In this document: one piece after another, positions 1 through 64,000 of the stretch | Layout: each line of letters starts with the position of its first letter | Numbering within the stretch: position 1 is the first letter of the stretch | From: Tridacna crocea | Taxonomy: Eukaryota > Mollusca > Bivalvia > Cardiida > Cardiidae | Length of the DNA: 64,000 nt | Assembly: GCA_943736015.1 (NCBI GenBank) | Contig: OX031066.1 | Location: 9,242,245 to 9,306,244, forward strand | Direction: 5' to 3' | Notes under the pieces: model-generated | What the model was told of the DNA's origin: nothing | The model's database searches: none | What the model saw: only the letters and a program-made list of their open reading frames with translations | Program-made: the position numbers and the translations under genes

Positions 1-300
1 TGTCAATCACTGTAAAAACTGGACACTGGTTACCACGACAAAACGAAGGTTTACTCCATGTCATTGGGTCAATCATATTGGGCTGTTTCGGGTTGTTGGC
101 GAAAAATAGGCCCGCCTGGACGGACAGTCCGATAAGGCATGAGAAAATGGCGATGGTGAGCATCCTGAAACAAATAAATCAATAAATTGATAAATAAATA
201 AATAAATAAATAAAATTCTAAGTTCTTGTTCGCAAGGTCTAAGTACTATTTTCAATTTTAAGTTGGGCCATCTTATAAGGTGAGACAACACAACAACTAT
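1..300. other. Intergenic, ATAA run only
   Basis: The only structure seen is an AAAT tetranucleotide run near 176-213. Confidence 0.5.
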
Positions 301-542
301 TTAATTCTGTACCAGACGACCATTTGATGGACTTTTTTATATTGAAAGTATTTGCAGACGACAAAGTAAACGTTACTCAAAAACTGAACTTTTTCTCTTT
401 TTGAAAGAAAGAAAAAAGTGTGAGAAGTGGTAGAAATGGTGGTTGGCAGCATTTCCTCCTTTTCCTACAATGTGTTTAAAGACCTTCTTTCTCAGTTCTC
501 AGTGTCGTTAAAGCTTGAGTTTGTTAGGTAAAAGTTTATTAA
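301..542. mobile_element. TTAA-flanked MITE, degenerate copy
   Basis: TTAA is followed by TTCTGTACCAGACGAC and the other edge is GGTAAAAGTTTATTAA. The central hairpin around 415-485 is decayed. This matches the family whose best copies are at 941-1170 and 22549-22776. Confidence 0.6.
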
Positions 543-675
543 CTCTGTCAGAGCCAGATATCATAATTTCCACCTCTTGAAATGTGATCCACTGTAACTC
601 AGAATTAGCTAAGTAATAAGTTTGACAAAACAAGCGGATGGCACATATCCGAAATTAGACAGCATGTTCTGTAGA

Positions 676-868
676 GTCCGTATTCATCAACCATTCTTAA
701 GAGTTCTTTGTCTGAATCTGCAAGATTTTCTGTCTGTGAAAGTAACAGGACTTCTGATTGGCTAAACCAATTGGTTTAGCCAATCAGAAGTTCCGTTACT
801 TTCACATTGACAAAATTCTGAAGAACACACCTAAGAATGTTCTTAAGAACGGTTGGTGAATACAGACC
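676..868. mobile_element. Palindromic MITE, family P1
   Basis: The outer ends are complementary (GTATTCATCAACCATTCTTA against its inverse near 845-862). A central stem is formed by ACTTCTGATTGGCTAAACC and its complement around 750-795. A second copy lies at 52728-52920, and a fragment with the central motif lies near 3490. Confidence 0.75.
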
Positions 869-940
869 AGCTGGGTAGTCTCTTGATCTTTGTCATCCGC
901 AAAAGCAATTGTTTTCTGCTACTGAACTTAATCGTCTAGA

Positions 941-1170
941 TTAACCCATTACTACACAATCCCTACTTTTGACGCCCCTGAGAAAAAAGCCTTTTGAAAA
1001 CACTGTGGAAAAAGGGGAAAATGCTGGTAACCAGCATTTTCTCCTTTTTCCCACAGTGTTTTCTACCCTTCCCAGAACAAATTTCAATTTTTGAGTCATC
1101 TTTACTTTGTCGTCTCCAAATACTTTCAATCTGAACCAGTCTAAAATTTTGTCGTGTGGTAAAAAGTTAA
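941..1170. mobile_element. TTAA-flanked MITE with central hairpin, well-preserved copy
   Basis: Exact TTAA sits at both edges. The left end reads CCCATTACTACACAATCC and the right end reads TTTGTCGTGTGGTAAAAAG. The centre is a long stem in which AAGGGGAAAATGCTGGTAAC pairs with the following CAGCATTTTCTCCTTTTTCC, extended outward by AAACACTGTGG and CCACAGTGTTTTC. No protein is encoded. TTAA duplication and ends starting CCC suggest mobilisation by a piggyBac-type transposase, which is inferred from family knowledge. Confidence 0.85.
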
Positions 1171-1718
1171 AACGGCGTTCAGCCACACAAACAGCTACAA
1201 CAATGACAACAACAACCCCAAGAGCAACAGCAAAAAACAACTGTTACAATGACCAATCGCAATCGTGTCTAAAATGAAAAAAAAAAAAGACAAAAACACA
1301 AGCCTGAAGTACAGAGACGTCTAAAAGGACAGACAGAAAAACATTAAAAACTTACTTTCTGTCGTAGATAGTTTACAGTTGTTCTTCAATGGACAATGTG
1401 ACTGGACTATAAAATCGGTACCCTTTTTATAGCTCTCCAATACAGGGACCCAATGTTACGAAACGTGAGCCCATTTTTAGGGTGTCCTGAAATCACGGTA
1501 TGCAAACAACTGTTACCTAACGGTGTTTGGGTCTTATCAGGCACCCTGACGCTTATGTCCGTTTCTATACACCTAACTCTTCACCAAACGACAAAAAATT
1601 TAGACTTGCCCATAGAGAAACTACAATGATTTTAGAGTGGTCTGCTGTAAAACGATATCGTCTGGAGAAAAACAACACTGATCTGCTCGCCAATCTCTGA
1701 CAGATGAGTTTTCAAGCA

Positions 1719-1775
1719 CTGTAGATCCAAGATCAGACTGCTCTGAGGGTGCATTCTGATCTTGGATTTGCATAG
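1719..1775. repeat. Short palindrome of the GATCAGACTG family
   Basis: GTAGATCCAAGATCAGACTG pairs with GCATTCTGATCTTGGAT. The same small inverted repeat recurs at about 2190-2250, 2500-2527, 3662-3697, 4868-4918, 7388-7446 and 52090-52152, with a half copy near 51899. Confidence 0.7.
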
Positions 1776-2189
1776 TCAAAAATGTAGCTTGACACATTTG
1801 ACAAGGACAGCCATAAAGTTCAGAAGTAATAATTTATATACATGTAGATGTATAAGCCATGATTTGCGTCAATGGGGATTAACGTTTCTGCGTACAGTAT
1901 CGACCGAGATCAGCCTGCGAAATATGCGCAGTCTGACCTCCATCGAAACCTTTTGCTTTTGATCAATTAAAGAGCATTTCAAAGGACTACCTCATGACTC
2001 CATAGGGTGTTAGGCAAAACGGTTTTTTGTAGACTCATAACCATAATGATGACTTACTTGATATAACGTGTCACGGAGATGCAATAGGCCCCCTTTTGCC
2101 AAAGTACTGCTCCCATGTCAGTATTACTCAGTGAAACGATACTTCAACCTTTAGGCTGCTAATCACGATCAGCTGACCTTTTGCGGACA

Positions 2190-2250
2190 GTGTAGATCCA
2201 AGATCAGACTGCACAGAACGTGCAGTCTGATCTTGGATCTACACTGTCTA
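2190..2250. repeat. Short palindrome, best copy of the GATCAGACTG family
   Basis: About 25 bases on each side of ACAGAACGT are nearly perfectly complementary, from CAGTGTAGATCCAAGATC to GATCTTGGATCTACACTG. Confidence 0.75.
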
Positions 2251-2752
2251 TTGAGGATACATCAATCCCTAAAATACGATCGACTTCGAAATATCAGTAT
2301 TTCGGTTTTTACCATCGAATTGAAAATTTTATTTTAGTTATGTACCAGAATAAGAGTTTAATCTTCACCAGTATTAAGACTTATCTTCTATAACCCGAGA
2401 TGTACCAAATATGGTAAATGAAACAGATATTGTAAGCAGTCAGAAAAGGAGCCAACTTTAATATTTTGGCTGCTGAGCGCGACTCACCGACAGAAAGCGC
2501 AGTCTGATCTTAGATCTACACTTTCCGACCACGATGTATTGTCACCGGAGACTAGTGTGTTACTGTTCAAGTAAGTGTTATTTTTTACCCTTTACGTTTG
2601 ATCTGCCTACCTACATGCCTGTAGACGAAAATTTGATATTGTGAAACTTGTCTTTGAAATTGCATCGTCTACTTTTCCCAGTTACACAGTCATTTCTACA
2701 CTTTCGAGGACAAATCATGTTATTCTAGTGACGTTGAAGAGAAATCTTTGTC

Positions 2753-2980
2753 TTAACCCTGTACTCTATAGATACTCATTTCTATGCACTGCTTGTAGGA
2801 GCCTTTTGAAAACATTGTGGCAAAAGGTGAAATTACTCGTGACGAGCAATTTCACCTTTTGTCACAATGTTTTCTATGCTATCAAAAGATGTCATATACA
2901 CAAAAGAAAAGGCTTCATCATTGCTGTTATTTAGGGTCAATTAGAGATACCATAGAAATGTCTTATTGGGTAAAGGGTTA
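2753..2980. mobile_element. TTAA-flanked MITE, variant hairpin
   Basis: TTAACCCTG begins the element and GGTAAAGGGTTAA ends it. The stem core is AAAGGTGAAATTACTCGTGA and its complement, a variant of the usual AAATGCTGG loop and related to the copies at 26904 and 37517. Confidence 0.7.
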
Positions 2981-3798
2981 AAATGCTTTATATGTTGACA
3001 AATTGTCTGGTAAAGAGTTAGATACTTATGAACAACATGCTGATAGTCACATTTCTCCATTGCCCATAATTGGTCTTGAGAAAACCTGCTGATAAACTGT
3101 ATGAGCTATGCTTTTTTGAAAAGGAGGCTTAAAGCATTTGCAAAAGATATCGATTCAGGCCAGCCTGCGCAGTCCGCGCAGGCTGACCTAGGCCGAAATC
3201 TTTTCACTAAAGGTTAAATTTCTGCATGTCAAAGGATCAATCTAGTGCAAAGTTTAGAAGGTTATTATACAAAGTGAAGTTTTATGGATGACTAATTAAG
3301 TGATATCTTGTTATGTACCATGCATTTATGCATTTAGCACCCTTTTGCCAGATAACGACTGACAAATTCGGCACATACAATCTGGTACATCAATCAGAAC
3401 AACTTGTCATGTATTCGTGTGATATTTTGATTACAAAACAATGTACTTTTGCTTTAAAAAGGTAACACACCTTTTGATATGTTCAAACAAAATGGTTCAG
3501 CCAATCAGAAAACGTATTACTTCTCAAATATGGAACATGTTTTATGTATATCCTTTAGAATTATACTAAAAATGATCTAAATTAACAGTTTATGATTACG
3601 GGCCACGACTTTGTTTTGCAGGACTGTTTTATTTTTTTAATCGTCTTTCTTTTTAGACTGGACAGAACGTGCAGTCTGATCTTAGATCTACACCGTCCGA
3701 TAAGCAGATATTTATCGTCCCCAAAATTAGCTTGAGATCGCAACCTTTCGGACTTTACCATCGACATGAAGTTTTGAGTTATTCAGCAGGGCAAGGCT

Positions 3799-4026
3799 TT
3801 AACCCTTTATCACATGATTCCAAGTTGAAACATGAAGCCTTTTGAAAAAATTATGTGAAAAGGAGAAAATGGTTGTAACTTTCATTTCCCCCCCCCCCAC
3901 ACACACAAAGTTTTCTACCCTTTCATGACAAATTTCAAATTTTGAAGCACTTTTGGTTTTTTTTGCCTGCAAATGTTTTGATTCTGGTCCAAGTCGAAGA
4001 GTTTGCCGTTTGGTAACACGACACCT
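3799..4026. mobile_element. TTAA-flanked MITE, one end intact
   Basis: TTAACCCTTTATCACATG starts the element and TTTGCCGTTTGGTAACACG marks the other end, without a second TTAA. The central hairpin is eroded, with a run of C at 3888-3897. Confidence 0.55.
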
Positions 4027-5027
4027 TACGGAAAAGTCCGAATGTCTCTTTTGGCATGTTACAAGCCAGTAACAATACTTTCATATTTAGTCTTAGACTG
4101 CACATTATCTCCCGCTAGATGGCATTCTATAAATACTCATCTATCTGATATGGGCATCCTGGGTACAGAACCGAACCACTTTCCTACGCGACAACCGTTA
4201 CTTTTAATTTAAAACAAAAAAAAAAGTTTACCCAATAAAACGCTACCTCGTGCAATTCACTCAACTATGATCACCAGTTTAGAGAAATCTGTTGCTAAAG
4301 CAGGTCTCATTTTTTTTCAAACGTACTGATACGTAAAAGCTATTTTCAACATTGCTACGTATTTATAGAGCGTAATATTACAGTCAGCCCGCTTTCGGGG
4401 CTAGTAGTGATGCGTCATATAAGACAGTCGAATCTTCGAAGAATATGATATGCGTAGACAACGTAGACTGCAAAAAAAAGCACGTGGAAATTTCAAATCG
4501 ATAGCAAGCAGTAAATATTACCTTTTCATCCTATTTCTTTTTCTTGTAAAATCTCACTGTATGGTACTAAACTAGGACGAAAAAGAAATGCAGGGTACCT
4601 AAACTAAGCATACGAGATATTGAACAAGATTTGAGTCTCCATATGCAGTCAGTCACTACTTTTTTCATTGAGGAGGGTGTACTGTCAATAAGAAGCCATT
4701 TTCTTATTTACTTTTTGCCACACTGAAATGAAATTTCGTCAAAATATTCAAAACCGATCAGTGGTAAACATAAAAATCATAATTTAGAATTCTCAATCAA
4801 GTTATACACCTCTAAACTACCTTGAAAAGTTACCCTGCGTTTCTTTTTCGTCCTGGTATATATAGGTCAAGATCAGACTGCACAATCAGTTTAGTCTGAT
4901 CTTAAATCACACTATCTTCAAAAATGCACTACGTTGCGCCTGGCAGCCTAGAGGTGAAATCATCAGTAATGCTCTCGCTTCAAAGTATGTAGTGAAGCCA
5001 TTGTTTCGCCCCAGGCCCATGAATAAG

Positions 5028-5253
5028 ACTTATTACCAAACGATAATATTTCAGGCCTGTCCAAATCAAAACATTTGGAGACGACAAAATAAAAGTGATT
5101 GAAAAGTTGAAATTTGTGTCGTGAAGGGTAGAAAACATTGTGGGAAAAGGATAAAATGCTTGTTACTAGCATTTTCTCCTTTTTCCCACAATGTTTTCTT
5201 AAGGCTTCTTTCTCATGGGCGTCAAAAGTAGGGATTGTGTGGTAATGGGTTAA
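5028..5253. mobile_element. TTAA-flanked MITE, minus orientation
   Basis: It starts TTATTACCAAACGATAAT and ends TGTGTGGTAATGGGTTAA. The central stem AAAATGCTTGTTACTAGCAT extends to the flanking AACATTGTGGG arms. The left TTAA is mutated. Confidence 0.75.
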
Positions 5254-5478
5254 GGCGTCAGGATGAGCTTGTTTTAAGTTCTTGTGCACTATACAACGTG
5301 ACATAAACACGAGACGGCGTCACACCTCTCTTTCATAAAACAATCGATCCGTCTTCTAACGACCCTAAGACAGTCGGTCTCTGAAAACATTGTGGGAAAG
5401 GGAGAAAACCATGTTCACGCATTTACTTCCTTTCCAATCTTATATTCTACCTTGTGAAAGTTTCGTGGTTCAAATGAT

Positions 5479-5699
5479 TTAACTCTTTACCAAAAAAAAC
5501 AAGGTTTTGGTCTGCTAAAAAAAGAAAGCATTGGCAGATGACAAGATAAATGTGACTCAAACATTGAAAGATTTGGAAAGGGTAGAAAATATTGTGGGAA
5601 AAGGAGAAAATGCTGTTACCTGTATTTTCTCCTTTTTCCACAATGTTTTCAAAAGGCTTCTCTCTCAGGGTCGTCAAAAGTAGGGACTGTGTGGGTTAA
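5479..5699. mobile_element. TTAA-flanked MITE
   Basis: TTAA is present at both edges (TTAACTCTTTACC on the left, GTGTGGGTTAA on the right) with a hairpin near 5590-5650. Confidence 0.78.
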
Positions 5700-5908
5700 A
5701 AGCTAAATTAGTCGTCTGCAATTTCTCTCCAATTGGCCAAGTCTAGTTTTTCGTCTGGTAAACAGATTATTGGCTGAACAAACTTACTGGGAGATTTTGG
5801 AACTCACGAGTTCCGTCACGTTTGCTGTATTTCTCTATGTAATCTTTCTACACTGCTCAAAAAATTTAAAGGGACACATGTCCTCGATTTTGATCACAAG
5901 ATAACTCT

Positions 5909-6459
5909 TTAAAGGTGGCCCTTCAGTTTTTTGGACAAAATTTCACAAAAAATACAAAAAAAAAAAATCACCTTTGTACTGCTGAAGCCTTATTATTTTC
6001 ATTCATTAAACCCCAGTAGTCGAAAACCATCCGACAGCTAGATAATTAGAGATTTACTACAGGCCAGGTCGACACTAAAGGGAAACACGGTCTATTTTTA
6101 CATGAGCAACTCGCCCATTTACATACAGGAAATATACAGACGAAGCTTCAAACACAGCATCCGAAGTTCTAGACATTATGGAAAATAATTAAATGTTTGT
6201 TATGTTATGGAGTTTAATAGTCATAAATCACGTGCAAGTCTCGTAACATTCCCCACAATGCTTTTTGATTTTGGCGGGAAATCTAAAAATAGCTTGAGAC
6301 GCTACGTAGCCTTTTAAGGGAATACCACCAAACTTTTTTTTTTTGTAATTTTAGGATTCTTAATTACTGATAATTTGTATCATTTTTTCATATGCATTTC
6401 AGTGACATATATGTTTTTTAATTTGGTGTGATGTCAAAATTCTAAATACCCACCTTTAA
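5909..6459. mobile_element. Second TTAA-flanked element family (TTAAAGGTGG ends), copy 1
   Basis: The ends are TTAAAGGTGGCCCTTCAG and, inverted, ATACCCACCTTTAA. A second copy in the same orientation lies at 56951-57487, sharing internal blocks such as AAACCCCAGTAG and CGAAAACCATCCGA. The length is about 540-550 bases. No reading frame spans it. The TTAA flanks suggest the same class of transposase as the 230-bp MITEs but a different family. Confidence 0.7.
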
Positions 6460-6899
6460 GGGCAAGACTGTGCAAATAATTTTCCTTTCGGAAATTCAGT
6501 CAACCCTGACACTAGAAAACAGAAAAGGCAAACGATTAAGTTTGCACGAAGAATGTATGGTTTGTCCCTTTGCAATCTGTCACTACGTCCATTTTTGAAA
6601 TTTGACGCCATCCTCTTCATTCTTATTAGGCTCTTATATAATCGGCGCGAGTCACTGAGATTACTTGCCATCCCAACAATCCTTTGCAAAATCCCGTACG
6701 AGATCTAAATACATGTATACATGTACCTTAAGAGTCTACGTATCCCTTTCAGGAAATACCAATGGGGGGAAAAAACATAAAAAAAAAAAACCGTAAATAC
6801 CTTTCTTCTTTACTAATGATTTTCCAGCTATCGTTTCACATGCTTCAGTTTTAAAATTGCATGAGATAATTCATTCTAAATACTTCTATTTAACCCTTT

Positions 6900-7152
6900 C
6901 CTCGCCCGGGTGGCTCAGTGGTGAGCGTGTCAGACTCATGACCTGGTAGTTGTCTGTTCGATACCCGGTTGAGGCAAACTTTCTTTCCGGCGTATTTTCG
7001 CCTCTGAAGCATGTGAGAAAAGTAGTCGGTGGCTTTGGAAAAAAAGTTGTGTAAGTACCGGTATGAGAAAGCCAGGAAACATATGTGCGTCACCGACCGC
7101 CACGATATGACCTTAGCTGTTAAAGTGGCGTTAAACCCCAGTACAACCAACT
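6900..7152 (+). repeat. tRNA-derived SINE
   Basis: The head resembles a tRNA with a CAT anticodon-like loop. An A-box-like TGGCTCAGTGG lies near the start and a B-box-like GTTCGATACC about 50 bases on. The 3' part contains GACCTTAGCTGTTAAAGTGG and GCGTTAAACCCCAGTAC, resembling the conserved tail I associate with mollusc SINE families. The acceptor stem does not pair and the body is 250 bases, so it is not a functional tRNA gene. It abuts the TTAA of the MITE at 7155. Confidence 0.75.
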
Positions 7153-7154
7153 AT

Positions 7155-7339
7155 TTAACCCTTTACCGTACATTCCCAACTTTTAACACCTCTGTGAAAG
7201 AAGCATTTAGAAAACATTGTAGGAAAAGGAGAAAATGCTGGTAATTAAATATTCAATTCTTTAGTCACATTTATTTTGTCGTCTGCAAATGCTTTCAATT
7301 TGGACCGATCTAAAATTTTGTTTTTTGGTAAAGAGTTAA
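7155..7339. mobile_element. TTAA-flanked MITE, half of the hairpin deleted
   Basis: TTAACCCTTTACCGTACATT starts it and TTGGTAAAGAGTTAA ends it. The right arm of the hairpin is missing after GAAAATGCTGGTAAT, which explains the 185-base length. Confidence 0.75.
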
Positions 7340-8638
7340 AAGGGTAAAAATTAATCCGTAGGCGCGACTCATTGACCTTTTGCAGACAGTGTAGCACAAG
7401 ATCAGACTTAACATAACATGCAGTCTGACCTTGGATTTATACTGTCCGATAAAGATGTATTTTTCGCCAAGAACTATTTATGAAATAATCTTTTGGTTTT
7501 TGCGGGGAAAGGAGAAAATTCTTGTGACCAGCGTTTTTTTCCCATTTTCCACGATGTTTTCGACAATGTTGAGGGCTTTTGTTTCATTTGTCTCACTTTC
7601 GAATGTTTTTTGCAGAAGCTTTCAATTTAGAATAATGTATAATTTGTAGTTTGATAGTTATAAAGCAGTATACATGCATTTACTGCCATCGGTTGTAGGC
7701 CTATATGTCTTAGAAAAAGTCTCTTTCGCACGTTTCAAGGCTTTGCCCATTTTCATATATATTTGTCTGACTGGTAGAAGTTGGTGTATTTCATGAACAC
7801 TTTTACTTTCTCTTCACTCTATTTACACTGATTTACGTCAGCGGGAAGTTTGTGTGGCACGAACCAAAACCGCCTAAAATTAGGAGTAATTTTTTGGTCA
7901 AAGGGAGAAAACTCTTATTTACTGACATCTCTTTTTCATGGCAGAGTTACTTCCCCTACATTTGTAGACAGCATAAAACCGAAGACGAATGACCATCATT
8001 GCAGTTTGTGAAGACGATCTGTATCGACCAAGCTGTCATTATTTCTGGTAAAGTTTCAGACAGGATTGCAGATGCTGCTACTTCTGAAAATACCACGAAA
8101 GAAGACAAAAAAAAAAAAAACAAATTGCAGACGTGGTTACTACTTTGTAAACAGGTGGTAGTCTCCCTTATATTTTGTCATATTTGTAAACAAGGCGACT
8201 GCCTAAAAATTAAACTTGGAAGTAACAATTCGGTTATCAAAGTAAGAGCGCAAGCAGAATCTAACTGTAATTTTTACAATCAAATTTATCAATCGATGAA
8301 TGTATACGATAAATAAGCGTTATTATGTTATGTACAATGTCTAAACTTATGAATCAACGATATGTTTTTATTCAATTAGGTTTTCGAGGTTATTAATAGA
8401 TATCATTAATTTTGGATGAATTGTCAAATTTCAGTCATTTCTTTGATCATTGACCGTAAGGAACAGGGGATAGATACATATAGTGAAATCATACAGGTCT
8501 GAATCTTCCAAGCTAATAAGTCGAGATGAAAGCTATGTTTTTTTCCGATTTTATTACTGTTGATCTCAGTTTAGATCCCCTTTTTTTGTAGTTGAAAGGG
8601 GTTGTAAGAGGGCAGGTCACTCTCTATTAATTTCTACA
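7340..8638. other. Intergenic, upstream of the EF-Tu promoter region
   Basis: There is a GATCAGACTG palindrome at 7388-7446 and a MITE remnant near 7505-7560. The rest is AT-rich and unique. A frame of 105 codons at 7999-8316 has no ATG start and low-complexity lysine, so it is not called. Confidence 0.5.
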
Positions 8639-8711
8639 CTGGAGAACTCGTATCCTTCAGATTGGGGTACGAATTCTCCAGAGTACGAGTTCTCCAGGGT
8701 ACGAGTTCTTT
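8639..8711 (+). promoter_or_regulatory. Repeat cluster upstream of the EF-Tu start codon
   Basis: Within 73 bases the motif GTACGAGTTCTCCAG or a close variant occurs three times in direct orientation, and once inverted at the left edge (CTGGAGAACTCGTATC). The cluster ends 75 bases before the start codon, in the place expected for a proximal promoter or 5' UTR. It could be a transcription factor binding cluster, an RNA hairpin in the leader, or a chance short repeat. No TATA box is obvious. Confidence 0.35.
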
Positions 8712-8785
8712 CAACCGCTAACAGTACTTTGATTCCTTATTAGTTTTCCTTACGCTAAAGCGAATAATATAATGACACCGTAAAA

Positions 8786-9019
8786 ATGGCTGCCTTCGCA
8801 AGGTCGGCATTTTTCTGGAATGTATCCTCCGGTTTTCTGGTGCGTTATCCAGTGAACGGTGTCATTCGAAGCAAATTAAGAAGAGTCTTAGACCTCAATG
8901 TCACACGTGTTATTTCACATTTTTACTCCACACAGGTTGGTGATAAAGAACATTGCAACGTTGGAACGATCGGTCATGTGGACCATGGCAAAACCACTCT
9001 GACAGCAGCTATCACCAGG
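8786..9019 (+). CDS. TUFM: Mitochondrial elongation factor Tu, exon 1 of 3 (transit peptide and P-loop)
   Basis: This exon encodes residues 1-78 of a 479-residue EF-Tu family GTPase, which delivers aminoacyl-tRNA to the mitochondrial ribosome. Residues 1-49 are rich in Arg, Ser and hydrophobics with a single acidic residue, as in a mitochondrial targeting sequence. The G1 (P-loop) motif GHVDHGKT is at residues 63-70. The start context (AAAAATGG) is favourable, and it is the only ATG giving a leader plus the GTPase start. The exon ends with Arg codon AGG before gttagt, a usable donor, in phase 0. Exon 2 resumes in the same phase with VLAEQ, as expected after AAITR in this family. The presequence and introns argue against bacterial contamination. 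Identity as an EF-Tu is near certain. Orthology to single-copy TUFM rather than a divergent paralogue is less sure. Confidence 0.93.
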
Positions 9020-9486
9020 GTTAGTCGAACTACGTTATTTGAACTGTGTTAAACTATGTTTAACTTAAGATTTTATTTTTTGCGAATTGAATACGGAGAA
9101 AACCATCTGCAGCTGGAATAATCGTCATGATAAATGTAACGGGGTATGTACGCTATGGCTTATGTAACCACAGGAATTTGACATTTTATAACCAAAATAA
9201 ATGATAAAATAATATGAATATAGGCAAAGCCTATAGGCGAGCAGCGCTGCAAGTTTGTGCTACTTTGATGAAGTATGTGTGAATTTTCATATCAAATGCC
9301 TAAAAAAAGGCAAAGCAACTGCAGGTGAACCAACTGAAAAAAGAAAGACAAATGATTAGAATATTAATAATCCCATCTACTTTACCCCCTCCCTTGCTAA
9401 CTTTCTTTCAAGCTATTGATTACTTTTCTCAGATGCATCAGAAGTGAGAGGCTAAAAGTGCTGGACTGTTTCCGCTGGAATTATAG

Positions 9487-9573
9487 TATGCCTGAACTGG
9501 GTATTGAACCCACAACCACCAGGTCATGAGTCGGGTACATTACAAACCACTGAGCTACCTGGCCAGGTTGATT
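9487..9573 (-). repeat. tRNA-like SINE head, minus strand
   Basis: Read on the minus strand this gives GGTAGCTCAGTGGTTTG (A-box-like), a CAT-containing loop (GACTCATGACCTGG) and GGTTCAATACCC (B-box-like). The loop matches the SINE head at 6900. The acceptor stem is degenerate. A functional tRNA gene is unlikely. Confidence 0.55.
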
Positions 9574-10977
9574 TCATCGCTGAATTAGGCAAAAGTGACG
9601 AAAACTTTGAATTGATCAGTAATGTGCATTGTGATTGTATTCAAATTAGTATGATGATGTTGTATTTGCTGGCAAAGCAGTAAACAGATTAACTTAATGG
9701 CAAATCACATCTATTATTTGAACACAAAATTTGCACCTTTTCCTAGATGTGATTTGATAAGAGGTCTGTAGGCTTGTTCATCTCAATGTAAAAATAGCTG
9801 ATAATTCTCACTGTGAACTTAAGTCTTAATACAATTTTTTATGTTCATCAGGGACATCTGCCGTTCATGGTATTTATGATTAGATACAGTTTTAGAAATC
9901 TTGGTTTCCAATGTTATAAATTCTCCTTTTCCCTGAATAGTTTTAAAGTTGTTCTTAAGTGGCATTTCAAGTCGTCTTAACAGGCCAGTTCATTTCATGA
10001 CTTGTGTAGTCAAATTTTAACTATTAAGCTACAACTGTAAATTATTCAAATTATAACTGCCATTATACCGGTACTTCCACCTTGTGAAGTCAAAAACTAC
10101 CAAGTTCATTCAAGTGGTGACTTAAGTTTTTATAGATGTCGATAAATAGGAACAACTATTATGATAATTTCATTTTGAATATCACAAATTATTAGCACAA
10201 ATTAGAAATTTTGTGTAAAAATAATTATATCATCTGATCAATGTGAAATTTTCTTGATACCAAAGTTTGTTATAATTGTTTTTTCAGAAAACTTTTCACC
10301 ATCCAAATAAATATTCTAGGAAATGTAGGATCAGAATCCAAAGAATTTTCAGTTGTCTTGGATAGCTTAGTACTGAAGGTCTTAAGTCAATAATTTTAAG
10401 TTCCTGTGTTAGATCCTAAGCCAAGATACAATTATTGTAATGTTTTACTTGAATGGCAGTTTCTATGGGTAAGGAAAACCACATCCTAAACACGGACTGC
10501 TTTTAATACAAAGGAAAATAATTTATGAAAAGAGCTGTCAGCTTGATACAAATGAAATGATTTTGAAATGGGAGCACAACAGCAATTGATCAGTCTGAAA
10601 AAGTCCCAGTTTCAAAAAGGATTAGGCCAAAAGAGGCTAGTTGAATATCATGGGCTTGATCATTATCTCACATTGAATTCATATTCATTTAGTTATTTGT
10701 TTTTCTCCATTAAAGTTATGAAAAACAATGGTTCACATTCATGGATAAAGGGACATAGATCTAGGAAAGATTAAGAATTTTCAGAGATTTAGATTTGTAG
10801 ATCTGAAACTTTGTAATTATTTGTTTAAATGGACTTTTACGTTACTTTCCATTGCAATTCAGCATACGTAATGTCATTAACATCTTTACTTAGTGATATT
10901 TCAACCAGTGCTGGCCTCTGGCTGTGGCATGCCTTGCTCAAGGATACTCCTACATAACTGGCAGGGCAATCAGGGTT

Positions 10978-11207
10978 TTAACTCTTTACCACACATTCCC
11001 CAGTTTTAATGACCCTGAGAAAGAAGTCTTTTGAAAACATTGTGGGAAAAGGAGAAAATGCTGGTAACCAGCATTTCCTTCCTTTTCTCACAATGTTTTC
11101 TACCCTTCCCAAACCAAATTTGAATTTTTCAGTCACATTTATTATGTCGTCTGCCAATGCTTTCTATTTGGACCAGTCGAAAATGTTGTCGTTTGGTAAA
11201 GAGTTAA
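10978..11207. mobile_element. TTAA-flanked MITE, well preserved
   Basis: The left edge is TTAACTCTTTACCACACATT and the right edge is GTCGTTTGGTAAAGAGTTAA. The stem GAGAAAATGCTGGTAACC pairs with CAGCATTTCCTTCC and beyond. Its right end is also the start of the 603-bp duplicated unit at 11188. Confidence 0.85.
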
Positions 11208-12397
11208 ACAGGATTTCAAGAGAACAAACTCCTTGCCTAGACCTAGAAATAACTTTCATTCACCTACAAAAAACAAACCTGTATATATTTTAGTGGCTTC
11301 CAAGCCTTTCCCATTACTTTACCAAAAATTTACTCATAACTCTTAACATCAGACAGTTGATGGTTTTGCCTTAATGAAATAAGCTGAAATTTGTAAGAAG
11401 CAGATGAATACAGGGCTGAGAAAAGAAAGCATTATATCAGATTTTGTTTTGGTAAGTTAAAAATAACAGAAGAAAATTGATTTTCTAAATACTTGTGCAT
11501 TTCAAAATGCCCAACATATAGTCTATCATATTTCTTTTTATTAAATTGGATGATTAAGAATGGTTCGGTTAATAATGAAGGCATATTGGAGAAGCAATCA
11601 TTTGACTGGTAATTAGTTTGAGCCCAGCCCTGGTGCAGACAATCTTAGTGGTGTCTTCTTTCTTACCCTGGCCACTGCTGTTTCAAGATGACTCAACAAT
11701 GTAGGCCCATTTTTAAAGAATGCTTTGTCTGTGGGTAGATCTACAACAACAGCTTGCACACACACACAAAAAAAAAATTCATATTCTATTGTCGTTTGGT
11801 AAAGAGTTAAACAGGATTTCAAGAGAACAAACTCTTTGCCTTGACCTAGAAATAACTTTCATTCACCTACGAAAAACAAACCTGTATATACTTTAGTGGC
11901 TTCCAAGTCTTTCCCATTACTTTTCCATAAATTTACTCATAACTCTTAACATCAGACAGTTGATGGTTTTGCCTTAATGAAATAAGCTGAAATTTGCTAG
12001 AAGCAGATGAATACAGGGCTGAGAAAAGAAAGCATCATATCAGATTTTGTTTTGGTAAGTTAAAAATAACAGAAGAAAATTGATTTTCTAAATACTTGTA
12101 CATTTCAAAATGCCCAACATGTAGTCTACCATATTATTATTTTTTATATTAAACTGGATGATTAAGAATGGTTTAGTCAATGAAGGCATACAGTAGAAGC
12201 AATCATTTGATTGGTAATTAGTTTGAGCCCAGCCCTGGTGCAGACAATCTTAGTGCTGTCTTTTTTCTTACCATGGCCACTGCAGTTTCAAGATGATCCA
12301 ACAATGTAGGCCCATTTTTGGAGAATGCTATGTCTGTGGGTAGATCAACAACAGCTTGCACACACACACACACACACACACACACAAGAAAAAATCA
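11188..12397. repeat. Tandem duplication, two units of about 603 bp
   Basis: Unit 1 (11188-11790) and unit 2 (11791-12397) are nearly collinear. Both begin GTCGTTTGGTAAAGAGTTAA, the right end of a MITE, and both end in a CA run followed by CATATTCTAT. The second unit therefore carries an orphan MITE end. Divergence of a few per cent and a longer CA run in unit 2 show the duplication is not brand new. No gene lies in either unit. Confidence 0.85.
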
Positions 12398-12544
12398 TAT
12401 TCTATGCAAATTGTAATCTAGATGTATACTGTCAAAAGATCAGAGTGAATGCTGACAGATTTTGATCAGATTTAGATTTTATAGCAATGATTATTATGGC
12501 ACCTAGGTGCAATTCAGAACAGAACAAGTGGGGTTAAAGAAACC

Positions 12545-13130
12545 ACTTGAAATCCATTCGGTGTCAGGAGAAATCGGCCCCTGGAGAAATCGGCCCTTGG
12601 AGAAATCGGCCCCAAAACGCTTGGGGCCGATTTCTCCGGAGAAATCGGCCCCTGGGGACGATTTCTCTGGATAAATCGGCCCCAGTAGAAATTTTGGAGA
12701 AATCGTCCCCAATGCCAAATTTTATATATATAGATATTGCTTTTTCAGAAAATGTAATTTTTTTTTATGGCAATTTTCACAGTTTTTCACACTGATTATT
12801 TTCACACCTTAACACAGGCAGCCTACACCTGAAAGCTTGTTGAATGTTTGTGTTTGTTTGAAATTGATATTGAACGAATTATGAAATATAAATGCTCACG
12901 TATATAATGTGTATTTGTTATATCATTAAAACCTATTAATTTTTTTTTGCACCTTTCTCTCTCGATCTCTGTCCCTTTCTGCATGTTCGGCATAGGTAAT
13001 TGTTATCAATTTCATATTGTTGTTCTTCGTCGGATCAGATCTCACCATCTCTCTCTCTCTCTCTGTTAATGAATATTGTTCATGTTACAGAATGGTTTTT
13101 AGAACCATCAGATGTCTTTCTCCAACCTTT
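12545..13130. repeat. Left arm of a large inverted repeat flanking the 145-bp minisatellite
   Basis: This arm starts with GAGAAATCGGCCCC repeats that themselves fold (AAACGCTTGGGGCC centre). It passes through TTGCTTTTTCAGAAAATG and GGCAATTTTCACAG, and reaches a CT run and GGTTTTTAGAACCATCAG. All of these recur inverted at 15785-16266. The repeated GGAGAAATCGG blocks produce spurious reading frames on both strands. Confidence 0.8.
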
Positions 13131-13216
13131 TGACATTTACTCCTTTTCCCACTATGTTTTCAAAAGCCGTCTCCTACAGGTTTTTTAAAACTCAAGATTG
13201 TGTGGTAATGGGTTAA
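13130..13216. mobile_element. Partial TTAA MITE
   Basis: Only one end is present, from ACTCCTTTTCCCACTATG to GTGTGGTAATGGGTTAA. It lies directly at the inner edge of the left inverted-repeat arm. Confidence 0.55.
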
Positions 13217-13364
13217 GTTAATCGATCATTGGTTCGATCAATGAAGGAGTTCTCCAACGAGAGTATGAATCATTGTTACGCTGTATATAAAAGAGTGATA
13301 TGACTGATAATTAGGCCATTGCGAACTCTATTTTATTTCATCGAAAAAAAGGATGCGCTTTTAA

Positions 13365-13527
13365 AAAATCTGTAAGAGAGGGCTTTTAAAAACATAGTGG
13401 GAAAAGGAGTAAATGTCAGCACTTTTGCACTTTCTCCTTTTTCCCACACAAAAACAAAAACAAATTTTCCAGTTATATTTATAATTTGTTGTCTGCAAAT
13501 CCTTTGAATTTTGACTCGTCTAATTTT
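13365..13527. mobile_element. TTAA MITE, left part, split by the minisatellite element
   Basis: The hairpin region and GTCTGCAAATCCTTTGAATT are followed by CTCGTCTAATTTT. The expected terminal GTCGTTTGGTAAAGAGTTAA is absent here but appears, slightly mutated, at 15595-15614 on the far side of the inserted element. Confidence 0.75.
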
Positions 13528-15591
13528 TAGCTCACCTGAGCACGAAGTGCTCATGGTGAGCTATTGTGATCGTGCTGTGTCCGTCGTCCGTCGTCCGTCG
13601 TCCGTCGTGCGTCGTGCGGCGTGCGTCGTGCGTCGTCCGTCGTCAACTTTTTACCTTGTGTACGCTCTAGAGGCCACAGTTTTAGTCGGATACTCATGAA
13701 AGTTGGTCAGGATGTTTGTCTCGATGAAATCTCGGACGAGTTCGAAAATGGGTCATGTGGGGTCAAAAACTAGGTCACTAGGTCAAATCTTAGAAAAACC
13801 TTGTGTACGCTCTAGAGGCCACATTTTGAGTCGGATACTCATGAAAGTTGGTCAGGATGTTTGTCTCGATGATATCTCGGACGAGTTCGAAAATGGGTCA
13901 CGTGGGGTCAAAAACTAGGTCACCAGGTCAAATCTTAGAAAAACCTTGTGTACGCTCTAGAGGCCACATTTTGAGTCGGATACTCATGAAAGTTGGTCAG
14001 GATGTTTGTCTGGATGATATCTCGGACGAGTTCGAAAATGGGTCATGTGGGGTCAAAAACTAGGTCACCAGGTCAAATCTTAGAAAAACCTTTTGTACGC
14101 TCTAGAGGCCACATTTTCAGTCGGATACTCATGAAAGTTGGTCAGGATGTTTGTCTGGATGATATCTCGGACGAGTTCGAAAATGGGTCACGTGGGGTCA
14201 AAAACTAGGTCACCAGGTCAAATCTTAGAAAAACCTTTTGTACGCTCTAGAGGCCACATTTTCAGTCGGATACTCATGAAAGTTGGTCAGGATCTTTGTC
14301 TGGATGATATCTCGGACGAGTTTGAAAATGGGTCACGTGGGGTCAAAAACTAGGTCACCAGGTCAAATCTTAGAAAAACCTTTTGTACGCTCTAGAGGCC
14401 ACATTTTCAGTCGGATACTCATGAAAGTTGGTCAGGATGTTTGTCTGGATGATATCTCGGACGAGTTCGAAAATGGGTCACGTGGGGTCAAAAACTAGGT
14501 CACCAGGTCAAATCTTAGAAAAACCTTTTGTACGCTCTAGAGGCCACATTTTCAGTCGGATACTCATGAAAGTTGGTCAGGATGTTTGTCTGGATGATAT
14601 CTCGGACGAGTTTGAAAATGGGTCACGTGGGGTCAAAAACTAGGTCACTAGGTCAAATGTTAGAAAAACCTTTTGTACGCTCTAGAGGCCACATTTTCAG
14701 TTGGATACTCATGAAAGTTGGTCAGGATATTTGTCTGGATGATATCTCGGACAAGATCGAAAATGGGTCATGTGGGGTCAAAAACTAGGTCACTAGGTCA
14801 AATGTTAGAAAAACCTTTTGTAGGCTCTAAAGGCCACATTTTCAGTCCGAAACTCTTGTAAGTTGGTCAGAATGTTTGTCTTGATGATATCTCAGACAGG
14901 TTTGAAAATGGGTCATTGGGGGTTAAAAACTAGGTCACCAGGTCAAATCTTAGAAAAACCTTGTATATGCTCTGGATGCCACATTTTCAGTCCAACACTC
15001 TTGAAAATTAGTCAGAATGTTTGCCTTTATAATATCTTGGATGAGTTTGAAAATGGGTCATGTTGGGTCAAAAACTGGGTCAATAGGTCAAATGTTATAA
15101 ACACCTTTTGTATGCTCTGGAGGACACATTTTCAGTCTGATACTCCTAAAACTTGTTCATAATATTTGTCCTGGTGATACCTTGAATGAGATTGAAAATG
15201 GGTCATGTGGAGTCAAAAACTAGGTCAATGGGTCAAATATTAGAAAAACCTTGTGTACACTCTAGAGGCTACATTTTCTGCCTGATATTCTTCAGACTTG
15301 GTCAGAATGTTTGTTTTGGTGATGTCTCAAAAGAGTTTGATAATGGGAAATTGTCGGGTCCAAAACTAGGTCACTTGATGAAATCTTAGAAAAACCTTTT
15401 GTACACTGTAGAGGCCACATTTTCAGTCCAATACTCATGAAACTTGGCCAGAATGTTTGTCTTATTGATATCTCAAAAGTGTTTGATGATGGGTAATGTC
15501 TGATAAAAAACTAGGTCACTGGGAAACTAGATGGTGCATGTTTGGTCAATAAACTCAGGTGAGCGATTTCAGGGCCATCATGGCCCTCTTG
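13528..15591 (+). mobile_element. HINE-like element H1 with 145-bp minisatellite
   Basis: The 5' end is the palindrome TAGCTCACCTGAGCACGAAG with its complement, followed by a run of CGTCCGT and CGTGCGT units. The interior is a tandem array. The 3' end has CTCAGGTGAGC, complementary to the 5' end, then the hairpin AGGGCCATCATGGCCCT and CTTG. These parts match the published description of Helentron-associated elements: subterminal inverted repeats, internal minisatellite, terminal hairpin, T-T insertion. Insertion inside a MITE gives the boundaries directly. No protein is encoded; the helicase would have to be supplied elsewhere. Confidence 0.78.
13655..15530 (+). repeat. 145-bp tandem array, about 13 units
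   Basis: Units repeat every 145 bases and are marked by CTCTAGAGGCCACATTTT and GGATACTCATGAAAGTTGG. The first eight or so are almost identical; those from about 14,815 onward diverge strongly and lose CpG-containing positions. Since 145 is not a multiple of 3, each unit opens a frame of about 71 codons that shifts in the next unit; these frames are artefacts. Each good unit carries four PuGGTCA half-sites. Confidence 0.92.
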
Positions 15592-15784
15592 TTTGCCGTT
15601 TGGTAAAGAATTAATTACACAAAATAACTGGGTCACTAGTAGTACAATGAAACATGATAGAGAGTCAGAAAATGCAGCGGAAGTATACAGTGTGAGAGAG
15701 CGAGTATAATACCTGATCTAGATAGAGAGAGACAGAGACAGAGAGAGGAGACAGACATAGAAAGACACAAAAGGCTGGAGAAAG

Positions 15785-15831
15785 ACATCTGATGGTTCTA
15801 AAAACCATTATGTGACATGAACAATATTCAT

Positions 15832-15876
<45 letters not shown>

Positions 15877-16266
15877 ATCCGACTAAGAACAATAATATGA
15901 AATGTTACAGGTGTAGGCTACCTGTGTGAAGGTGAGAACAGAGAACTATCAGTGTGAAAAACTGTGAAAATTGCCATAAAAACAACAAAGAAGGTGTAAT
16001 CAAATACAACTTGAAACAAGACATGTCTTACACAGTGTATGTGTTAAATAAAACCTAAATGAAAATTACATTTTCTGAAAAAGCAACATCTATATATAAA
16101 AAAATTTGACATTGGGGACGATTTCTCCAAAATTTCTATTGGGGCCGATTTCTCTGGAGAAATCGTCCCCAGGGGCCGATTTCTCCGGAGAAATCGGCCC
16201 CAAGCGTCTTGGGGCCGATTTCTCCAAGGGCCGATTTCTCCAGGGGCCGATTTCTCCAGCATTCAT
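15785..16266. repeat. Right arm of the large inverted repeat
   Basis: This is the reverse complement of the arm at 12545-13130, including the GA run at 15838-15871 and the GGGGCCGATTTCTCC blocks. It has an extra stretch around 15,985-16,065 absent from the left arm. A 7-base direct repeat CCATTCG is found just outside both arms (12554-12560 and 16267-16273). Confidence 0.8.
15838..15871. repeat. GA dinucleotide microsatellite
   Basis: This is a pure GA run of about 17 units inside the right inverted-repeat arm. The left arm has the shorter CT counterpart near 13050-13069. Confidence 0.9.
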
Positions 16267-17033
16267 CCATTCGTTAAAAGAAAATGAAGAAAATTTACTG
16301 CTGCGAGTAGATCTAGACCGTTTTTTTCTGTTTTTTTTTTTATTCAAAACTGAAAAAAAGATAACCTTTATAAGCAGCTGTAATTTAGATCCCGATGAGA
16401 AAAGTTTTTTGTTACATCTACATTATGTTCAGAATGAAAGACAGGCTCGTAAATCCGCCTATGTAGCCTTCCTATAAATAGATTAACACACTTTGCTGGG
16501 GCAGTGTTGACTTGAGGACGAGTAAGTACTGGACGATTTGTTTCGCCCCCTTTGCCGTAAAAGACTTTAAAAGTTAGGGAGAACTTCCGAATCAAACATG
16601 AACAACGTTTTCAAAAGCAAGAGCGCGAAAAAACTTTAAAGCACAGACTTATTAACTCAATCGAAATGGTTCAGCTGTTTTATTAATCCCGTAATGTTTA
16701 TTTCTGTATTAGGAAATTCCGTAACTCAGCCAGATAACGGAAAAGACCGAGTTCCATCGTATTTGACCAGATCTCCCGAGGATCTCGTTTGTAGACTGGG
16801 ACACTGTTTCAAATCACGTGACTGTTAAGGGTATAGGGAATTACGGGTTAGAAACGCTCTTAGTGGCAGTCTTTTTACATCACTTCCGTCCGCCATATTT
16901 AAATTTGTGTACTTCCGGTCCACCACTCTGTCGAAGGCATAAGGTATGTACAAATTTGACACCATTTGTACCAATGAGCTCTCGCTTCGCGAGGCGTCGC
17001 TTCGCGACGCCTCTCGTGCGCTGCTCGCTATAA

Positions 17034-17753
17034 TATAAACACAAGGAATGCAACATCTTGATTGCTGGCGCTAGCACCCGACAGCCTTTCCCAACCAAAA
17101 TCACCCACCCAACAAACATTGATCATAATATCCTTTAGCCTAGTGATAGACAACACAATAATGTACCTAAGACATCTTGCGATACCTCAGTAGACACCTT
17201 TCAACCGCCGATATCCGTCATGTTTTACAACTTTATCAGAAAATTTTGATTTATCTGAGACACCATTCGCTCACAAGAAGAGCCAGGAAGCTTATTTTCG
17301 TATTACTTATTACTATTATTTTTTTTTCGTTTAAAAGGTACTTATGGACATCACATGATACTAAGGATTTTTCTAGAAGTAACTAACAAAAGTATTTGAG
17401 CGCATTCCTTTTTAAAGAAAGGATATTTGACTTTTGTGAATAGGGAAATCCCCCATCGAGCGAGGAAACTCTATAAACTTAGGCCGTATTGGACTGTTCA
17501 TGGGAACCACGTGATGTCAGGGAATGGTGTCCCAGACAAATTAAAATTTTCTGATAAAGTTGTAAAACATGACGGATATCTCCGGTTGAAAGGTGTACTT
17601 GGGTATCGCCGGATGTCGTAGGTACATTATTTTGTTTTCTATCTAGGCTAAAGGAGATTATTATCAATGTGTGTTTCGTGGATGATTTTGGTTGGGAAAG
17701 GCTGTCGGATGCTAGCGCCAGCAATCGAGACGTTGCATTCCTTGTGTTTATAG
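17034..17753. mobile_element. Inverted-repeat element with 230-240 bp arms
   Basis: The left arm (17034-17275) starts TATAAACACAAGGAATGCAA and the right arm (17520-17753) ends with its complement, TTGCATTCCTTGTGTTTATA. Matching internal blocks include GCTAGCGCCAGCAATCGAGA and GTTTTACAACTTTATCAG in inverted form. The spacer is about 245 bases and AT-rich. It resembles a foldback element or a MITE with long terminal repeats. No coding capacity is visible. Confidence 0.75.
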
Positions 17754-18409
17754 CATATATAGGGGAGATTTTTTTTCATATGTTATCATTTATTTTGGTT
17801 ACTGAATGTCAAATTCCTGTGATGTAACAATGGTGCTCCACTGTTGATCAACAGACTCAATTTGAGACTGGTACATTTTGTAAACAAATTAGATATAGAT
17901 GAAATGGTGGTATTTTCTTTTGAAAGTCCAGAAAAGGGATATGGGTTGCTACCAGCTTTGTATTCTTTTCTCATTATGTGTTCAAAAACCTCTACCTCAC
18001 ATTCACTAACATTCAGATTGTATGATAATTCATTTAATGGTCAAATTCCATCTAAACTAAACTTTCATATTTGCATCTTCGGGGATTTTCTTCCTTTCCT
18101 GCGGAATTCTGGGCCTATTCTCAATCCCATGAAATCAAATTCCCAATTAAATGCTAGAAAAGAAAATAGTCAGGTGTATCAGTCAGGGTTCTACCTAATA
18201 CACAAGTTTGTGAGCATTGACCACAGTTCAAGCAGGAAATCGACAGATGTTGTGTTGTAGGTATGAAATGTTTTAGGGGCGAATAAACTGTAGACTGCGT
18301 CTGTTTTCAGTTGATTCATGCTTTGACTCGATTATCTGGCTGTAAACTGTTCTTGGTTTACACATACAAAATACAGATGACTGTTAACTTATCTGCAACT
18401 TTCACGCAT

Positions 18410-18678
18410 ATATGGAGTGCAACACGCGAAAAGGTGCATTCGGACATTTGCGTAAAGTGTCGTCTCGGATTAGCCTGCGCAATCCGCGCAGGCTAATCCG
18501 AGACGGCACTTTACGACTACATTAGATTTTGTGCTACAGTAGACTTGCGTAAAACAGAAAATCACATAAAATCGGACAGTGTCGTTTCGGATTAGCCTGT
18601 GCGGACTGCACACGCTGATCTGTGACGACACTTTACGCAAATGTCCGAATGACCCTTTTCGCGTGTTGCACTCCATAT
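18410..18678. mobile_element. Palindromic MITE, family P2
   Basis: The outer arms are TATGGAGTGCAACACGCGAA at the left and the complement at the right, followed inward by GACATTTGCGTAAAGTGTCG. Each half contains its own hairpin: GGATTAGCCTGCGC with GCGCAGGCTAATCC at the left, and a decayed version at the right. I associate this motif with bivalve genomes from memory. A fragment, TGCAACACGCGAAAAGG, lies at 62355. Related GCC-GCGCAG hairpins are at 1905 and 3158-3206. Confidence 0.8.
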
Positions 18679-19212
18679 TGCATCGAAGTGGAGTTTTGTC
18701 TAGCCAAAATAAAGAACCCTGCACCTAAATTGACAGTCTTGAATCAGGAAAACAAGTTAATACCTAGCCAAACCTAAACCACAAGTTTTTTTTCCCCTTT
18801 CAAATTTCTATAGGTTGTCTCGAGCGGTTTGTCTGTATAATTTGTGAGCAGAGCTTGTCGTTGGTCGAAATGGATACACTCTATCTAAAACAAGTTTTTT
18901 CATTCTCGGATGTATACAGTCATCAGTTATGGGTCATAAATTCAAGGTGAGAAATCAAGCGCCAGAGTTAGTATGGCAGTGGGACTATCAACACACCAAA
19001 AGTCATATAAAGCAAAATCCAAGCGTGAAGTTTCATCTCTCCAGTTAATTTTTGACAGTTTCTTTTCAATACTGTACTAGGTCTACTACAGAATATGATG
19101 ATTTTTCAACCTTTCTATATATGTCAAAGCTCACAAAAATCATTTTCAAAGTTTAATTGTCATGGGAAAAATCCCATGAAAACCCATGACAAAACAGTTG
19201 TCAAAAAAAAAA

Positions 19213-19660
19213 AAACTCAACCAATCAGAGGCTCTTCAGTCTGTCTTATCAAGCCTTGATAATGACCTCTATCAGCTGACTAGCATACACATACCGGTAA
19301 TATAGAAAACAAAACAAGCAATAATTCCTCAATTCATTCACCAGAAAACAAATATCTTTATCTAAATATCCTACCTGACGGGGTATCTAGAGCTAGTATG
19401 AAAGACAATAGAGAGCACATCCATCTAAAAAGAAAGAAATTCGGAAAAAAGAGGTATTATTGATTCAGTAGTACATTAAATGCCTTCATAAGTTTATTTT
19501 AAGGTTAAATGTGTCCCAAACTTTATGAGTTTTGTCAATATTACCGGTATTTTCCCAATTTTGACATTTTGTCAATTTTTTTTCCCAGTTTGGCCAGGGG
19601 CCTTTTCCCAAAGTGCCTGGATAAAGCCCTGATCTTTTTTCCCTCGCTGAATGCTGTCTA
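19213..19660. repeat. Arm A of an internal inverted repeat (uninterrupted)
   Basis: This arm contains CAGAGGCTCTTCAGTCTG, CAGCTGACTAGCATACACA, GATTCAGTAGTACATTAA and GGGGCCTTTTCCCAAA. All recur inverted, in reverse order, between 22340 and 24260. Arm A lacks the MITE and the HINE-like element present in arm B, so it records the empty sites. Confidence 0.8.
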
Positions 19661-19667
19661 CTTTTGT

Positions 19668-19897
19668 TTAATTCTATACCAAACAACAAAATGGACTGTT
19701 CAAAATTGAAAGCATTTGCAGATGACAAAATATATGTGACTAAAATACTGAAATTTGTTTTTGGAAGCATAGAAAACATGGTGGGTAATGGAGAAGAAAA
19801 TGCTTGTTTCCAGTATTTTCTCCTTTTCCCATAATGTTTCCAAAAGGCTTCTTTCTCCAGACTCGTTAAGAGTTGGAATTGTGTGGCAAAGAGTTAA
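19668..19897. mobile_element. TTAA-flanked MITE, minus orientation, shares a TTAA with its neighbour
   Basis: It starts TTAATTCTATACCAAACAAC and ends GTGTGGCAAAGAGTTAA. The hairpin centre is AAATGCTTGTTTCCAGTATT. The terminal TTAA at 19894-19897 also starts the next copy. Confidence 0.8.
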
Positions 19898-20121
19898 CTT
19901 TTTATTGAACCAAAAACTTTTAGATTTGTCAAAATTAACAGTATTTGCAGGAGACAAAACAAGCATGACTCACAAGTCAAAATTTGTATTGGGAAGGGTA
20001 GAAAGCATTATCCGAAATGAAGAAAATGTGGGCTTATGGTATTTATGCCATTTCCCACAATATTTTCAAAAGTTTTTTTGAAGGATTGTTAAAACTGTGG
20101 ATTGTGTGGTAAAGAGCTAAA
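19894..20121. mobile_element. TTAA-flanked MITE adjoining the preceding copy
   Basis: It starts TTAACTTTTTATTGAACC and ends GTGTGGTAAAGAGCTAA, with one TTAA mutated to CTAA. The hairpin is eroded. Confidence 0.7.
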
Positions 20122-20198
20122 ACGGCTGAAAATAGAAAATTAGTTATGTGCAGCTTTCTACGTAAACTGAATAAATACTAAAATTTTTTGTTTGTTTT

Positions 20199-22333
20199 TA
20201 GCTCACCTTAGCACAAAGTGCTAAAGGTGAGCTATTGTGATTGCCCTATGTCTGTCATCTGTCGTCCATCAACAATTTCTTTAAACATCTTCTTGTCCTA
20301 AATCACTGGGCCAATCTTCATGAAACTTGGCAGGAATGTTCCTTGGGTGAAGCTCTACCAAAATGTTCAAAGAATTGAATTTCACCCATAACTCTGGTTA
20401 CCATGGCAACAAAAAGAAAAAACAAACAAAATCTTTGAAAATCATCTTCTCTGAAACTAGAAGGCGTAGAGCTTTGATATTTGATATGTGGCATCTCCTA
20501 ATGGACCTCTACCAAGTGTGTTCAAATTATGCCCTAAGGGTCAAAACTGGCCCCACCCCTGTGGAGAATTTGTTTGAGTATAGGAACAAAGAACGAAAAC
20601 TTTGAAAATCTTCTCCTCTGAAACTTGAAGGCATAGAGCTTTGATGTTTGGTATATAGTATCTCCTAGTGGACTCCTACCAAGTTTGTTCAAATTATGCC
20701 CCTGGGGTCAAAACTGGCCCCATCCCGGGGGTCACAAGTTTGAGCGTAGGAACAAAGAAAGAAAACTTTAAAAATCTTCTCCTCTGAAACTTGTAGGCGT
20801 AGACCTTTAATATTTAGTATGTGGCATCTCCTAGTGGACCTCTACCTAGTTTGTTCAAATTATGCCCCTGGGGTCAAGACTGGTCCCGCGCCCAGGGGTC
20901 ACAAATTTGAGCATAGGAACAAAGAATGAAAACTTTAAAAATCTTCTCCTTTGAAACTTGAAGGGGTAGAGCTTTGAAATTTAGTATGTGGCATCTCCTA
21001 GTGAACCTCTACCAAGTTTGTTCAAATTATGCCCCTGGGGTTAAAACTAGCCCAACCCTGGGGGTCACAAGTTCGAGCATAGGAACATCAAAAGAAAACT
21101 TTTAAAATCTTCTCCTCTGAAATTCGAAGGCATAGTAGAGCTTTGATATTTAGTATGTGACATCTTCTAGTGAACTTCTACCAAGTTTCTTCAAATTATA
21201 CCCCTGGGGTCAAAACTGGCCTCATCCTGGTGGTCACCAGTTCAAACATAGGAACAAAGAAAGAAAACTTTAAAATTCTTTTCCTCAGAAACTGGAAAGC
21301 GTAGAGCTTTTATATTTTGTCTGTTGCACCTCCTAGTGGACCTTTACCTAGTTTGTACAAATGATGTCCCTGGGGTAAAAACTGGCCCCACCCCGGGAGT
21401 CACTAGTTTGAGCAGTTAGGAACAAAGTAGGAAAACTTTAAATTCTTCTCCTCTGAAACTAGATGTCGTAGAGCTTTGACATTTGGTATGTGGCATCTCG
21501 TAATGGACCTGTACCTAGTTTGTTTAAATCATGCCTGTGGGGTCAAAACTGGCCCCACCCTGGGGGTAACAAGTTTGAGCATCTAGGAACAAAGAAAGAA
21601 AATTTTAAAATTCTTCATCTCTAAAACTAGAATGCATAGAGCTATGATATTTGGCATGTAGCAATTCCTAGTGGCCCGCTAACAAATTGGTTCATAACTG
21701 GCCCTACTCTGTGGGGTCACAGGTTTGAACATAACAACAAAGAAGGAAAACTTTAAAAATCTTCTTATCTGAAACTTGAAGGTGCAGAGCTTTGATATTT
21801 GGTATGCCGAATCTTCTAGCGGACCTCTACCAAGTTTGGTCATATGACGTCCTTGGCGTCAAAACTGGCCATGCCCCGGAAGTCACAGGTTGGAAAACAG
21901 GAACAAAGAAGGAAATTTTAAATTTCTTTTTCTATTAAACGGGAAGGTGTAGAGCTTTGATATTTGGTATGTAGCATCTTTGAGTAGACCTCTGCCAAGT
22001 TTGTTCCAAGGATGCTGCTTTGGTTAAAACTGACCCAGCCCCGCGTACCACAGGTTTGAACATCGGACTAAGAAGGAAAATTAAAAATTCTTCTTTGAAA
22101 CTGGAAGGTTTAGAGCTTTGATATTTGATTGCCCTATGTCTGGTGTCTGTCGCCTGTCGTTCATCAACAGTTTCTTTAAACATCTTCCTCTCCTAACCAA
22201 CTGGGCCAATCTTGATGAAATTTGGCAGTGATGTTCCTTGGGTGAAGCTATACCAAAGATGTTCAAAGAATTGAATTTCACGTATAATGAGCTATAGTCT
22301 AAGGTGAGCATTCCAGGGCCAATGGCCCTTTTG
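20199..22333 (+). mobile_element. HINE-like element H2 with about 170-bp repeats
   Basis: The 5' end is TAGCTCACCTTAGCACAAAG and the 3' end is GGTGAGCATTCCAGGGCCAA, the hairpin GGGCCAATGGCCC, then TTTTG. Internal units of about 170 bases carry GAGCTTTGATATTTGG, CTCTACCAAGTTTGTTC and CTGGGGTCAAAACTGGCCCC. Near the 3' end (22,120-22,270) the 5' head sequence is repeated in direct orientation. The copy at 44,480-46,615 shares this feature, defining a subfamily. Confidence 0.8.
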
Positions 22334-22548
22334 TTATTTTAAATGACACCCCAGAAACACTTCAGAGGACTTAATAAAATACTGATCTAAAAATAAGGGC
22401 TGTATCTAGGCATTTTGGGAAAAGGCCCCTTCCTGGCCAAATTATGGGGAAAAAGTCATCAACAACATGTCAGAATTGGGAAAAAAATATTGACAAAACA
22501 CTAATTTTGGAACACACATTTAACTCTACAATAAACATTAAAAGGCAT

Positions 22549-22776
22549 TTAACCCATTACCAAACAATCCCTGCTTTTGACACACCTGAGAAAGAAGCCT
22601 TTAGAAAACATTGTGGGAAAAGGAGAAAATGCTGGTAACCAGCATTTTCTCCTTTCCTTACAATGTTTTCTATCCTTTTCAAAACAAATTTCAAATTTTC
22701 AGTCACTTTTTTTTGTTGTCTGCAAATGCTTTCGATTTGGACAAGCCTAAAATATTGTCGTTTGGTGAAGAGTTAA
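22549..22776. mobile_element. TTAA-flanked MITE with a demonstrable target duplication
   Basis: It sits in arm B of the internal inverted repeat, where the flanks read GGCATTTAA before and TTAATATACTACTG after. Arm A reads the inverse of GGCATTTAATGTACTACTG with a single TTAA. This shows the TTAA target duplication and the exact ends CCCATTACCAAACAATCC and TTGTCGTTTGGTGAAGAG. Confidence 0.9.
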
Positions 22777-22806
22777 TATACTACTGAATCAATACTGCTT
22801 CCTTTT

Positions 22807-24014
22807 TAGCTCACCTGAGCACGAAGTGCTCATGATGAGCTTTTGTGATCGCCCAATGTCCCTCGTGCATCGTCCAACATCCACAATTTCTTTCAACCTC
22901 TTCTATTCCTAAACCACTGGGCTTATCTTGATGAAACTTGGCACGGATGTTCCTTGTGTGAAGCTCTGCCGAAGTTGTTCAAGAGATTGAATTCCAGCCA
23001 TAACTCTGGTTGCCATAGCAACCAAAAGGAAAAAAAACCAGCAAAATCTTTGAAAATCTTCTTCTCTGAAATTAAAAAGCATAGAGCTTTGATATTTGTT
23101 GTATAGCATCTCCTAGTAGACCCCTACAAAGATTGTTCATATGAAGCCCCTGGGGTTGAAACTGGCCCCGCCCTAGGGGTCACAAGTTTGAAACATTGGA
23201 ACAAAGAAGGAAAACTTTAATAATCTTCCTTCTCTGAAACTAGACGGTGCAGGGCTTTGATATTTGGTATGTAGCATCTCCAAGTGGATCTCTACAAAGA
23301 TTCTTTATATGATGCCCCTGGGATCAAAACTGGCCCTGTCCCGGGGGTCACAAGTTTGAAACATAGCAACAAAGAAGTAAAACTTTAAAAATTTTCTTCT
23401 CTGAAAGTAGAAGGTGCAGAGCTTTGATATTTGATATGTAGCATCTCCAAGTGGACCTCTACCAAGTTTTATCAATTGATACCCCTGGGGTCAAAACTGG
23501 CCAGGCCCCGGGGGTCACAAGTGTGAAACATAGGAACAAAGAAGAAAAACTTTAAAATTCTTCTTCTCTGAACTAGATGGTGCAGAGCTTTGATATTTGG
23601 TATGAAGCAAGTCCTAGTGGACCTCTACCAAGATAGTTCATATGATGCCCCTGGGGTCAAAACTGGCCAGGCCCCGGGGGTCACAAGTTTGAAACATAGG
23701 AACAAAGAAGGAAAACTTTAAAATTCTTCTTCTATGAAAGTAGAAGATGCAGAGTTTTGATATTTGGTATGTAGCATCCCTAGTGGACCTCTACCAAGAT
23801 TGTTCATATGATGCCCCTGGGGTCAAAACTGGCCAGGCCCAGGGGGTCACAAGTTTGAAACATAGGAACAAAAGAGGAAAACTTTAAAAATCTTCTCTAA
23901 AAGTACAAGATGCATTTTTCACAGTTACATACCCTGTCAGAATTATTTGACCTTGAACTTTGATATTTGGTATTTATCTTCATTGAGTAATATAGGAAGA
24001 TCATGGCCCTTTTG
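22807..24014 (+). mobile_element. HINE-like element H3
   Basis: It begins TAGCTCACCTGAGCACGAAG and ends GATCATGGCCCTTTTG. The subterminal inverted repeat at the 3' end is decayed. The corresponding arm A position near 19449 carries only the uninterrupted T-rich site, consistent with insertion between T residues and no longer duplication. Confidence 0.8.
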
Positions 24015-24264
24015 TTTTTTTCTTGTATGCTTTCTATAGTCTTTCATAATAGTTCCAATAGTCAAAGTTCTAAGAACCATCCAGTACTCCCATTCCCCAT
24101 CTCCTGCCCAGTTAAGTAGACTTTTTAAATTCTTGTTTATGTTTTTGAATGGTCGGGGAGTTATTTGCCATTTGATTTTCTATATGGTGTGTATGCAAGT
24201 CAGCTGATGGAAGTCATTATCAAGGCTAAAAAGGCAGATTGAAGAGCCTCTGATATGTTCAGGT

Positions 24265-25228
24265 CTTTGTTTACCTCTACCAAGTTTGCTCAAATGATGC
24301 CCCTGGGGTCAAAACTGGCCAGGCCCGGGGGTCACAAGTGTGAAACATAGGAACAAAGAAGGAAAACTTCAAAATTCTTCTTCTCTGAAACTAGATAGTG
24401 CAGAGCTTTGATATTTGTTTTTTAGCATCTCCTAGTGGACCGCTATTAAGATTGTTCATATGATGCCCCTGGGGTCAAAACTGGTCCCGCACCAGGTCCC
24501 AAGTTCGAAACATAAGAACAAAGAAGGAAAACTTTAAAATTCTTCTTCTCTGAAACTAGAAGGTGCAGAGCTTTGATATTTGGTACATAGCATCTCCTAG
24601 TGGACCTCTACCAAGATTATTCATATGATATCCCTGGGGTCAAAACTGGCCAGGCCGCGGGGTCACAATTTTAAAACAGAGAAATAAAAAAGGGAAATTT
24701 AAAATTTTACCTTCTCTGAAACTAGAAGATGTAGAGCTTTGATATTTGGTAAGTAGCATCTCCTAGTGGACTTCTACAGTTTTTGTTCATATTATGTTCC
24801 TGGAGTCAAAACTGGCCCTGCCTCGTGAGTCCGAAGTTCGAAACATAGGAACAAAGAAGGAAAACTTTAAAATTCTTCTTCTCTGAAACTAGAAGGCACA
24901 GAGCTTTGATATTTGGTATGTAGCATCTTGTTATGGACTTCTACAATGTTTCTTCATATGATGCCCCTGGGGTCAAAACTTGCCCTGCCCCAGAGGTCAC
25001 AAGTTTGAAACATAGGAACAAAGAAGGAAAACTTTAAAATTCTACTTCTCTGAAAATAGAAGGTGTAGAGCTTTGATATTTTGTAAGTAGCATCACCTAG
25101 TGGACCTAGTGTCAAGTTTTTTTTTAGGATGCCCCTGGGTTCCAAACTGACCCCGCCCTAGGGGCCACAAGTTTGATTTTACAGCGTAGTACTCAGGTGA
25201 GCGATATAGGACCATCATGGTCCTCTTG
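24265..25228 (+). mobile_element. HINE-like element H4, 5' truncated
   Basis: About five 170-bp units are followed by CTCAGGTGAGCGATATAGG, the hairpin GGACCATCATGGTCC and TCTTG. No TAGCTCACC head is present; the left junction is with arm B sequence near 24,262. Confidence 0.75.
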
Positions 25229-25390
25229 TTTTTAATCCAGAACACACGTTCTAGACACAAAGTTAAGATAACAAGTATCCACTTTCATGATCCTTCAGAG
25301 TTATAAAGTGTAAAAAAAAAAGGCCACATCATTAAACTGGACATTATTATGGACTGGTCTGACCCTTACAAGACATGTCCACTTGACCAA

Positions 25391-25478
25391 CAGTATATCT
25401 GTTTACTTCCAAAACCTCCTAACTACAGCGTGTAACAAGCTGTAGTTACAAGGTTTTGGAAGTAAACTGACAATACTG
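25391..25478. repeat. Hairpin upstream of EF-Tu exon 2
   Basis: GTTTACTTCCAAAACC and its complement GGTTTTGGAAGTAAAC flank TAACTACAGC and GCTGTAGTTA, giving about 35 paired bases per side. It is 217 bases upstream of the acceptor. Confidence 0.7.
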
Positions 25479-25694
25479 GAATGGGATTTTTAGAGTCTGT
25501 TAAAAGGAGAGAAAATAACTAATTTGCTCGTCACAATCTGGAATCACTTTTTTACGTCATTATTTACTTACATGTTTCAAAAAAGTATTTCCTTTCCATC
25601 AAGTAATTTTTTTTAAGTTCTTTTTATATCTTACATGTGTGTAAATAAATTAATAGTAGTGCGCTAAGTCACTTCTTGTTTATCTTTATACCAG

Positions 25695-25878
25695 GTGCTT
25701 GCTGAACAAATTGGCAGTACAAAATTCCGAGACTACAAAGACATAGATAGGTCTGAAGAAGAGCAGCGAAGAGGTATCACAATTAATGCAACACACGTTG
25801 GCTATGAGACTGCAAAGCGACATTATGCCCACACTGACTGTCCAGGCCATCTTGATTTTATTAAAAACATGATAACAG
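25695..25878 (+). CDS. TUFM: Mitochondrial elongation factor Tu, exon 2 of 3 (switch I and G3)
   Basis: This exon encodes residues 79-139 and the first base of codon 140. The acceptor is ATACCAG before GTGCTTGCT. The donor follows ATAACAG and reads gtagat. It carries the G2/switch I motif RGITI (residues 104-108) and the G3 motif DCPGH (126-130) with the catalytic-type His130, followed by KNMITG. The stretch before RGITI reads DRSEEEQR, whereas bacterial and human EF-Tu have a NAPEE-type sequence. DCPGH is followed by LDF instead of the usual ADY. These are real differences from the conserved family but leave the nucleotide-binding residues intact. The codon split after G is completed by GC in exon 3, giving ITGT as expected. 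Confidence 0.92.
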
Positions 25879-26596
25879 GTAGATAAGGGTTATATTTACT
25901 TTTGAAATATTCTTAGAAAAATTTGGCAATCAACCATGCAACTGATTTCAAACTCATTTGAGTAATTTACTTATCACTGTATTACATCAAAATTATTTCA
26001 GTTGTGTTGTAGGTCATGACAGATCACAAAAGCCGTTGTCCAAAGCTATATAATTCTATTTGTAGTTCTAACTGATGGGAGTTCAATAGGTTCTTTTCAT
26101 CTCAGATTCTTTAGAGGTCATGCTGGTATCAATAGTAAAGAGTAAGACTAAAACCTAGCCTCACTGGAAGCACTGATTTTTTCATGGAAATGTCATGAAG
26201 CAAGATGCTTGCCCTGGCCTGTCACTGCTGAAACAGTCATCAGTATGTGAGCTTGTGGCCCTGTCCTTGTGCAGAAATGCCTGAAGTAATATTGAAAGTG
26301 GAATGAAACACCACTCTATCAGTAAACCAAAACTTAATAAACTTGGTACCAACAGAAGTACAGAATGTGCTCTTCTTTGAAACAGAATTTGAACCTTTAC
26401 CAGATGACCAAAGTTTAAGAGTAAAAATCTTCTTCTCTGAAACCACTAGGCCTAGGGCTACCTTATTTGACACATAGCTTTATCTATTTGATAGATCTCT
26501 ACCAAGTCTCTAAAGAATTTTGCGCTGGGGTCAAAATTGGCCCCATTCCTAGGATTACAAGTTTCAAATTAAGCCTGGCTTATATAGGGACTTCAG

Positions 26597-26826
26597 TTAA
26601 ACCCATTACCACACAATTCCTACTTTTGATGCCCCTGAGAAAGAAGCCTTTAGAAAACATTGTGGGAAAAGGAAAAAATGCTGGTAAGCAGCATTTTCTC
26701 CTTTTCCCACAATGTTTTCTACCCTTCACAAAACAAATTTCAAATTTTCAGCCACTTTTATTTTGTCGTCTGCAAATGCATTCAATTTGGGCAAGCCTAA
26801 AATATTGTCGTTTGGTAATGAGTTAA
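26597..26826. mobile_element. TTAA-flanked MITE
   Basis: TTAA at 26597 and at 26823; ends ACCCATTACCACACAATTCC and ATTGTCGTTTGGTAATGAG. The hairpin core AAAATGCTGGTAAGCAGC is intact. Confidence 0.85.
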
Positions 26827-26903
26827 ATAATGATGAAGGGACATGACTCCTGTCATTAGAGATAAAGATTGTTACTATTTACCTCCCTTGATCATCAACT
26901 ATA

Positions 26904-28402
26904 TTAACCCTTTCCCAAACAAGCCCTCGTTAGCTCACCTGAGCATGAAGTGCTCATGGTGAGCTTTTGTGATAGCCCAGTGTCTGTCGTCCGTCGTCAG
27001 TCGTCCACAATTTCTTTTAACATCTGCTCCATCTAAACCACTGGGCCGATCTTGATGAAACTTGGCAGGGATGTTCCTTCGGTGAAGCTCTACCAAAGTT
27101 GTTCAAGAAATTGAATTCAAGCCATAACTCTGGTTGCTATGGCAACCAAAAGGAAAAAAAACAAAATCTTTGAATTTTTTTTTTCTCTGAAACTAGAAGG
27201 CGTAGAGCTTTGATATTTGGTATGTAGCATCTCCTAGTGGACCTCAATCGAGAGTGTTCATGTGATGCCCCTGGGGTTAAAACTGGCCCCGCCCTGGGGG
27301 TCACAAGTTTAAAACATTGGAGCAAAGAAGGAAAACTTAGAAAATCTTCTTCTCTGAAACAAGAAGGTGTAGAGCTTTGATATTTGGTATATAGCATCTC
27401 CTAGGGGACCTCTACAAAGATTGTTCATATGGTGCCCCTGGGATCAAACTGACCCTGTCCCGAGGGTCAGAAATTTGAAACAAAGCAACAAAGAAGGAAA
27501 ATTTTAAAATTCTTATTCTCTGAAAGTAGAAGGTTCAGAGCTTTGATATTTGGTATGTAGCATCTCCAAGTGGACGTCTACCAAGATGGTTCATATGATG
27601 CCCCTGGGGGTCAAAACTGGCCCCGCCCCTGGGGTCATAAGTTTGAAACATAGGAATAAAGAAGGAAAACTATAATAATCTTCTTCTCTGAAACTAGAAG
27701 TTGCAGAGCTTGATATTTAGTATGTAGCATCTTCTAGTGGACTTCTACCACGATTGTTCATTTGATACCTCTACCAAGATTGTTCATATGATGCCTTTTG
27801 GATAAAAACTGGCCTGGCCTCAGGGGGCCCCAGGGGTCACAAGTGTGAAACATAGGAACAAAGAAGGAAAACTTTAAAATTCTTCTTCTCTGAAACTAGA
27901 AGGTGCAGAACTTTGATATTTGGTATGTAGCATCTCTTAGTGGATCTGTACCAAGAATGTTCATATGATGTCCCTAGGGTCAAAACTTGCCCGGCCCTGG
28001 AGGTCACAAGTTTGAAACATAGGAACAAAGAAGGAAAACTTTAATATTCTTCCCTAAAAGTAGAAGATGCATTTTGCACAGTTACATACCCTGTTAGAAT
28101 TATTTGACCTTGAACTTTGATATTTGGTATTTAGCTTCATTGTAGACCTTCACTGCATAGTACTCAGGTGAGGCATATAGGACCATCATTTTCCTCTTGT
28201 TTTTTTACTTTTCTGCAGTACAAGGCTTTTGAAAACACTGGGGAAAAGGAGAAATTGCTCGTAATGAGCAATTTCTCCTTTTCCCACAGTGTTTTTTGCC
28301 CATTTGGGGAACTTTCTGCCATTTTTGTCAAATCTGAAATTGTCGTCTGCAAACTCTTTGGATTCGGAAGAGTCTAGAATTTGTCGTTTGCGAAAGGGTT
28401 AA
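26904..28402. mobile_element. TTAA MITE of the CTTTCCCAAAC subfamily, split by H5
   Basis: Left piece 26904-26930 (TTAACCCTTTCCCAAACAAG) and right piece 28200-28402 (ends GCGAAAGGGTTAA) join into one element. The unsplit relative at 37517-37731 shows the same order, including the pre-insertion site TTCTTTTTACATG. The hairpin core is GAGAAATTGCTCGTAATGAG. Confidence 0.85.
26931..28199 (+). mobile_element. HINE-like element H5
   Basis: It begins TAGCTCACCTGAGCATGAAG with the CGTCCGTCGTCAGTCG run and ends CTCAGGTGAGGCATATAGG, a decayed hairpin (ACCATCATTTTCC) and TCTTG. It contains about six 170-bp units. Confidence 0.82.
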
Positions 28403-28540
28403 TATATGCTTACTGTTTGGCATCCAAGTTTGATAGAGAATATTCTGTTTTCAGGGAGGGTGATTTATTTTGATGCCAACATTTATGTTCACAAGCATGG
28501 AATATTTAATTCAAAGTAAGGTGTCTAAAGTAATGTCGGT

Positions 28541-28641
28541 GAATACTGTACAAGCAGGTTTATTCATTGGCATGAAAGTTTCAGTTTTGACATAAAAAAC
28601 ATTAACTTTCATGCCAATGAATAAACCTGCTTACAGTATTC
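28541..28641. repeat. Near-perfect long palindrome
   Basis: The left arm contains GCAGGTTTATTCATTGGC and ATGAAAGTT; the right arm contains AACTTTCATGCCAATGAATA and AACCTGCTTACAGTATTC. About 40 bases per arm are paired, with a loop of roughly 20. The high identity of the arms suggests recent origin or active maintenance. Confidence 0.8.
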
Positions 28642-28886
28642 ATTGAATTAAAAAAAAGGCTTGTTTTAAAGTTAGGCAGGATGCAGGTTATGTTGTCTGT
28701 ATATTACGACCCCTATGTTGTGAAAAGTCCTGGTGCAAACACCCTTGACATTGCACAGCTTTCGTTTGTTTCGATGAGTGAGAAGGCTAGAAATTATTGT
28801 TGGAAATTACTGATAAGCATTTTCTCGATTTCCCACATCTTCTACCCTTTCAAATACAAATTTTAAGCTTTGAGGCACCTTCATTT

Positions 28887-31380
28887 TAAGCTCCACTCGC
28901 TGAAGGCCAGCAAGCTTATGTCATGGCCTGGTGTCCGTCATACATCTGTCCATGTGTGCGTCCGTCCATCTGTGGGTTCACTTTTATTTCAAACATCTCT
29001 GAAACTACCCATCCAATTTTGATAAAACTTCACAGAAGTAATCCTGCCATGGTCCTCTTCAAAACTCCTTGAAAGAATTTTATTCCTTTAAAAACTCTGG
29101 TTGTCATGGCAACAAAACTGAAAAATATTGAAAATTTTTGAAAATTTTCTTCTCTGAAACCATAAGGCCTAGGGCTACCAAATTTGGCATGTAGCCTCAT
29201 CTAGTGGAGGTCTACCAAGTTCTTCAAATAATAGCCCTGGGGTCAAGATTGGCCCGGCACCAGGGATGGCAAGTTTTTTTATGGGCTTATATAGGGAAAA
29301 CTTTAAAATCCTTCTGGTACCTAACCATTGAGCCTAGGGCTACCAAATTTGGCATGTATCTTTATCAAGAGTGCCCAAATGATAGCCAAGGGGTCAAATT
29401 TGGCCCGACCCTGGGGGTCACAATTTTTATTTAGGCTTATATAGGGAAAACTTTTAAATCTTCTCATATCAAGCCATACGGCCTAGGGCTACTCAATTTT
29501 GCATCTAGCCTTATCAAGTGGTTGTCTACCAAAGGTGCCCAAATTATAGCCCTGGGATTAAATTTGGCCTCATCATGGGGGGTCACAAGTTTTACATGGG
29601 CTCATATTGGGAAATTTTAAAAAATCTACTTGTACCTAACCACAAGGCCTATGGCTCCCAAATTTTGCATGTAGCTTTATATAGTAGGTCTCTACAAGGA
29701 GGGCCCAAATTATAGCATTGGGGTCAGGTTTGTTCCCAAACCATGGGTCACAAGTTTTATGTGGGTTTTTGTGGTGAAAACTTTCTAAATCATCTTGTTA
29801 TTAACCATAATAAAAACTAGGCCTACTGAATTTAGGTTTCAGGTTTTACAGGGCCATTTTGTGCTCCCCAAAGGGCGAGCACATAGTCGCCACTTCGTCT
29901 GTCCGTCCGTTCGTCCGTCCGAAGCCATTTCTCCACAACCCTTTGACCAAATTGGATAAAACTTAATATATGTACTCCTTAGGGTAAAGTGACGACTCAT
30001 CTTTCCCGGTTTTTCAATTTGACCCTGTATCATGGAAAAAAGGGGCTTAATGCAAAATTGCAATTTTTACTAATATCTTATTCAGTTTTTGTCAAAATAT
30101 CATGAAACTTCATGGTTATATTGTCTATGGAAAGTTTCAGCATATGCCCTTGCTGTTTTTAATCTACACGTTTTTTATGTTGACGTTCTGTCATGGAAAA
30201 AGGGGCTTTCTTGCAAAATTCCAACTTTTACTAATATCTCATTCAGTTTTTGTCAAAATTTCAGTAAACTTCATGGTTATATTGTTTTTTCAAAGTTTCA
30301 TCAAGTGCTCTTGTTTCTGTATCTCCAAGTTTTTCAATTTGACACTCTGTCATGGAAAAAGGGGGTTTCTTATGAAAAGCCAAGGAAAAAGGAGCCCCAA
30401 TGCAAAATTTGCAATTTTTACCAATATATCATTCAGCTGTTGTCAAACTTTTATGAAACTTCATGGTTAAATCTTGTTTTACAAGTTTCAGCATGTGCCC
30501 TTGTTATTTTCAATCTACGAATTATTAATGTGCAAATACCTATATCCTGGTTTCTCGATTTGCTGCACCACGGAAAAAGGGGACTTCATGGAAAAAATTG
30601 TTTTTCACTAGCACTGCCTACATCGGTGCTCAAAACTTTGTGAAATTTCAAATCTGAACTTGTTGGAAAGTTGCCCAGATACCTTCTCTTACATGACGCC
30701 CTCTTTTTCCGTGACACAGTCTGAATTTCAGGCTGCGTCACGGAAAAAAGGGGGCTTCATGTAAAAAATTGTTTTATGTAATATTTACTATATGACTGCT
30801 CAAAATTTTATGAAATTTTCGAATTTTTAATTATTATTTAAAATGCCACAAACCACACACCTGTTGTATTTATTTCAATGATGCAATATTGTCTTATGGG
30901 AAAAGGGGGCCTATTGTTCTCAACAAGTTTGTGTTGGCTATCTCTAATATAGTAAAATTTTGCCTTTTCACTTCAATTTTTTGGGGGCATGAACAGGACT
31001 TTTTAGGATAAAAGAAGTGAATTTATGTCAGTTTCATATATTTGATGACAAGCACTTGTTCGGGGAGCATAACCGGTCTCTGACGGCTCTTATATTGAGA
31101 AAACTTTGAACATCTTCTTGTTTATAACCACACATTCTCAACCTGTATTATTTGGTATGGGACTTTATCTTGTGGACTTCCGCCAGGATTCCAGTAATTA
31201 TAGCTTTGCGGTCAAAATCGGCTTTGACCCGGGGGTCACAATTTGCTCATAGGATTTCATAGAAAAAAATTGTGTATGTCCTTAAGTTTGAAACCATTTG
31301 GCCAGATATTGTTATGTTTGGCTTGTAGTGTTTTTACTTATTAGCCAGTGGAGCGATAAAGGGCTATAATGGTCCTCTTG
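28887..31380 (+). mobile_element. HINE-like element H6, diverged subfamily, with a nested element
   Basis: The 5' end reads AAGCTCCACTCGCTGAAGGC instead of TAGCTCACC. The interior units carry GGCCTAGGGCTACCAAATTT and GGGGTCAAATTTGGCCC. The 3' end is AGTGGAGCGATAAAGGGCTA then TAATGGTCCTCTTG, so GCTCCACT at the 5' end pairs with AGTGGAGC at the 3' end. The paired ends have co-varied relative to the TAGCTCACC family. It interrupts a MITE: CCTTCATTTT lies before and AATGCAAATGCTTTCAGTTT after. Confidence 0.75.
29870..31091 (+). mobile_element. Nested element of the GCTCCCC family
   Basis: The 5' end is GTGCTCCCCAAAGGGCGAGC and a CCGTCCGT run; the 3' end has GTTCGGGGAGCATAACC and a short CCGGTCTCTGACGG stem. 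Interior units carry AAGCCATTTCTCCACAACCC and CATGGAAAAAGGGGCTT. The GCTCCCC/GGGGAGC pair plays the role of the subterminal inverted repeat. A related element lies at 38566-39940 and a fragment at 48835-49170. Confidence 0.65.
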
Positions 31381-31481
31381 TTTTGAATGCAAATGCTTTC
31401 AGTTTGGACAAAATTAAAATTTCCTCTTGTGGTAAAGATGTAGTGGTAAATGTTTACAACCTTGTATTTCTCATTTTCAAG

Positions 31482-32503
31482 GCACATCTCAGATGGACGG
31501 AGCAATCCTTGTGATTGCAGCCACAGATGGAACAATGCCACAGACTCGGGAACATTTACTTCTTGCCAAACAAATTGGAGTAGAGAATATTATTGTGTTT
31601 ATAAACAAGGCAGATATAGTGGATGAGGAGATGCTTGAATTAGTGGAGATGGAGGCCCGTGAATTGTTAGATGAGTTTGGATATGATGGAAACAACACCC
31701 CTGTGATTCATGGATCAGCGCTCGATGCCCTTAGTGGTAAGGACACAGAGTATGGTAAACCATCTATTCTTAAATTGATGGATGCAGTTGATAATCACAT
31801 AGTTATACCTGAGCGTAATGTTGATGCTCCTTTTGTCCTGCCAATTGAGTCGGCAGTATCTGTCCAAGGAAGAGGAACTGTGTTGATTGGTACCCTTTTA
31901 GATGGAACTGTCAACAAAGGAGATGAAGGAGTTGTGATTGGGTATGGCAAGATGATAAAAACCTCAGCTACAGAAATTCAAATATTTAAAAACCAAGTAG
32001 ATTCATGTAAAGCGGGAGATAATGTGGGGATATTAGCTAGAGGTGTTAGGCATGATTTTGTAGAAAAAGGAATGTATTTTTGTGCCCCAGGAAAACTTAA
32101 ACAGACCAATTATTTTGAAGCACAGATATATATCTTAACCAAAGCCGAGGGAGGTAGAGTCCATCCTGTTCTGAATAAGTATTCTCAGATTTTATTTTGT
32201 TCGACATGGAACATTGGAAGCATGTTATATTTAAAACCTGAAAACAATATGTTAATGACAGGGGACACGGCTAAGGTGAACGTTTTCCTCAGAAGACCAA
32301 TGGTACTGCAAGAAGGAAGGAAATTCACCATTCGTGAGAATAATCAGACTACCATTTCTGGTATAGTTACTGAAGTTTATCCAAATTCAAATACAGAAAT
32401 TTTTGGCTTCAATGTTTTGCCTAGTAAACCGATAAAGATAGAGACAGGAAGCATGTCGGTGGTAGGTAAAAGAAAGAGTGCAAAAAAGGCCATGAAAAAA
32501 TGA
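31482..32503 (+). CDS. TUFM: Mitochondrial elongation factor Tu, exon 3 of 3 (rest of GTPase domain, domains II and III, basic tail)
   Basis: This terminal exon encodes the end of codon 140 through residue 479 and a TGA stop. The acceptor is TTTTCAAG before GCACATCTCAG. It contains the effector helix [10 protein letters not shown] (159-168), the G4 motif NKAD (181-184) and the G5-like GSAL (217-220). Domain II starts near residue 256 (PFVLPIE) and includes RGTV (270-273). Domain III starts near 350 (YFEAQIYIL) and includes EGGR (362-365). Domain III is divergent: the RH-P-F pattern after EGG in bacterial and human proteins reads RVHPV here, and the late REGGRTVG-type loop reads RENNQTTIS. The protein runs about 40 residues beyond the conserved VTEVY, ending in a lysine-rich tail ([11 protein letters not shown]). 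The frame is open and undamaged over 340 codons, so the gene appears intact. Confidence 0.94.
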
Positions 32504-32684
32504 CTTGATTCAAAGCAGTAAAACTGTTTAATCCTTGACCTTCCCTTTCCCTTTATGACAAATTTTAGACTTATCATGGAAACTTCTGCTGACAACAAAT
32601 TTAAGATTGATGCAAATGAGCTTCAGTCATATAATAAGGTAGAATTCAATGTTGGTTTTCAGCGTTGTGTCTTGTTTGATAAAA

Positions 32685-32690
32685 AATAAA
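32685..32690 (+). promoter_or_regulatory. Candidate polyadenylation signal for the EF-Tu gene
   Basis: A canonical AATAAA lies 182 bases after the TGA stop, before any repeat element begins. The next TTAA MITE starts at 32,772, so the inferred 3' UTR is about 200 bases of non-repeat sequence. Confidence 0.6.
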
Positions 32691-32842
32691 GAAAAACAGA
32701 GCCTCATTTCATTTGTTGTATGCAATTACTTTCAGACTGGACAAGTCTAAAATTTTGTTGTCTATCAGCCCTTAACCCTTTCTCTAACAATCAATTTTAG
32801 ACCCTTCCAAATTGAAAGCAGCTGCAGTCGAGAAATTTGAAA

Positions 32843-33491
32843 CAAGAGGACCAAAATGGATCTGGATCGGTCACCTGAATTTTTGAGAGGACCATTGGTA
32901 ATTTTTTTTTAAACTTTGGAAACTAAATCATTAATTTGCCAATCTATTTTGAAAATGTCACCTATAAAAGTCATTTCAATATCTTCACCATCCCTACAAT
33001 TATCACCACAGCAATGATTTTGATGAACAAGAATTTGCTAAAACTTTTTTGGATAGATCATCCAAGGACAATTTCTTGAAGAAGAGCACATGTTCGATAG
33101 TGACTAAAAACACTAAACAAGAGCACTACATGCAGGTGCCAACAATTGGCTGTTGTTTTTCGATGGATGAAAATTTCACTTACAACTTTTGAGAGTCACC
33201 CTAAGAACATCTCTGTGAAATTATTTCAAAATCTGACCAGTGGTTTCAATGAAGAAGATATTTAAAGAATTTCTAAGAAAATTCCATTTGGTTGCCATGG
33301 CAATTAGAATGTTTGATGGACTCAAATTCTGTGAACAGTTTTCAAAGAGAATCTCCCAAGTAACATTTAAGCCAAGTTTGGTCCAAATTGGCCCAGTAGT
33401 TTAGGAGGATTTGATGTTTAAATAATTGTTGGTGACGGACACCAGGTGATCTTAAAAGCTCCCCTTGAGCATGTTTTGCTCAGGTGAGCTA
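32843..33491 (-). mobile_element. HINE-like element H7, minus strand
   Basis: Read on the minus strand it starts TAGCTCACCTGAGCAAAACA and ends in a decayed hairpin with CCTCTTG. It is the only clearly inverted copy and is short (649 bases), lacking a long minisatellite. Its interior resembles the H10/H11 subfamily. Confidence 0.78.
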
Positions 33492-33607
33492 TAATACTAT
33501 GAACAAACTTTTAAGTTTTGTGACAGTATAGAAAACACTTTTGGAAAAGGAGAAAATGCTGGTTAGCAGCATTTTCTCCCTTTTCCACAACATTTTCAAA
33601 AGCTTTT

Positions 33608-36289
33608 TAGCTCACCTGAGCATGAAGTGCTCATGGTGAGCTTTTGTTACCACCAAATGTCCGTCGTCCGTCACGTGACGTGCGTCATCCACAATTTCTT
33701 TAAACATCTTCTCCTCCTAAACCACTGGACCAATCTTGATGAAACTTGGCAGGAATGTTCCTTGGGTGAAACTCTAACGAAGTTGTTCAAGAGATTTAAT
33801 TCCAGGCATACCTGTGGTTGCCATGGCAACCAGAAAAAAAAAAGGCAAAATCTTTGAAAATCTTCGCTAAAACTAAAAGGTGCAGAGCTTTGATATTTGG
33901 TATGTAGCATCTACAAGTGGACCTCTACCAAGATTGTACATATCATGCCCCTGGGATCAAAACTAATCCTACCCCGAGATCACAAGTTTGAAATATATAG
34001 GAACAAAGAAGGAAAACTTTAAAAATCTTCTTCTCTGAAACTAAGAGGGTGCAGAGCTTTGATATTTGGTATGTAGCTTCTCCTAGTGGACTTCTACCAC
34101 GTTTGTTCATTTGATGCCCCTTGGGTCAAAACTTGCCCCGGGGGATCGCAAGTATGAAACATAAGAACAAGGAAGGAAATCTTTAAAATTCATCTTCTCT
34201 GAAAGTAGAAGGTTCAGAGCTTTGATATTTGGCATGTATCTGACATCTCCCAGGAGACCTCTACCAAGTTTATTCATATGATGCCCCTGGGGTCAAAACT
34301 GACCCCCTTCCCGGGGTTCACAAGTTTGAAACATATAGGAACAAAGAAGGAAAACTATAACTTGCTTCTCCACTGAAGCTACAAGGTGCAGAGCTTTGAT
34401 ATTAGGTATGTAGCATCTCCTAGTGGACCTCTACCAAGATTGTTCATATGATGGCCCAGGGGTCAAAACTGGCCCCTCCCTGGGGGTCACAAGTTTGAAA
34501 CAAAGAAACAAAGAAGGAAAACTATAAAATTCTTCTTCTCTTAAAGTAGAAGGTGCAGAGCTTTGATATTTGGTATGTAACATCTCCTAGAGGATATGTA
34601 CCAAGTTTGTTAATATGATGCCCCTGGGGTCAAAACTAGCCCAGCCCAGGGGCTCGCAAGTTTGAAACATAGGAACAAAGAAGGAAAACTATAAAATTCT
34701 TCTATGAAAGTAGAAAGTGCAGAGCTTGATATTTGGTATGTAGCTCTCCTAGTGGACCTCTACCAAGATAGTTCATATGATGCCCCTGGGGTCAAAACTG
34801 GTCCCATCCTGGGGGTCACAAGTCTGAAAGATTGGAATAAAGAAGGAAACTTTTAAAAATCTTCTCTGAAAGTAGAAGGTGCAGAGCTTTAATATTTGGT
34901 ATGTAGCATCTACAAGTGGACCTCTACCAAGATTGTACATATCATGCCCCTGGGATCAAAACTAATCCTACCCCGAGATCACAAGTTTGAAATATATAGG
35001 AACAAAGAAGGAAAACTTTAAAAATCTTCTTCTCTGAAACTTAGAGGGTGCAGAGCTTTGATATTTGGTATGTAGCATCTCCTAGTGGACTTCTACCACG
35101 ATTGTTCATTTGATGCCCCTTGGGTCAAAACTTGCCCCGGGGGATCACAGGTATGAAACAAAAGAACAAGGAAGGAAATCTTTAAAATTCATTTTCTCTG
35201 AAAGTAGAAGGTTCAGAGCTTTGATATTTGGTATGTATCTGACATCTCCCAGTAGACCTCTACCAAGTTTATTCATATAATGCCCCTGGGGTCAAAACTG
35301 ACCCCCTTCCCGGGGTTCACAAGTTTGAAACATATAGGAACAAAGAAGGAAAACTATAACTTGCTTCTCCACTGAAGCTACAAGGTGCAGAACTTTGATA
35401 TTAGGTATGTAGCATCTCCTAGTGGACCTCTACCAAGATTGTTCATATGATGCCCCAGGGGTCAAAACTGGCCCCTCCCTGGAGGTCGCAAGTTTGAAAC
35501 AGAGAAACAAAGAAGGAAAACTATAAAATTCTTCTTCTCTTAAAGTAGAAGGTGCAGAGCTTTGATATTTGGTATGTAACATCTCCTAGAGGACATGTAT
35601 CAAGTTTGTTCATATGATGCCCCTGGGGTCAAAACTGGCCCAGCCCAGGGGCTCACAAGTTTGAAACATAGGAACAAAGAAGGAAAACTATAAAATTCTT
35701 CTATGGAAGTAGAAAGTGCAGAGCTTTGATATTAATTTTGGTATGAGCTCTCCTAGTGGACCTCTACCAAGATAGTTCATATGATGCCCCTGGGGTCAAA
35801 ACTGGTCCCTTCCTGGGGGTCAAAAGTTTGAAAGATTGGAACAAAGGAGGAAAACTTTAAAAATCTTCTCTGAAAGTAGAAGGTGCAGAGCTTTAATATT
35901 TGGTATGTAGCATCTCCTAGTGGACTTCTACCAAGATTGTTCAAATGATGCCCCTGGGGTCAAAACTGGCCCCTCCCTGGGAGTCACAAAGTTGAAACAT
36001 AGGAACAAAGAAGGAAAAGTTTGAAAATCTTCTTCTCTGAAAGTAGAAGGTGTAGAGTTTTGATATTTGGTATGTACCCATCTCTTAGTGGACTTCTACC
36101 AAGATTGTTCATATGATTCCCCGGGGGTCAAAACTGACCCCTTTTGCGGGGGTCACAAGTTTGAAACATAAGAACAAAGAAGGAACTCAGAATTATTTGG
36201 CCTTGAACTTTCATATTTGGTATTTATCTTCATTGTAGACCTTTACTACTCAGTACTCAGGTGAGCGATATAGGACTATCATGGTCCTA
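33608..36289 (+). mobile_element. HINE-like element H8 with an internal 1-kb duplication
   Basis: The head TAGCTCACCTGAGCATGAAG and the tail CTCAGGTGAGCGATATAGGA are present; the final CTCTTG is mutated to CTATT. Around 33,885-34,880 and 34,885-35,880 the same series of about six distinguishable 170-bp units appears twice, including variants such as GGATCAAAACTAATCCTACC. Confidence 0.82.
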
Positions 36290-36603
36290 TTTTTTTTCTC
36301 AGGGCCATAAAGACCAAGGGTTGTTTATTAAAGGGCTAATCACATAGTTGAAAGGCCTTGAAAAAGAAGGCTTTTGATGTTTGTTTGAAAAGAAAAAAAA
36401 AAAGAATACTTTTAACCAGACATTTTGCTTTAGGGTCGTATGAAGCATTGAAGTGACTGATTAAGATAATAACAATGATTAAAGATGCTGTCTTTGCAAT
36501 ATTGTAGGTATATGCCCTGAGAACATGGTAGACTGAAGATCTGACTGCATACAATTAGCTGTATTATGAAAGATCTTTGTTGCTATTGTTAACCATAAGA
36601 ACC

Positions 36604-36834
36604 TTAACTCTTTACCAAACAACAAAATTTTATACTGGTCCAAATTTAAAGTACTTGCAGATAACAAAATGAACATAATTGAAAAAAAATGAAATTTGTT
36701 TCAAGCAGGGTAGAAAACGTTGTGGGATTTGGAGAAAGTGCTGGTTACAAGCATTTTCTCCTTTTCCCACAATGTTTTCAATAGCTTTCTTTATCAAGGT
36801 CGTTGAGAGTCGGGATTGTATGGTAAAGGGTTAA
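36604..36834. mobile_element. TTAA-flanked MITE, minus orientation
   Basis: TTAACTCTTTACCAAACAAC starts it and TGTATGGTAAAGGGTTAA ends it. The hairpin core is AAAGTGCTGGTTACAAGC. Confidence 0.82.
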
Positions 36835-36949
36835 ATATACAGCATTTAAATAAGAATATTAAAGTACTTGTAAAATTGGGTTGCTCATGACTTTGTCCTT
36901 CTCTTGCCAGTTTTTTATTTGCATCAGCTTGTTAATGTTATCTAATTAC

Positions 36950-37160
36950 CAGCATAAGAATTTGAAATCGGTCCAATTTGAAAGCATTTGCATATGATAA
37001 ATGTGACTCAGATGCTGAGATTTTTCTGTGAAAGGTTGTAAAACATTGTGGGATTTGGAGAAAGTGCTGATCACCAGCATTTTCTCCTTTTTCCACACTG
37101 TTTTTAAAAGCCTCCTATCTCAGACTAGTTAAAACTCAGGAATTTGTGGTAAAAAGTTAA
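36950..37160. mobile_element. TTAA MITE, left end degraded
   Basis: TAATTACCAGCATAAGAAT is the weak left end and TTGTGGTAAAAAGTTAA the right end. The right TTAA is shared with the next copy. Confidence 0.68.
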
Positions 37161-37385
37161 CCCATACCACACAAAATATTTTGAACTACTCCAAATTGAA
37201 AGCTATTGCAGACGGCAACATAAATGTGAATCTGTATTTTAAATTTGATTTGGAAAGGCTAGAAAACATTGGGGAAAAAGGAGAAAATGCTGGTTACTAG
37301 CATTTTCTCCTTTTCCCACAATGTTTTCATAATGCGTCTTTTTCAGGGTCGTTAAAAGTCGGGATTGTGTGGTAAAGACTTACAC
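37157..37385. mobile_element. TTAA MITE adjoining the preceding copy
   Basis: TTAACCCATACCACACAAAA begins it and TTGTGTGGTAAAGACTTA ends it. The hairpin AAAATGCTGGTTACTAGC is intact. This is the second pair in the window sharing one TTAA. Confidence 0.75.
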
Positions 37386-37451
37386 CTTAGTTACTTAAAT
37401 TTTGAATACCTATAATTGGAAGGTATATCTTCATAGTAATTGCTAAAAAAG

Positions 37452-37512
37452 GTGCTTGCCGTGCCCTGCTAGCTCAGTTGTAAGCGAACAGTACTCAACA
37501 ACATGGGATTGC
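37452..37512 (+). repeat. Truncated tRNA-like SINE head
   Basis: CCTGCTAGCTCAGTTGTAAG looks like an A-box-containing tRNA head, but a recognisable B box is missing before the MITE at 37517 begins. It is a fragment at best. Confidence 0.3.
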
Positions 37513-37516
37513 TGAT

Positions 37517-37731
37517 TTAAGTCTTTCCCAAACAAGCCCTTCTTTTTACATGTCTGCTGTACAAGTCTTTTGAAAATACTGTGGGAAAAGGAGAAATTGC
37601 TCATAACGAGCAATTTCTCCTTTTTCCACAGTGTTTTCTACCTTTTTGGAAAACTTTCTGCCATTTTCATCAAATTTGAAACTCTTTTGAGTTTGGAAGA
37701 GTCTAAAATTTGTCGTTTGGGAAAGGGTTAA
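37517..37731. mobile_element. TTAA MITE of the CTTTCCCAAAC subfamily, uninterrupted
   Basis: TTAAGTCTTTCCCAAACAAG starts it and TTTGGGAAAGGGTTAA ends it. The hairpin core is AGAAATTGCTCATAACGAGC. It serves as the empty-site reference for the split copy at 26904-28402. Confidence 0.85.
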
Positions 37732-38273
37732 TTTCTTGTTTGGCCAGTGTCTTTCTAAGGATAGATGATTGTCATTGCAAGAGGATTCATCCATCTCTCT
37801 ACGCTGATCAGTTTCAACAATGGCTTTGTAGGAAAACAGTCATTGGCTCTGAAATAGTATCATTTGGAGTGAAAGAAAACACAAATAAAGCATGAAAAGG
37901 TGCACTGGTTAGCACGGTGTAATTGAAATAATGTTGAATACTGCGTTATACATTATTTATTATATACCTAGCAGTGAAATCCTGGAATTTCCCAGTGTAA
38001 CAAATTTTGATATCATCATTAGTGACAATATCAACTTTCAATTTCATTTCCTGCCGTAATTTAGGGACTAATTTTTTTCATTAAGCACTTACAGATAGTG
38101 TTAATTGTAAGTTCTATATTTTCAACCACTGGTCTCGTTTTGTTCTTTTAAATTATGTATTCATCCGCACTATGTCCCTGATTTCTTCTCTCTATCCAAA
38201 GTATTGATTTCGACTTTCAAACGAAAAATAAAAAATAATAATATTAATAAGGTATATAATAAATAGAATAATC

Positions 38274-38413
38274 AACTGGTTATTTTTTATATGAAAACTA
38301 TCTCACCCGGATGCATCGTAAGGGGTTAAAAAAACTCGTGCTGCACACTCGTTTTTTCAACGCCTAACAACGCATCCTCATGAGATATTTTTCATATAAA
38401 AAAATAACCAGTT
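38274..38413. repeat. Palindrome in AT-rich DNA
   Basis: AACTGGTTATTTTTTATATG pairs with CATATAAAAAAATAACCAGT, with weaker inner pairing around ACTCGTGCTG and CACTCG. The total is about 140 bases. Confidence 0.65.
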
Positions 38414-38465
38414 CCTCTATACAATCAATCAAGCAAATTTTGAAGGTACTTGGTCAGGTGAAAGG

Positions 38466-38565
38466 TTAACTCTTTGCCAGATGGCAATATTATTGACATA
38501 TATGTACTATCTTAATTGAAGGCATCTGTATGTGATAGATGCAATTCAGATAATGGGATTATTTT
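38466..38565. mobile_element. Truncated TTAA MITE
   Basis: TTAACTCTTTGCCAGATGGC begins it and internal MITE-like sequence follows, but it stops at the GCTCCC element that begins at 38566. No right end was found beyond that element. Confidence 0.45.
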
Positions 38566-39940
38566 TACGCTCCCTGAAACATTTTTGGGGAGAATTATCG
38601 CCACGCTGTGCGAATGTCGGATCGTGTGTCCGCCAGTCCATTCGAAGCCATTTCTCCATAACTCTTTGACCAAATTTTATGAAACTTCATATCTGAACTC
38701 CTTGGAACAATGCACAAATATTTTTTTCCCAGTTTCTCAATTTGAGGCTGCTTCACGGAAATAGGGGGCTTCATGTTAAAGATCTGTCCGAAGCCATTTC
38801 TCCACAACCCCAAGACCAAATTTTATGAAACTTCATATCTGAACTCCTTGGAACAATGCACGAATATCTCTTTCCAGGTTTGTCAATTTGAGGATGGGTC
38901 ATGGAAAAAGGGGACTTCATGTAAAAAATTGTTTTTCACTAATATCTCCCACACCAATGCTCAAAACTTTGTGAAATTTCAAATCTGAACTTGTTGGAAC
39001 GTTGCCCAGATACCTCTTTCCTAGTTTCTCAATTTGAGGCTGCGTCATGGAAAAAGGGGGCTTCTTGTAAAAACTTATTTTTCTCTAATATCTCCTACAT
39101 TAGTGCTCAAAAGTTCATGAAATTTCACATCTGAACTCGTTGGAATATTGCCCAGATACCTCTTCTCTGGTTTCTCAATTTCAGGCTGCGACACAGAAGA
39201 AGGGGGGGGCTTCATGTAAAAAATTGTTGTTCATCAATATCGTCGGTTCGTCCAAAGCCATTTCTCCATAACCCTTGGACTAACTTTGATGAAAATTCAT
39301 ATCTGAACTCCTTGGAACAATGCGCAAATACTGTATTCCCAGTTTCTCAATTTGAGGCTGCGTCGCAGAAAAAAGGGGCTCCCTGTTAAAAATCCATCTA
39401 AAGCTATTTCTCCACAACCCCAGGACCAACTTTTATGAAACTTCATATCTGAACTCCTTGGAACAATGCATGAATATCTCTTTCCCGGTTTCTCAATTTG
39501 AGGGTGGGTCACAGAAAAAGGAGGGTTCATGTTAAAGATCTGTCCGAAGCCATTTCTCCACACCCCGGGGACCAAATTTTATGAAACTTCATATCTGAAC
39601 TCCTTGGAATAATACACGAATATCTCTTTCCAGGTTTGTCAATTTGAGGGTGGGTCATAGAAAAAGGGGACTTCATGTAAAAAATTGTTTACCACTAATA
39701 TCTCCCACATCAGTGCTCAAAACTTTGTGAAATTTCAAATCTGAACTTGTTGGAACGTTGCCCAGATACCTCTTTCCTAGTTTCTCAATTTGAGGCTGCG
39801 TCACGGAAAAAGGGGGCTTCTTGTAAAAAATTATTTTTCTCTAATATCTCCTACATTAGTGCTCAAAAGTTCATGAAATTTCACATCTGAACTCATTGGA
39901 ACATTGCCCTGATACCTCTTCTCAGGTTTCTCAATTATTG
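38566..39940 (+). mobile_element. GCTCCCC-family minisatellite element
   Basis: It starts CGCTCCCTGAAACATTTTTG with GGGGAG downstream, then units carrying GAAGCCATTTCTCCA, CTGAACTCCTTGGAACAATG, TCTCAATTTGAGGCTGCG and GGAAAAAGGGGGCTTC. Longer blocks recur within it (for example 38,930-39,150 and 39,690-39,900). The 3' end is not sharply defined. Confidence 0.6.
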
Positions 39941-40066
39941 TGAAGATTGACAGTCTTTCATTGTGTAATCAGTACAGGTGTTAGTCGCTGGTAGAAAAAA
40001 AAATATTTAGAATCAGGCAAAAAGTGAACAAAAGACAGAGTGACAAAGCATTTTCTATCCAACTTT

Positions 40067-41735
40067 TAGCTCACCAGAGCACAAAGTGCTCAAGGGGAGC
40101 TTTAAGGATCACCCGGTGCCCGTCGTGCGATGTCCGTCGTGTGTCATCACAAATTCTTAAAACATCATCTCCTCCTAAACGGCTGGACCAGATTTGGACC
40201 AAACTTTGATGGAATGTTTCTTGGGAGGTCCTCTTTAAAAAAAAGTGTTCACAGAATTTGATTCCATCAAAAACTCTGCTTGCCATGGCAACCGAATTGA
40301 ATTTTTTTAGAAATTCTTTAAAAATCTTCTCAGAAACGTCTGGTCAGATTTTGAAATGATTTCACGGAGATGTTCCTTGTGTGACGCTTTTAAAAAACTG
40401 TTTGCGAAATTTTGATCCATTGAGAAACAAAGCGCTGGTGACTGACTGGGGGCCATATGCACCATATGGATATGAAGAAGTTCTTTATAATTCTTCTGCT
40501 CTGGAACTGCTGGTCAGATTTTGAATTAGATTCACAGAGATGTTCCTTGGATGACCCTTTTCAAAAAAGACTTTTGCAAAATTTTGATCCATCAAGAAAC
40601 ATGGCTCTGGTGACTGGGAGCTACATGCACAATACAGATGAAGAAATTCTTAAAAAGTCTTCTCTGAAACTGATGGTCAGATTTTGAAATAGTTTTACAG
40701 AGATGTTCCATGGTCAACCTTTTCAGAAATTGGTCGGGAAATTTTAATCTGGTGAGAAACATGTCTCTTGTGACAAGGGGCTTCTTGCACTATACATCCT
40801 TGAAGAAATTCTAAAAAATTCTTCTTCTCTAGAATGGCTGGTCAGGTATTGAAATTATTTCACAAAATGTTCCTTCGGTGACCTTCTTCAAAAAGTGTTT
40901 GCAAAATTTTGATGCGTCAAGAAACATGGCTCTGATAGGGATTGCTGCTTGAACGATATGGCTATGAAGAAATTCTTAAACATTTTTCTTTTCTGAAATG
41001 GCAAGTCAGGTTTTGAAATAATTTCACAGAAATGATCTATGGCTGATCGTTTTGCAAAGTGTTAGAGAAATTTTGATCCATCTAGAAACATGGCTTTGAT
41101 TGCTGTGGGCTATTTACACTATATGGACATGAAGAAATTCTAAAAAAAAAAGATCTTCTTCTCTGAAACCTCTGGTTAGATTTCGAAATAATATCACAAA
41201 AATGTTCTTTGGGCAACTCTTTTCAAAAACTGTTTAAAAAATTGTGATCTGTCAAGAAACATGGCTCTTGTAGTTGGGGCTATTTGCACTACAGGGACAT
41301 GAAGAGGAATTTCTCAATTCTTCTCTGAAATGGGTGGTCCAATTTTGAAATAATTTCACAGACATGTTCCTAGGGTGACTCTTTTCAAAAAGAGTTAGGG
41401 AAATTTTATACGTCGAAAAACACCAGCCTGCATGAGGTTTTCTTGTTTGACTTATGTTTTCAGTCACTATGGAGCATGTGCTCTTCTTCAAGAAATTGTC
41501 CTTTGCTGATCTACCCCAAAATTTATTTGCAGAATTCTGATTCATCAAAATCATTACTGTGGTGATGATTGTAGGTGTGTTGACAGATTTTGAAATGACT
41601 TTTACAGGTGACCTTTTTCAAAAGTGCTTGGCAAAATAATGATTTTTGTTTCCAAAGTTAAAGTACCTTAAAAAATGGGCTATGTTCCTCTAAAAAAAAT
41701 CAGGTGAGCAATCCAGGGCCATCTTGGTCCTCTTG
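40067..41735 (+). mobile_element. HINE-like element H10 (GGTCAGATTTTGAAAT subfamily)
   Basis: The head is TAGCTCACCAGAGCACAAAG and the tail is ATCAGGTGAGCAATCCAGGG, then a stem and CTCTTG. Its units of about 165-170 bases differ from those of H2 and H8, carrying TGGTCAGATTTTGAAATA and TTTCACAGAGATGTTCCTTG. Confidence 0.78.
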
Positions 41736-41736
41736 T

Positions 41737-44413
41737 TAGCTCACCTAAGCACTACGTGTTCAAATGGAGCATTTAGGTCCGTCGTGCGATGTCCGTCGTG
41801 TGTCGTAACAAATTCTTTAAATATCTCCTAAACCGCTGGGCCAGTTTTGGACTTGGATGGAACGTTCCTTCGGAGGTCCTCTTTCACAAGTATTCACAGA
41901 ATTTGATTTCATCTAAAACTCTGCTTGCCATGGCAACCAAATTGAATTTTCTTTGAAATTCTTTAAGAATCTTCTCTGAAACATCTGGTCAGATTTTGTA
42001 CTGATTTCACAGAGATGTTTATTGGGTGACCCTTTAAAAAAAACTGTTTGATAAATTTTGATCCGTTGAGAAACAAGGCACTGGTGACTGGGGGCTATTT
42101 GCACTATTTGGATATGAAGAAAGTCTTTATAATTCTTTTTCCGAAATTTTGATCCGTTGAGAAACAAAGCGCTGGTGACTGACTGGGGGCCATATGCACC
42201 ATATGGATATGAAGAAGTTCTTTATAATTCTTCTGCTCTGAAACTGCTTGTCAGATTTTGAGTTGGATTCACAGAGATACTCCTTGGATGATCCTTTTCA
42301 AAAAAGATTTTCCCAAAATTTTGATCCGTCAAGAAACATTGCTCTGGTGACTGGGGCTACTTGCATCCCACGGACTTGAAGAAATTCTTAAAAAGTAATC
42401 TTCTCTGAAATTGCTGGTGAGATCTTGGAATATTTCACAGAAATGTTCCTTTGGTGACCATTTTCAAAAACTGTTTGCAAGATTTTGATTCTTCGAGAAA
42501 CCTGGCTCTGATGGGAGGGCTACTTGCACTGTTCAGACTTGTCTTCTTTGAAATGGCTGGTCAGGGTTTGAAATAATTTCACAGCACAACTTGCTCAAGG
42601 GGAGCTTTTAGGATCACTTGGTATCCGTCGTGCGTCGTCTGTCGTGCATCGTCAACAGTTCTTTAAACATCAACTCCTCCTAAACCGCGGGGCCAATCTG
42701 GACCAAACATGGCTGTAATGTTCCTTTGGAGGTCCTCTTTGAAGATTGTTCACAGAATTTGATCCCAATCAAAAGAAACATGGCTCTGGTAACTAGGGGC
42801 TAGTTACGCTATATAGAAATGAGAAAATTCTCAAAAATTCTTATTCTCTGAAACCAATGGTCAGATTTTGAAATGATTTCACTGAAATGTTCCTTTGGTG
42901 TTTCTTTCAAAAATAGTACGTAAAACACTGGTTCTTCAAGAAACATGGCACTGAATAGGGGGAATACATGCACTATATGGGCATGAAGAAATTCTTAAAA
43001 ATTCTTATTTTCTGAAACTGCTGTTCAGATTTTGAAATAATTTCACAGAAATGTTCCTTGGGTGACTTTTGCGAATTGTTCGCAAAACTTTGATCCATCA
43101 AGAAAAATGGCTCTGATGGCTGTGGGCTATTTACACAAAACAGACACGAAGTATTCTTAAAAATTCTTCTTCTCGGAAACCGCTGATCAGGTTTTGAAAT
43201 AATTTCACATCAATGTTCCTTTTGTGATTCTTTTTTAAAACTGTTCACAAAATTGTGATCTGTCAAGAAACATAGCTCTAGTGGTGGGGGCTATTTGCAC
43301 TACTGGGACATGAAAAGGAATTTCCTAATTCTTCTTCTCTGGAACGCCTCGTCAGAATTTGAAGTAATTTACCAGAAATGTTCCTAGGTTGACCTTTCTC
43401 AAAAAAAAAAAAAAAAAAAAAAAAACCCTAGGGAAATTTTTAATCGTCAAAAAACAACAGCCAATTTTTGGCACCTGCATTTGGTGCTCTTGTTCCACTT
43501 AAGCATTTTTCTTCTCTGAAACGCTGGTCAGATTTGTAAATAATTTCACAGAAATGTCTCATTATTGACCCTTTTAAAAATTCTTTGCAAAATTTGGATT
43601 CGACAAAAAACACGGCTGGGTGGGGGCAATTTGCACTATATGGACATAAAGAAATCCTTGAAACTTTTTCTCTGGAACGGCTGGTCAGATTTTGAAATGA
43701 TTCCACAGTAATGTTTTTCTGGGGACCTTTTTTGCAGCTTGTTTGAGAAATTTTGATCTATCAAGAAACACGGCTCAGATAGCTTTTGGCTATTTACACT
43801 ATTCGGACATGAAGAAATTCTTAAAAATTCTTCTCTGAAACCCCGGTCAGATTTGGAAATAATTTCACAGTAATATTCCTTGAATGACTCTTTTCAAAAA
43901 TTATTCACAAACTTGTGATCTGTCAAGAAACAAGACTCTGATGGTGAGGGCTATTTGCACCACAGGGACATGAAAAGGAATTTCCTAATTCTTCTTCTCT
44001 TGAACAACCGGTCGGATTTTGAAACAATTTCACAGAAATGTTCCTAGGGTGACCCTTTTCAAAAGTTGTTGGGATAATTTTTATCCATCGAAAATAACAG
44101 TCAATTGTTGGCACTTACATGTAGCGCCCTTGTTCGACGTAGTTTTTAGTCACTATCTAGCATGTGCTCTTCTTTAGAAATATTTTTTTTGGTGATTTAT
44201 CCCAAAATTTATTTGCAAAATTCTGATTCATCAAAATATTTGCTGTGGCGATGTTTATAGGGGTGTTGACAGATTTTGAAATGACTTTTACAGGTGATCA
44301 TTTCAAAATTGCTTCGCTAAAAAATGATTTTGTTTTCAAAATTTCAATACCTCATGAAAATGGCTATGTTCCTCTAAAAGATTTAGGTGCGCGATCCATC
44401 TTGGCCCTCTTAT
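41737..44413 (+). mobile_element. HINE-like element H11, composite, head-to-tail with H10
   Basis: The head TAGCTCACCTAAGCACTACG begins two bases after the CTCTTG of H10. At 42,588-42,680 a second head-like segment (CTTGCTCAAGGGGAGCTTTT followed by a CGTCGTGCGTCG run) shows that two copies are joined. A 25-base A run lies at 43,400-43,425. The tail is decayed (TTGGCCCTCTTATTG). Confidence 0.7.
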
Positions 44414-44479
44414 TGAATCAGAAACAGGTTACATAAACCGAGTATTTTGATCTTAGAGCTGCAAGCCAATGGCAAGTTT

Positions 44480-46615
44480 AGATCCGAATTGGATCAAAAC
44501 TGGCCCCACCCCGGGGGATAACAAGTTTGAGAATAGGAACAAAGAAGGAAAACTTTGAAAATCTTATCCTCTGAAACTTGAAGGCGTAGAGCTTTGATAT
44601 TTGGTATGTAGCATCTCCTAATGGACCTCTACCAAGTTTGTTCAAATTATGCCCCTGGGGTCAAAACTGGCCCCACCCTGACGGTCACAAGTTTGAGCAT
44701 AGGAACAGAAAAGGAAATCTTTAAAAATCTTCTCCTTTGAAAATTGAAGGCATAGAGCTTTGATATTTAGTATGTGGCTTCTCCTAGTGGACCTCTACCA
44801 AGTTTGTCAAATTATGCCCCAGGGGTCAAAACTGGCCCCACCCCAGGAGCCACAAGTTCAAAACATGGGAACAAAAAAGGAAAACTTTAAAAATCGTCTC
44901 CTCTGAAAATTGAAGGCATAGAGCTTTGCTGTTTAGTATGTGGCATCTCATAGTGGACCTCTACCAAGTTTGTTCAAATTATGCCCCTGGGGTCAAAACT
45001 GGCCCCACCCCAGGAGCCACAAGTTTAAAAAATGGGAACAAAGAAGGAAAACTTTGAAAATCTTATTCTCTGAAACTTGAAGGCGTAGAGCTTTGATATT
45101 TGGTATGTAGCATCTCCTAGTGGACCTCTACCAAGTTTGTTCAAAATATGCCCCTGGGGTCAAAACTGGCCCCATCCTGGCGGTCACAAGTTTGAGCATA
45201 GGAACAAAAAAGGAAATCTTTAAAAATCTTCCTCTCTGAAAATTGAAGGCATAGAGCTTTGATATTTAGTATGTGGCTTCTCCTAGTGGACCTCTACTTA
45301 GTTTGTCAAATTATGCCCCAGGGGTCAAAACTGGCCCCACCCCAGGAGCCACAAGTTCAAAACATGGGAACAAAAAAGGAAAACTTTAAAAATCTTCTCC
45401 TCTGAAAATTGAAAGCGTAGAGCTTTGATATTTGGTATGTGGCAACTCCTAGTAGACCTCTACCAAGTTTGTTCAAATTATGCCCCTGGGGCCAAAACTG
45501 GTCCCACCCCGGGGGTCATAAATTTGAGCATAGGAACAAAGAAGGAAAACTTTAAAATTCTTTTCCTCAGAAACTGGATGGCGTAGAGCTTTGATATTTG
45601 GTCTGTTGCATCACCTAGTGGACCTCTACCTAGTTTGTACAAATGATATCCCTGGGGTCAAAACTGGCCCCACCCGGGGGTCACTAGTTCGAGCATAGGA
45701 ACAAAGAAGGAAAACTTTAAATGTCTTTTCCTCTGAGACAAGATGGCATAGAGCTTTGATATTTGGTATGTGGCATCTCCTAGTGGACCTCTACCAAGTT
45801 TATTTAAATCATGCCTATGGGGTCAAAACTGGCCCCACCCCGGGGGTCACAAGTTCAAACATAGGAACAAAGCAAGAAAATCATGAAATTCTTCTTCTCT
45901 AAAACTAGAAAGAACTATGATATTTGGCATGTAGCATTTCCTAGTGGACCTCTACCAAGTTTGTTCATATCATGCTCTTGGGGTCAAAACTGGCCCTGCC
46001 TCGGGGGGTTCACAGGTTCGAACGTAGCAACAAAGAAGGAAAACTTTAGAAATTTCTTCTCTGAAACTTGAAGGTGCAGAGCTTTGATATTTGGCATGCA
46101 GAATCTTCTAGCGGACTTTAGCAAGTTCGGTCATTTGATGTCCCTGGCGTCAAAACTGACCATGCCCCGGAGGTCACAGGTTGGAACATAGGAACAAAGA
46201 ATGAAATTTTTAAATTTCTATTTCTCTTAAACGGGAAGGTGTAGAGCTTTGATATTTGGGATGTAGCATCTTTGAGTGAACTACTACCAAGTTTGCTCCA
46301 AATTTGCTGTTTTGGTCAAAACTGACCCAGCCCCGGGGACCACAAGTTCGAACATAGGACAAAGAAGGAAAATTTAAAAATCTTCTTTGAAACTGGAAGG
46401 TGTAGAGCTTTGATATTTGACTGCACTATGTCCGGCGTCTGTCGCCCGTCGTCCGTCAACAATTTCTTTCAACATCTTCTAACCCACTGGGCCAATCGTG
46501 ATGAAACTTGGCAGGGATGTTCCTTGGATGAAGCTTTACCAAAATTGTTCAAAGAAATAAATTTCACTCATAAGCTATAGTCTAAAGTGAGCGTTCCAGG
46601 GTCACTGTCCTCTTG
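44480..46615 (+). mobile_element. HINE-like element H12, 5' truncated, H2 subfamily
   Basis: It starts within a unit (ATCAAAACTGGCCCCACCCC), continues for about twelve units, repeats the head sequence near 46,430-46,560 and ends AAAGTGAGCGTTCCAGGG, a short stem and CTCTTG. Units around 44,690-45,180 recur at 45,185-45,680, giving a three-unit higher-order repeat of about 495 bases. Confidence 0.75.
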
Positions 46616-46616
46616 T

Positions 46617-47710
46617 TAGCTCACCTGAGCACAAAGTGCTCATGGTGAGCTTTTGTGATTGCCCAATGTCCGTCGTACATGTAAGTCATCCGTCGTGCGT
46701 CATCGTCTGTCGTCCACAATTTCTTTACACATCTTCTCCTCCTAAACCACTGGGCCGATCTTGATGAAACTTTGCAGGGATGTTCCTTCGGTGAAGCTCT
46801 ACCAAAGTTGTTCAAGAGATTGGATTCCAGTTATAACTCTAGTTGCCATGGCAACAAAAAGAAAAAAACAGCAAAATCTTTGAAAATCTTCTTCTCTAAC
46901 ACTAGAAGGCGTAGAGCTTTGATATTTGGTATGTAGCATCTCCTAGTGGACCCCTACCAAGAACTTCATATGATGCCCCTGGGGTCAAAACTGGCCCCGC
47001 CCCGGGGGTCACAAGTTTTAAACATAGGAACAAGGAAGGAAAACTTTAAAAATCTTCTTCTCTGAAACTAGAAGGTGTAGAGCTTTGATATTTAGTTTGT
47101 AGCATCTCCAAGTAGACCTCTACCAAGATTGTTCATATGATGTCCCTGGGGTCAAAACTGGCCCGACCTCGGGGGTCACATGTTTGAAACATAGGAACAA
47201 AGAAGGAAAACTTTAAAAATTCTTCTTCTTTGAAATTAGAGGATGCAAAGTTTTGGTATTTGGTACGTCGCATCTCTTAATGGATCTCTACCAAGAATGT
47301 TCATATGATGCCCCTGGGGTCAAAGCTGGCCCGGCCCCAGGGGTCAGAAGTTTGAAACATAGAAACAAAGAAGGAAAACTCAAAAAATCTTCTCTGAAAC
47401 TAGAGGATGCAAAGTTTTGATATTTTTGGTGTGTAGCATCTCTTAGTGGATCTCTACCAAGAATGTTCATATGATGCCCCAAGGGGTCGAAACTAGCCCA
47501 GCCCCGGGGGTCACAAGTTTGAAACAAAGGAACAGAGAAGGATAACTTTAAAAATCTTCTCCTTAAGTAGAAGATCTACTCATTTTGCAAAATTACATAC
47601 CCTATCAGAATTATTTGACCTTGAACTTTGATATTTGGTATTTATCCTCAGTGTAGACCTTTACAACTAAGTACTCAGGTGAGCGATATAGGACCATCAT
47701 GGTCCTCTTG
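46617..47710 (+). mobile_element. HINE-like element H13, head-to-tail with H12
   Basis: The head TAGCTCACCTGAGCACAAAG follows the CTCTTG of H12 after one T. The tail has CTCAGGTGAGCGATATAGG, the perfect hairpin GGACCATCATGGTCC and TCTTG. Confidence 0.82.
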
Positions 47711-47711
47711 T

Positions 47712-49638
47712 TAGCACACCTGAGCACGAAGTGCTTATGGTGGGCTTTTGTGATCAAATGACCGTCGTCCGGTGTGCGTCGTCCGTTGTCCACAATTTCT
47801 TTAAACATCTCCTCCTAAACTACTAGTCCAATCTTGATGAAACTTGGCAAGTATGTTCCTTAGGTGAAGCTCAACCAAAGTTGTTCAAGAGATTGAATTC
47901 CAGTCATAACTATGGTTGCCATGGCAACCAAAAGGGGAAGAAATAGTAAAATCTTTGAAAATCGTCGTCTCTGAAACTAGAAGGCGTAGGGCTTTGATAT
48001 TTTGTATGTAGCATCTCCTAGTGGGCCTCTACCAAGATTGTTCATGTGATGCCCCTGGGGTTAAATGTGGCCCTGCCCCGGCGGTCACAAGATTGAAACA
48101 TAGGAACAAAGAAGGAAACCTTCAAAATTCTTCTTCTCTGAAACTGGAAGGTGCAGAACTTCATTATTTGGTAAGTAGGATCTCCTAGTGGACTTCTACA
48201 ATGTTTGTTCATATGATGTCCCAGGGGTCAAAACTTTCCCTGCCCTGTGGGTCCTAAGTTCGAAACATACATGTAGGAACAAAGAAGGAAAACCTTAAAA
48301 ATATTCTCTGAAACTGGAAGGTGCAGAGCTTTGATATTTGGTATGTAGGATCTCCTAGTGGACCTCTAGCAAGATTGTTCATATGATGCCCTTGGGATCA
48401 AAACTGGCCCCGCCCCGGGGGTCACAAGTTCGAAACATAGGAACAAAGAAGGAAAACTTTAAAAATCTTCTTCTATGAAACAAGAAGGAGTAAACCTTTG
48501 CCATTTGGTGTGTAGCATCTGCTAGTTGACCTCTACCAAGTTTGTTCAAATGATGTCCCTGGGGTCCAAACAGGCCTCGCTCCGGGGATCACAAGTTCGA
48601 AATATAGGAACAAAGAAGGAAAACTTATTTTCTCTGAAACTGGAAGTCACAGAGCTTTGATATTTCATAAATAGCATCTTCTAGTGGACTTCTACCAAAT
48701 ATGATACAATGACCATGGGGTCCAAACTGGCCCCGCCCTGATGGTCACAAGTTTGAACATGGGAACAAAGAAGGAAAACTTTTAAATTCCTCTGTTCTGA
48801 ATGAAGATGGAAACTTCATAGTGTGTTCCCTATGATAGTCTGCCATGTCATTGAAAAAGGGGGCTTGGTGTAAATTTTCACTGTGGACCAATATCTCTTT
48901 CACTTCAGAACCAAATGTAATTAAACTTCATCTTGTTAAGCGATAGACAATAGTTATTTGATTTTATTTCATGAAACAACATGTTATCAAAAAAGGGGAC
49001 TAAATGTATAATTTCATTATTGACCAATTACAGTCAGTTTGCCCATCCATTCACCTTGATGGATATCTTCTAAAGTCCTTGGCATTTATGAAACTTCAAA
49101 CATGTTTTCCTTAAGATAGTCTTTTGATACAATTTTTTTCTGTAAGAAGTGTCACAGAAAAAGGGGTTATCTTTCACATACTAGACTTGTTGAGCCCCGA
49201 TAGATCAGTTAGTATTTTGTGAGCTGTTAGTCTAGGGTTCCCAGTTTGCGCTGGCATGATTATTGTCTCAGCCAACATTCTTTGACATTTGATCAAAATT
49301 ACTGAGACAAGTCTCATTTGTGTCTTACCAATGAGCGAATGATGACCAATGAGCGAATGATGTTTTAATCTGTCATTCGACCACCATTTTGACCAGGAAA
49401 TTAATGCCTGGCCTTCCAAGTTAATTCAATCCCATACCATACAATCCTGACTTTCAATGACCCTGAATAAGAAAGGTTGTGAAAGCATTTTCGGAAAAGA
49501 AGAACATGCTTTTCGCACAGTTACATACCCTGTCAGAATTATTTGGCCTTGAACGTTGATATTTGATATTTATCTTTATTGTAGACTTTTACTGCTAAGT
49601 ACTCAGGTGAGCGATAAAGGACCATCATGGTCCTCTTG
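47712..49638 (+). mobile_element. HINE-like element H14, head-to-tail with H13, internally disrupted
   Basis: The head is TAGCACACCTGAGCACGAAG. Regular units run to about 48,830. Then come a GCTCCCC-family fragment (GAAAAAGGGGGCTT), a weak tRNA-like patch near 49,195-49,270, and a partial MITE (49,420-49,500). Units resume at 49,505 and the standard tail ends at 49,638. Confidence 0.7.
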
Positions 49639-49669
49639 TTTTTTACTTGACACCGAAAGAGTTAACTTT

Positions 49670-49752
49670 TCAGCACATTATTCCAAGCTTTAATTGTGGG
49701 AATGAGCCATTTGAAAACATTGTGGGAAAAGGAGAAAATCCCGGAGCATTTT
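49670..49752. mobile_element. TTAA MITE, left piece, split by H15
   Basis: The sequence GAAAACATTGTGGGAAAAGG and AGAAAATC leads into the hairpin and stops at GAGCATTT. The other hairpin arm (TTTCCCACAACGTTTTCTAC) and the right part of the MITE resume at 51,344-51,470 beyond H15. Confidence 0.72.
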
Positions 49753-51343
49753 TAGCTCACCTGAGCACGAAGTGCTCATGGTGAGCTTTTGTGATCGCCC
49801 AATGTCCGTCGTGCGTCGTCGGTCGTGCGTCGAGCACAATTTCTTAAAACATCATCTCCTCCTAAACCACTGGGCCAATCTTGATAAAACTTGGCAGGCT
49901 TGTTCCTTGGGTGAAGCTCTACCAAAGTTGTTCAAGAGATTGAATTCCATCCATAACTCTGGTTACCATGGCAACCAAAACGAAAAAATAGCAAAATCTT
50001 TGAAAATCTTCTTCTCTAAAACCAGAACGCATAGAGCTTTGAAATTTGGTATGTAGCATCTCCTCGTGAACCTCTACAAAGATTGTTCATATGATGCCCC
50101 TGGACACAAAACTGGCCCTGCCCCGGGGGGTCACAAGTTTGAAACATAGGAACAAAGAAGGAAAACTTTAATTTTTTTCTTCTCTGAAACTAGAAGGTGC
50201 AGAGCTTTGATATTTGGTATGTAGCATCTCCCAGTGGACCTCTACCAAGATTGTTCCCTGGGATCAAAACTGGTCCCCCGTGGGGGTCATAAGATTTAAA
50301 CATAGAAATAAAGAAGGAAAACTTTAAAATTCTTCTTATCTGAAACTAGAAGGTGCAGAGCTTTGATATTTGGTATGTGGCATCTCCCAGTAAACCTCTA
50401 CCAAGGTTTTTCATTTTGTGCCCATGGGGTCAAAACTGACCCCGTCCCGGGGATCACAAGTATGAAACATAGGAACAAAGAAGGAAAACTTTCAAATTCT
50501 TCTTCTCTGAAAGTAGAAGGCGCAGAGCTATGATATTTGGTATGTAGCATCTCCTAGTGGACCTCTGCCAAGATTGTTCATATGATGCCCCTGGGGTCAA
50601 AACTGTCCCCGCCCCGGGGATCACAAGTTTCAAAAATAGAAATAAAGAAGGAAAACTTTGAAATTCTTCTTCTCTAAAACTAGAAGGTGCAGAGCTTTTA
50701 TATTTGGTATGTAGCATCTCCTGGTGGACTCTACCAAGATTGTACATGTGATGTCCCTGGGATCAAAAGTGGCCCCGCCTCGGGGGTCACAAGTTTAAAA
50801 CATAGAAATAAAAAGGAAAGCTGTAAAAGTCTTCTTCTCTGAAACTAGAAGGTGTAGAGTTTTGATATTTGGTATGTAGCATCTCCTAGTGGACCTCTAG
50901 CAAGATTGTTCATATGATGCCCCTGGGGTCAAACGTGGTCCCCCCTGGGGGTCACAAGTTCGAAACATAGGAACAAAGAAGGAAACCTTCAAAATTCTTC
51001 TTCTCTGAAACTAGAAGGTGCAGAGCTTTTGGGTCGAAACCTGCCCCAGGGGTCACAAGTTCGAAACATAGGAACAAAGAAGAAAAACTTTAAAGTTCTT
51101 CTTCTGTGAAACTAGAAGATGTAGAGCTTCGTTATTTGGTAAGTAGGATCTCCTAGTGGACTTCTACAATGTTTGTTCATATGATGTTCCAGGGGTCAAA
51201 ACTAGCATGTCCTAGTGGACCTCTACCAAGTCTTTTCTTAGGATGCCCCTGGGGTGAAAAGTGGCCCCGCCCCCAGGGGTCACAAGTTTGATTTTACAGC
51301 TTAGTACTCAGGTGAGCGATAAAGGACTATCATGGTCCTCTTG
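49753..51343 (+). mobile_element. HINE-like element H15
   Basis: The head TAGCTCACCTGAGCACGAAG, a CGTCGTGCGTCGTCGGTCG run, about eight 170-bp units, and the tail CTCAGGTGAGCGATAAAGG, GGACTATCATGGTCC and TCTTG are all present. It is inserted in the hairpin of a MITE. Confidence 0.82.
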
Positions 51344-52089
51344 TTTTCGTTTCCCACAACGTTTTCTACCATTCAAAGACGGAAATTATCGTTTGAGCTA
51401 CATTTAATTTGCTGTCTGCAAATATTTTCAATTTGGATTAGTATAAAATTTTTTCACGTGGGCAAGACTTGCGGCTCAATTTTTCATCAGTGAGAAATAT
51501 ATCCTTGTCCAGAGTTACACCCTGTCCAAGGTCAAACAAAAAATGAGCGACACTTGACCTCTTAGTGTTCTTACTTATCATTTTACAGATGTAGAGAAAA
51601 GATTAATAATAAGAGTCAAAATGTAACGAAATAAGAGAGAAGGGCCAATGGAGGAATTAAGTTCTCTAATTGGTCTGTTTTATGCATTGGCATGTTCTAT
51701 AACATTTAGATGACTTAGAATGAAGTCCTTGAGATTCGCGTAAGTTACCTTTATCTCGTATTTCTGACACTAAAACATATTTTTTAAAGACATTACTTCG
51801 TTTATTGTTATTTTTTCTGTGCGGGTGAGTGTTATACCCCTCTGTATCATTTTTACGTCACGTTCTCGACAAAGATAATAAACATATAAGACCAGGCTTC
51901 AAATGCAGTCTGATCCTGATCTGCACTGCCCGGAAAACCAGCTAAAATTTTGACCGTGGGGGCCATAAGGTTCAAATTTTAACCCTAATCCTGCTAGGTA
52001 ACTGAAATGAAATTTTTAGTTCGATAGTAAAAAAAACCAAATACACAGTTATTTCAAAGTTATGTTTTGAAATTATATCTCCTTATCGG

Positions 52090-52152
52090 ACAGTGTAGAT
52101 CAAAGATCAGACTGCACGTTCTGTGCAGTCTGATCTTGATCTACACTGTCCG
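52090..52152. repeat. Short palindrome of the GATCAGACTG family
   Basis: GACAGTGTAGATCAAAGATC pairs with GATCTTGATCTACACTGTC around the centre GCACGTTCTGTGC. Confidence 0.75.
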
Positions 52153-52727
52153 CAAAAGGTCAGTGAGTTGCGCTTGGCAGCTTAAGGATTAACTTACTGA
52201 ATTAGTCGACAAATAGAACGAGTCGATTTCACGTCCATTGTGAAATAGACAAAATCGGGCTGAATCCTTTGATTAAAGTGGTGCAGTTATACTTTGTTTC
52301 CACCGGTGAAAAGCATCCGAAATGATAACATTTCAAGATTAACTGTAGGCCATAATAATTCAACATATCGAACACTATAGACTTAATACCAGGTTCTACG
52401 TTCTCTGCTGTCTGAACTAGATTTACGCTGCCCCCAAACATCAGCTTTAGCATGCTTGAAGGTTGCAAAGGGTCTATTATACAGAACCACGAACAGCGTT
52501 ACTATTGCAACATGGGTGTTCTCCACAGTTGACCTTTACGTCATACTAAATCTTAAAACTAGGTTTCAGCTTCTTATCTCCGATAAGTTTCAAAATAGTT
52601 TCTTCCAGTAGGTTGGTTAACATACAGACAAAAGTTTGTAACTGTTTTATTTGGACTGTGTTGATGCATCAATCTTGATTTTTATTTTAGAGATCTAACA
52701 TATTGATAAATCGCATGGGAAAACAGG

Positions 52728-52920
52728 GTCTGTATTCACCAACCATTTTTAAGAACATTCTTAGTCTTATTCTTTAGAATTTAGTCTATGTTAAAGTAAC
52801 AGAACTTGTCATTGGCTAAACCAAACGGTTTAGCCAATCAGAAGTTATGTTACTTTCACAGTTAGAAAAATCTTGAGTAAGACAAAGAATGTTCTTGAGA
52901 ATGGTTGGTGAATATTGACC
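52728..52920. mobile_element. Palindromic MITE, family P1, second copy
   Basis: Ends GTCTGTATTCACCAACCATT and GAATGGTTGGTGAATATTG; centre TTGGCTAAACCAAACGGTTT. It matches 676-868 throughout. Confidence 0.75.
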
Positions 52921-53548
52921 CTATTGTTTGATATCAGAAGTTTTGATTGCAAATTGCTGAGGTGAGCAACCGAAACTGCTTCTGCACTGTTTTCAAAGAT
53001 TTTAATATAATTAATGTTAAATAATTAGGGGACATTAATAAACTTGAAGATTTATTTCCTTAAACTTATAGGGATTTTTGTGAGTTTCTTTTTAAACTAC
53101 TCAAAATATGCAAAATGTATGTGGATTATCTGAATTCATATTTTGTTCCACTCATGTTTAAACAAGAAAGGTTTCACTTAGGTCAAATCTGTCAAACAAA
53201 CACTGCCATACAACTATTTGTGGCTGGCAAAGTTGCTGCGGTTTTATTACGGACTGAACTACATATTCACGTACTTAGCTTTTTCGGGATCAAACTTGTT
53301 AATTGATTGCTCGACGAAAAATCAAATGTGGCTAGATTTATCTTTAAAATTTTTAAATCGATGTTGTTGAAAGGAGAAATATTGGGTTACCAGGTTGTTT
53401 TTTTTCCCTCCTTTCTTCAAAAGCCTTTTATGCTTATTGAATGCAGGATCTTCTGGTAAAATGTTAAATAGGGACAGACGTACAAATCAAGCTGAACAAG
53501 TTTCCTAAAGTTTCTGTAGAACTGCCACTGATAGAGGACTGATAGCGG

Positions 53549-53592
53549 ATGGCTCTAAGCTTAGGGATAAACAGCCCACGGCTTGCACACCG
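53549..53592 (+). CDS. Weak candidate first coding exon
   Basis: An ATG in a fair context (GCGGATGG) opens 14 codons (MALSLGINSPRLAH) followed by CG and a strong donor, gtaagt. The split codon would be completed by the first base of the candidate exon at 62126. The exon is too short for statistical support. It could be a chance donor. Confidence 0.15.
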
Positions 53593-54599
53593 GTAAGTCT
53601 TTCGAATATTAGATTAGATTCAGAGTTCGGCTAAATTATTTATTGGTATCAGACGAATGGGTCTCATTCGGGAATACCTACTAGGTTTGACATCAAATTT
53701 TTATATACGACGAAGCAGTAATGACTTTTTTTAATCAAAGTACTGAAAGTACTGTAAGCCTGCGAAGCATGACTGCTTCAGGAAATTTGATCTTAGTCAC
53801 ATGTTGAATCAAGGGCAACAAGTGTGTAATGTTCTGTGGTTATATATTAAATAGCTGAAAAGTTAGAGCGCAGGAACCTTTGACCTATGAGACGAAAATA
53901 CAATAGGGCACCCCGTTGGCTGATGGGCAACACCTGAATTAAGTTTCTTGGTTCTACATAGAATGGCTTTTCAGTTAGATCACGACACATACGAACGGAT
54001 AGACATGGTGAAACCATTATACCTCCTCTCCTTTTTAGGTGTATGTATGGGTGTGTGTGTGTGGGGGGGATTATAACAATCTATTGATAAGAACTGCAGA
54101 GTTGTAATGGAACAAAGTTGGCACATATTATTCTTATGCAGGACAATCCGTATTTGTGAAATCTGGCTACCTGGAAAGTAATGGAAGCACCTTATATAAT
54201 ATAATGTATGGGGAATAATAAGCATCTTTCCAAGAGCCGAGATGCACATTTCTTAGAGCACCAATCAGTCAAAGAAAATGTATTTTCATACATTAAATCA
54301 AGAGGATAATTGTTAAGAAGGGCATAGTCATTTGAAAAACAAACAACAATACTATTATGTTTCTTCTGAAAAATGTCAAAATTTAATACATCTCTGATGT
54401 TTACAAAAAGAAAATAGAAATGAAAAAGTATGTCAATTATTATTTCCTACAGCCCCGATACTTTTTGCAGTCAGTCATATCATAGTTTGTTTACACCGAC
54501 AATTATAAAGAAAAAGAAGCTGCATCCATCGTAACACCTTATGGACGACTCCAAAAGCTATCATAAGATCATGTATCAGGTCGTCTTTGCATTTTTCAC

Positions 54600-54700
54600 T
54601 ATTTGTCATAACCAGCATTTTCTTCTTTTCCCACAATGTTTTCTAAAGCCTTTTTTTTGTCAGTGTCGTGAAAACCAGGGATTGTTTGGTAAAGGGTTAA
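54600..54700. mobile_element. Half TTAA MITE
   Basis: It begins inside the hairpin (ATAACCAGCATTTTCTTC) and ends GGTAAAGGGTTAA. It lies 99 bases beyond the stop codon of the minus-strand exon. Confidence 0.6.
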
Positions 54701-54798
54701 AGCATTTTACAAACAAGAACACAAATGTAAATGGATGACTAGATTGAAGTTTGAAATAACATGATGCCAAAAAAGAAAAGTCCTTCTTTCTGAATTCA

Positions 54799-55023
54799 TT
54801 ATGCAAATGTTAAAGCAACGAAATCTGCTCCTTTGAATGTGATGTTGCTCCTCAAAGGACCATCTAAAACTAGCTGTTCATTGTCTTCATTCGTTGCAGA
54901 CTGAACTAGGTCTTTGCTCACTTTCACGACACGATCATCCTCTAACAGAAGTTCGTAGTCTGTGTCACCAGTGGATAGTGCCACAATGGAAGCACTAGCA
55001 GTAAAAGATGGGGCATCTCCTTT
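54799..55023 (-). CDS. Probable terminal coding exon of an unidentified gene
   Basis: On the minus strand an acceptor (TATATCTTTCAG) is followed by an open frame of 74 codons ending in a stop. The peptide begins KGDAPSFTASASIVALSTG, continues with an acidic stretch containing YELLLEDDRVV, and ends ADFVALTFA. Its composition is balanced, unlike frames translated from repeats, and the region does not belong to any repeat family recognised here. The frame continues a little upstream of the acceptor, so the exon start is inferred from the splice site. I do not recognise the protein. Upstream exons would lie at higher coordinates, possibly beyond the window. No clear polyadenylation signal was found just downstream. 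Confidence 0.42.
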   Translation of the reverse strand, partial: KGDAPSFTASASIVALSTGDTDYELLLEDDRVVKVSKDLVQSATNEDNEQLVLDGPLRSNITFKGADFVALTFA

Positions 55024-55358
55024 CTGAAAGATATAAACAAAGTACACAAAGAGTGAAATAGTTAATTTCTAATATTTTATAAGTTACTGAGTAGAATGAA
55101 GAATGTTCAAAATTTTCTGCTTTTTTCCAAGGTTTTCAAAGTATCCCATTGAGGAAAGAGGCCTTGCCCACAAAAGCCGTATTTTTCAAGGGACTGTAAT
55201 TTTTTCATCGAATCTAATAAAGGTTCACACATGGACCATCCATGTGAAATTAAGTTGAAATTCACTCAATAGTTTCTGGGGAAAAAATCAGTGCATGCAA
55301 TAAAAAAGAAATGATCTCCCATCCACAGAAGCCATATTTTACATCAGATTAAAATTTC

Positions 55359-55478
55359 TTAACTCATTACCAAACAACAATATTTTAGGCTTGTCCAAAT
55401 TGAAAGCACTTGCAGACGACAAAATAAAAAATGATTGAAAACTTGAGTCTAAAGTTGGCATATGAGGTAAAGGGTTAA
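55359..55478. mobile_element. Short TTAA MITE lacking the hairpin
   Basis: TTAACTCATTACCAAACAAC and GAGGTAAAGGGTTAA bound only 120 bases; the central palindrome is absent. It is an internal deletion derivative. Confidence 0.7.
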
Positions 55479-55735
55479 TTAAAGCAGAACAATATACATT
55501 TGTGGAAAACACAGATGCCTTTGTTTCTGGCATTGTATGACCTTGACATTTGTTAAAATTGAAATTGGGTTGAAATGGGATGGTATTGGGTAGAGCTGAA
55601 GATTCTTATTAGAAATGAGAAATAACTGATGAAAGCTCCTTTCCCTTTTGCCATAATGTTTCCTTAGCTAATTTCTTGGCATTTTCTAAAAGGTTTTTGT
55701 AAAAATCTTTCTTAATATTTTCATGATTTTTATGT

Positions 55736-55918
55736 TTAACTCTTCACCAAACGACAAAATTGTAGACTGGTACAAATTGAAAGCACTTGCAGATGTCAAT
55801 ATAAAAGTAACTCAAAAATTGAAATTGTTTCCAGCAGGGTGGAAAATGTTGTGGGAAAAGGAGAAAAGGCTTCCATCTCAGGGTCATAAAAACCTTGGAT
55901 TGTTTGGTACAGACTTAA
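55736..55918. mobile_element. TTAA MITE, half hairpin
   Basis: TTAACTCTTCACCAAACGAC begins it and TTGTTTGGTACAGACTTAA ends it; one hairpin arm is deleted after GGGAAAAGGAGAAAAG. Confidence 0.75.
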
Positions 55919-56287
55919 ATGACAAAGTAAATAAATATGGTACAAATAATAGAAAATTAACTAATCATAATACAGATACCCATAATATATCAATTACAAT
56001 TCTCCAATTAATGAGCAGGTATAGATAATGAGATTCAAACTTTGAATAGACCGGTCCAAAACCTTCAATTACATACAGTATTAAAGTTTTAAAACTGTAG
56101 AATGTGTCCTTGATATCCATAGCTTTCAGACAGCTTTAATTGTCTTCAAACTACAATTCAGATCTATGAAAAACGTGCTCCTATAATCATCTTTGATCTA
56201 ATATTACGAGGGTATCAAAGTCTAAAATTATGGCCAATTCTTCCTCTGCTTACGAAACATGAAATAGCCCGCCATCTTCTTCATACT

Positions 56288-56372
56288 TGGGCCGAATCTT
56301 CTCGTATGTGGGCCGAACCTTCTGCACTTTTCAGGTTAGGCCGAATCTTCTCGGGACCGAATCTTCTTCTAC
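56288..56372 (+). repeat. Short tandem motif GGCCGAATCTTCTCG
   Basis: Four copies or near copies of GGCCGAATCTTCT occur within 85 bases. Function unknown. Confidence 0.5.
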
Positions 56373-56800
56373 TCAGAAAAATCTAGGCCTACTGTTACAA
56401 GTTTGGCCTACTAATCGTCAGCAGAACAAATATATGCATTTCATTAGACACTTTTATTTCACAAGTCCTGAACAATCGCTTCGAACAGTTTAACAATCAC
56501 AGAGAGCATAAAAATGCGAGTAATAGGCATAAACCATGATAACAGGAAATGTCCCGACATGTGACAAGTCCCCATTACGAATGAGAAGTCGGCCTGCATC
56601 TGCACTGTGAGAATTAGTATTATTTTCACATTTCGGGCCAATACAATGCATATTGAATAAAGGAGAAACAAAGACAGTTAGCCCATTTTGTACCAAAACG
56701 AAACTTATGACTCACCTTAACGGTTTAGGTTGAAATGTATTTGTCCGCTTCATCAACGTGACCTTTCGTGAAAGATGCGCGTTCAATTTAGGCCTACTTC

Positions 56801-57810
56801 AGCTGTTTCGGTAACAGACGAGTTCGGTAACATAGGCTTATAACTAAATTGATTGGATGTTTAGGTAACAAAGCAATTATATAGTTTTTATGTATCGTGA
56901 CATTCTTCACACCCGACGCATGGATTTATTTTTTTTCAAACCTTCATTATTTAAAGGTGCCCTTCAGATTTTGGGACGAAAATTTTACAAAAAAAGCAAA
57001 AAAATCATCCTTATACTCCGATAGCCTTTCATAAAACCCCAGTAGCCGAAAACCATCCGATAACACGAGAAATTAGAGATTTATTACGGACCAGTATGAC
57101 ACCAACGGGAGACACGTTCTATTTTTAGCTTATCATTTCTCTCATTTAAATACAGGAAAACAAAGACAAAGTTTCAAACATCCGTCCGAAGAAGACATTA
57201 AAGGAAAACAATTATTACATGTTTGTTATGTAATGGAATTTAAGCGTTATCAGTCACGTGCCAGTCATTTGACATTCCTACAATGCTTCATAGATTTTTC
57301 GCGCGAAATCTATAAATAGCTTAATAGGCTACGTAGCCTTTTAAGGGAATACCATCAAAAATTTTTTTTTGTAATTTTATGATTCTTACTCATTGATGAT
57401 TCGTATTGTTTTTTCATATAAATTTCAATGATATACATATTTTTTTTAATTTGGTGTGATTTGAAAATTCTAAATACCCACCTTTAAAACATTATTTTGT
57501 AAATTCCACTATGTTTCATATATAATATTTTTGTTACGTACCCCATTTCATGCTGTATACGAGTATCAACCATGTGGATTGCCCATCTATCAAGCGAAAA
57601 GCGGTAGAGAGTGAAAAAATAAAAGGTTTGAACCTATGATTTGTCAATGGATGAAAAGTGCAAAAGTAAAAGCCATACATTAGGTGTAAAGAACCCCACA
57701 GAACACAAACACAATAATGATTGCTTTGTTACCGAAACATCCAATCGATTTACTCTTTAAGTCTATATTACCGAACTCGCCTGTTACCGAAACATCTGTC
57801 ACCCTTTCAG
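56801..57810. mobile_element. Inverted-repeat element containing a nested TTAA element
   Basis: The left arm (56801-56882) includes TTTCGGTAACAGACGAGTTC and GATTGGATGTTTAGGTAAC; the right arm (57715-57810) carries their complements, e.g. CGAACTCGCCTGTTACCGAA. The TTAAAGGTG element at 56951-57487 is nested between the arms. Confidence 0.68.
56951..57487. mobile_element. TTAAAGGTG-family element, copy 2
   Basis: It has TTAAAGGTGCCCTTCAG at the left and ATACCCACCTTTAA at the right. It is collinear with 5909-6459 in the same orientation. Confidence 0.72.
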
Positions 57811-59050
57811 CTATGACGGAAATATTATTGCGCTAAACTTTATGGCCAAACCTTTGTATTTAGATCTATAAATGAACACATGTCCAGCTTTTGTGTCTGA
57901 ATTTCTCGCATAAATCTATTCATATCAAATGCAAATAGATAGATACTTGTTAAAAGTATTAAAATTCCATTAGGACTATTTGAATGGCGTAGAGTTCAGT
58001 GGTTAAGCCTCCAAGGACAGTTTGAACTCGTTTTAGGACATAATTTTGTATGTTAACTTAAGTCCGCGAAGCTGAGAGCTTCGCTGACTAAAAACGCATG
58101 TAGGTATTTTTATGGTACAGTTATGCAACAAAAAGAACCTCTCATTTGTTAGCTCTTCAGACATAATATTTCTGTAATTGCCAAAAGTTTACCTTATTTC
58201 ATTTTCATAGACTTTTTTGCCACAAGGTTTAACCTCAAGCACACACATGTCTGGTCCTTTGATATCCTTGTTGACCTATCTGTGGCTATGTACCTGTAGG
58301 GTGTTCACAGCGTCAAACATGCAGCATCCTGGAGGCTCGAGTATTTAATAGGTTGAACAAAATACTTTAATCAAAGATATCTGTTGACTGTCGTCTGTAA
58401 ACCCCATGTTGGTTTTGTAATATATAGATATAACCCCTTTGCCACACGATCCTAAGTTTTAACGACTGCCACAAAGGACCTTTTTGAAAACATTGTGGGT
58501 AAAGCAGAAAACACTGGTAACCACCATTTTCTACCACTATTAGTTCTACTCATTCAAAGACAAATGTGGTAATTGCCAAAACACTTACAATCCTACCGAT
58601 CTGCTGTTTGCGTTATTGAAGAGACCATATCCCACCTTGAGACGACCTGCTGATTGCACAATGTGAGGTAAAAACTTGGTCACTGATCAATTTACTTATG
58701 ACACTTGGGGCAACAGTTTTGTCAGCGAATAATGTTGCTATGGCTCGAAAAGGCTACAGTTTCCATTAAAACTCCATGAAGTTTCGCCTTCTGTAATTTC
58801 TAAATTTAAAATTCTAATTTAAAAACTGAGTAAACCTGACTATGGGCTGAAAGCCTGGTCACTTGGCAAGTTTAATTAGAACTAAAATGTAACTGCTTCC
58901 ATATATCAAATCTCAATAAGACTTTATCAGGATTTAGGTTTATGTACGTTTAACTTTCAAAACTCTACTTTATGATATCAAAACTAACATAACTACTTAC
59001 TTTATTGCAAAGATATTTCCTGTGATCTGGTTGAATAACATGCCCCATAC
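57811..59050. other. Stretch without a recognised gene
   Basis: Mostly unique AT-rich DNA with one decayed TTAA MITE near 58,430-58,570 (CCCCTTTGCCACACGATCC, then hairpin remnants). No convincing exon was found. Confidence 0.5.
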
Positions 59051-59151
59051 ATTATTAGTTGTACGGTCAGATGGCATGGGACTTACAAATTTCTTCATGG
59101 CTGTGGCTAGTCAAGTCGCCTTGAGCCGAACTGGAACAAAATATCATTTTT

Positions 59152-60780
59152 TAGCTCACCTGAGCACGAAGTGCGCATGGTGAGCTTTTGTGATCGCCCA
59201 ACGTCCGTCGTGCGTCGTCCGTCGAGCGTCGTCCGTCGTGCACAATTTCTTTAAACATCATCTCCTCCTAAACCACTTGGCCAATCTTGATGAAACTTGG
59301 CAGGGATGTTCCTTGGGTGAAGCTCTACCAAGTTGTTCAAAAGATTGAATTCCACCCATAATTCTGGTCGCCATGGCAACCAAAAGGAAAAAAATAGCAA
59401 AATCTTTGAAAATCTCTGAGACTAGAAGGCGTAGTATCTCCTAGTGAACCTCTACCAAGATTGTTCATATGATGCCCCTGGGGTCAAAATTGGCCCCGCC
59501 TCGGGGGTCACAAGTTTAAAACATAGGAACAAAGAAGGAAAACTTTAAAAACTTTAAAATTCTTCTTCTCTGAAACTAGAAGGTGGAGGACTTTGATATT
59601 TCGTATGTAGCATCTCCTAGTAGACCTCTACCAAGATTATACATTATGATGTCCATCACAAGTTACAAGTTTGAAACATAGAAATAAAGAAGGAAAACTT
59701 TTAAACTCTTCTTTTCTGAAACAAGAAGATGTAGGGCTTTAATATTTAGTATAAAGGAATTCCTAGTGGACTTCTACAATGTTTGTTCATATAATGTCCC
59801 TGGGGTCAAAACTTGCCCTGCCCCGTGGGTCACAAGTTAGAAACATAGGAGCAAAGAAGGGAAACTTTAAAAATCTTCTTCTCTGAAACTGGAAGGAGTA
59901 GAGCTTTGATATTTGGTGTGTAGCATCTCCTAGTAGACCTCTACCAAGTTTGTTCATATGATGCCCCAGTGGTCAAAACTGGCCCTGCCCCAGGGGTTAC
60001 AAGTTTGAACATAGGAACAAAAAAGGAAAACTTTCAAACTATTCTTCTCTGAAACTGGAAGGCTTATAGCTTTGATACTTTGTATGAAGCATCTCTTTGT
60101 AAACCTCTTCCAATTTTGTTCATATTTTGATTCCCCTGGGGTCCAAACTGGCCCCGCTCCGTGTGTCACAAGTTTGAACATGGGGGAAAAAAGGAAAATT
60201 TTAAAATTCTTCTTCTTTGAAACCAGATGTTGTTGAGCTTTGATACTTGGTAAAAAGCATCTCCTAGTGGACCTCTGCCAAGTATATTCATATGATGCCC
60301 CTGGGGTCATAATTGGCCTTTAAACATGAGAACTAATAAGGAAAAAATTTAAAATACTTCTTCTCTGAAACTAGAAAGTGTAGAGCTTTGATACTGGTAT
60401 GTAGCATCTACTAGTGGACCTCTACCAAGTTTGTTCATAAGATGCCCCAGGGGTCAAAACTGGCCCCACCCCGGGGGATCACAAGTTCTAAACATAAGAA
60501 CAAGAACGGAAAACTATAAAATTCTGTGGAGAGCTTTGATATTTGGTATGTCAAATTGACTTGAGACTTGGTGAACATATTTGTTGCATTGCCTGCCCTT
60601 TCCAGCTATTATACCTCCTCGACAATTATTGCTGGTGGGATGGGCAAATGTTGCGACAATTTGCCACTCTTGTATCATTATCATTTGGCCTTGGACCTCA
60701 ATATTTGGTATTTATCTGCATTGTAGACCTTTACTGCTTATTACTCAGGTGAGCGATATAGGACCATCATGGTCCTCTTG
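59152..60780 (+). mobile_element. HINE-like element H16
   Basis: The head TAGCTCACCTGAGCACGAAG, a CGTCCGTCGAGCGTCGTCC run, about seven units, unique sequence at 60,550-60,690, and the standard tail with GGACCATCATGGTCC and TCTTG are present. It abuts a half copy of the palindromic family at 63643. Confidence 0.82.
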
Positions 60781-60942
60781 TTTGTGTTTACTCGGTGAAA
60801 CAATATACTTATCTTGATCTCATTCCAAAACAAACTAGAGCTATCACTAAACGTGATCATACCCCCAACAGCTCCTTGTCACAAAACAGATTAATGTCAT
60901 AGGAATGCAAAAAAAATGACTGGAGAGTCAATTATACTAGAG

Positions 60943-62080
60943 CTATCACTGAAAGTGATGAATATCCTGCAATGGCTTCTTGAAGCTGTGTTAAAAGTAT
61001 TCTATCAAAAGTATAATTTATTTTCATCAATTCAGCAAGGGCACCGTCATAAAGAGAACGACAAAAAAGGGCTAAGCTCTTCGAAATTTTATTTAAGTAA
61101 CTAAGAACAATTTATGATATGCATATCTTTGCTGAGTGCAAAGTCTATCTATGAAGTTTGAAAGAAATTTGTCCAGAATCATCAAAGGGCCATAAGTCCA
61201 TGAAACCTAAATAAACCATAACTAAAATAGGATATGCACATCTCTGCTTGATATTGAGTCTATTTGTGTAGTTTGAACGAAATCTGTCCAATATTTGATG
61301 AGAAAAAGAGCGGACAAGAAATTTCATGAAAGGGCCATAACTCAGTGAAAAATCAATAAACCATAACCAACATTTCATATGCACATCTCTACTTAATACT
61401 GAGTCTACCTGTGAACTTTGATTAAAATTCGTCCAATAGTTTATGAGAAATAGAGCGGACAAAAAGCTACAGACCGACCGACGGACGGACAGCTGTGTTA
61501 AAAGTATTCTATCAAAAGTATAATTCATTTTCATAAATTCAGCAAGGGCACCGTCATAAAGAGAACGACAAAAAAGGGCTTAGCTCTTAGAAATTTTATT
61601 TAATAAACTAAGAACAATCTGTGATATGCATGCACATCTTTGCTGAGTGCAAAGTCTATCCATGAAGTTTGAAAAAAATTTGTCCAGAATCATCAAAGGG
61701 CCATAACTCCATGAAACCTTAATAAACCATAACTAAAATAGGATATGCACATCTCTGCTTGATACTGAGTCTATTTGTGTAGTTTGAACCAAATCTGTCC
61801 GATACTTGATGAGAAAAAGAGCGGACAAGAAATTTCATGAAAGGGCCATAACTCAGTGAAAAATCAATAAACCATAACCAACATTTCATATGCACATCTC
61901 TACTTAATACTGAGTCTACCTGTGAAGTTTGAATAAAATTCGTCCAGTAGTTTATGAGAAATAGAGCGGACAAAAAGCTACAGACCAACCGACGGACGGA
62001 CGGACGGACGGACGGACCGACCGACCGACAAGCTGACTCCTATATACCCCCCAAACAGATTTTTTGGGGGTATAAATATT
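60943..62080 (+). mobile_element. Repeat element with a 507-bp internal duplication and GGAC microsatellite
   Basis: The left end has the hairpin ATCACTGAAAGTGAT; a similar start lies at 60,836. Unit 1 (60,984-61,490) and unit 2 (61,491 to about 61,990) both start AGCTGTGTTAAAAGTATTC and both end with a GACGGACGGAC run, much longer in unit 2. The right end is ATACCCCCCAAACAG and its partial complement TTTTTGGGGGTATAAAT. The layout (5' hairpin, repeats, 3' hairpin) parallels the HINE-like elements but the sequence is unrelated. Confidence 0.65.
61990..62030. repeat. GGAC/GACC tetranucleotide run
   Basis: About six GACG units are followed by four GACC-type units, switching phase in the middle. 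Confidence 0.85.
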
Positions 62081-62125
62081 ATGCTCTGTACATATATATA
62101 AAATATTTACCAGGAAATTGTTCAG

Positions 62126-62222
62126 GGAGAGACATGGCGACCAACTCGAAGTCACGGGTACTTCTAGTGAAGAAAAGACGGGTGCAGTGAATGATGCGTT
62201 TCAGTTAAAAACAGTCGATGAG
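62126..62222 (+). CDS. Weak candidate internal coding exon
   Basis: A pyrimidine-poor acceptor (ATTGTTCAG) is followed by one base and 32 open codons with polar composition (ERHGDQLEVTG at the start, QLKTVDE at the end), then the donor gtaaat in phase 0. The next open segment at 63009 continues in the same phase. An ATG at 62132 lies in another frame and stops after 18 codons. No protein family is recognised. Confidence 0.2.
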
Positions 62223-63008
62223 GTAAATATGAGAATTTCGTCTGTTGAGACCGTTCTTTGTTTCCATTTAGTATACAGAACCAATAAGATGTCTTCACGA
62301 TCCATATTCAAAGTGCAATTTCCACAAAATGTTTAGTTACACATCCAATGGCCTGCAACACGCGAAAAGGAACATAATAATAAATATTTTCATACTTAAT
62401 TTTGTATAAACCAGTATTTACCCAGTATTTACCAATCTCCACCTTCGTAATTTCGCGTGAAACATCAATGAGATTAAAGTTTTTCTGATAATACTGTTAG
62501 TTTTACCTGAAATTGTTGAAATACTTTATGTTGGCAAATAGCCGTCCGGCACAAGGTTAAGCGGATGAACTGATTTAACTGAAACGTTACATACCTATAA
62601 CCACATTCTATTTACTTAACTCTAAGTAAAACGAAACCTGTTTTATGTATATGATGGAGCCGAAGATTTGAAGGTAAAAGATTGTCTTGTAGGAATATTA
62701 CAACGTCAAAGAAACGTGACAACCAGTTTTCGCTTGATATCTTATAGCTAGGATACCATCTTTATATGATTTAAAGTAGTCACCTCAAAGAATACTAAAG
62801 AAAGCTGGAAACGTCGAAAAGAAATGTTGAATAGTTTCACATTGTTTTTACAGACTACAGGCGTTCGTTTTATGACTGAGTTCTCCATTTATATGATTTA
62901 ATATTTAATTTAGACGTTGAGATTTTTCATGTGTTACAGGCAGTTGATTAAAAATTTAAAACTTTTGTTGTTGTTGTTGTCGTTTTATATTGTTCATCCA
63001 TTTTCAAG

Positions 63009-63188
63009 CAACTTTCATCAAGGAACAATAAAAGATCGCTTACAAGAGTAAATAAAGTGGAAGGAAGAGAGAACACAAGTTCCAACACAACAGCTGCCAG
63101 AGAGAAGTCATGCTCAGACCCAATCAAAAAGAGGAAGATACTTCAAACAGTGTTACTGTTGATAATATATGCCACAGCGGTACAGTGA
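63009..63188 (+). CDS. Weak candidate terminal coding exon
   Basis: After a pyrimidine-rich tract and CATTTTCAAG there are 59 open codons and a TGA. The peptide starts QLSSRNNKRSLTRV, is Ser, Asn, Lys and Arg rich, includes the basic cluster PIKKRKIL, and ends with a hydrophobic stretch (VLLLIIYATAVQ). It is too short for the usual ATG-based gene call. It is phase-compatible with the candidate exon ending at 62222. No family is recognised, and it may be chance. Confidence 0.2.
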   Translation, partial: QLSSRNNKRSLTRVNKVEGRENTSSNTTAAREKSCSDPIKKRKILQTVLLLIIYATAVQ

Positions 63189-63642
63189 ATCTTATCATGT
63201 TTTGTTATCTGACTCAACTATATGGACAACATCAAATAAGCCGGAATTTGAAAATGCCTAAACGACTTATATCAGTTTGAACATTGCATATACAGTAAAA
63301 ATAGATGTAAAAATAGATATTGGTCACCGTGCTCGTCTCTAAGAAATTTGCCTTTCAAAAAATTATATAAAATTCTTTTTAAGAAGTAAACTTCACTGAT
63401 CTCTGTGGAAGTTAATATTTACAAGGAAAAATACGAAATGAAAGCTCAGTGGAAAAGGAAGAAAATGCTAATTAGGACTGACTTTGCCTTTCCTTACAAT
63501 AATTTTCAAAGTGTAGGCTTCTATACTTAAATAGCTTTAAATTTCCTGCTTGTTTGCTTCTTTGTCAGCAGTATTTCAGTCATTCGACGGTGACAGTTCA
63601 CCGAACCATTTCTTTTTCTTTACTCATACTACTACAGTGTTA

Positions 63643-63799
63643 GTTGTACAGTCAGTGGCAGGGGACTTGGAAACTTGTTCACGGCTGTGGTTAATCATGT
63701 CGCCCCGAGCCGAAAGCCCCGAGCCGAAAGTGAGGTGGCGACATGATTCACCACAGCCGTGAACAAGTTTCCAAGTCCCCTGCCACCTGACCGTACAAC
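63643..63799. mobile_element. Palindromic MITE, family P3
   Basis: Arms of about 65 bases: GTACAGTCAGTGGCAGGGG and TTGTTCACGGCTGTGGTTAA on the left, with near-perfect complements on the right. The centre has the direct repeat CCCCGAGCCGAAAG twice. A diverged half lies at 59,055-59,135 (GTACGGTCAGATGGCATGGG). Confidence 0.8.
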
Positions 63800-64000
63800 G
63801 AATTTATTATACTGCAAAGTTTTACCTTTTTAAAACGCGTTAAGCGAAATTTTCCTGTTTTATAATTTCACATATCGAGTATACTGACGAAATAGAAATT
63901 CCCTCCTGTGTGCCCCAATTCAATGAAAACGTGCAGTTTGGTGCATAAATGTGCAGTCTGGTGATCGATCGACGCCGCCATTTTGGATGTTGTGTTGCAC

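Follow-up and report, generated by a model that had tools for sequence, protein, structure and literature searches.

A Tridacna crocea gene region holds array-bearing repeats that are very probably Helentron-associated elements and whose neighbours tend to share a strand

The window, meaning the whole stretch of DNA analysed, comprises 64,000 nt of Tridacna crocea (OX031066.1:9,242,245-9,306,244, forward strand, assembly GCA_943736015.1). It holds exons of a mitochondrial EF-Tu gene and a series of repeats in which tandem arrays lie between short ends. At least one family end is recognisable on 14 elements, 13 on the + strand and 1 on the - strand, and a single array, at 38637-39936, is without ends, so that the about 16 copies of the original prediction become 14 elements with an end and one end-less array. 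A relaxed end scan returned 11 5' ends and 12 3' ends on the + strand, a diverged 3' end at 44412 being the thirteenth, plus one complete - strand element at 32843-33491 that had gone unmentioned and is placed immediately beyond the EF-Tu coding end. The elements are listed below as HINEs (Helentron-associated interspersed elements), the non-autonomous partners of Helentrons, a class to which we assign them with high confidence; H016, H017 and H019 are Helentrons of the same genome.

941..1171, +: 230-bp oriented MITE, reference copy of the MITE that holds empty sites; used as orientation control
8768..9049, +: open frame with the G1 exon of the mitochondrial EF-Tu gene
13528..15591, +: HINE with both ends, 12.9 units of 145 bp, in an intron of the EF-Tu gene; empty sites found
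20199..22333, +: HINE with both ends, 167-bp units, diverged copy, EF-Tu intron
22807..25228, +: HINE with both ends, 167-bp units, EF-Tu intron; last 60 bp 86% identical to H019
25668..25883, +: open frame with the second recognised EF-Tu exon
26931..28199, +: HINE with both ends, 167-bp units, EF-Tu intron; empty sites found
29130..31380, +: HINE in an EF-Tu intron, GGCCTAGGGCTACC-type units followed by two further types; 5' end not recovered, 3' end at 31380
31436..32500, +: large EF-Tu exon (PF00009, PF03143, PF03144; mitochondrial EF-Tu in PDB at 3.5e-97)
32843..33491, -: complete HINE with 119 bp of a 166-bp GGTCAGATTTTGAAAT-type unit; 83% identity to H017 over the last 60 bp
33608..36292, +: HINE with both ends, 14 units of 167 bp; empty sites found
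38637..39936, +: array of 146-bp units, ends unrecognised
40067..41735, +: HINE, 166-bp GGTCAGATTTTGAAAT-type units; identity 95% to H016 over the first 60 bp and 84% to H017 over the last 60 bp
41737..44412, +: diverged HINE, 166-bp GGTCAGATTTTGAAAT-type units, head to tail with 40067..41735 through one T
44489..46615, +: HINE, 167-bp units, 5' end not found, 3' end diverged
46617..47710, +: HINE, 167-bp units; identity to H019 98% over the first 60 bp and 92% over the last 60 bp
47712..49638, +: HINE, 167-bp units, head to tail with 46617..47710
49753..51343, +: HINE, 167-bp units; empty sites found, within the 230-bp MITE
59152..60780, +: HINE, 167-bp units; 97% identity to H019 over the last 60 bp

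The 5' palindrome TAGCTCACCTGAGC has 20 matches in the window at up to 2 mismatches (0.14 expected from shuffling), the 3' motif CTCAGGTGAGC has 23 at up to 1 mismatch (0.50 expected) and the hairpin motif GGACCATCATGGTCC has 15 at up to 2 mismatches (0.15 expected), part of these matches being one palindrome counted again on the opposite strand. Folded as ssDNA, three 5' ends form strong hairpins (z -5.6 to -8.4, equalled by 0 of 200 shuffles) and two 3' ends form weaker ones (z -2.6 and -2.8; 3 of 200 shuffles). Motif excess and folding together confirm two features that had been predicted and that characterise HINEs: a palindromic 5' subTIR recurring as its complement near the 3' end, and a hairpin, weaker than that of the 5' end, close to the 3' terminus. 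The terminal CTCTTG, the T on either side and the internal minisatellites, here a 7-bp GTCCGTC repeat and arrays of 145-170-bp units, were likewise recovered, some copies having diverged. Canonical Helitrons have 5' TC and 3' CTRR ends and an A|T target; this class was rejected, as the ends here are TTTTAGCTC...CTCTTG in T-runs. TIR transposons and MITEs have terminal inverted repeats and a target duplication of fixed length, and were rejected because here the 3' copy of the inverted repeat lies short of the terminus and a duplication is absent.

Occupied and empty sites were compared within the genome for 16 end pairs, 10 from the window and 6 Helentron combinations. Independent empty sites were recovered for 6 of the 16 (4 of the 10 window elements, H010 and H016), with 15 to 60 matches spanning each. 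In the three best alignments per set the junctions differ by extra Ts only, consistent with a T-rich or TT target, and the target duplications of 3 bases or more that the original prediction had named as evidence against itself did not appear. Two Helentrons, of 16.7 and 15.0 kb, are inserted in a MITE as single 5'-to-3' units.

Full-length elements that share these ends and encode a Rep, a helicase and an endonuclease were found in the genome. PF14214 has 32 matches in the T. crocea genome, and the GSP-type Rep signature VEFQQRGSPHIH is present in H009, H010, H016, H017, H019 and others; this signature, with the GSP of Helentrons and not GLP, or a close variant of it, occurs in 17 of 30 Rep loci. 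Downstream DNA was inspected at 13 loci with the Rep signature VEFQ(Q/N)RGSPHIH or a close variant. In five of them (H010, H016, H017, H019 and H013) the same strand carries a family 3' end, and the 3-4 kb inspected downstream of the other 8 Helentron-type loci held none. The 44 kb inspected contained 4 exact 3' ends, against about 0.2 expected by chance from the 9,877 exact 3' ends in the genome (4,512 and 5,365 in two end lineages). A family 5' end was present in 4 of 4 loci for which the 9.5 kb upstream of the Rep match were searched. Four open-frame Helentrons (H010, H016, H017 and H019) have a family 5' end and a family 3' end on the same strand, separated by 14-17 kb, the ends of H019 being assigned by position only. 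H016 and H017, at separate loci, have common sequence from the 5' end across array and ORF and are composite, since each contains two 5' ends. Helitron_like_N, PIF1 and Exo_endo_phos matches occur in H010, H017 and H019, the three of the four that were scanned, with E-values of 1.6e-25 to 8.1e-23 for the PIF1-type helicase. The C-terminal endonuclease (PF03372) lies in the same frame; it scores 26.8 bits in H010, above the Pfam cut-off of 24.5, and is recorded as present in H017 and H019 at scores under that cut-off (24.3 and 20.1). A second forward frame of at least 150 codons, such as one for RPA, was not seen within the end-to-end span of any of the four.

By the subfamily rule of 80% identity across the last 60 bp (PMC4067079), 9 of the 14 window elements group with H019 or H017, while 200 random pairs averaged 48% and reached at most 72%. 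The remaining 5 fall short, the 145-bp element among them: at 13528 the best match over the last 60 bp is 76%, and no autonomous partner for the 145-bp lineage was found. Same-ended elements of another transposase class, which the original prediction had held would count against it, did not appear, and those found encode Rep, helicase and endonuclease of Helentron type. Together with empty sites that show no duplication beyond Ts, this supports the predicted Helentron-associated rolling-circle identity.

The four unit types named earlier are all present in the window, and the element ending at 31380 adds two more, with three types in succession. Several unrelated unit types inside related ends, this succession, and an oyster HINE pair described with similar flanks around unrelated units (available text of PMC7492417) are what would be expected if the ends were a promiscuous capture device, a single set acquiring unrelated genomic satellite units and amplifying them. 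The original prediction had leaned this way, and its view is not upheld: the ends form several related lineages, unit type tracks lineage, and arrays already lie within the autonomous Helentrons. Among 20 sampled elements with an identical 34-bp 5' end, 19 contain the 145-bp unit, and the one exception, which has a 167-bp unit, departs from the others in sequence immediately inward of the palindrome. Including this sample, 38 of 45 5' ends fall into three main lineage/unit pairs, most of the remaining 7 being misplaced or unclassed by a coarse motif rule. Tandem arrays are positioned just inside the 5' end of the Helentrons, of 166-bp units in H016 and H017, 167-bp units in H019 and 161-bp units in H010; the 161-bp unit is also found in HINE L087, whose ends resemble H010, and in each of the four the unit type is shared with HINEs of its own end lineage. 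Captured cargo was rejected on these grounds and promiscuous capture is very unlikely, though rare capture may have occurred at the founding of lineages. Since Helentrons share both ends and a satellite-like array with HINEs, capture of host satellite need not be assumed for the arrays.

Neighbouring elements tend to share direction over stretches of about 50 kb. Adjacent elements 5-50 kb apart agree in strand in 77 of 91 cases. Agreement was not seen beyond 100 kb, and it falls below half among all pairs at 150-300 kb (34/97 and 72/195); strand flips within 20 kb number 6. Elements listed by an exact 5' end, mostly of the 145-bp lineage by the sample above, are probably young because their units are 86-98% alike, and they agree with lineage B in 22 of 23 cases at 5-50 kb. 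The oriented 230-bp MITE on the same contig, our control, showed no such agreement. An 18-mer pattern for this MITE (97,522 matches) was set aside as control, its recorded positions being visibly incomplete by strand; by our own arithmetic, the HINE lists and a 40-mer MITE list have about the density that their totals predict. T-run asymmetry was rejected as the cause of the strand bias, since the window with elements masked has 456 T4+ against 471 A4+ runs; three other domains, unmasked, show some T excess on the element strand, at most 324 versus 245.

Among host genes within 10 kb, 5 of 5 run on the element strand, as do 6 of 8 among those within 50 kb, an agreement that is suggestive only. 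The three C1 domains used were picked for uniform element strand, before their genes were known; ORFs were scanned in the window, outside the HINE spans (114 of 128 and 111 of 116), and in the domains (138 of 163 and 134 of 155). The count takes 5 of 18 kinase matches on C1 (three genes) and 1 of 10 RRM matches, also on C1. Omitted kinase matches comprise one at 63 kb, which agrees, and twelve for which the closest listed element is over 100 kb away; 1 of the twelve agrees and 11 disagree, most lying where the element map is sparse. Of the omitted RRM matches, seven lie beyond 100 kb; the other two agree, one at 64 kb and a weak one (E 3e-4) at 29 kb. A further kinase (+, agrees), 32 kb upstream of the first window element, was treated as belonging to the EF-Tu domain and not counted; adding this kinase and the weak RRM match would bring the count within 50 kb to 8 of 10. 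As proxies for gene strand, the 5' splice pattern CAGGTAAGTA showed no excess over control, a kinase codon pattern fell below control, and an EGF codon pattern exceeded control and was too sparse near known elements. Among eight 3-kb loci, L001-L008, no ORF passed the filter in L004, and the 65 element-strand and 63 opposite-strand ORFs of the other seven gave no match below E 0.007.

Local multiplication, by tandem rolling-circle copies or segmental duplication with later separation, would yield uniform strands, and head-to-tail CTCTTG-T-TAGC junctions do occur: three are in the window, at 41736, 46616 and 47711, two of them identical to a junction present 98 times genome-wide (control 0). 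It is nonetheless highly improbable as the cause, given that 5-50 kb neighbours of different lineages agree as often (40/47) as those of one lineage (36/43) and that four of the window elements each occupy a MITE copy of their own. Selection, by which insertions antisense to genes are lost, e.g. through stop, splice or polyadenylation signals, is in line with all five genes tested within 10 kb. Against it, the antisense strand of 5 elements shows no clear excess of poly(A)- or splice-like motifs, and the probably young elements with exact 5' ends are co-oriented too, leaving selection a somewhat unlikely explanation. Fork direction, through lagging-strand ssDNA rather than transcription, could also set the strand: agreement is lost by about 100 kb and falls below half at 150-300 kb, distances that would be plausible for replicons. 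A bacterial HUH transposase that needs lagging-strand replication, cited in the available text of PMC4778049, points the same way, but the 6 flips within 20 kb and the gene agreement within 10 kb, both small numbers, fit genes better, and we regard fork direction as unlikely.

We tentatively favour guidance of the insertion strand by the host. Lineages co-oriented per domain of about 50-100 kb might reflect cutting of a T-run on the strand that happens to be exposed, most probably the non-template strand of a gene under transcription, and orientation would then record past germline transcription or fork direction; perhaps it follows the genes that hold the elements. In such a cycle, Rep would nick at the T preceding the 5' palindrome and the helicase would peel one strand away, coupled to replication, until the copy was halted by the 3' hairpin and CTCTTG and the strand joined into a T-run, its orientation set by a local feature of host DNA, most likely host-gene transcription. 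HINEs would be shortened Helentrons that retain both ends and the array and are mobilised in trans, with array length changing via slippage or unequal exchange. If insertion follows transcription or forks, the elements would be a natural recorder of germline strand exposure, and the strand domains, which look new, suggest a testable rule for strand choice by rolling-circle transposons.

The kind of element is already known, and the T. crocea family is an additional member of the HINEs. Pearl elements of oyster and blood ark have central repeats of about 160 bp flanked by short end modules, an arrangement that, by description, is also found here. Helraiser, a bat Helitron, likewise has a 3' hairpin as terminator and favours gene bodies and highly expressed genes, with transcription-driven ssDNA proposed to help; it differs as a canonical Helitron with TC/CTAG ends, and a strand bias relative to genes was not found reported in the available text (PMC4778049). 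HINE-Mo, HINE-Cq and DINE-1 resemble the T. crocea family in having palindromic subTIRs, a 3' stem-loop and a T-rich target, a Helentron partner that encodes Rep, helicase and endonuclease with the GSP signature, the rule of at least 80% identity across the last 60 bp and, in some copies, tandem repeats. In contrast to them, T. crocea HINEs hold arrays of up to 14 units, their partners contain the same unit types, and the four Helentrons show no second frame of at least 150 codons such as RPA (PMC4067079). Close to the T. crocea family too is Cg_HINE of the Pacific oyster, with a 5' subTIR and inverted repeat, a GTCC-type microsatellite, a central array of 140-180-bp units, a 3' subTIR with palindrome, a TT target without TSD, and similar flanks around unrelated unit types (PMC7492417). 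Cg_HINEs are reported to integrate in both orientations, whereas orientation in T. crocea is locally coherent, and the 10 autonomous oyster Helentrons could not be related to Cg_HINEs by their authors (PMC7492417), whereas T. crocea autonomous partners share both ends and the unit arrays, supplying the piece missing from the oyster work for array-type HINEs.

Complete elements of the window family begin with the palindrome TAGCTCACCTGAGCAC...GTGCTCATGGTGAGCT, continue, usually through a GTCCGTC-type minisatellite, into an array of 145–170-bp units, and terminate in CTCAGGTGAGC, then a short hairpin and a final CTCTTG; they are flanked by T-runs on either side, and some copies are diverged. Family motif counts in the window (C11:9242245-9306244 of the 1.05-Gb, 31-contig T. 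crocea genome) are far above shuffled expectation, which bears out the shared-end repeat family of the original prediction, although its tally of about 16 becomes 14 elements in which one or both family ends are recognized, plus one end-less array. Genome-wide there are 4,512 copies of the exact 3′ hairpin and 5,365 exact copies of the second lineage's hairpin GGGCCATCTTGGCCCTCTTGTT, with zero for each reversed-pattern control. The 98 exact head-to-tail junctions between elements are compatible both with rolling-circle concatemers and with insertion into a T-run behind another element. Palindromic 31-bp units GGGGCCGATTTCTCCGGAGAAATCGGCCCC and 16-bp half units at window 12567-12683 and 16141-16259 flank element 13528-15591 in mirror-image order. 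A further 145-bp unit forms separate two-copy arrays, without family ends, at window 61179-61462 and 61690-61973.

The same ends enclose autonomous elements. The genome contains 32 PF14214 matches, and 17 of the 30 loci read carry GSP in motif 2, the Helentron signature according to the available text of PMC4067079, or a close variant. Within the 3–4 kb of downstream DNA inspected at 13 Helentron-type loci, the family 3′ end closes five on the coding strand and is absent from eight; the family 5′ end is present at all four loci with upstream DNA fetched, which are four of those five.

Autonomous Helentron loci, length end to end and array unit
H010: 16.7 kb; 161-bp unit
H017: 14.7 or 13.8 kb, two 5′ ends; 166-bp unit, GGTCAGATTTTGAAAT type
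H019: 15.3 kb; 167-bp unit
H016: 15.0 or 14.3 kb, two 5′ ends; 166-bp unit, GGTCAGATTTTGAAAT type

The open frames of these four run uninterrupted for 2,534–2,728 codons. Pfam scans of H010, H017 and H019 identify DUF6570, Helitron_like_N, PIF1 and a C-terminal endonuclease, the last scoring above the Pfam cut-off in H010 only. The window elements belong with these loci, sharing ends with Helentrons that bear Rep, PIF1 and endonuclease matches, and their predicted Helentron-associated identity is thereby upheld. For the 145-bp lineage, the search turned up no autonomous partner. Homology between H016 and H017 extends from the 5′ end across the array into the ORF and resumes in the final 40 bp; there is no collinear match over 150 bp upstream of their 5′ ends, and a single 3′ end was found for each (stretches L052 and L050). 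The N-terminal part of the H017 protein (L041:985-3000) matches Pfam Herpes_teg_N at 3.8e-9, and we take this part to be perhaps a protease-like domain. A second Rep group (L020, L022, L023, L025, L026, L028, L029, L032) lacks the GSP signature and, at the six loci read for this motif, has (Q/Y)EFAKSRGM(I/V)HWHGLCW instead; the group may have moved recently, since some copies at different loci are 99.7–100% identical across 645–1,199 aa.

Arrays in the window resemble those of the Helentrons, with 78–89% identity between the 167-bp arrays and that of H019 and 69–82% between the 166-bp arrays and those of H016/H017, and the 161-bp unit also lies inside a 1.9-kb HINE, a non-autonomous Helentron-associated interspersed element, with H010-like ends (L087:1750-3600). 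When 20 ends were drawn from the first 100 exact matches to the 34-bp 5′ end on contig C1, 19 led into 145-bp units and one into 167-bp units, the sequence of this lone element differing just inside the palindrome. Three main lineage/unit pairs account for 20, 10 and 8 of 45 5′ ends (sample included); the other seven are mostly ones poorly handled by the motif classes, which put both 161-bp lineage ends into other classes. Given this pairing and the arrays within Helentrons, unit type is inherited within each Helentron lineage and is not, as had been proposed, cargo captured by one set of ends.

Empty sites were sought with the joined flanks of 10 window elements and six Helentron end combinations. 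Copies of a 230-bp MITE, told apart by the places of their matches, span the joined flanks of the elements starting at window 13528, 26931, 33608 and 49753, of H010 and of H016 (upstream 5′ end), with 15–60 matches per set and best identities of 75–87%. This MITE (window 941-1171 and many other places) contains a palindrome of about 68 bp at its center, and one 18-mer of the MITE has 97,522 genomic occurrences. Across the top three alignments of each set, the joined flanks restore the MITE, save for some added Ts and ordinary divergence; the six sets thus give no sign of target duplication except T. Consistent duplications of 3 bases or more would, under the original prediction, have told against it. 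In H016, it is the outer 5′ flank joined to the 3′ flank that rebuilds a MITE. Three further window queries hit chiefly HINE sequence, either their own or that of other copies, and gave no empty site; the remaining queries yielded none either, barring one short, uncounted match for the H016 inner 5′ end. From the protein domains and the available text of PMC4067079, we infer that HINEs would be moved in trans by rolling-circle transposition.

Neighboring HINEs tend to lie on the same strand. A map of C1, built from the listed positions of the 3′ ends of both lineages and of one 5′ end, with same-strand positions <5 kb apart merged, holds 204 elements across 21.7 Mb. Adjacent elements agree in strand in 44/49 cases at 5–20 kb, 33/42 at 20–50 kb, 27/41 at 50–100 kb, 17/38 at 100–200 kb and 15/29 at 200–500 kb; the pooled 5–50 kb value (77/91) is reached by 0 of 20,000 strand shuffles. 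Over all pairs, agreement falls from 0.90 at 5–20 kb to 0.35–0.37 at 150–300 kb. Across C1:0-21.7 Mb, under half of the pairs 150–300 kb apart share a strand (34/97 and 72/195). Neighbors of different lineage agree in 40/47 cases and those of the same lineage in 36/43. Outside the elements, the window has T-runs and A-runs in about equal number. The directional 230-bp MITE lacks this coherence: in the window plus three further domains, adjacent copies share a strand in 33/64 cases, and at 5–50 kb on C1 in 11/44 versus 37/40 for HINEs in the identical stretch, the MITE value falling below chance (shuffle mean 23; 40-mer matches, C1:0.54-10.26 Mb).

The window gene is mitochondrial EF-Tu. On the + strand, three of 114 ORFs scanned match its GTP-binding domain, with EF-Tu domains 2 and 3 recognized as well in one of the three, and a weak RMP match (E 0.003) comes from one ORF; none of the 111 − strand ORFs scanned matches Pfam at E 0.01. 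Genes were also sought in three 20-kb C1 stretches of uniform element strand, and others were placed relative to C1 elements.

Genes and element strand
Window near 8972, + strand: EF-Tu exon
Window near 25752, + strand: EF-Tu exon
Window 31436-32500, + strand: EF-Tu exon
C1 stretch, on element strand: TRAF7 (1.1e-20 vs PDB)
C1 stretch, on element strand: prominin (4.4e-12)
C1 stretch, on element strand: PH-domain gene (4.7e-10)
C1, 3 kb from an element, strand agrees: kinase gene
C1, 44 kb from an element, strand agrees: kinase gene
C1, 14 kb from an element, strand disagrees: single-exon kinase
C1, 28 kb from nearest listed element, strand disagrees: RRM exon

These exon positions place five + strand elements in sense between EF-Tu coding exons, and the sole − strand window element sits just beyond the coding end. 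Opposite-strand ORFs of the three C1 stretches gave nothing <1e-3, the best being Frizzled (0.0023). Genes within 10 kb of elements agree in strand in 5/5 cases (one-sided p 0.03) and those within 50 kb in 6/8, which suggests that element strand is linked with host-gene transcription; the count leaves out some kinase and RRM rows.

As to how the strand domains arose, we tentatively favor guided insertion into exposed single strands. Selection, which would have left such domains after the fact, ranks second and seems to us rather doubtful, and an origin in replication-fork direction, ranked third, is still less probable. In the limited literature covered (titles, abstract openings and the available parts of PMC4778049 and PMC13286980) there is no apparent report of strand or orientation bias in Helitrons or Helentrons. 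Oyster HINEs, in the part of PMC7492417 available, integrate in both orientations without chromosomal preference, and their relation to autonomous Helentrons is stated by those authors to be unresolved. For Helraiser, the accessible text of PMC4778049 describes a preference for gene bodies and for genes with high expression, and proposes negative supercoiling behind the polymerase as a single-strand source; by analogy, both would fit guided insertion of HINEs into exposed single strands.
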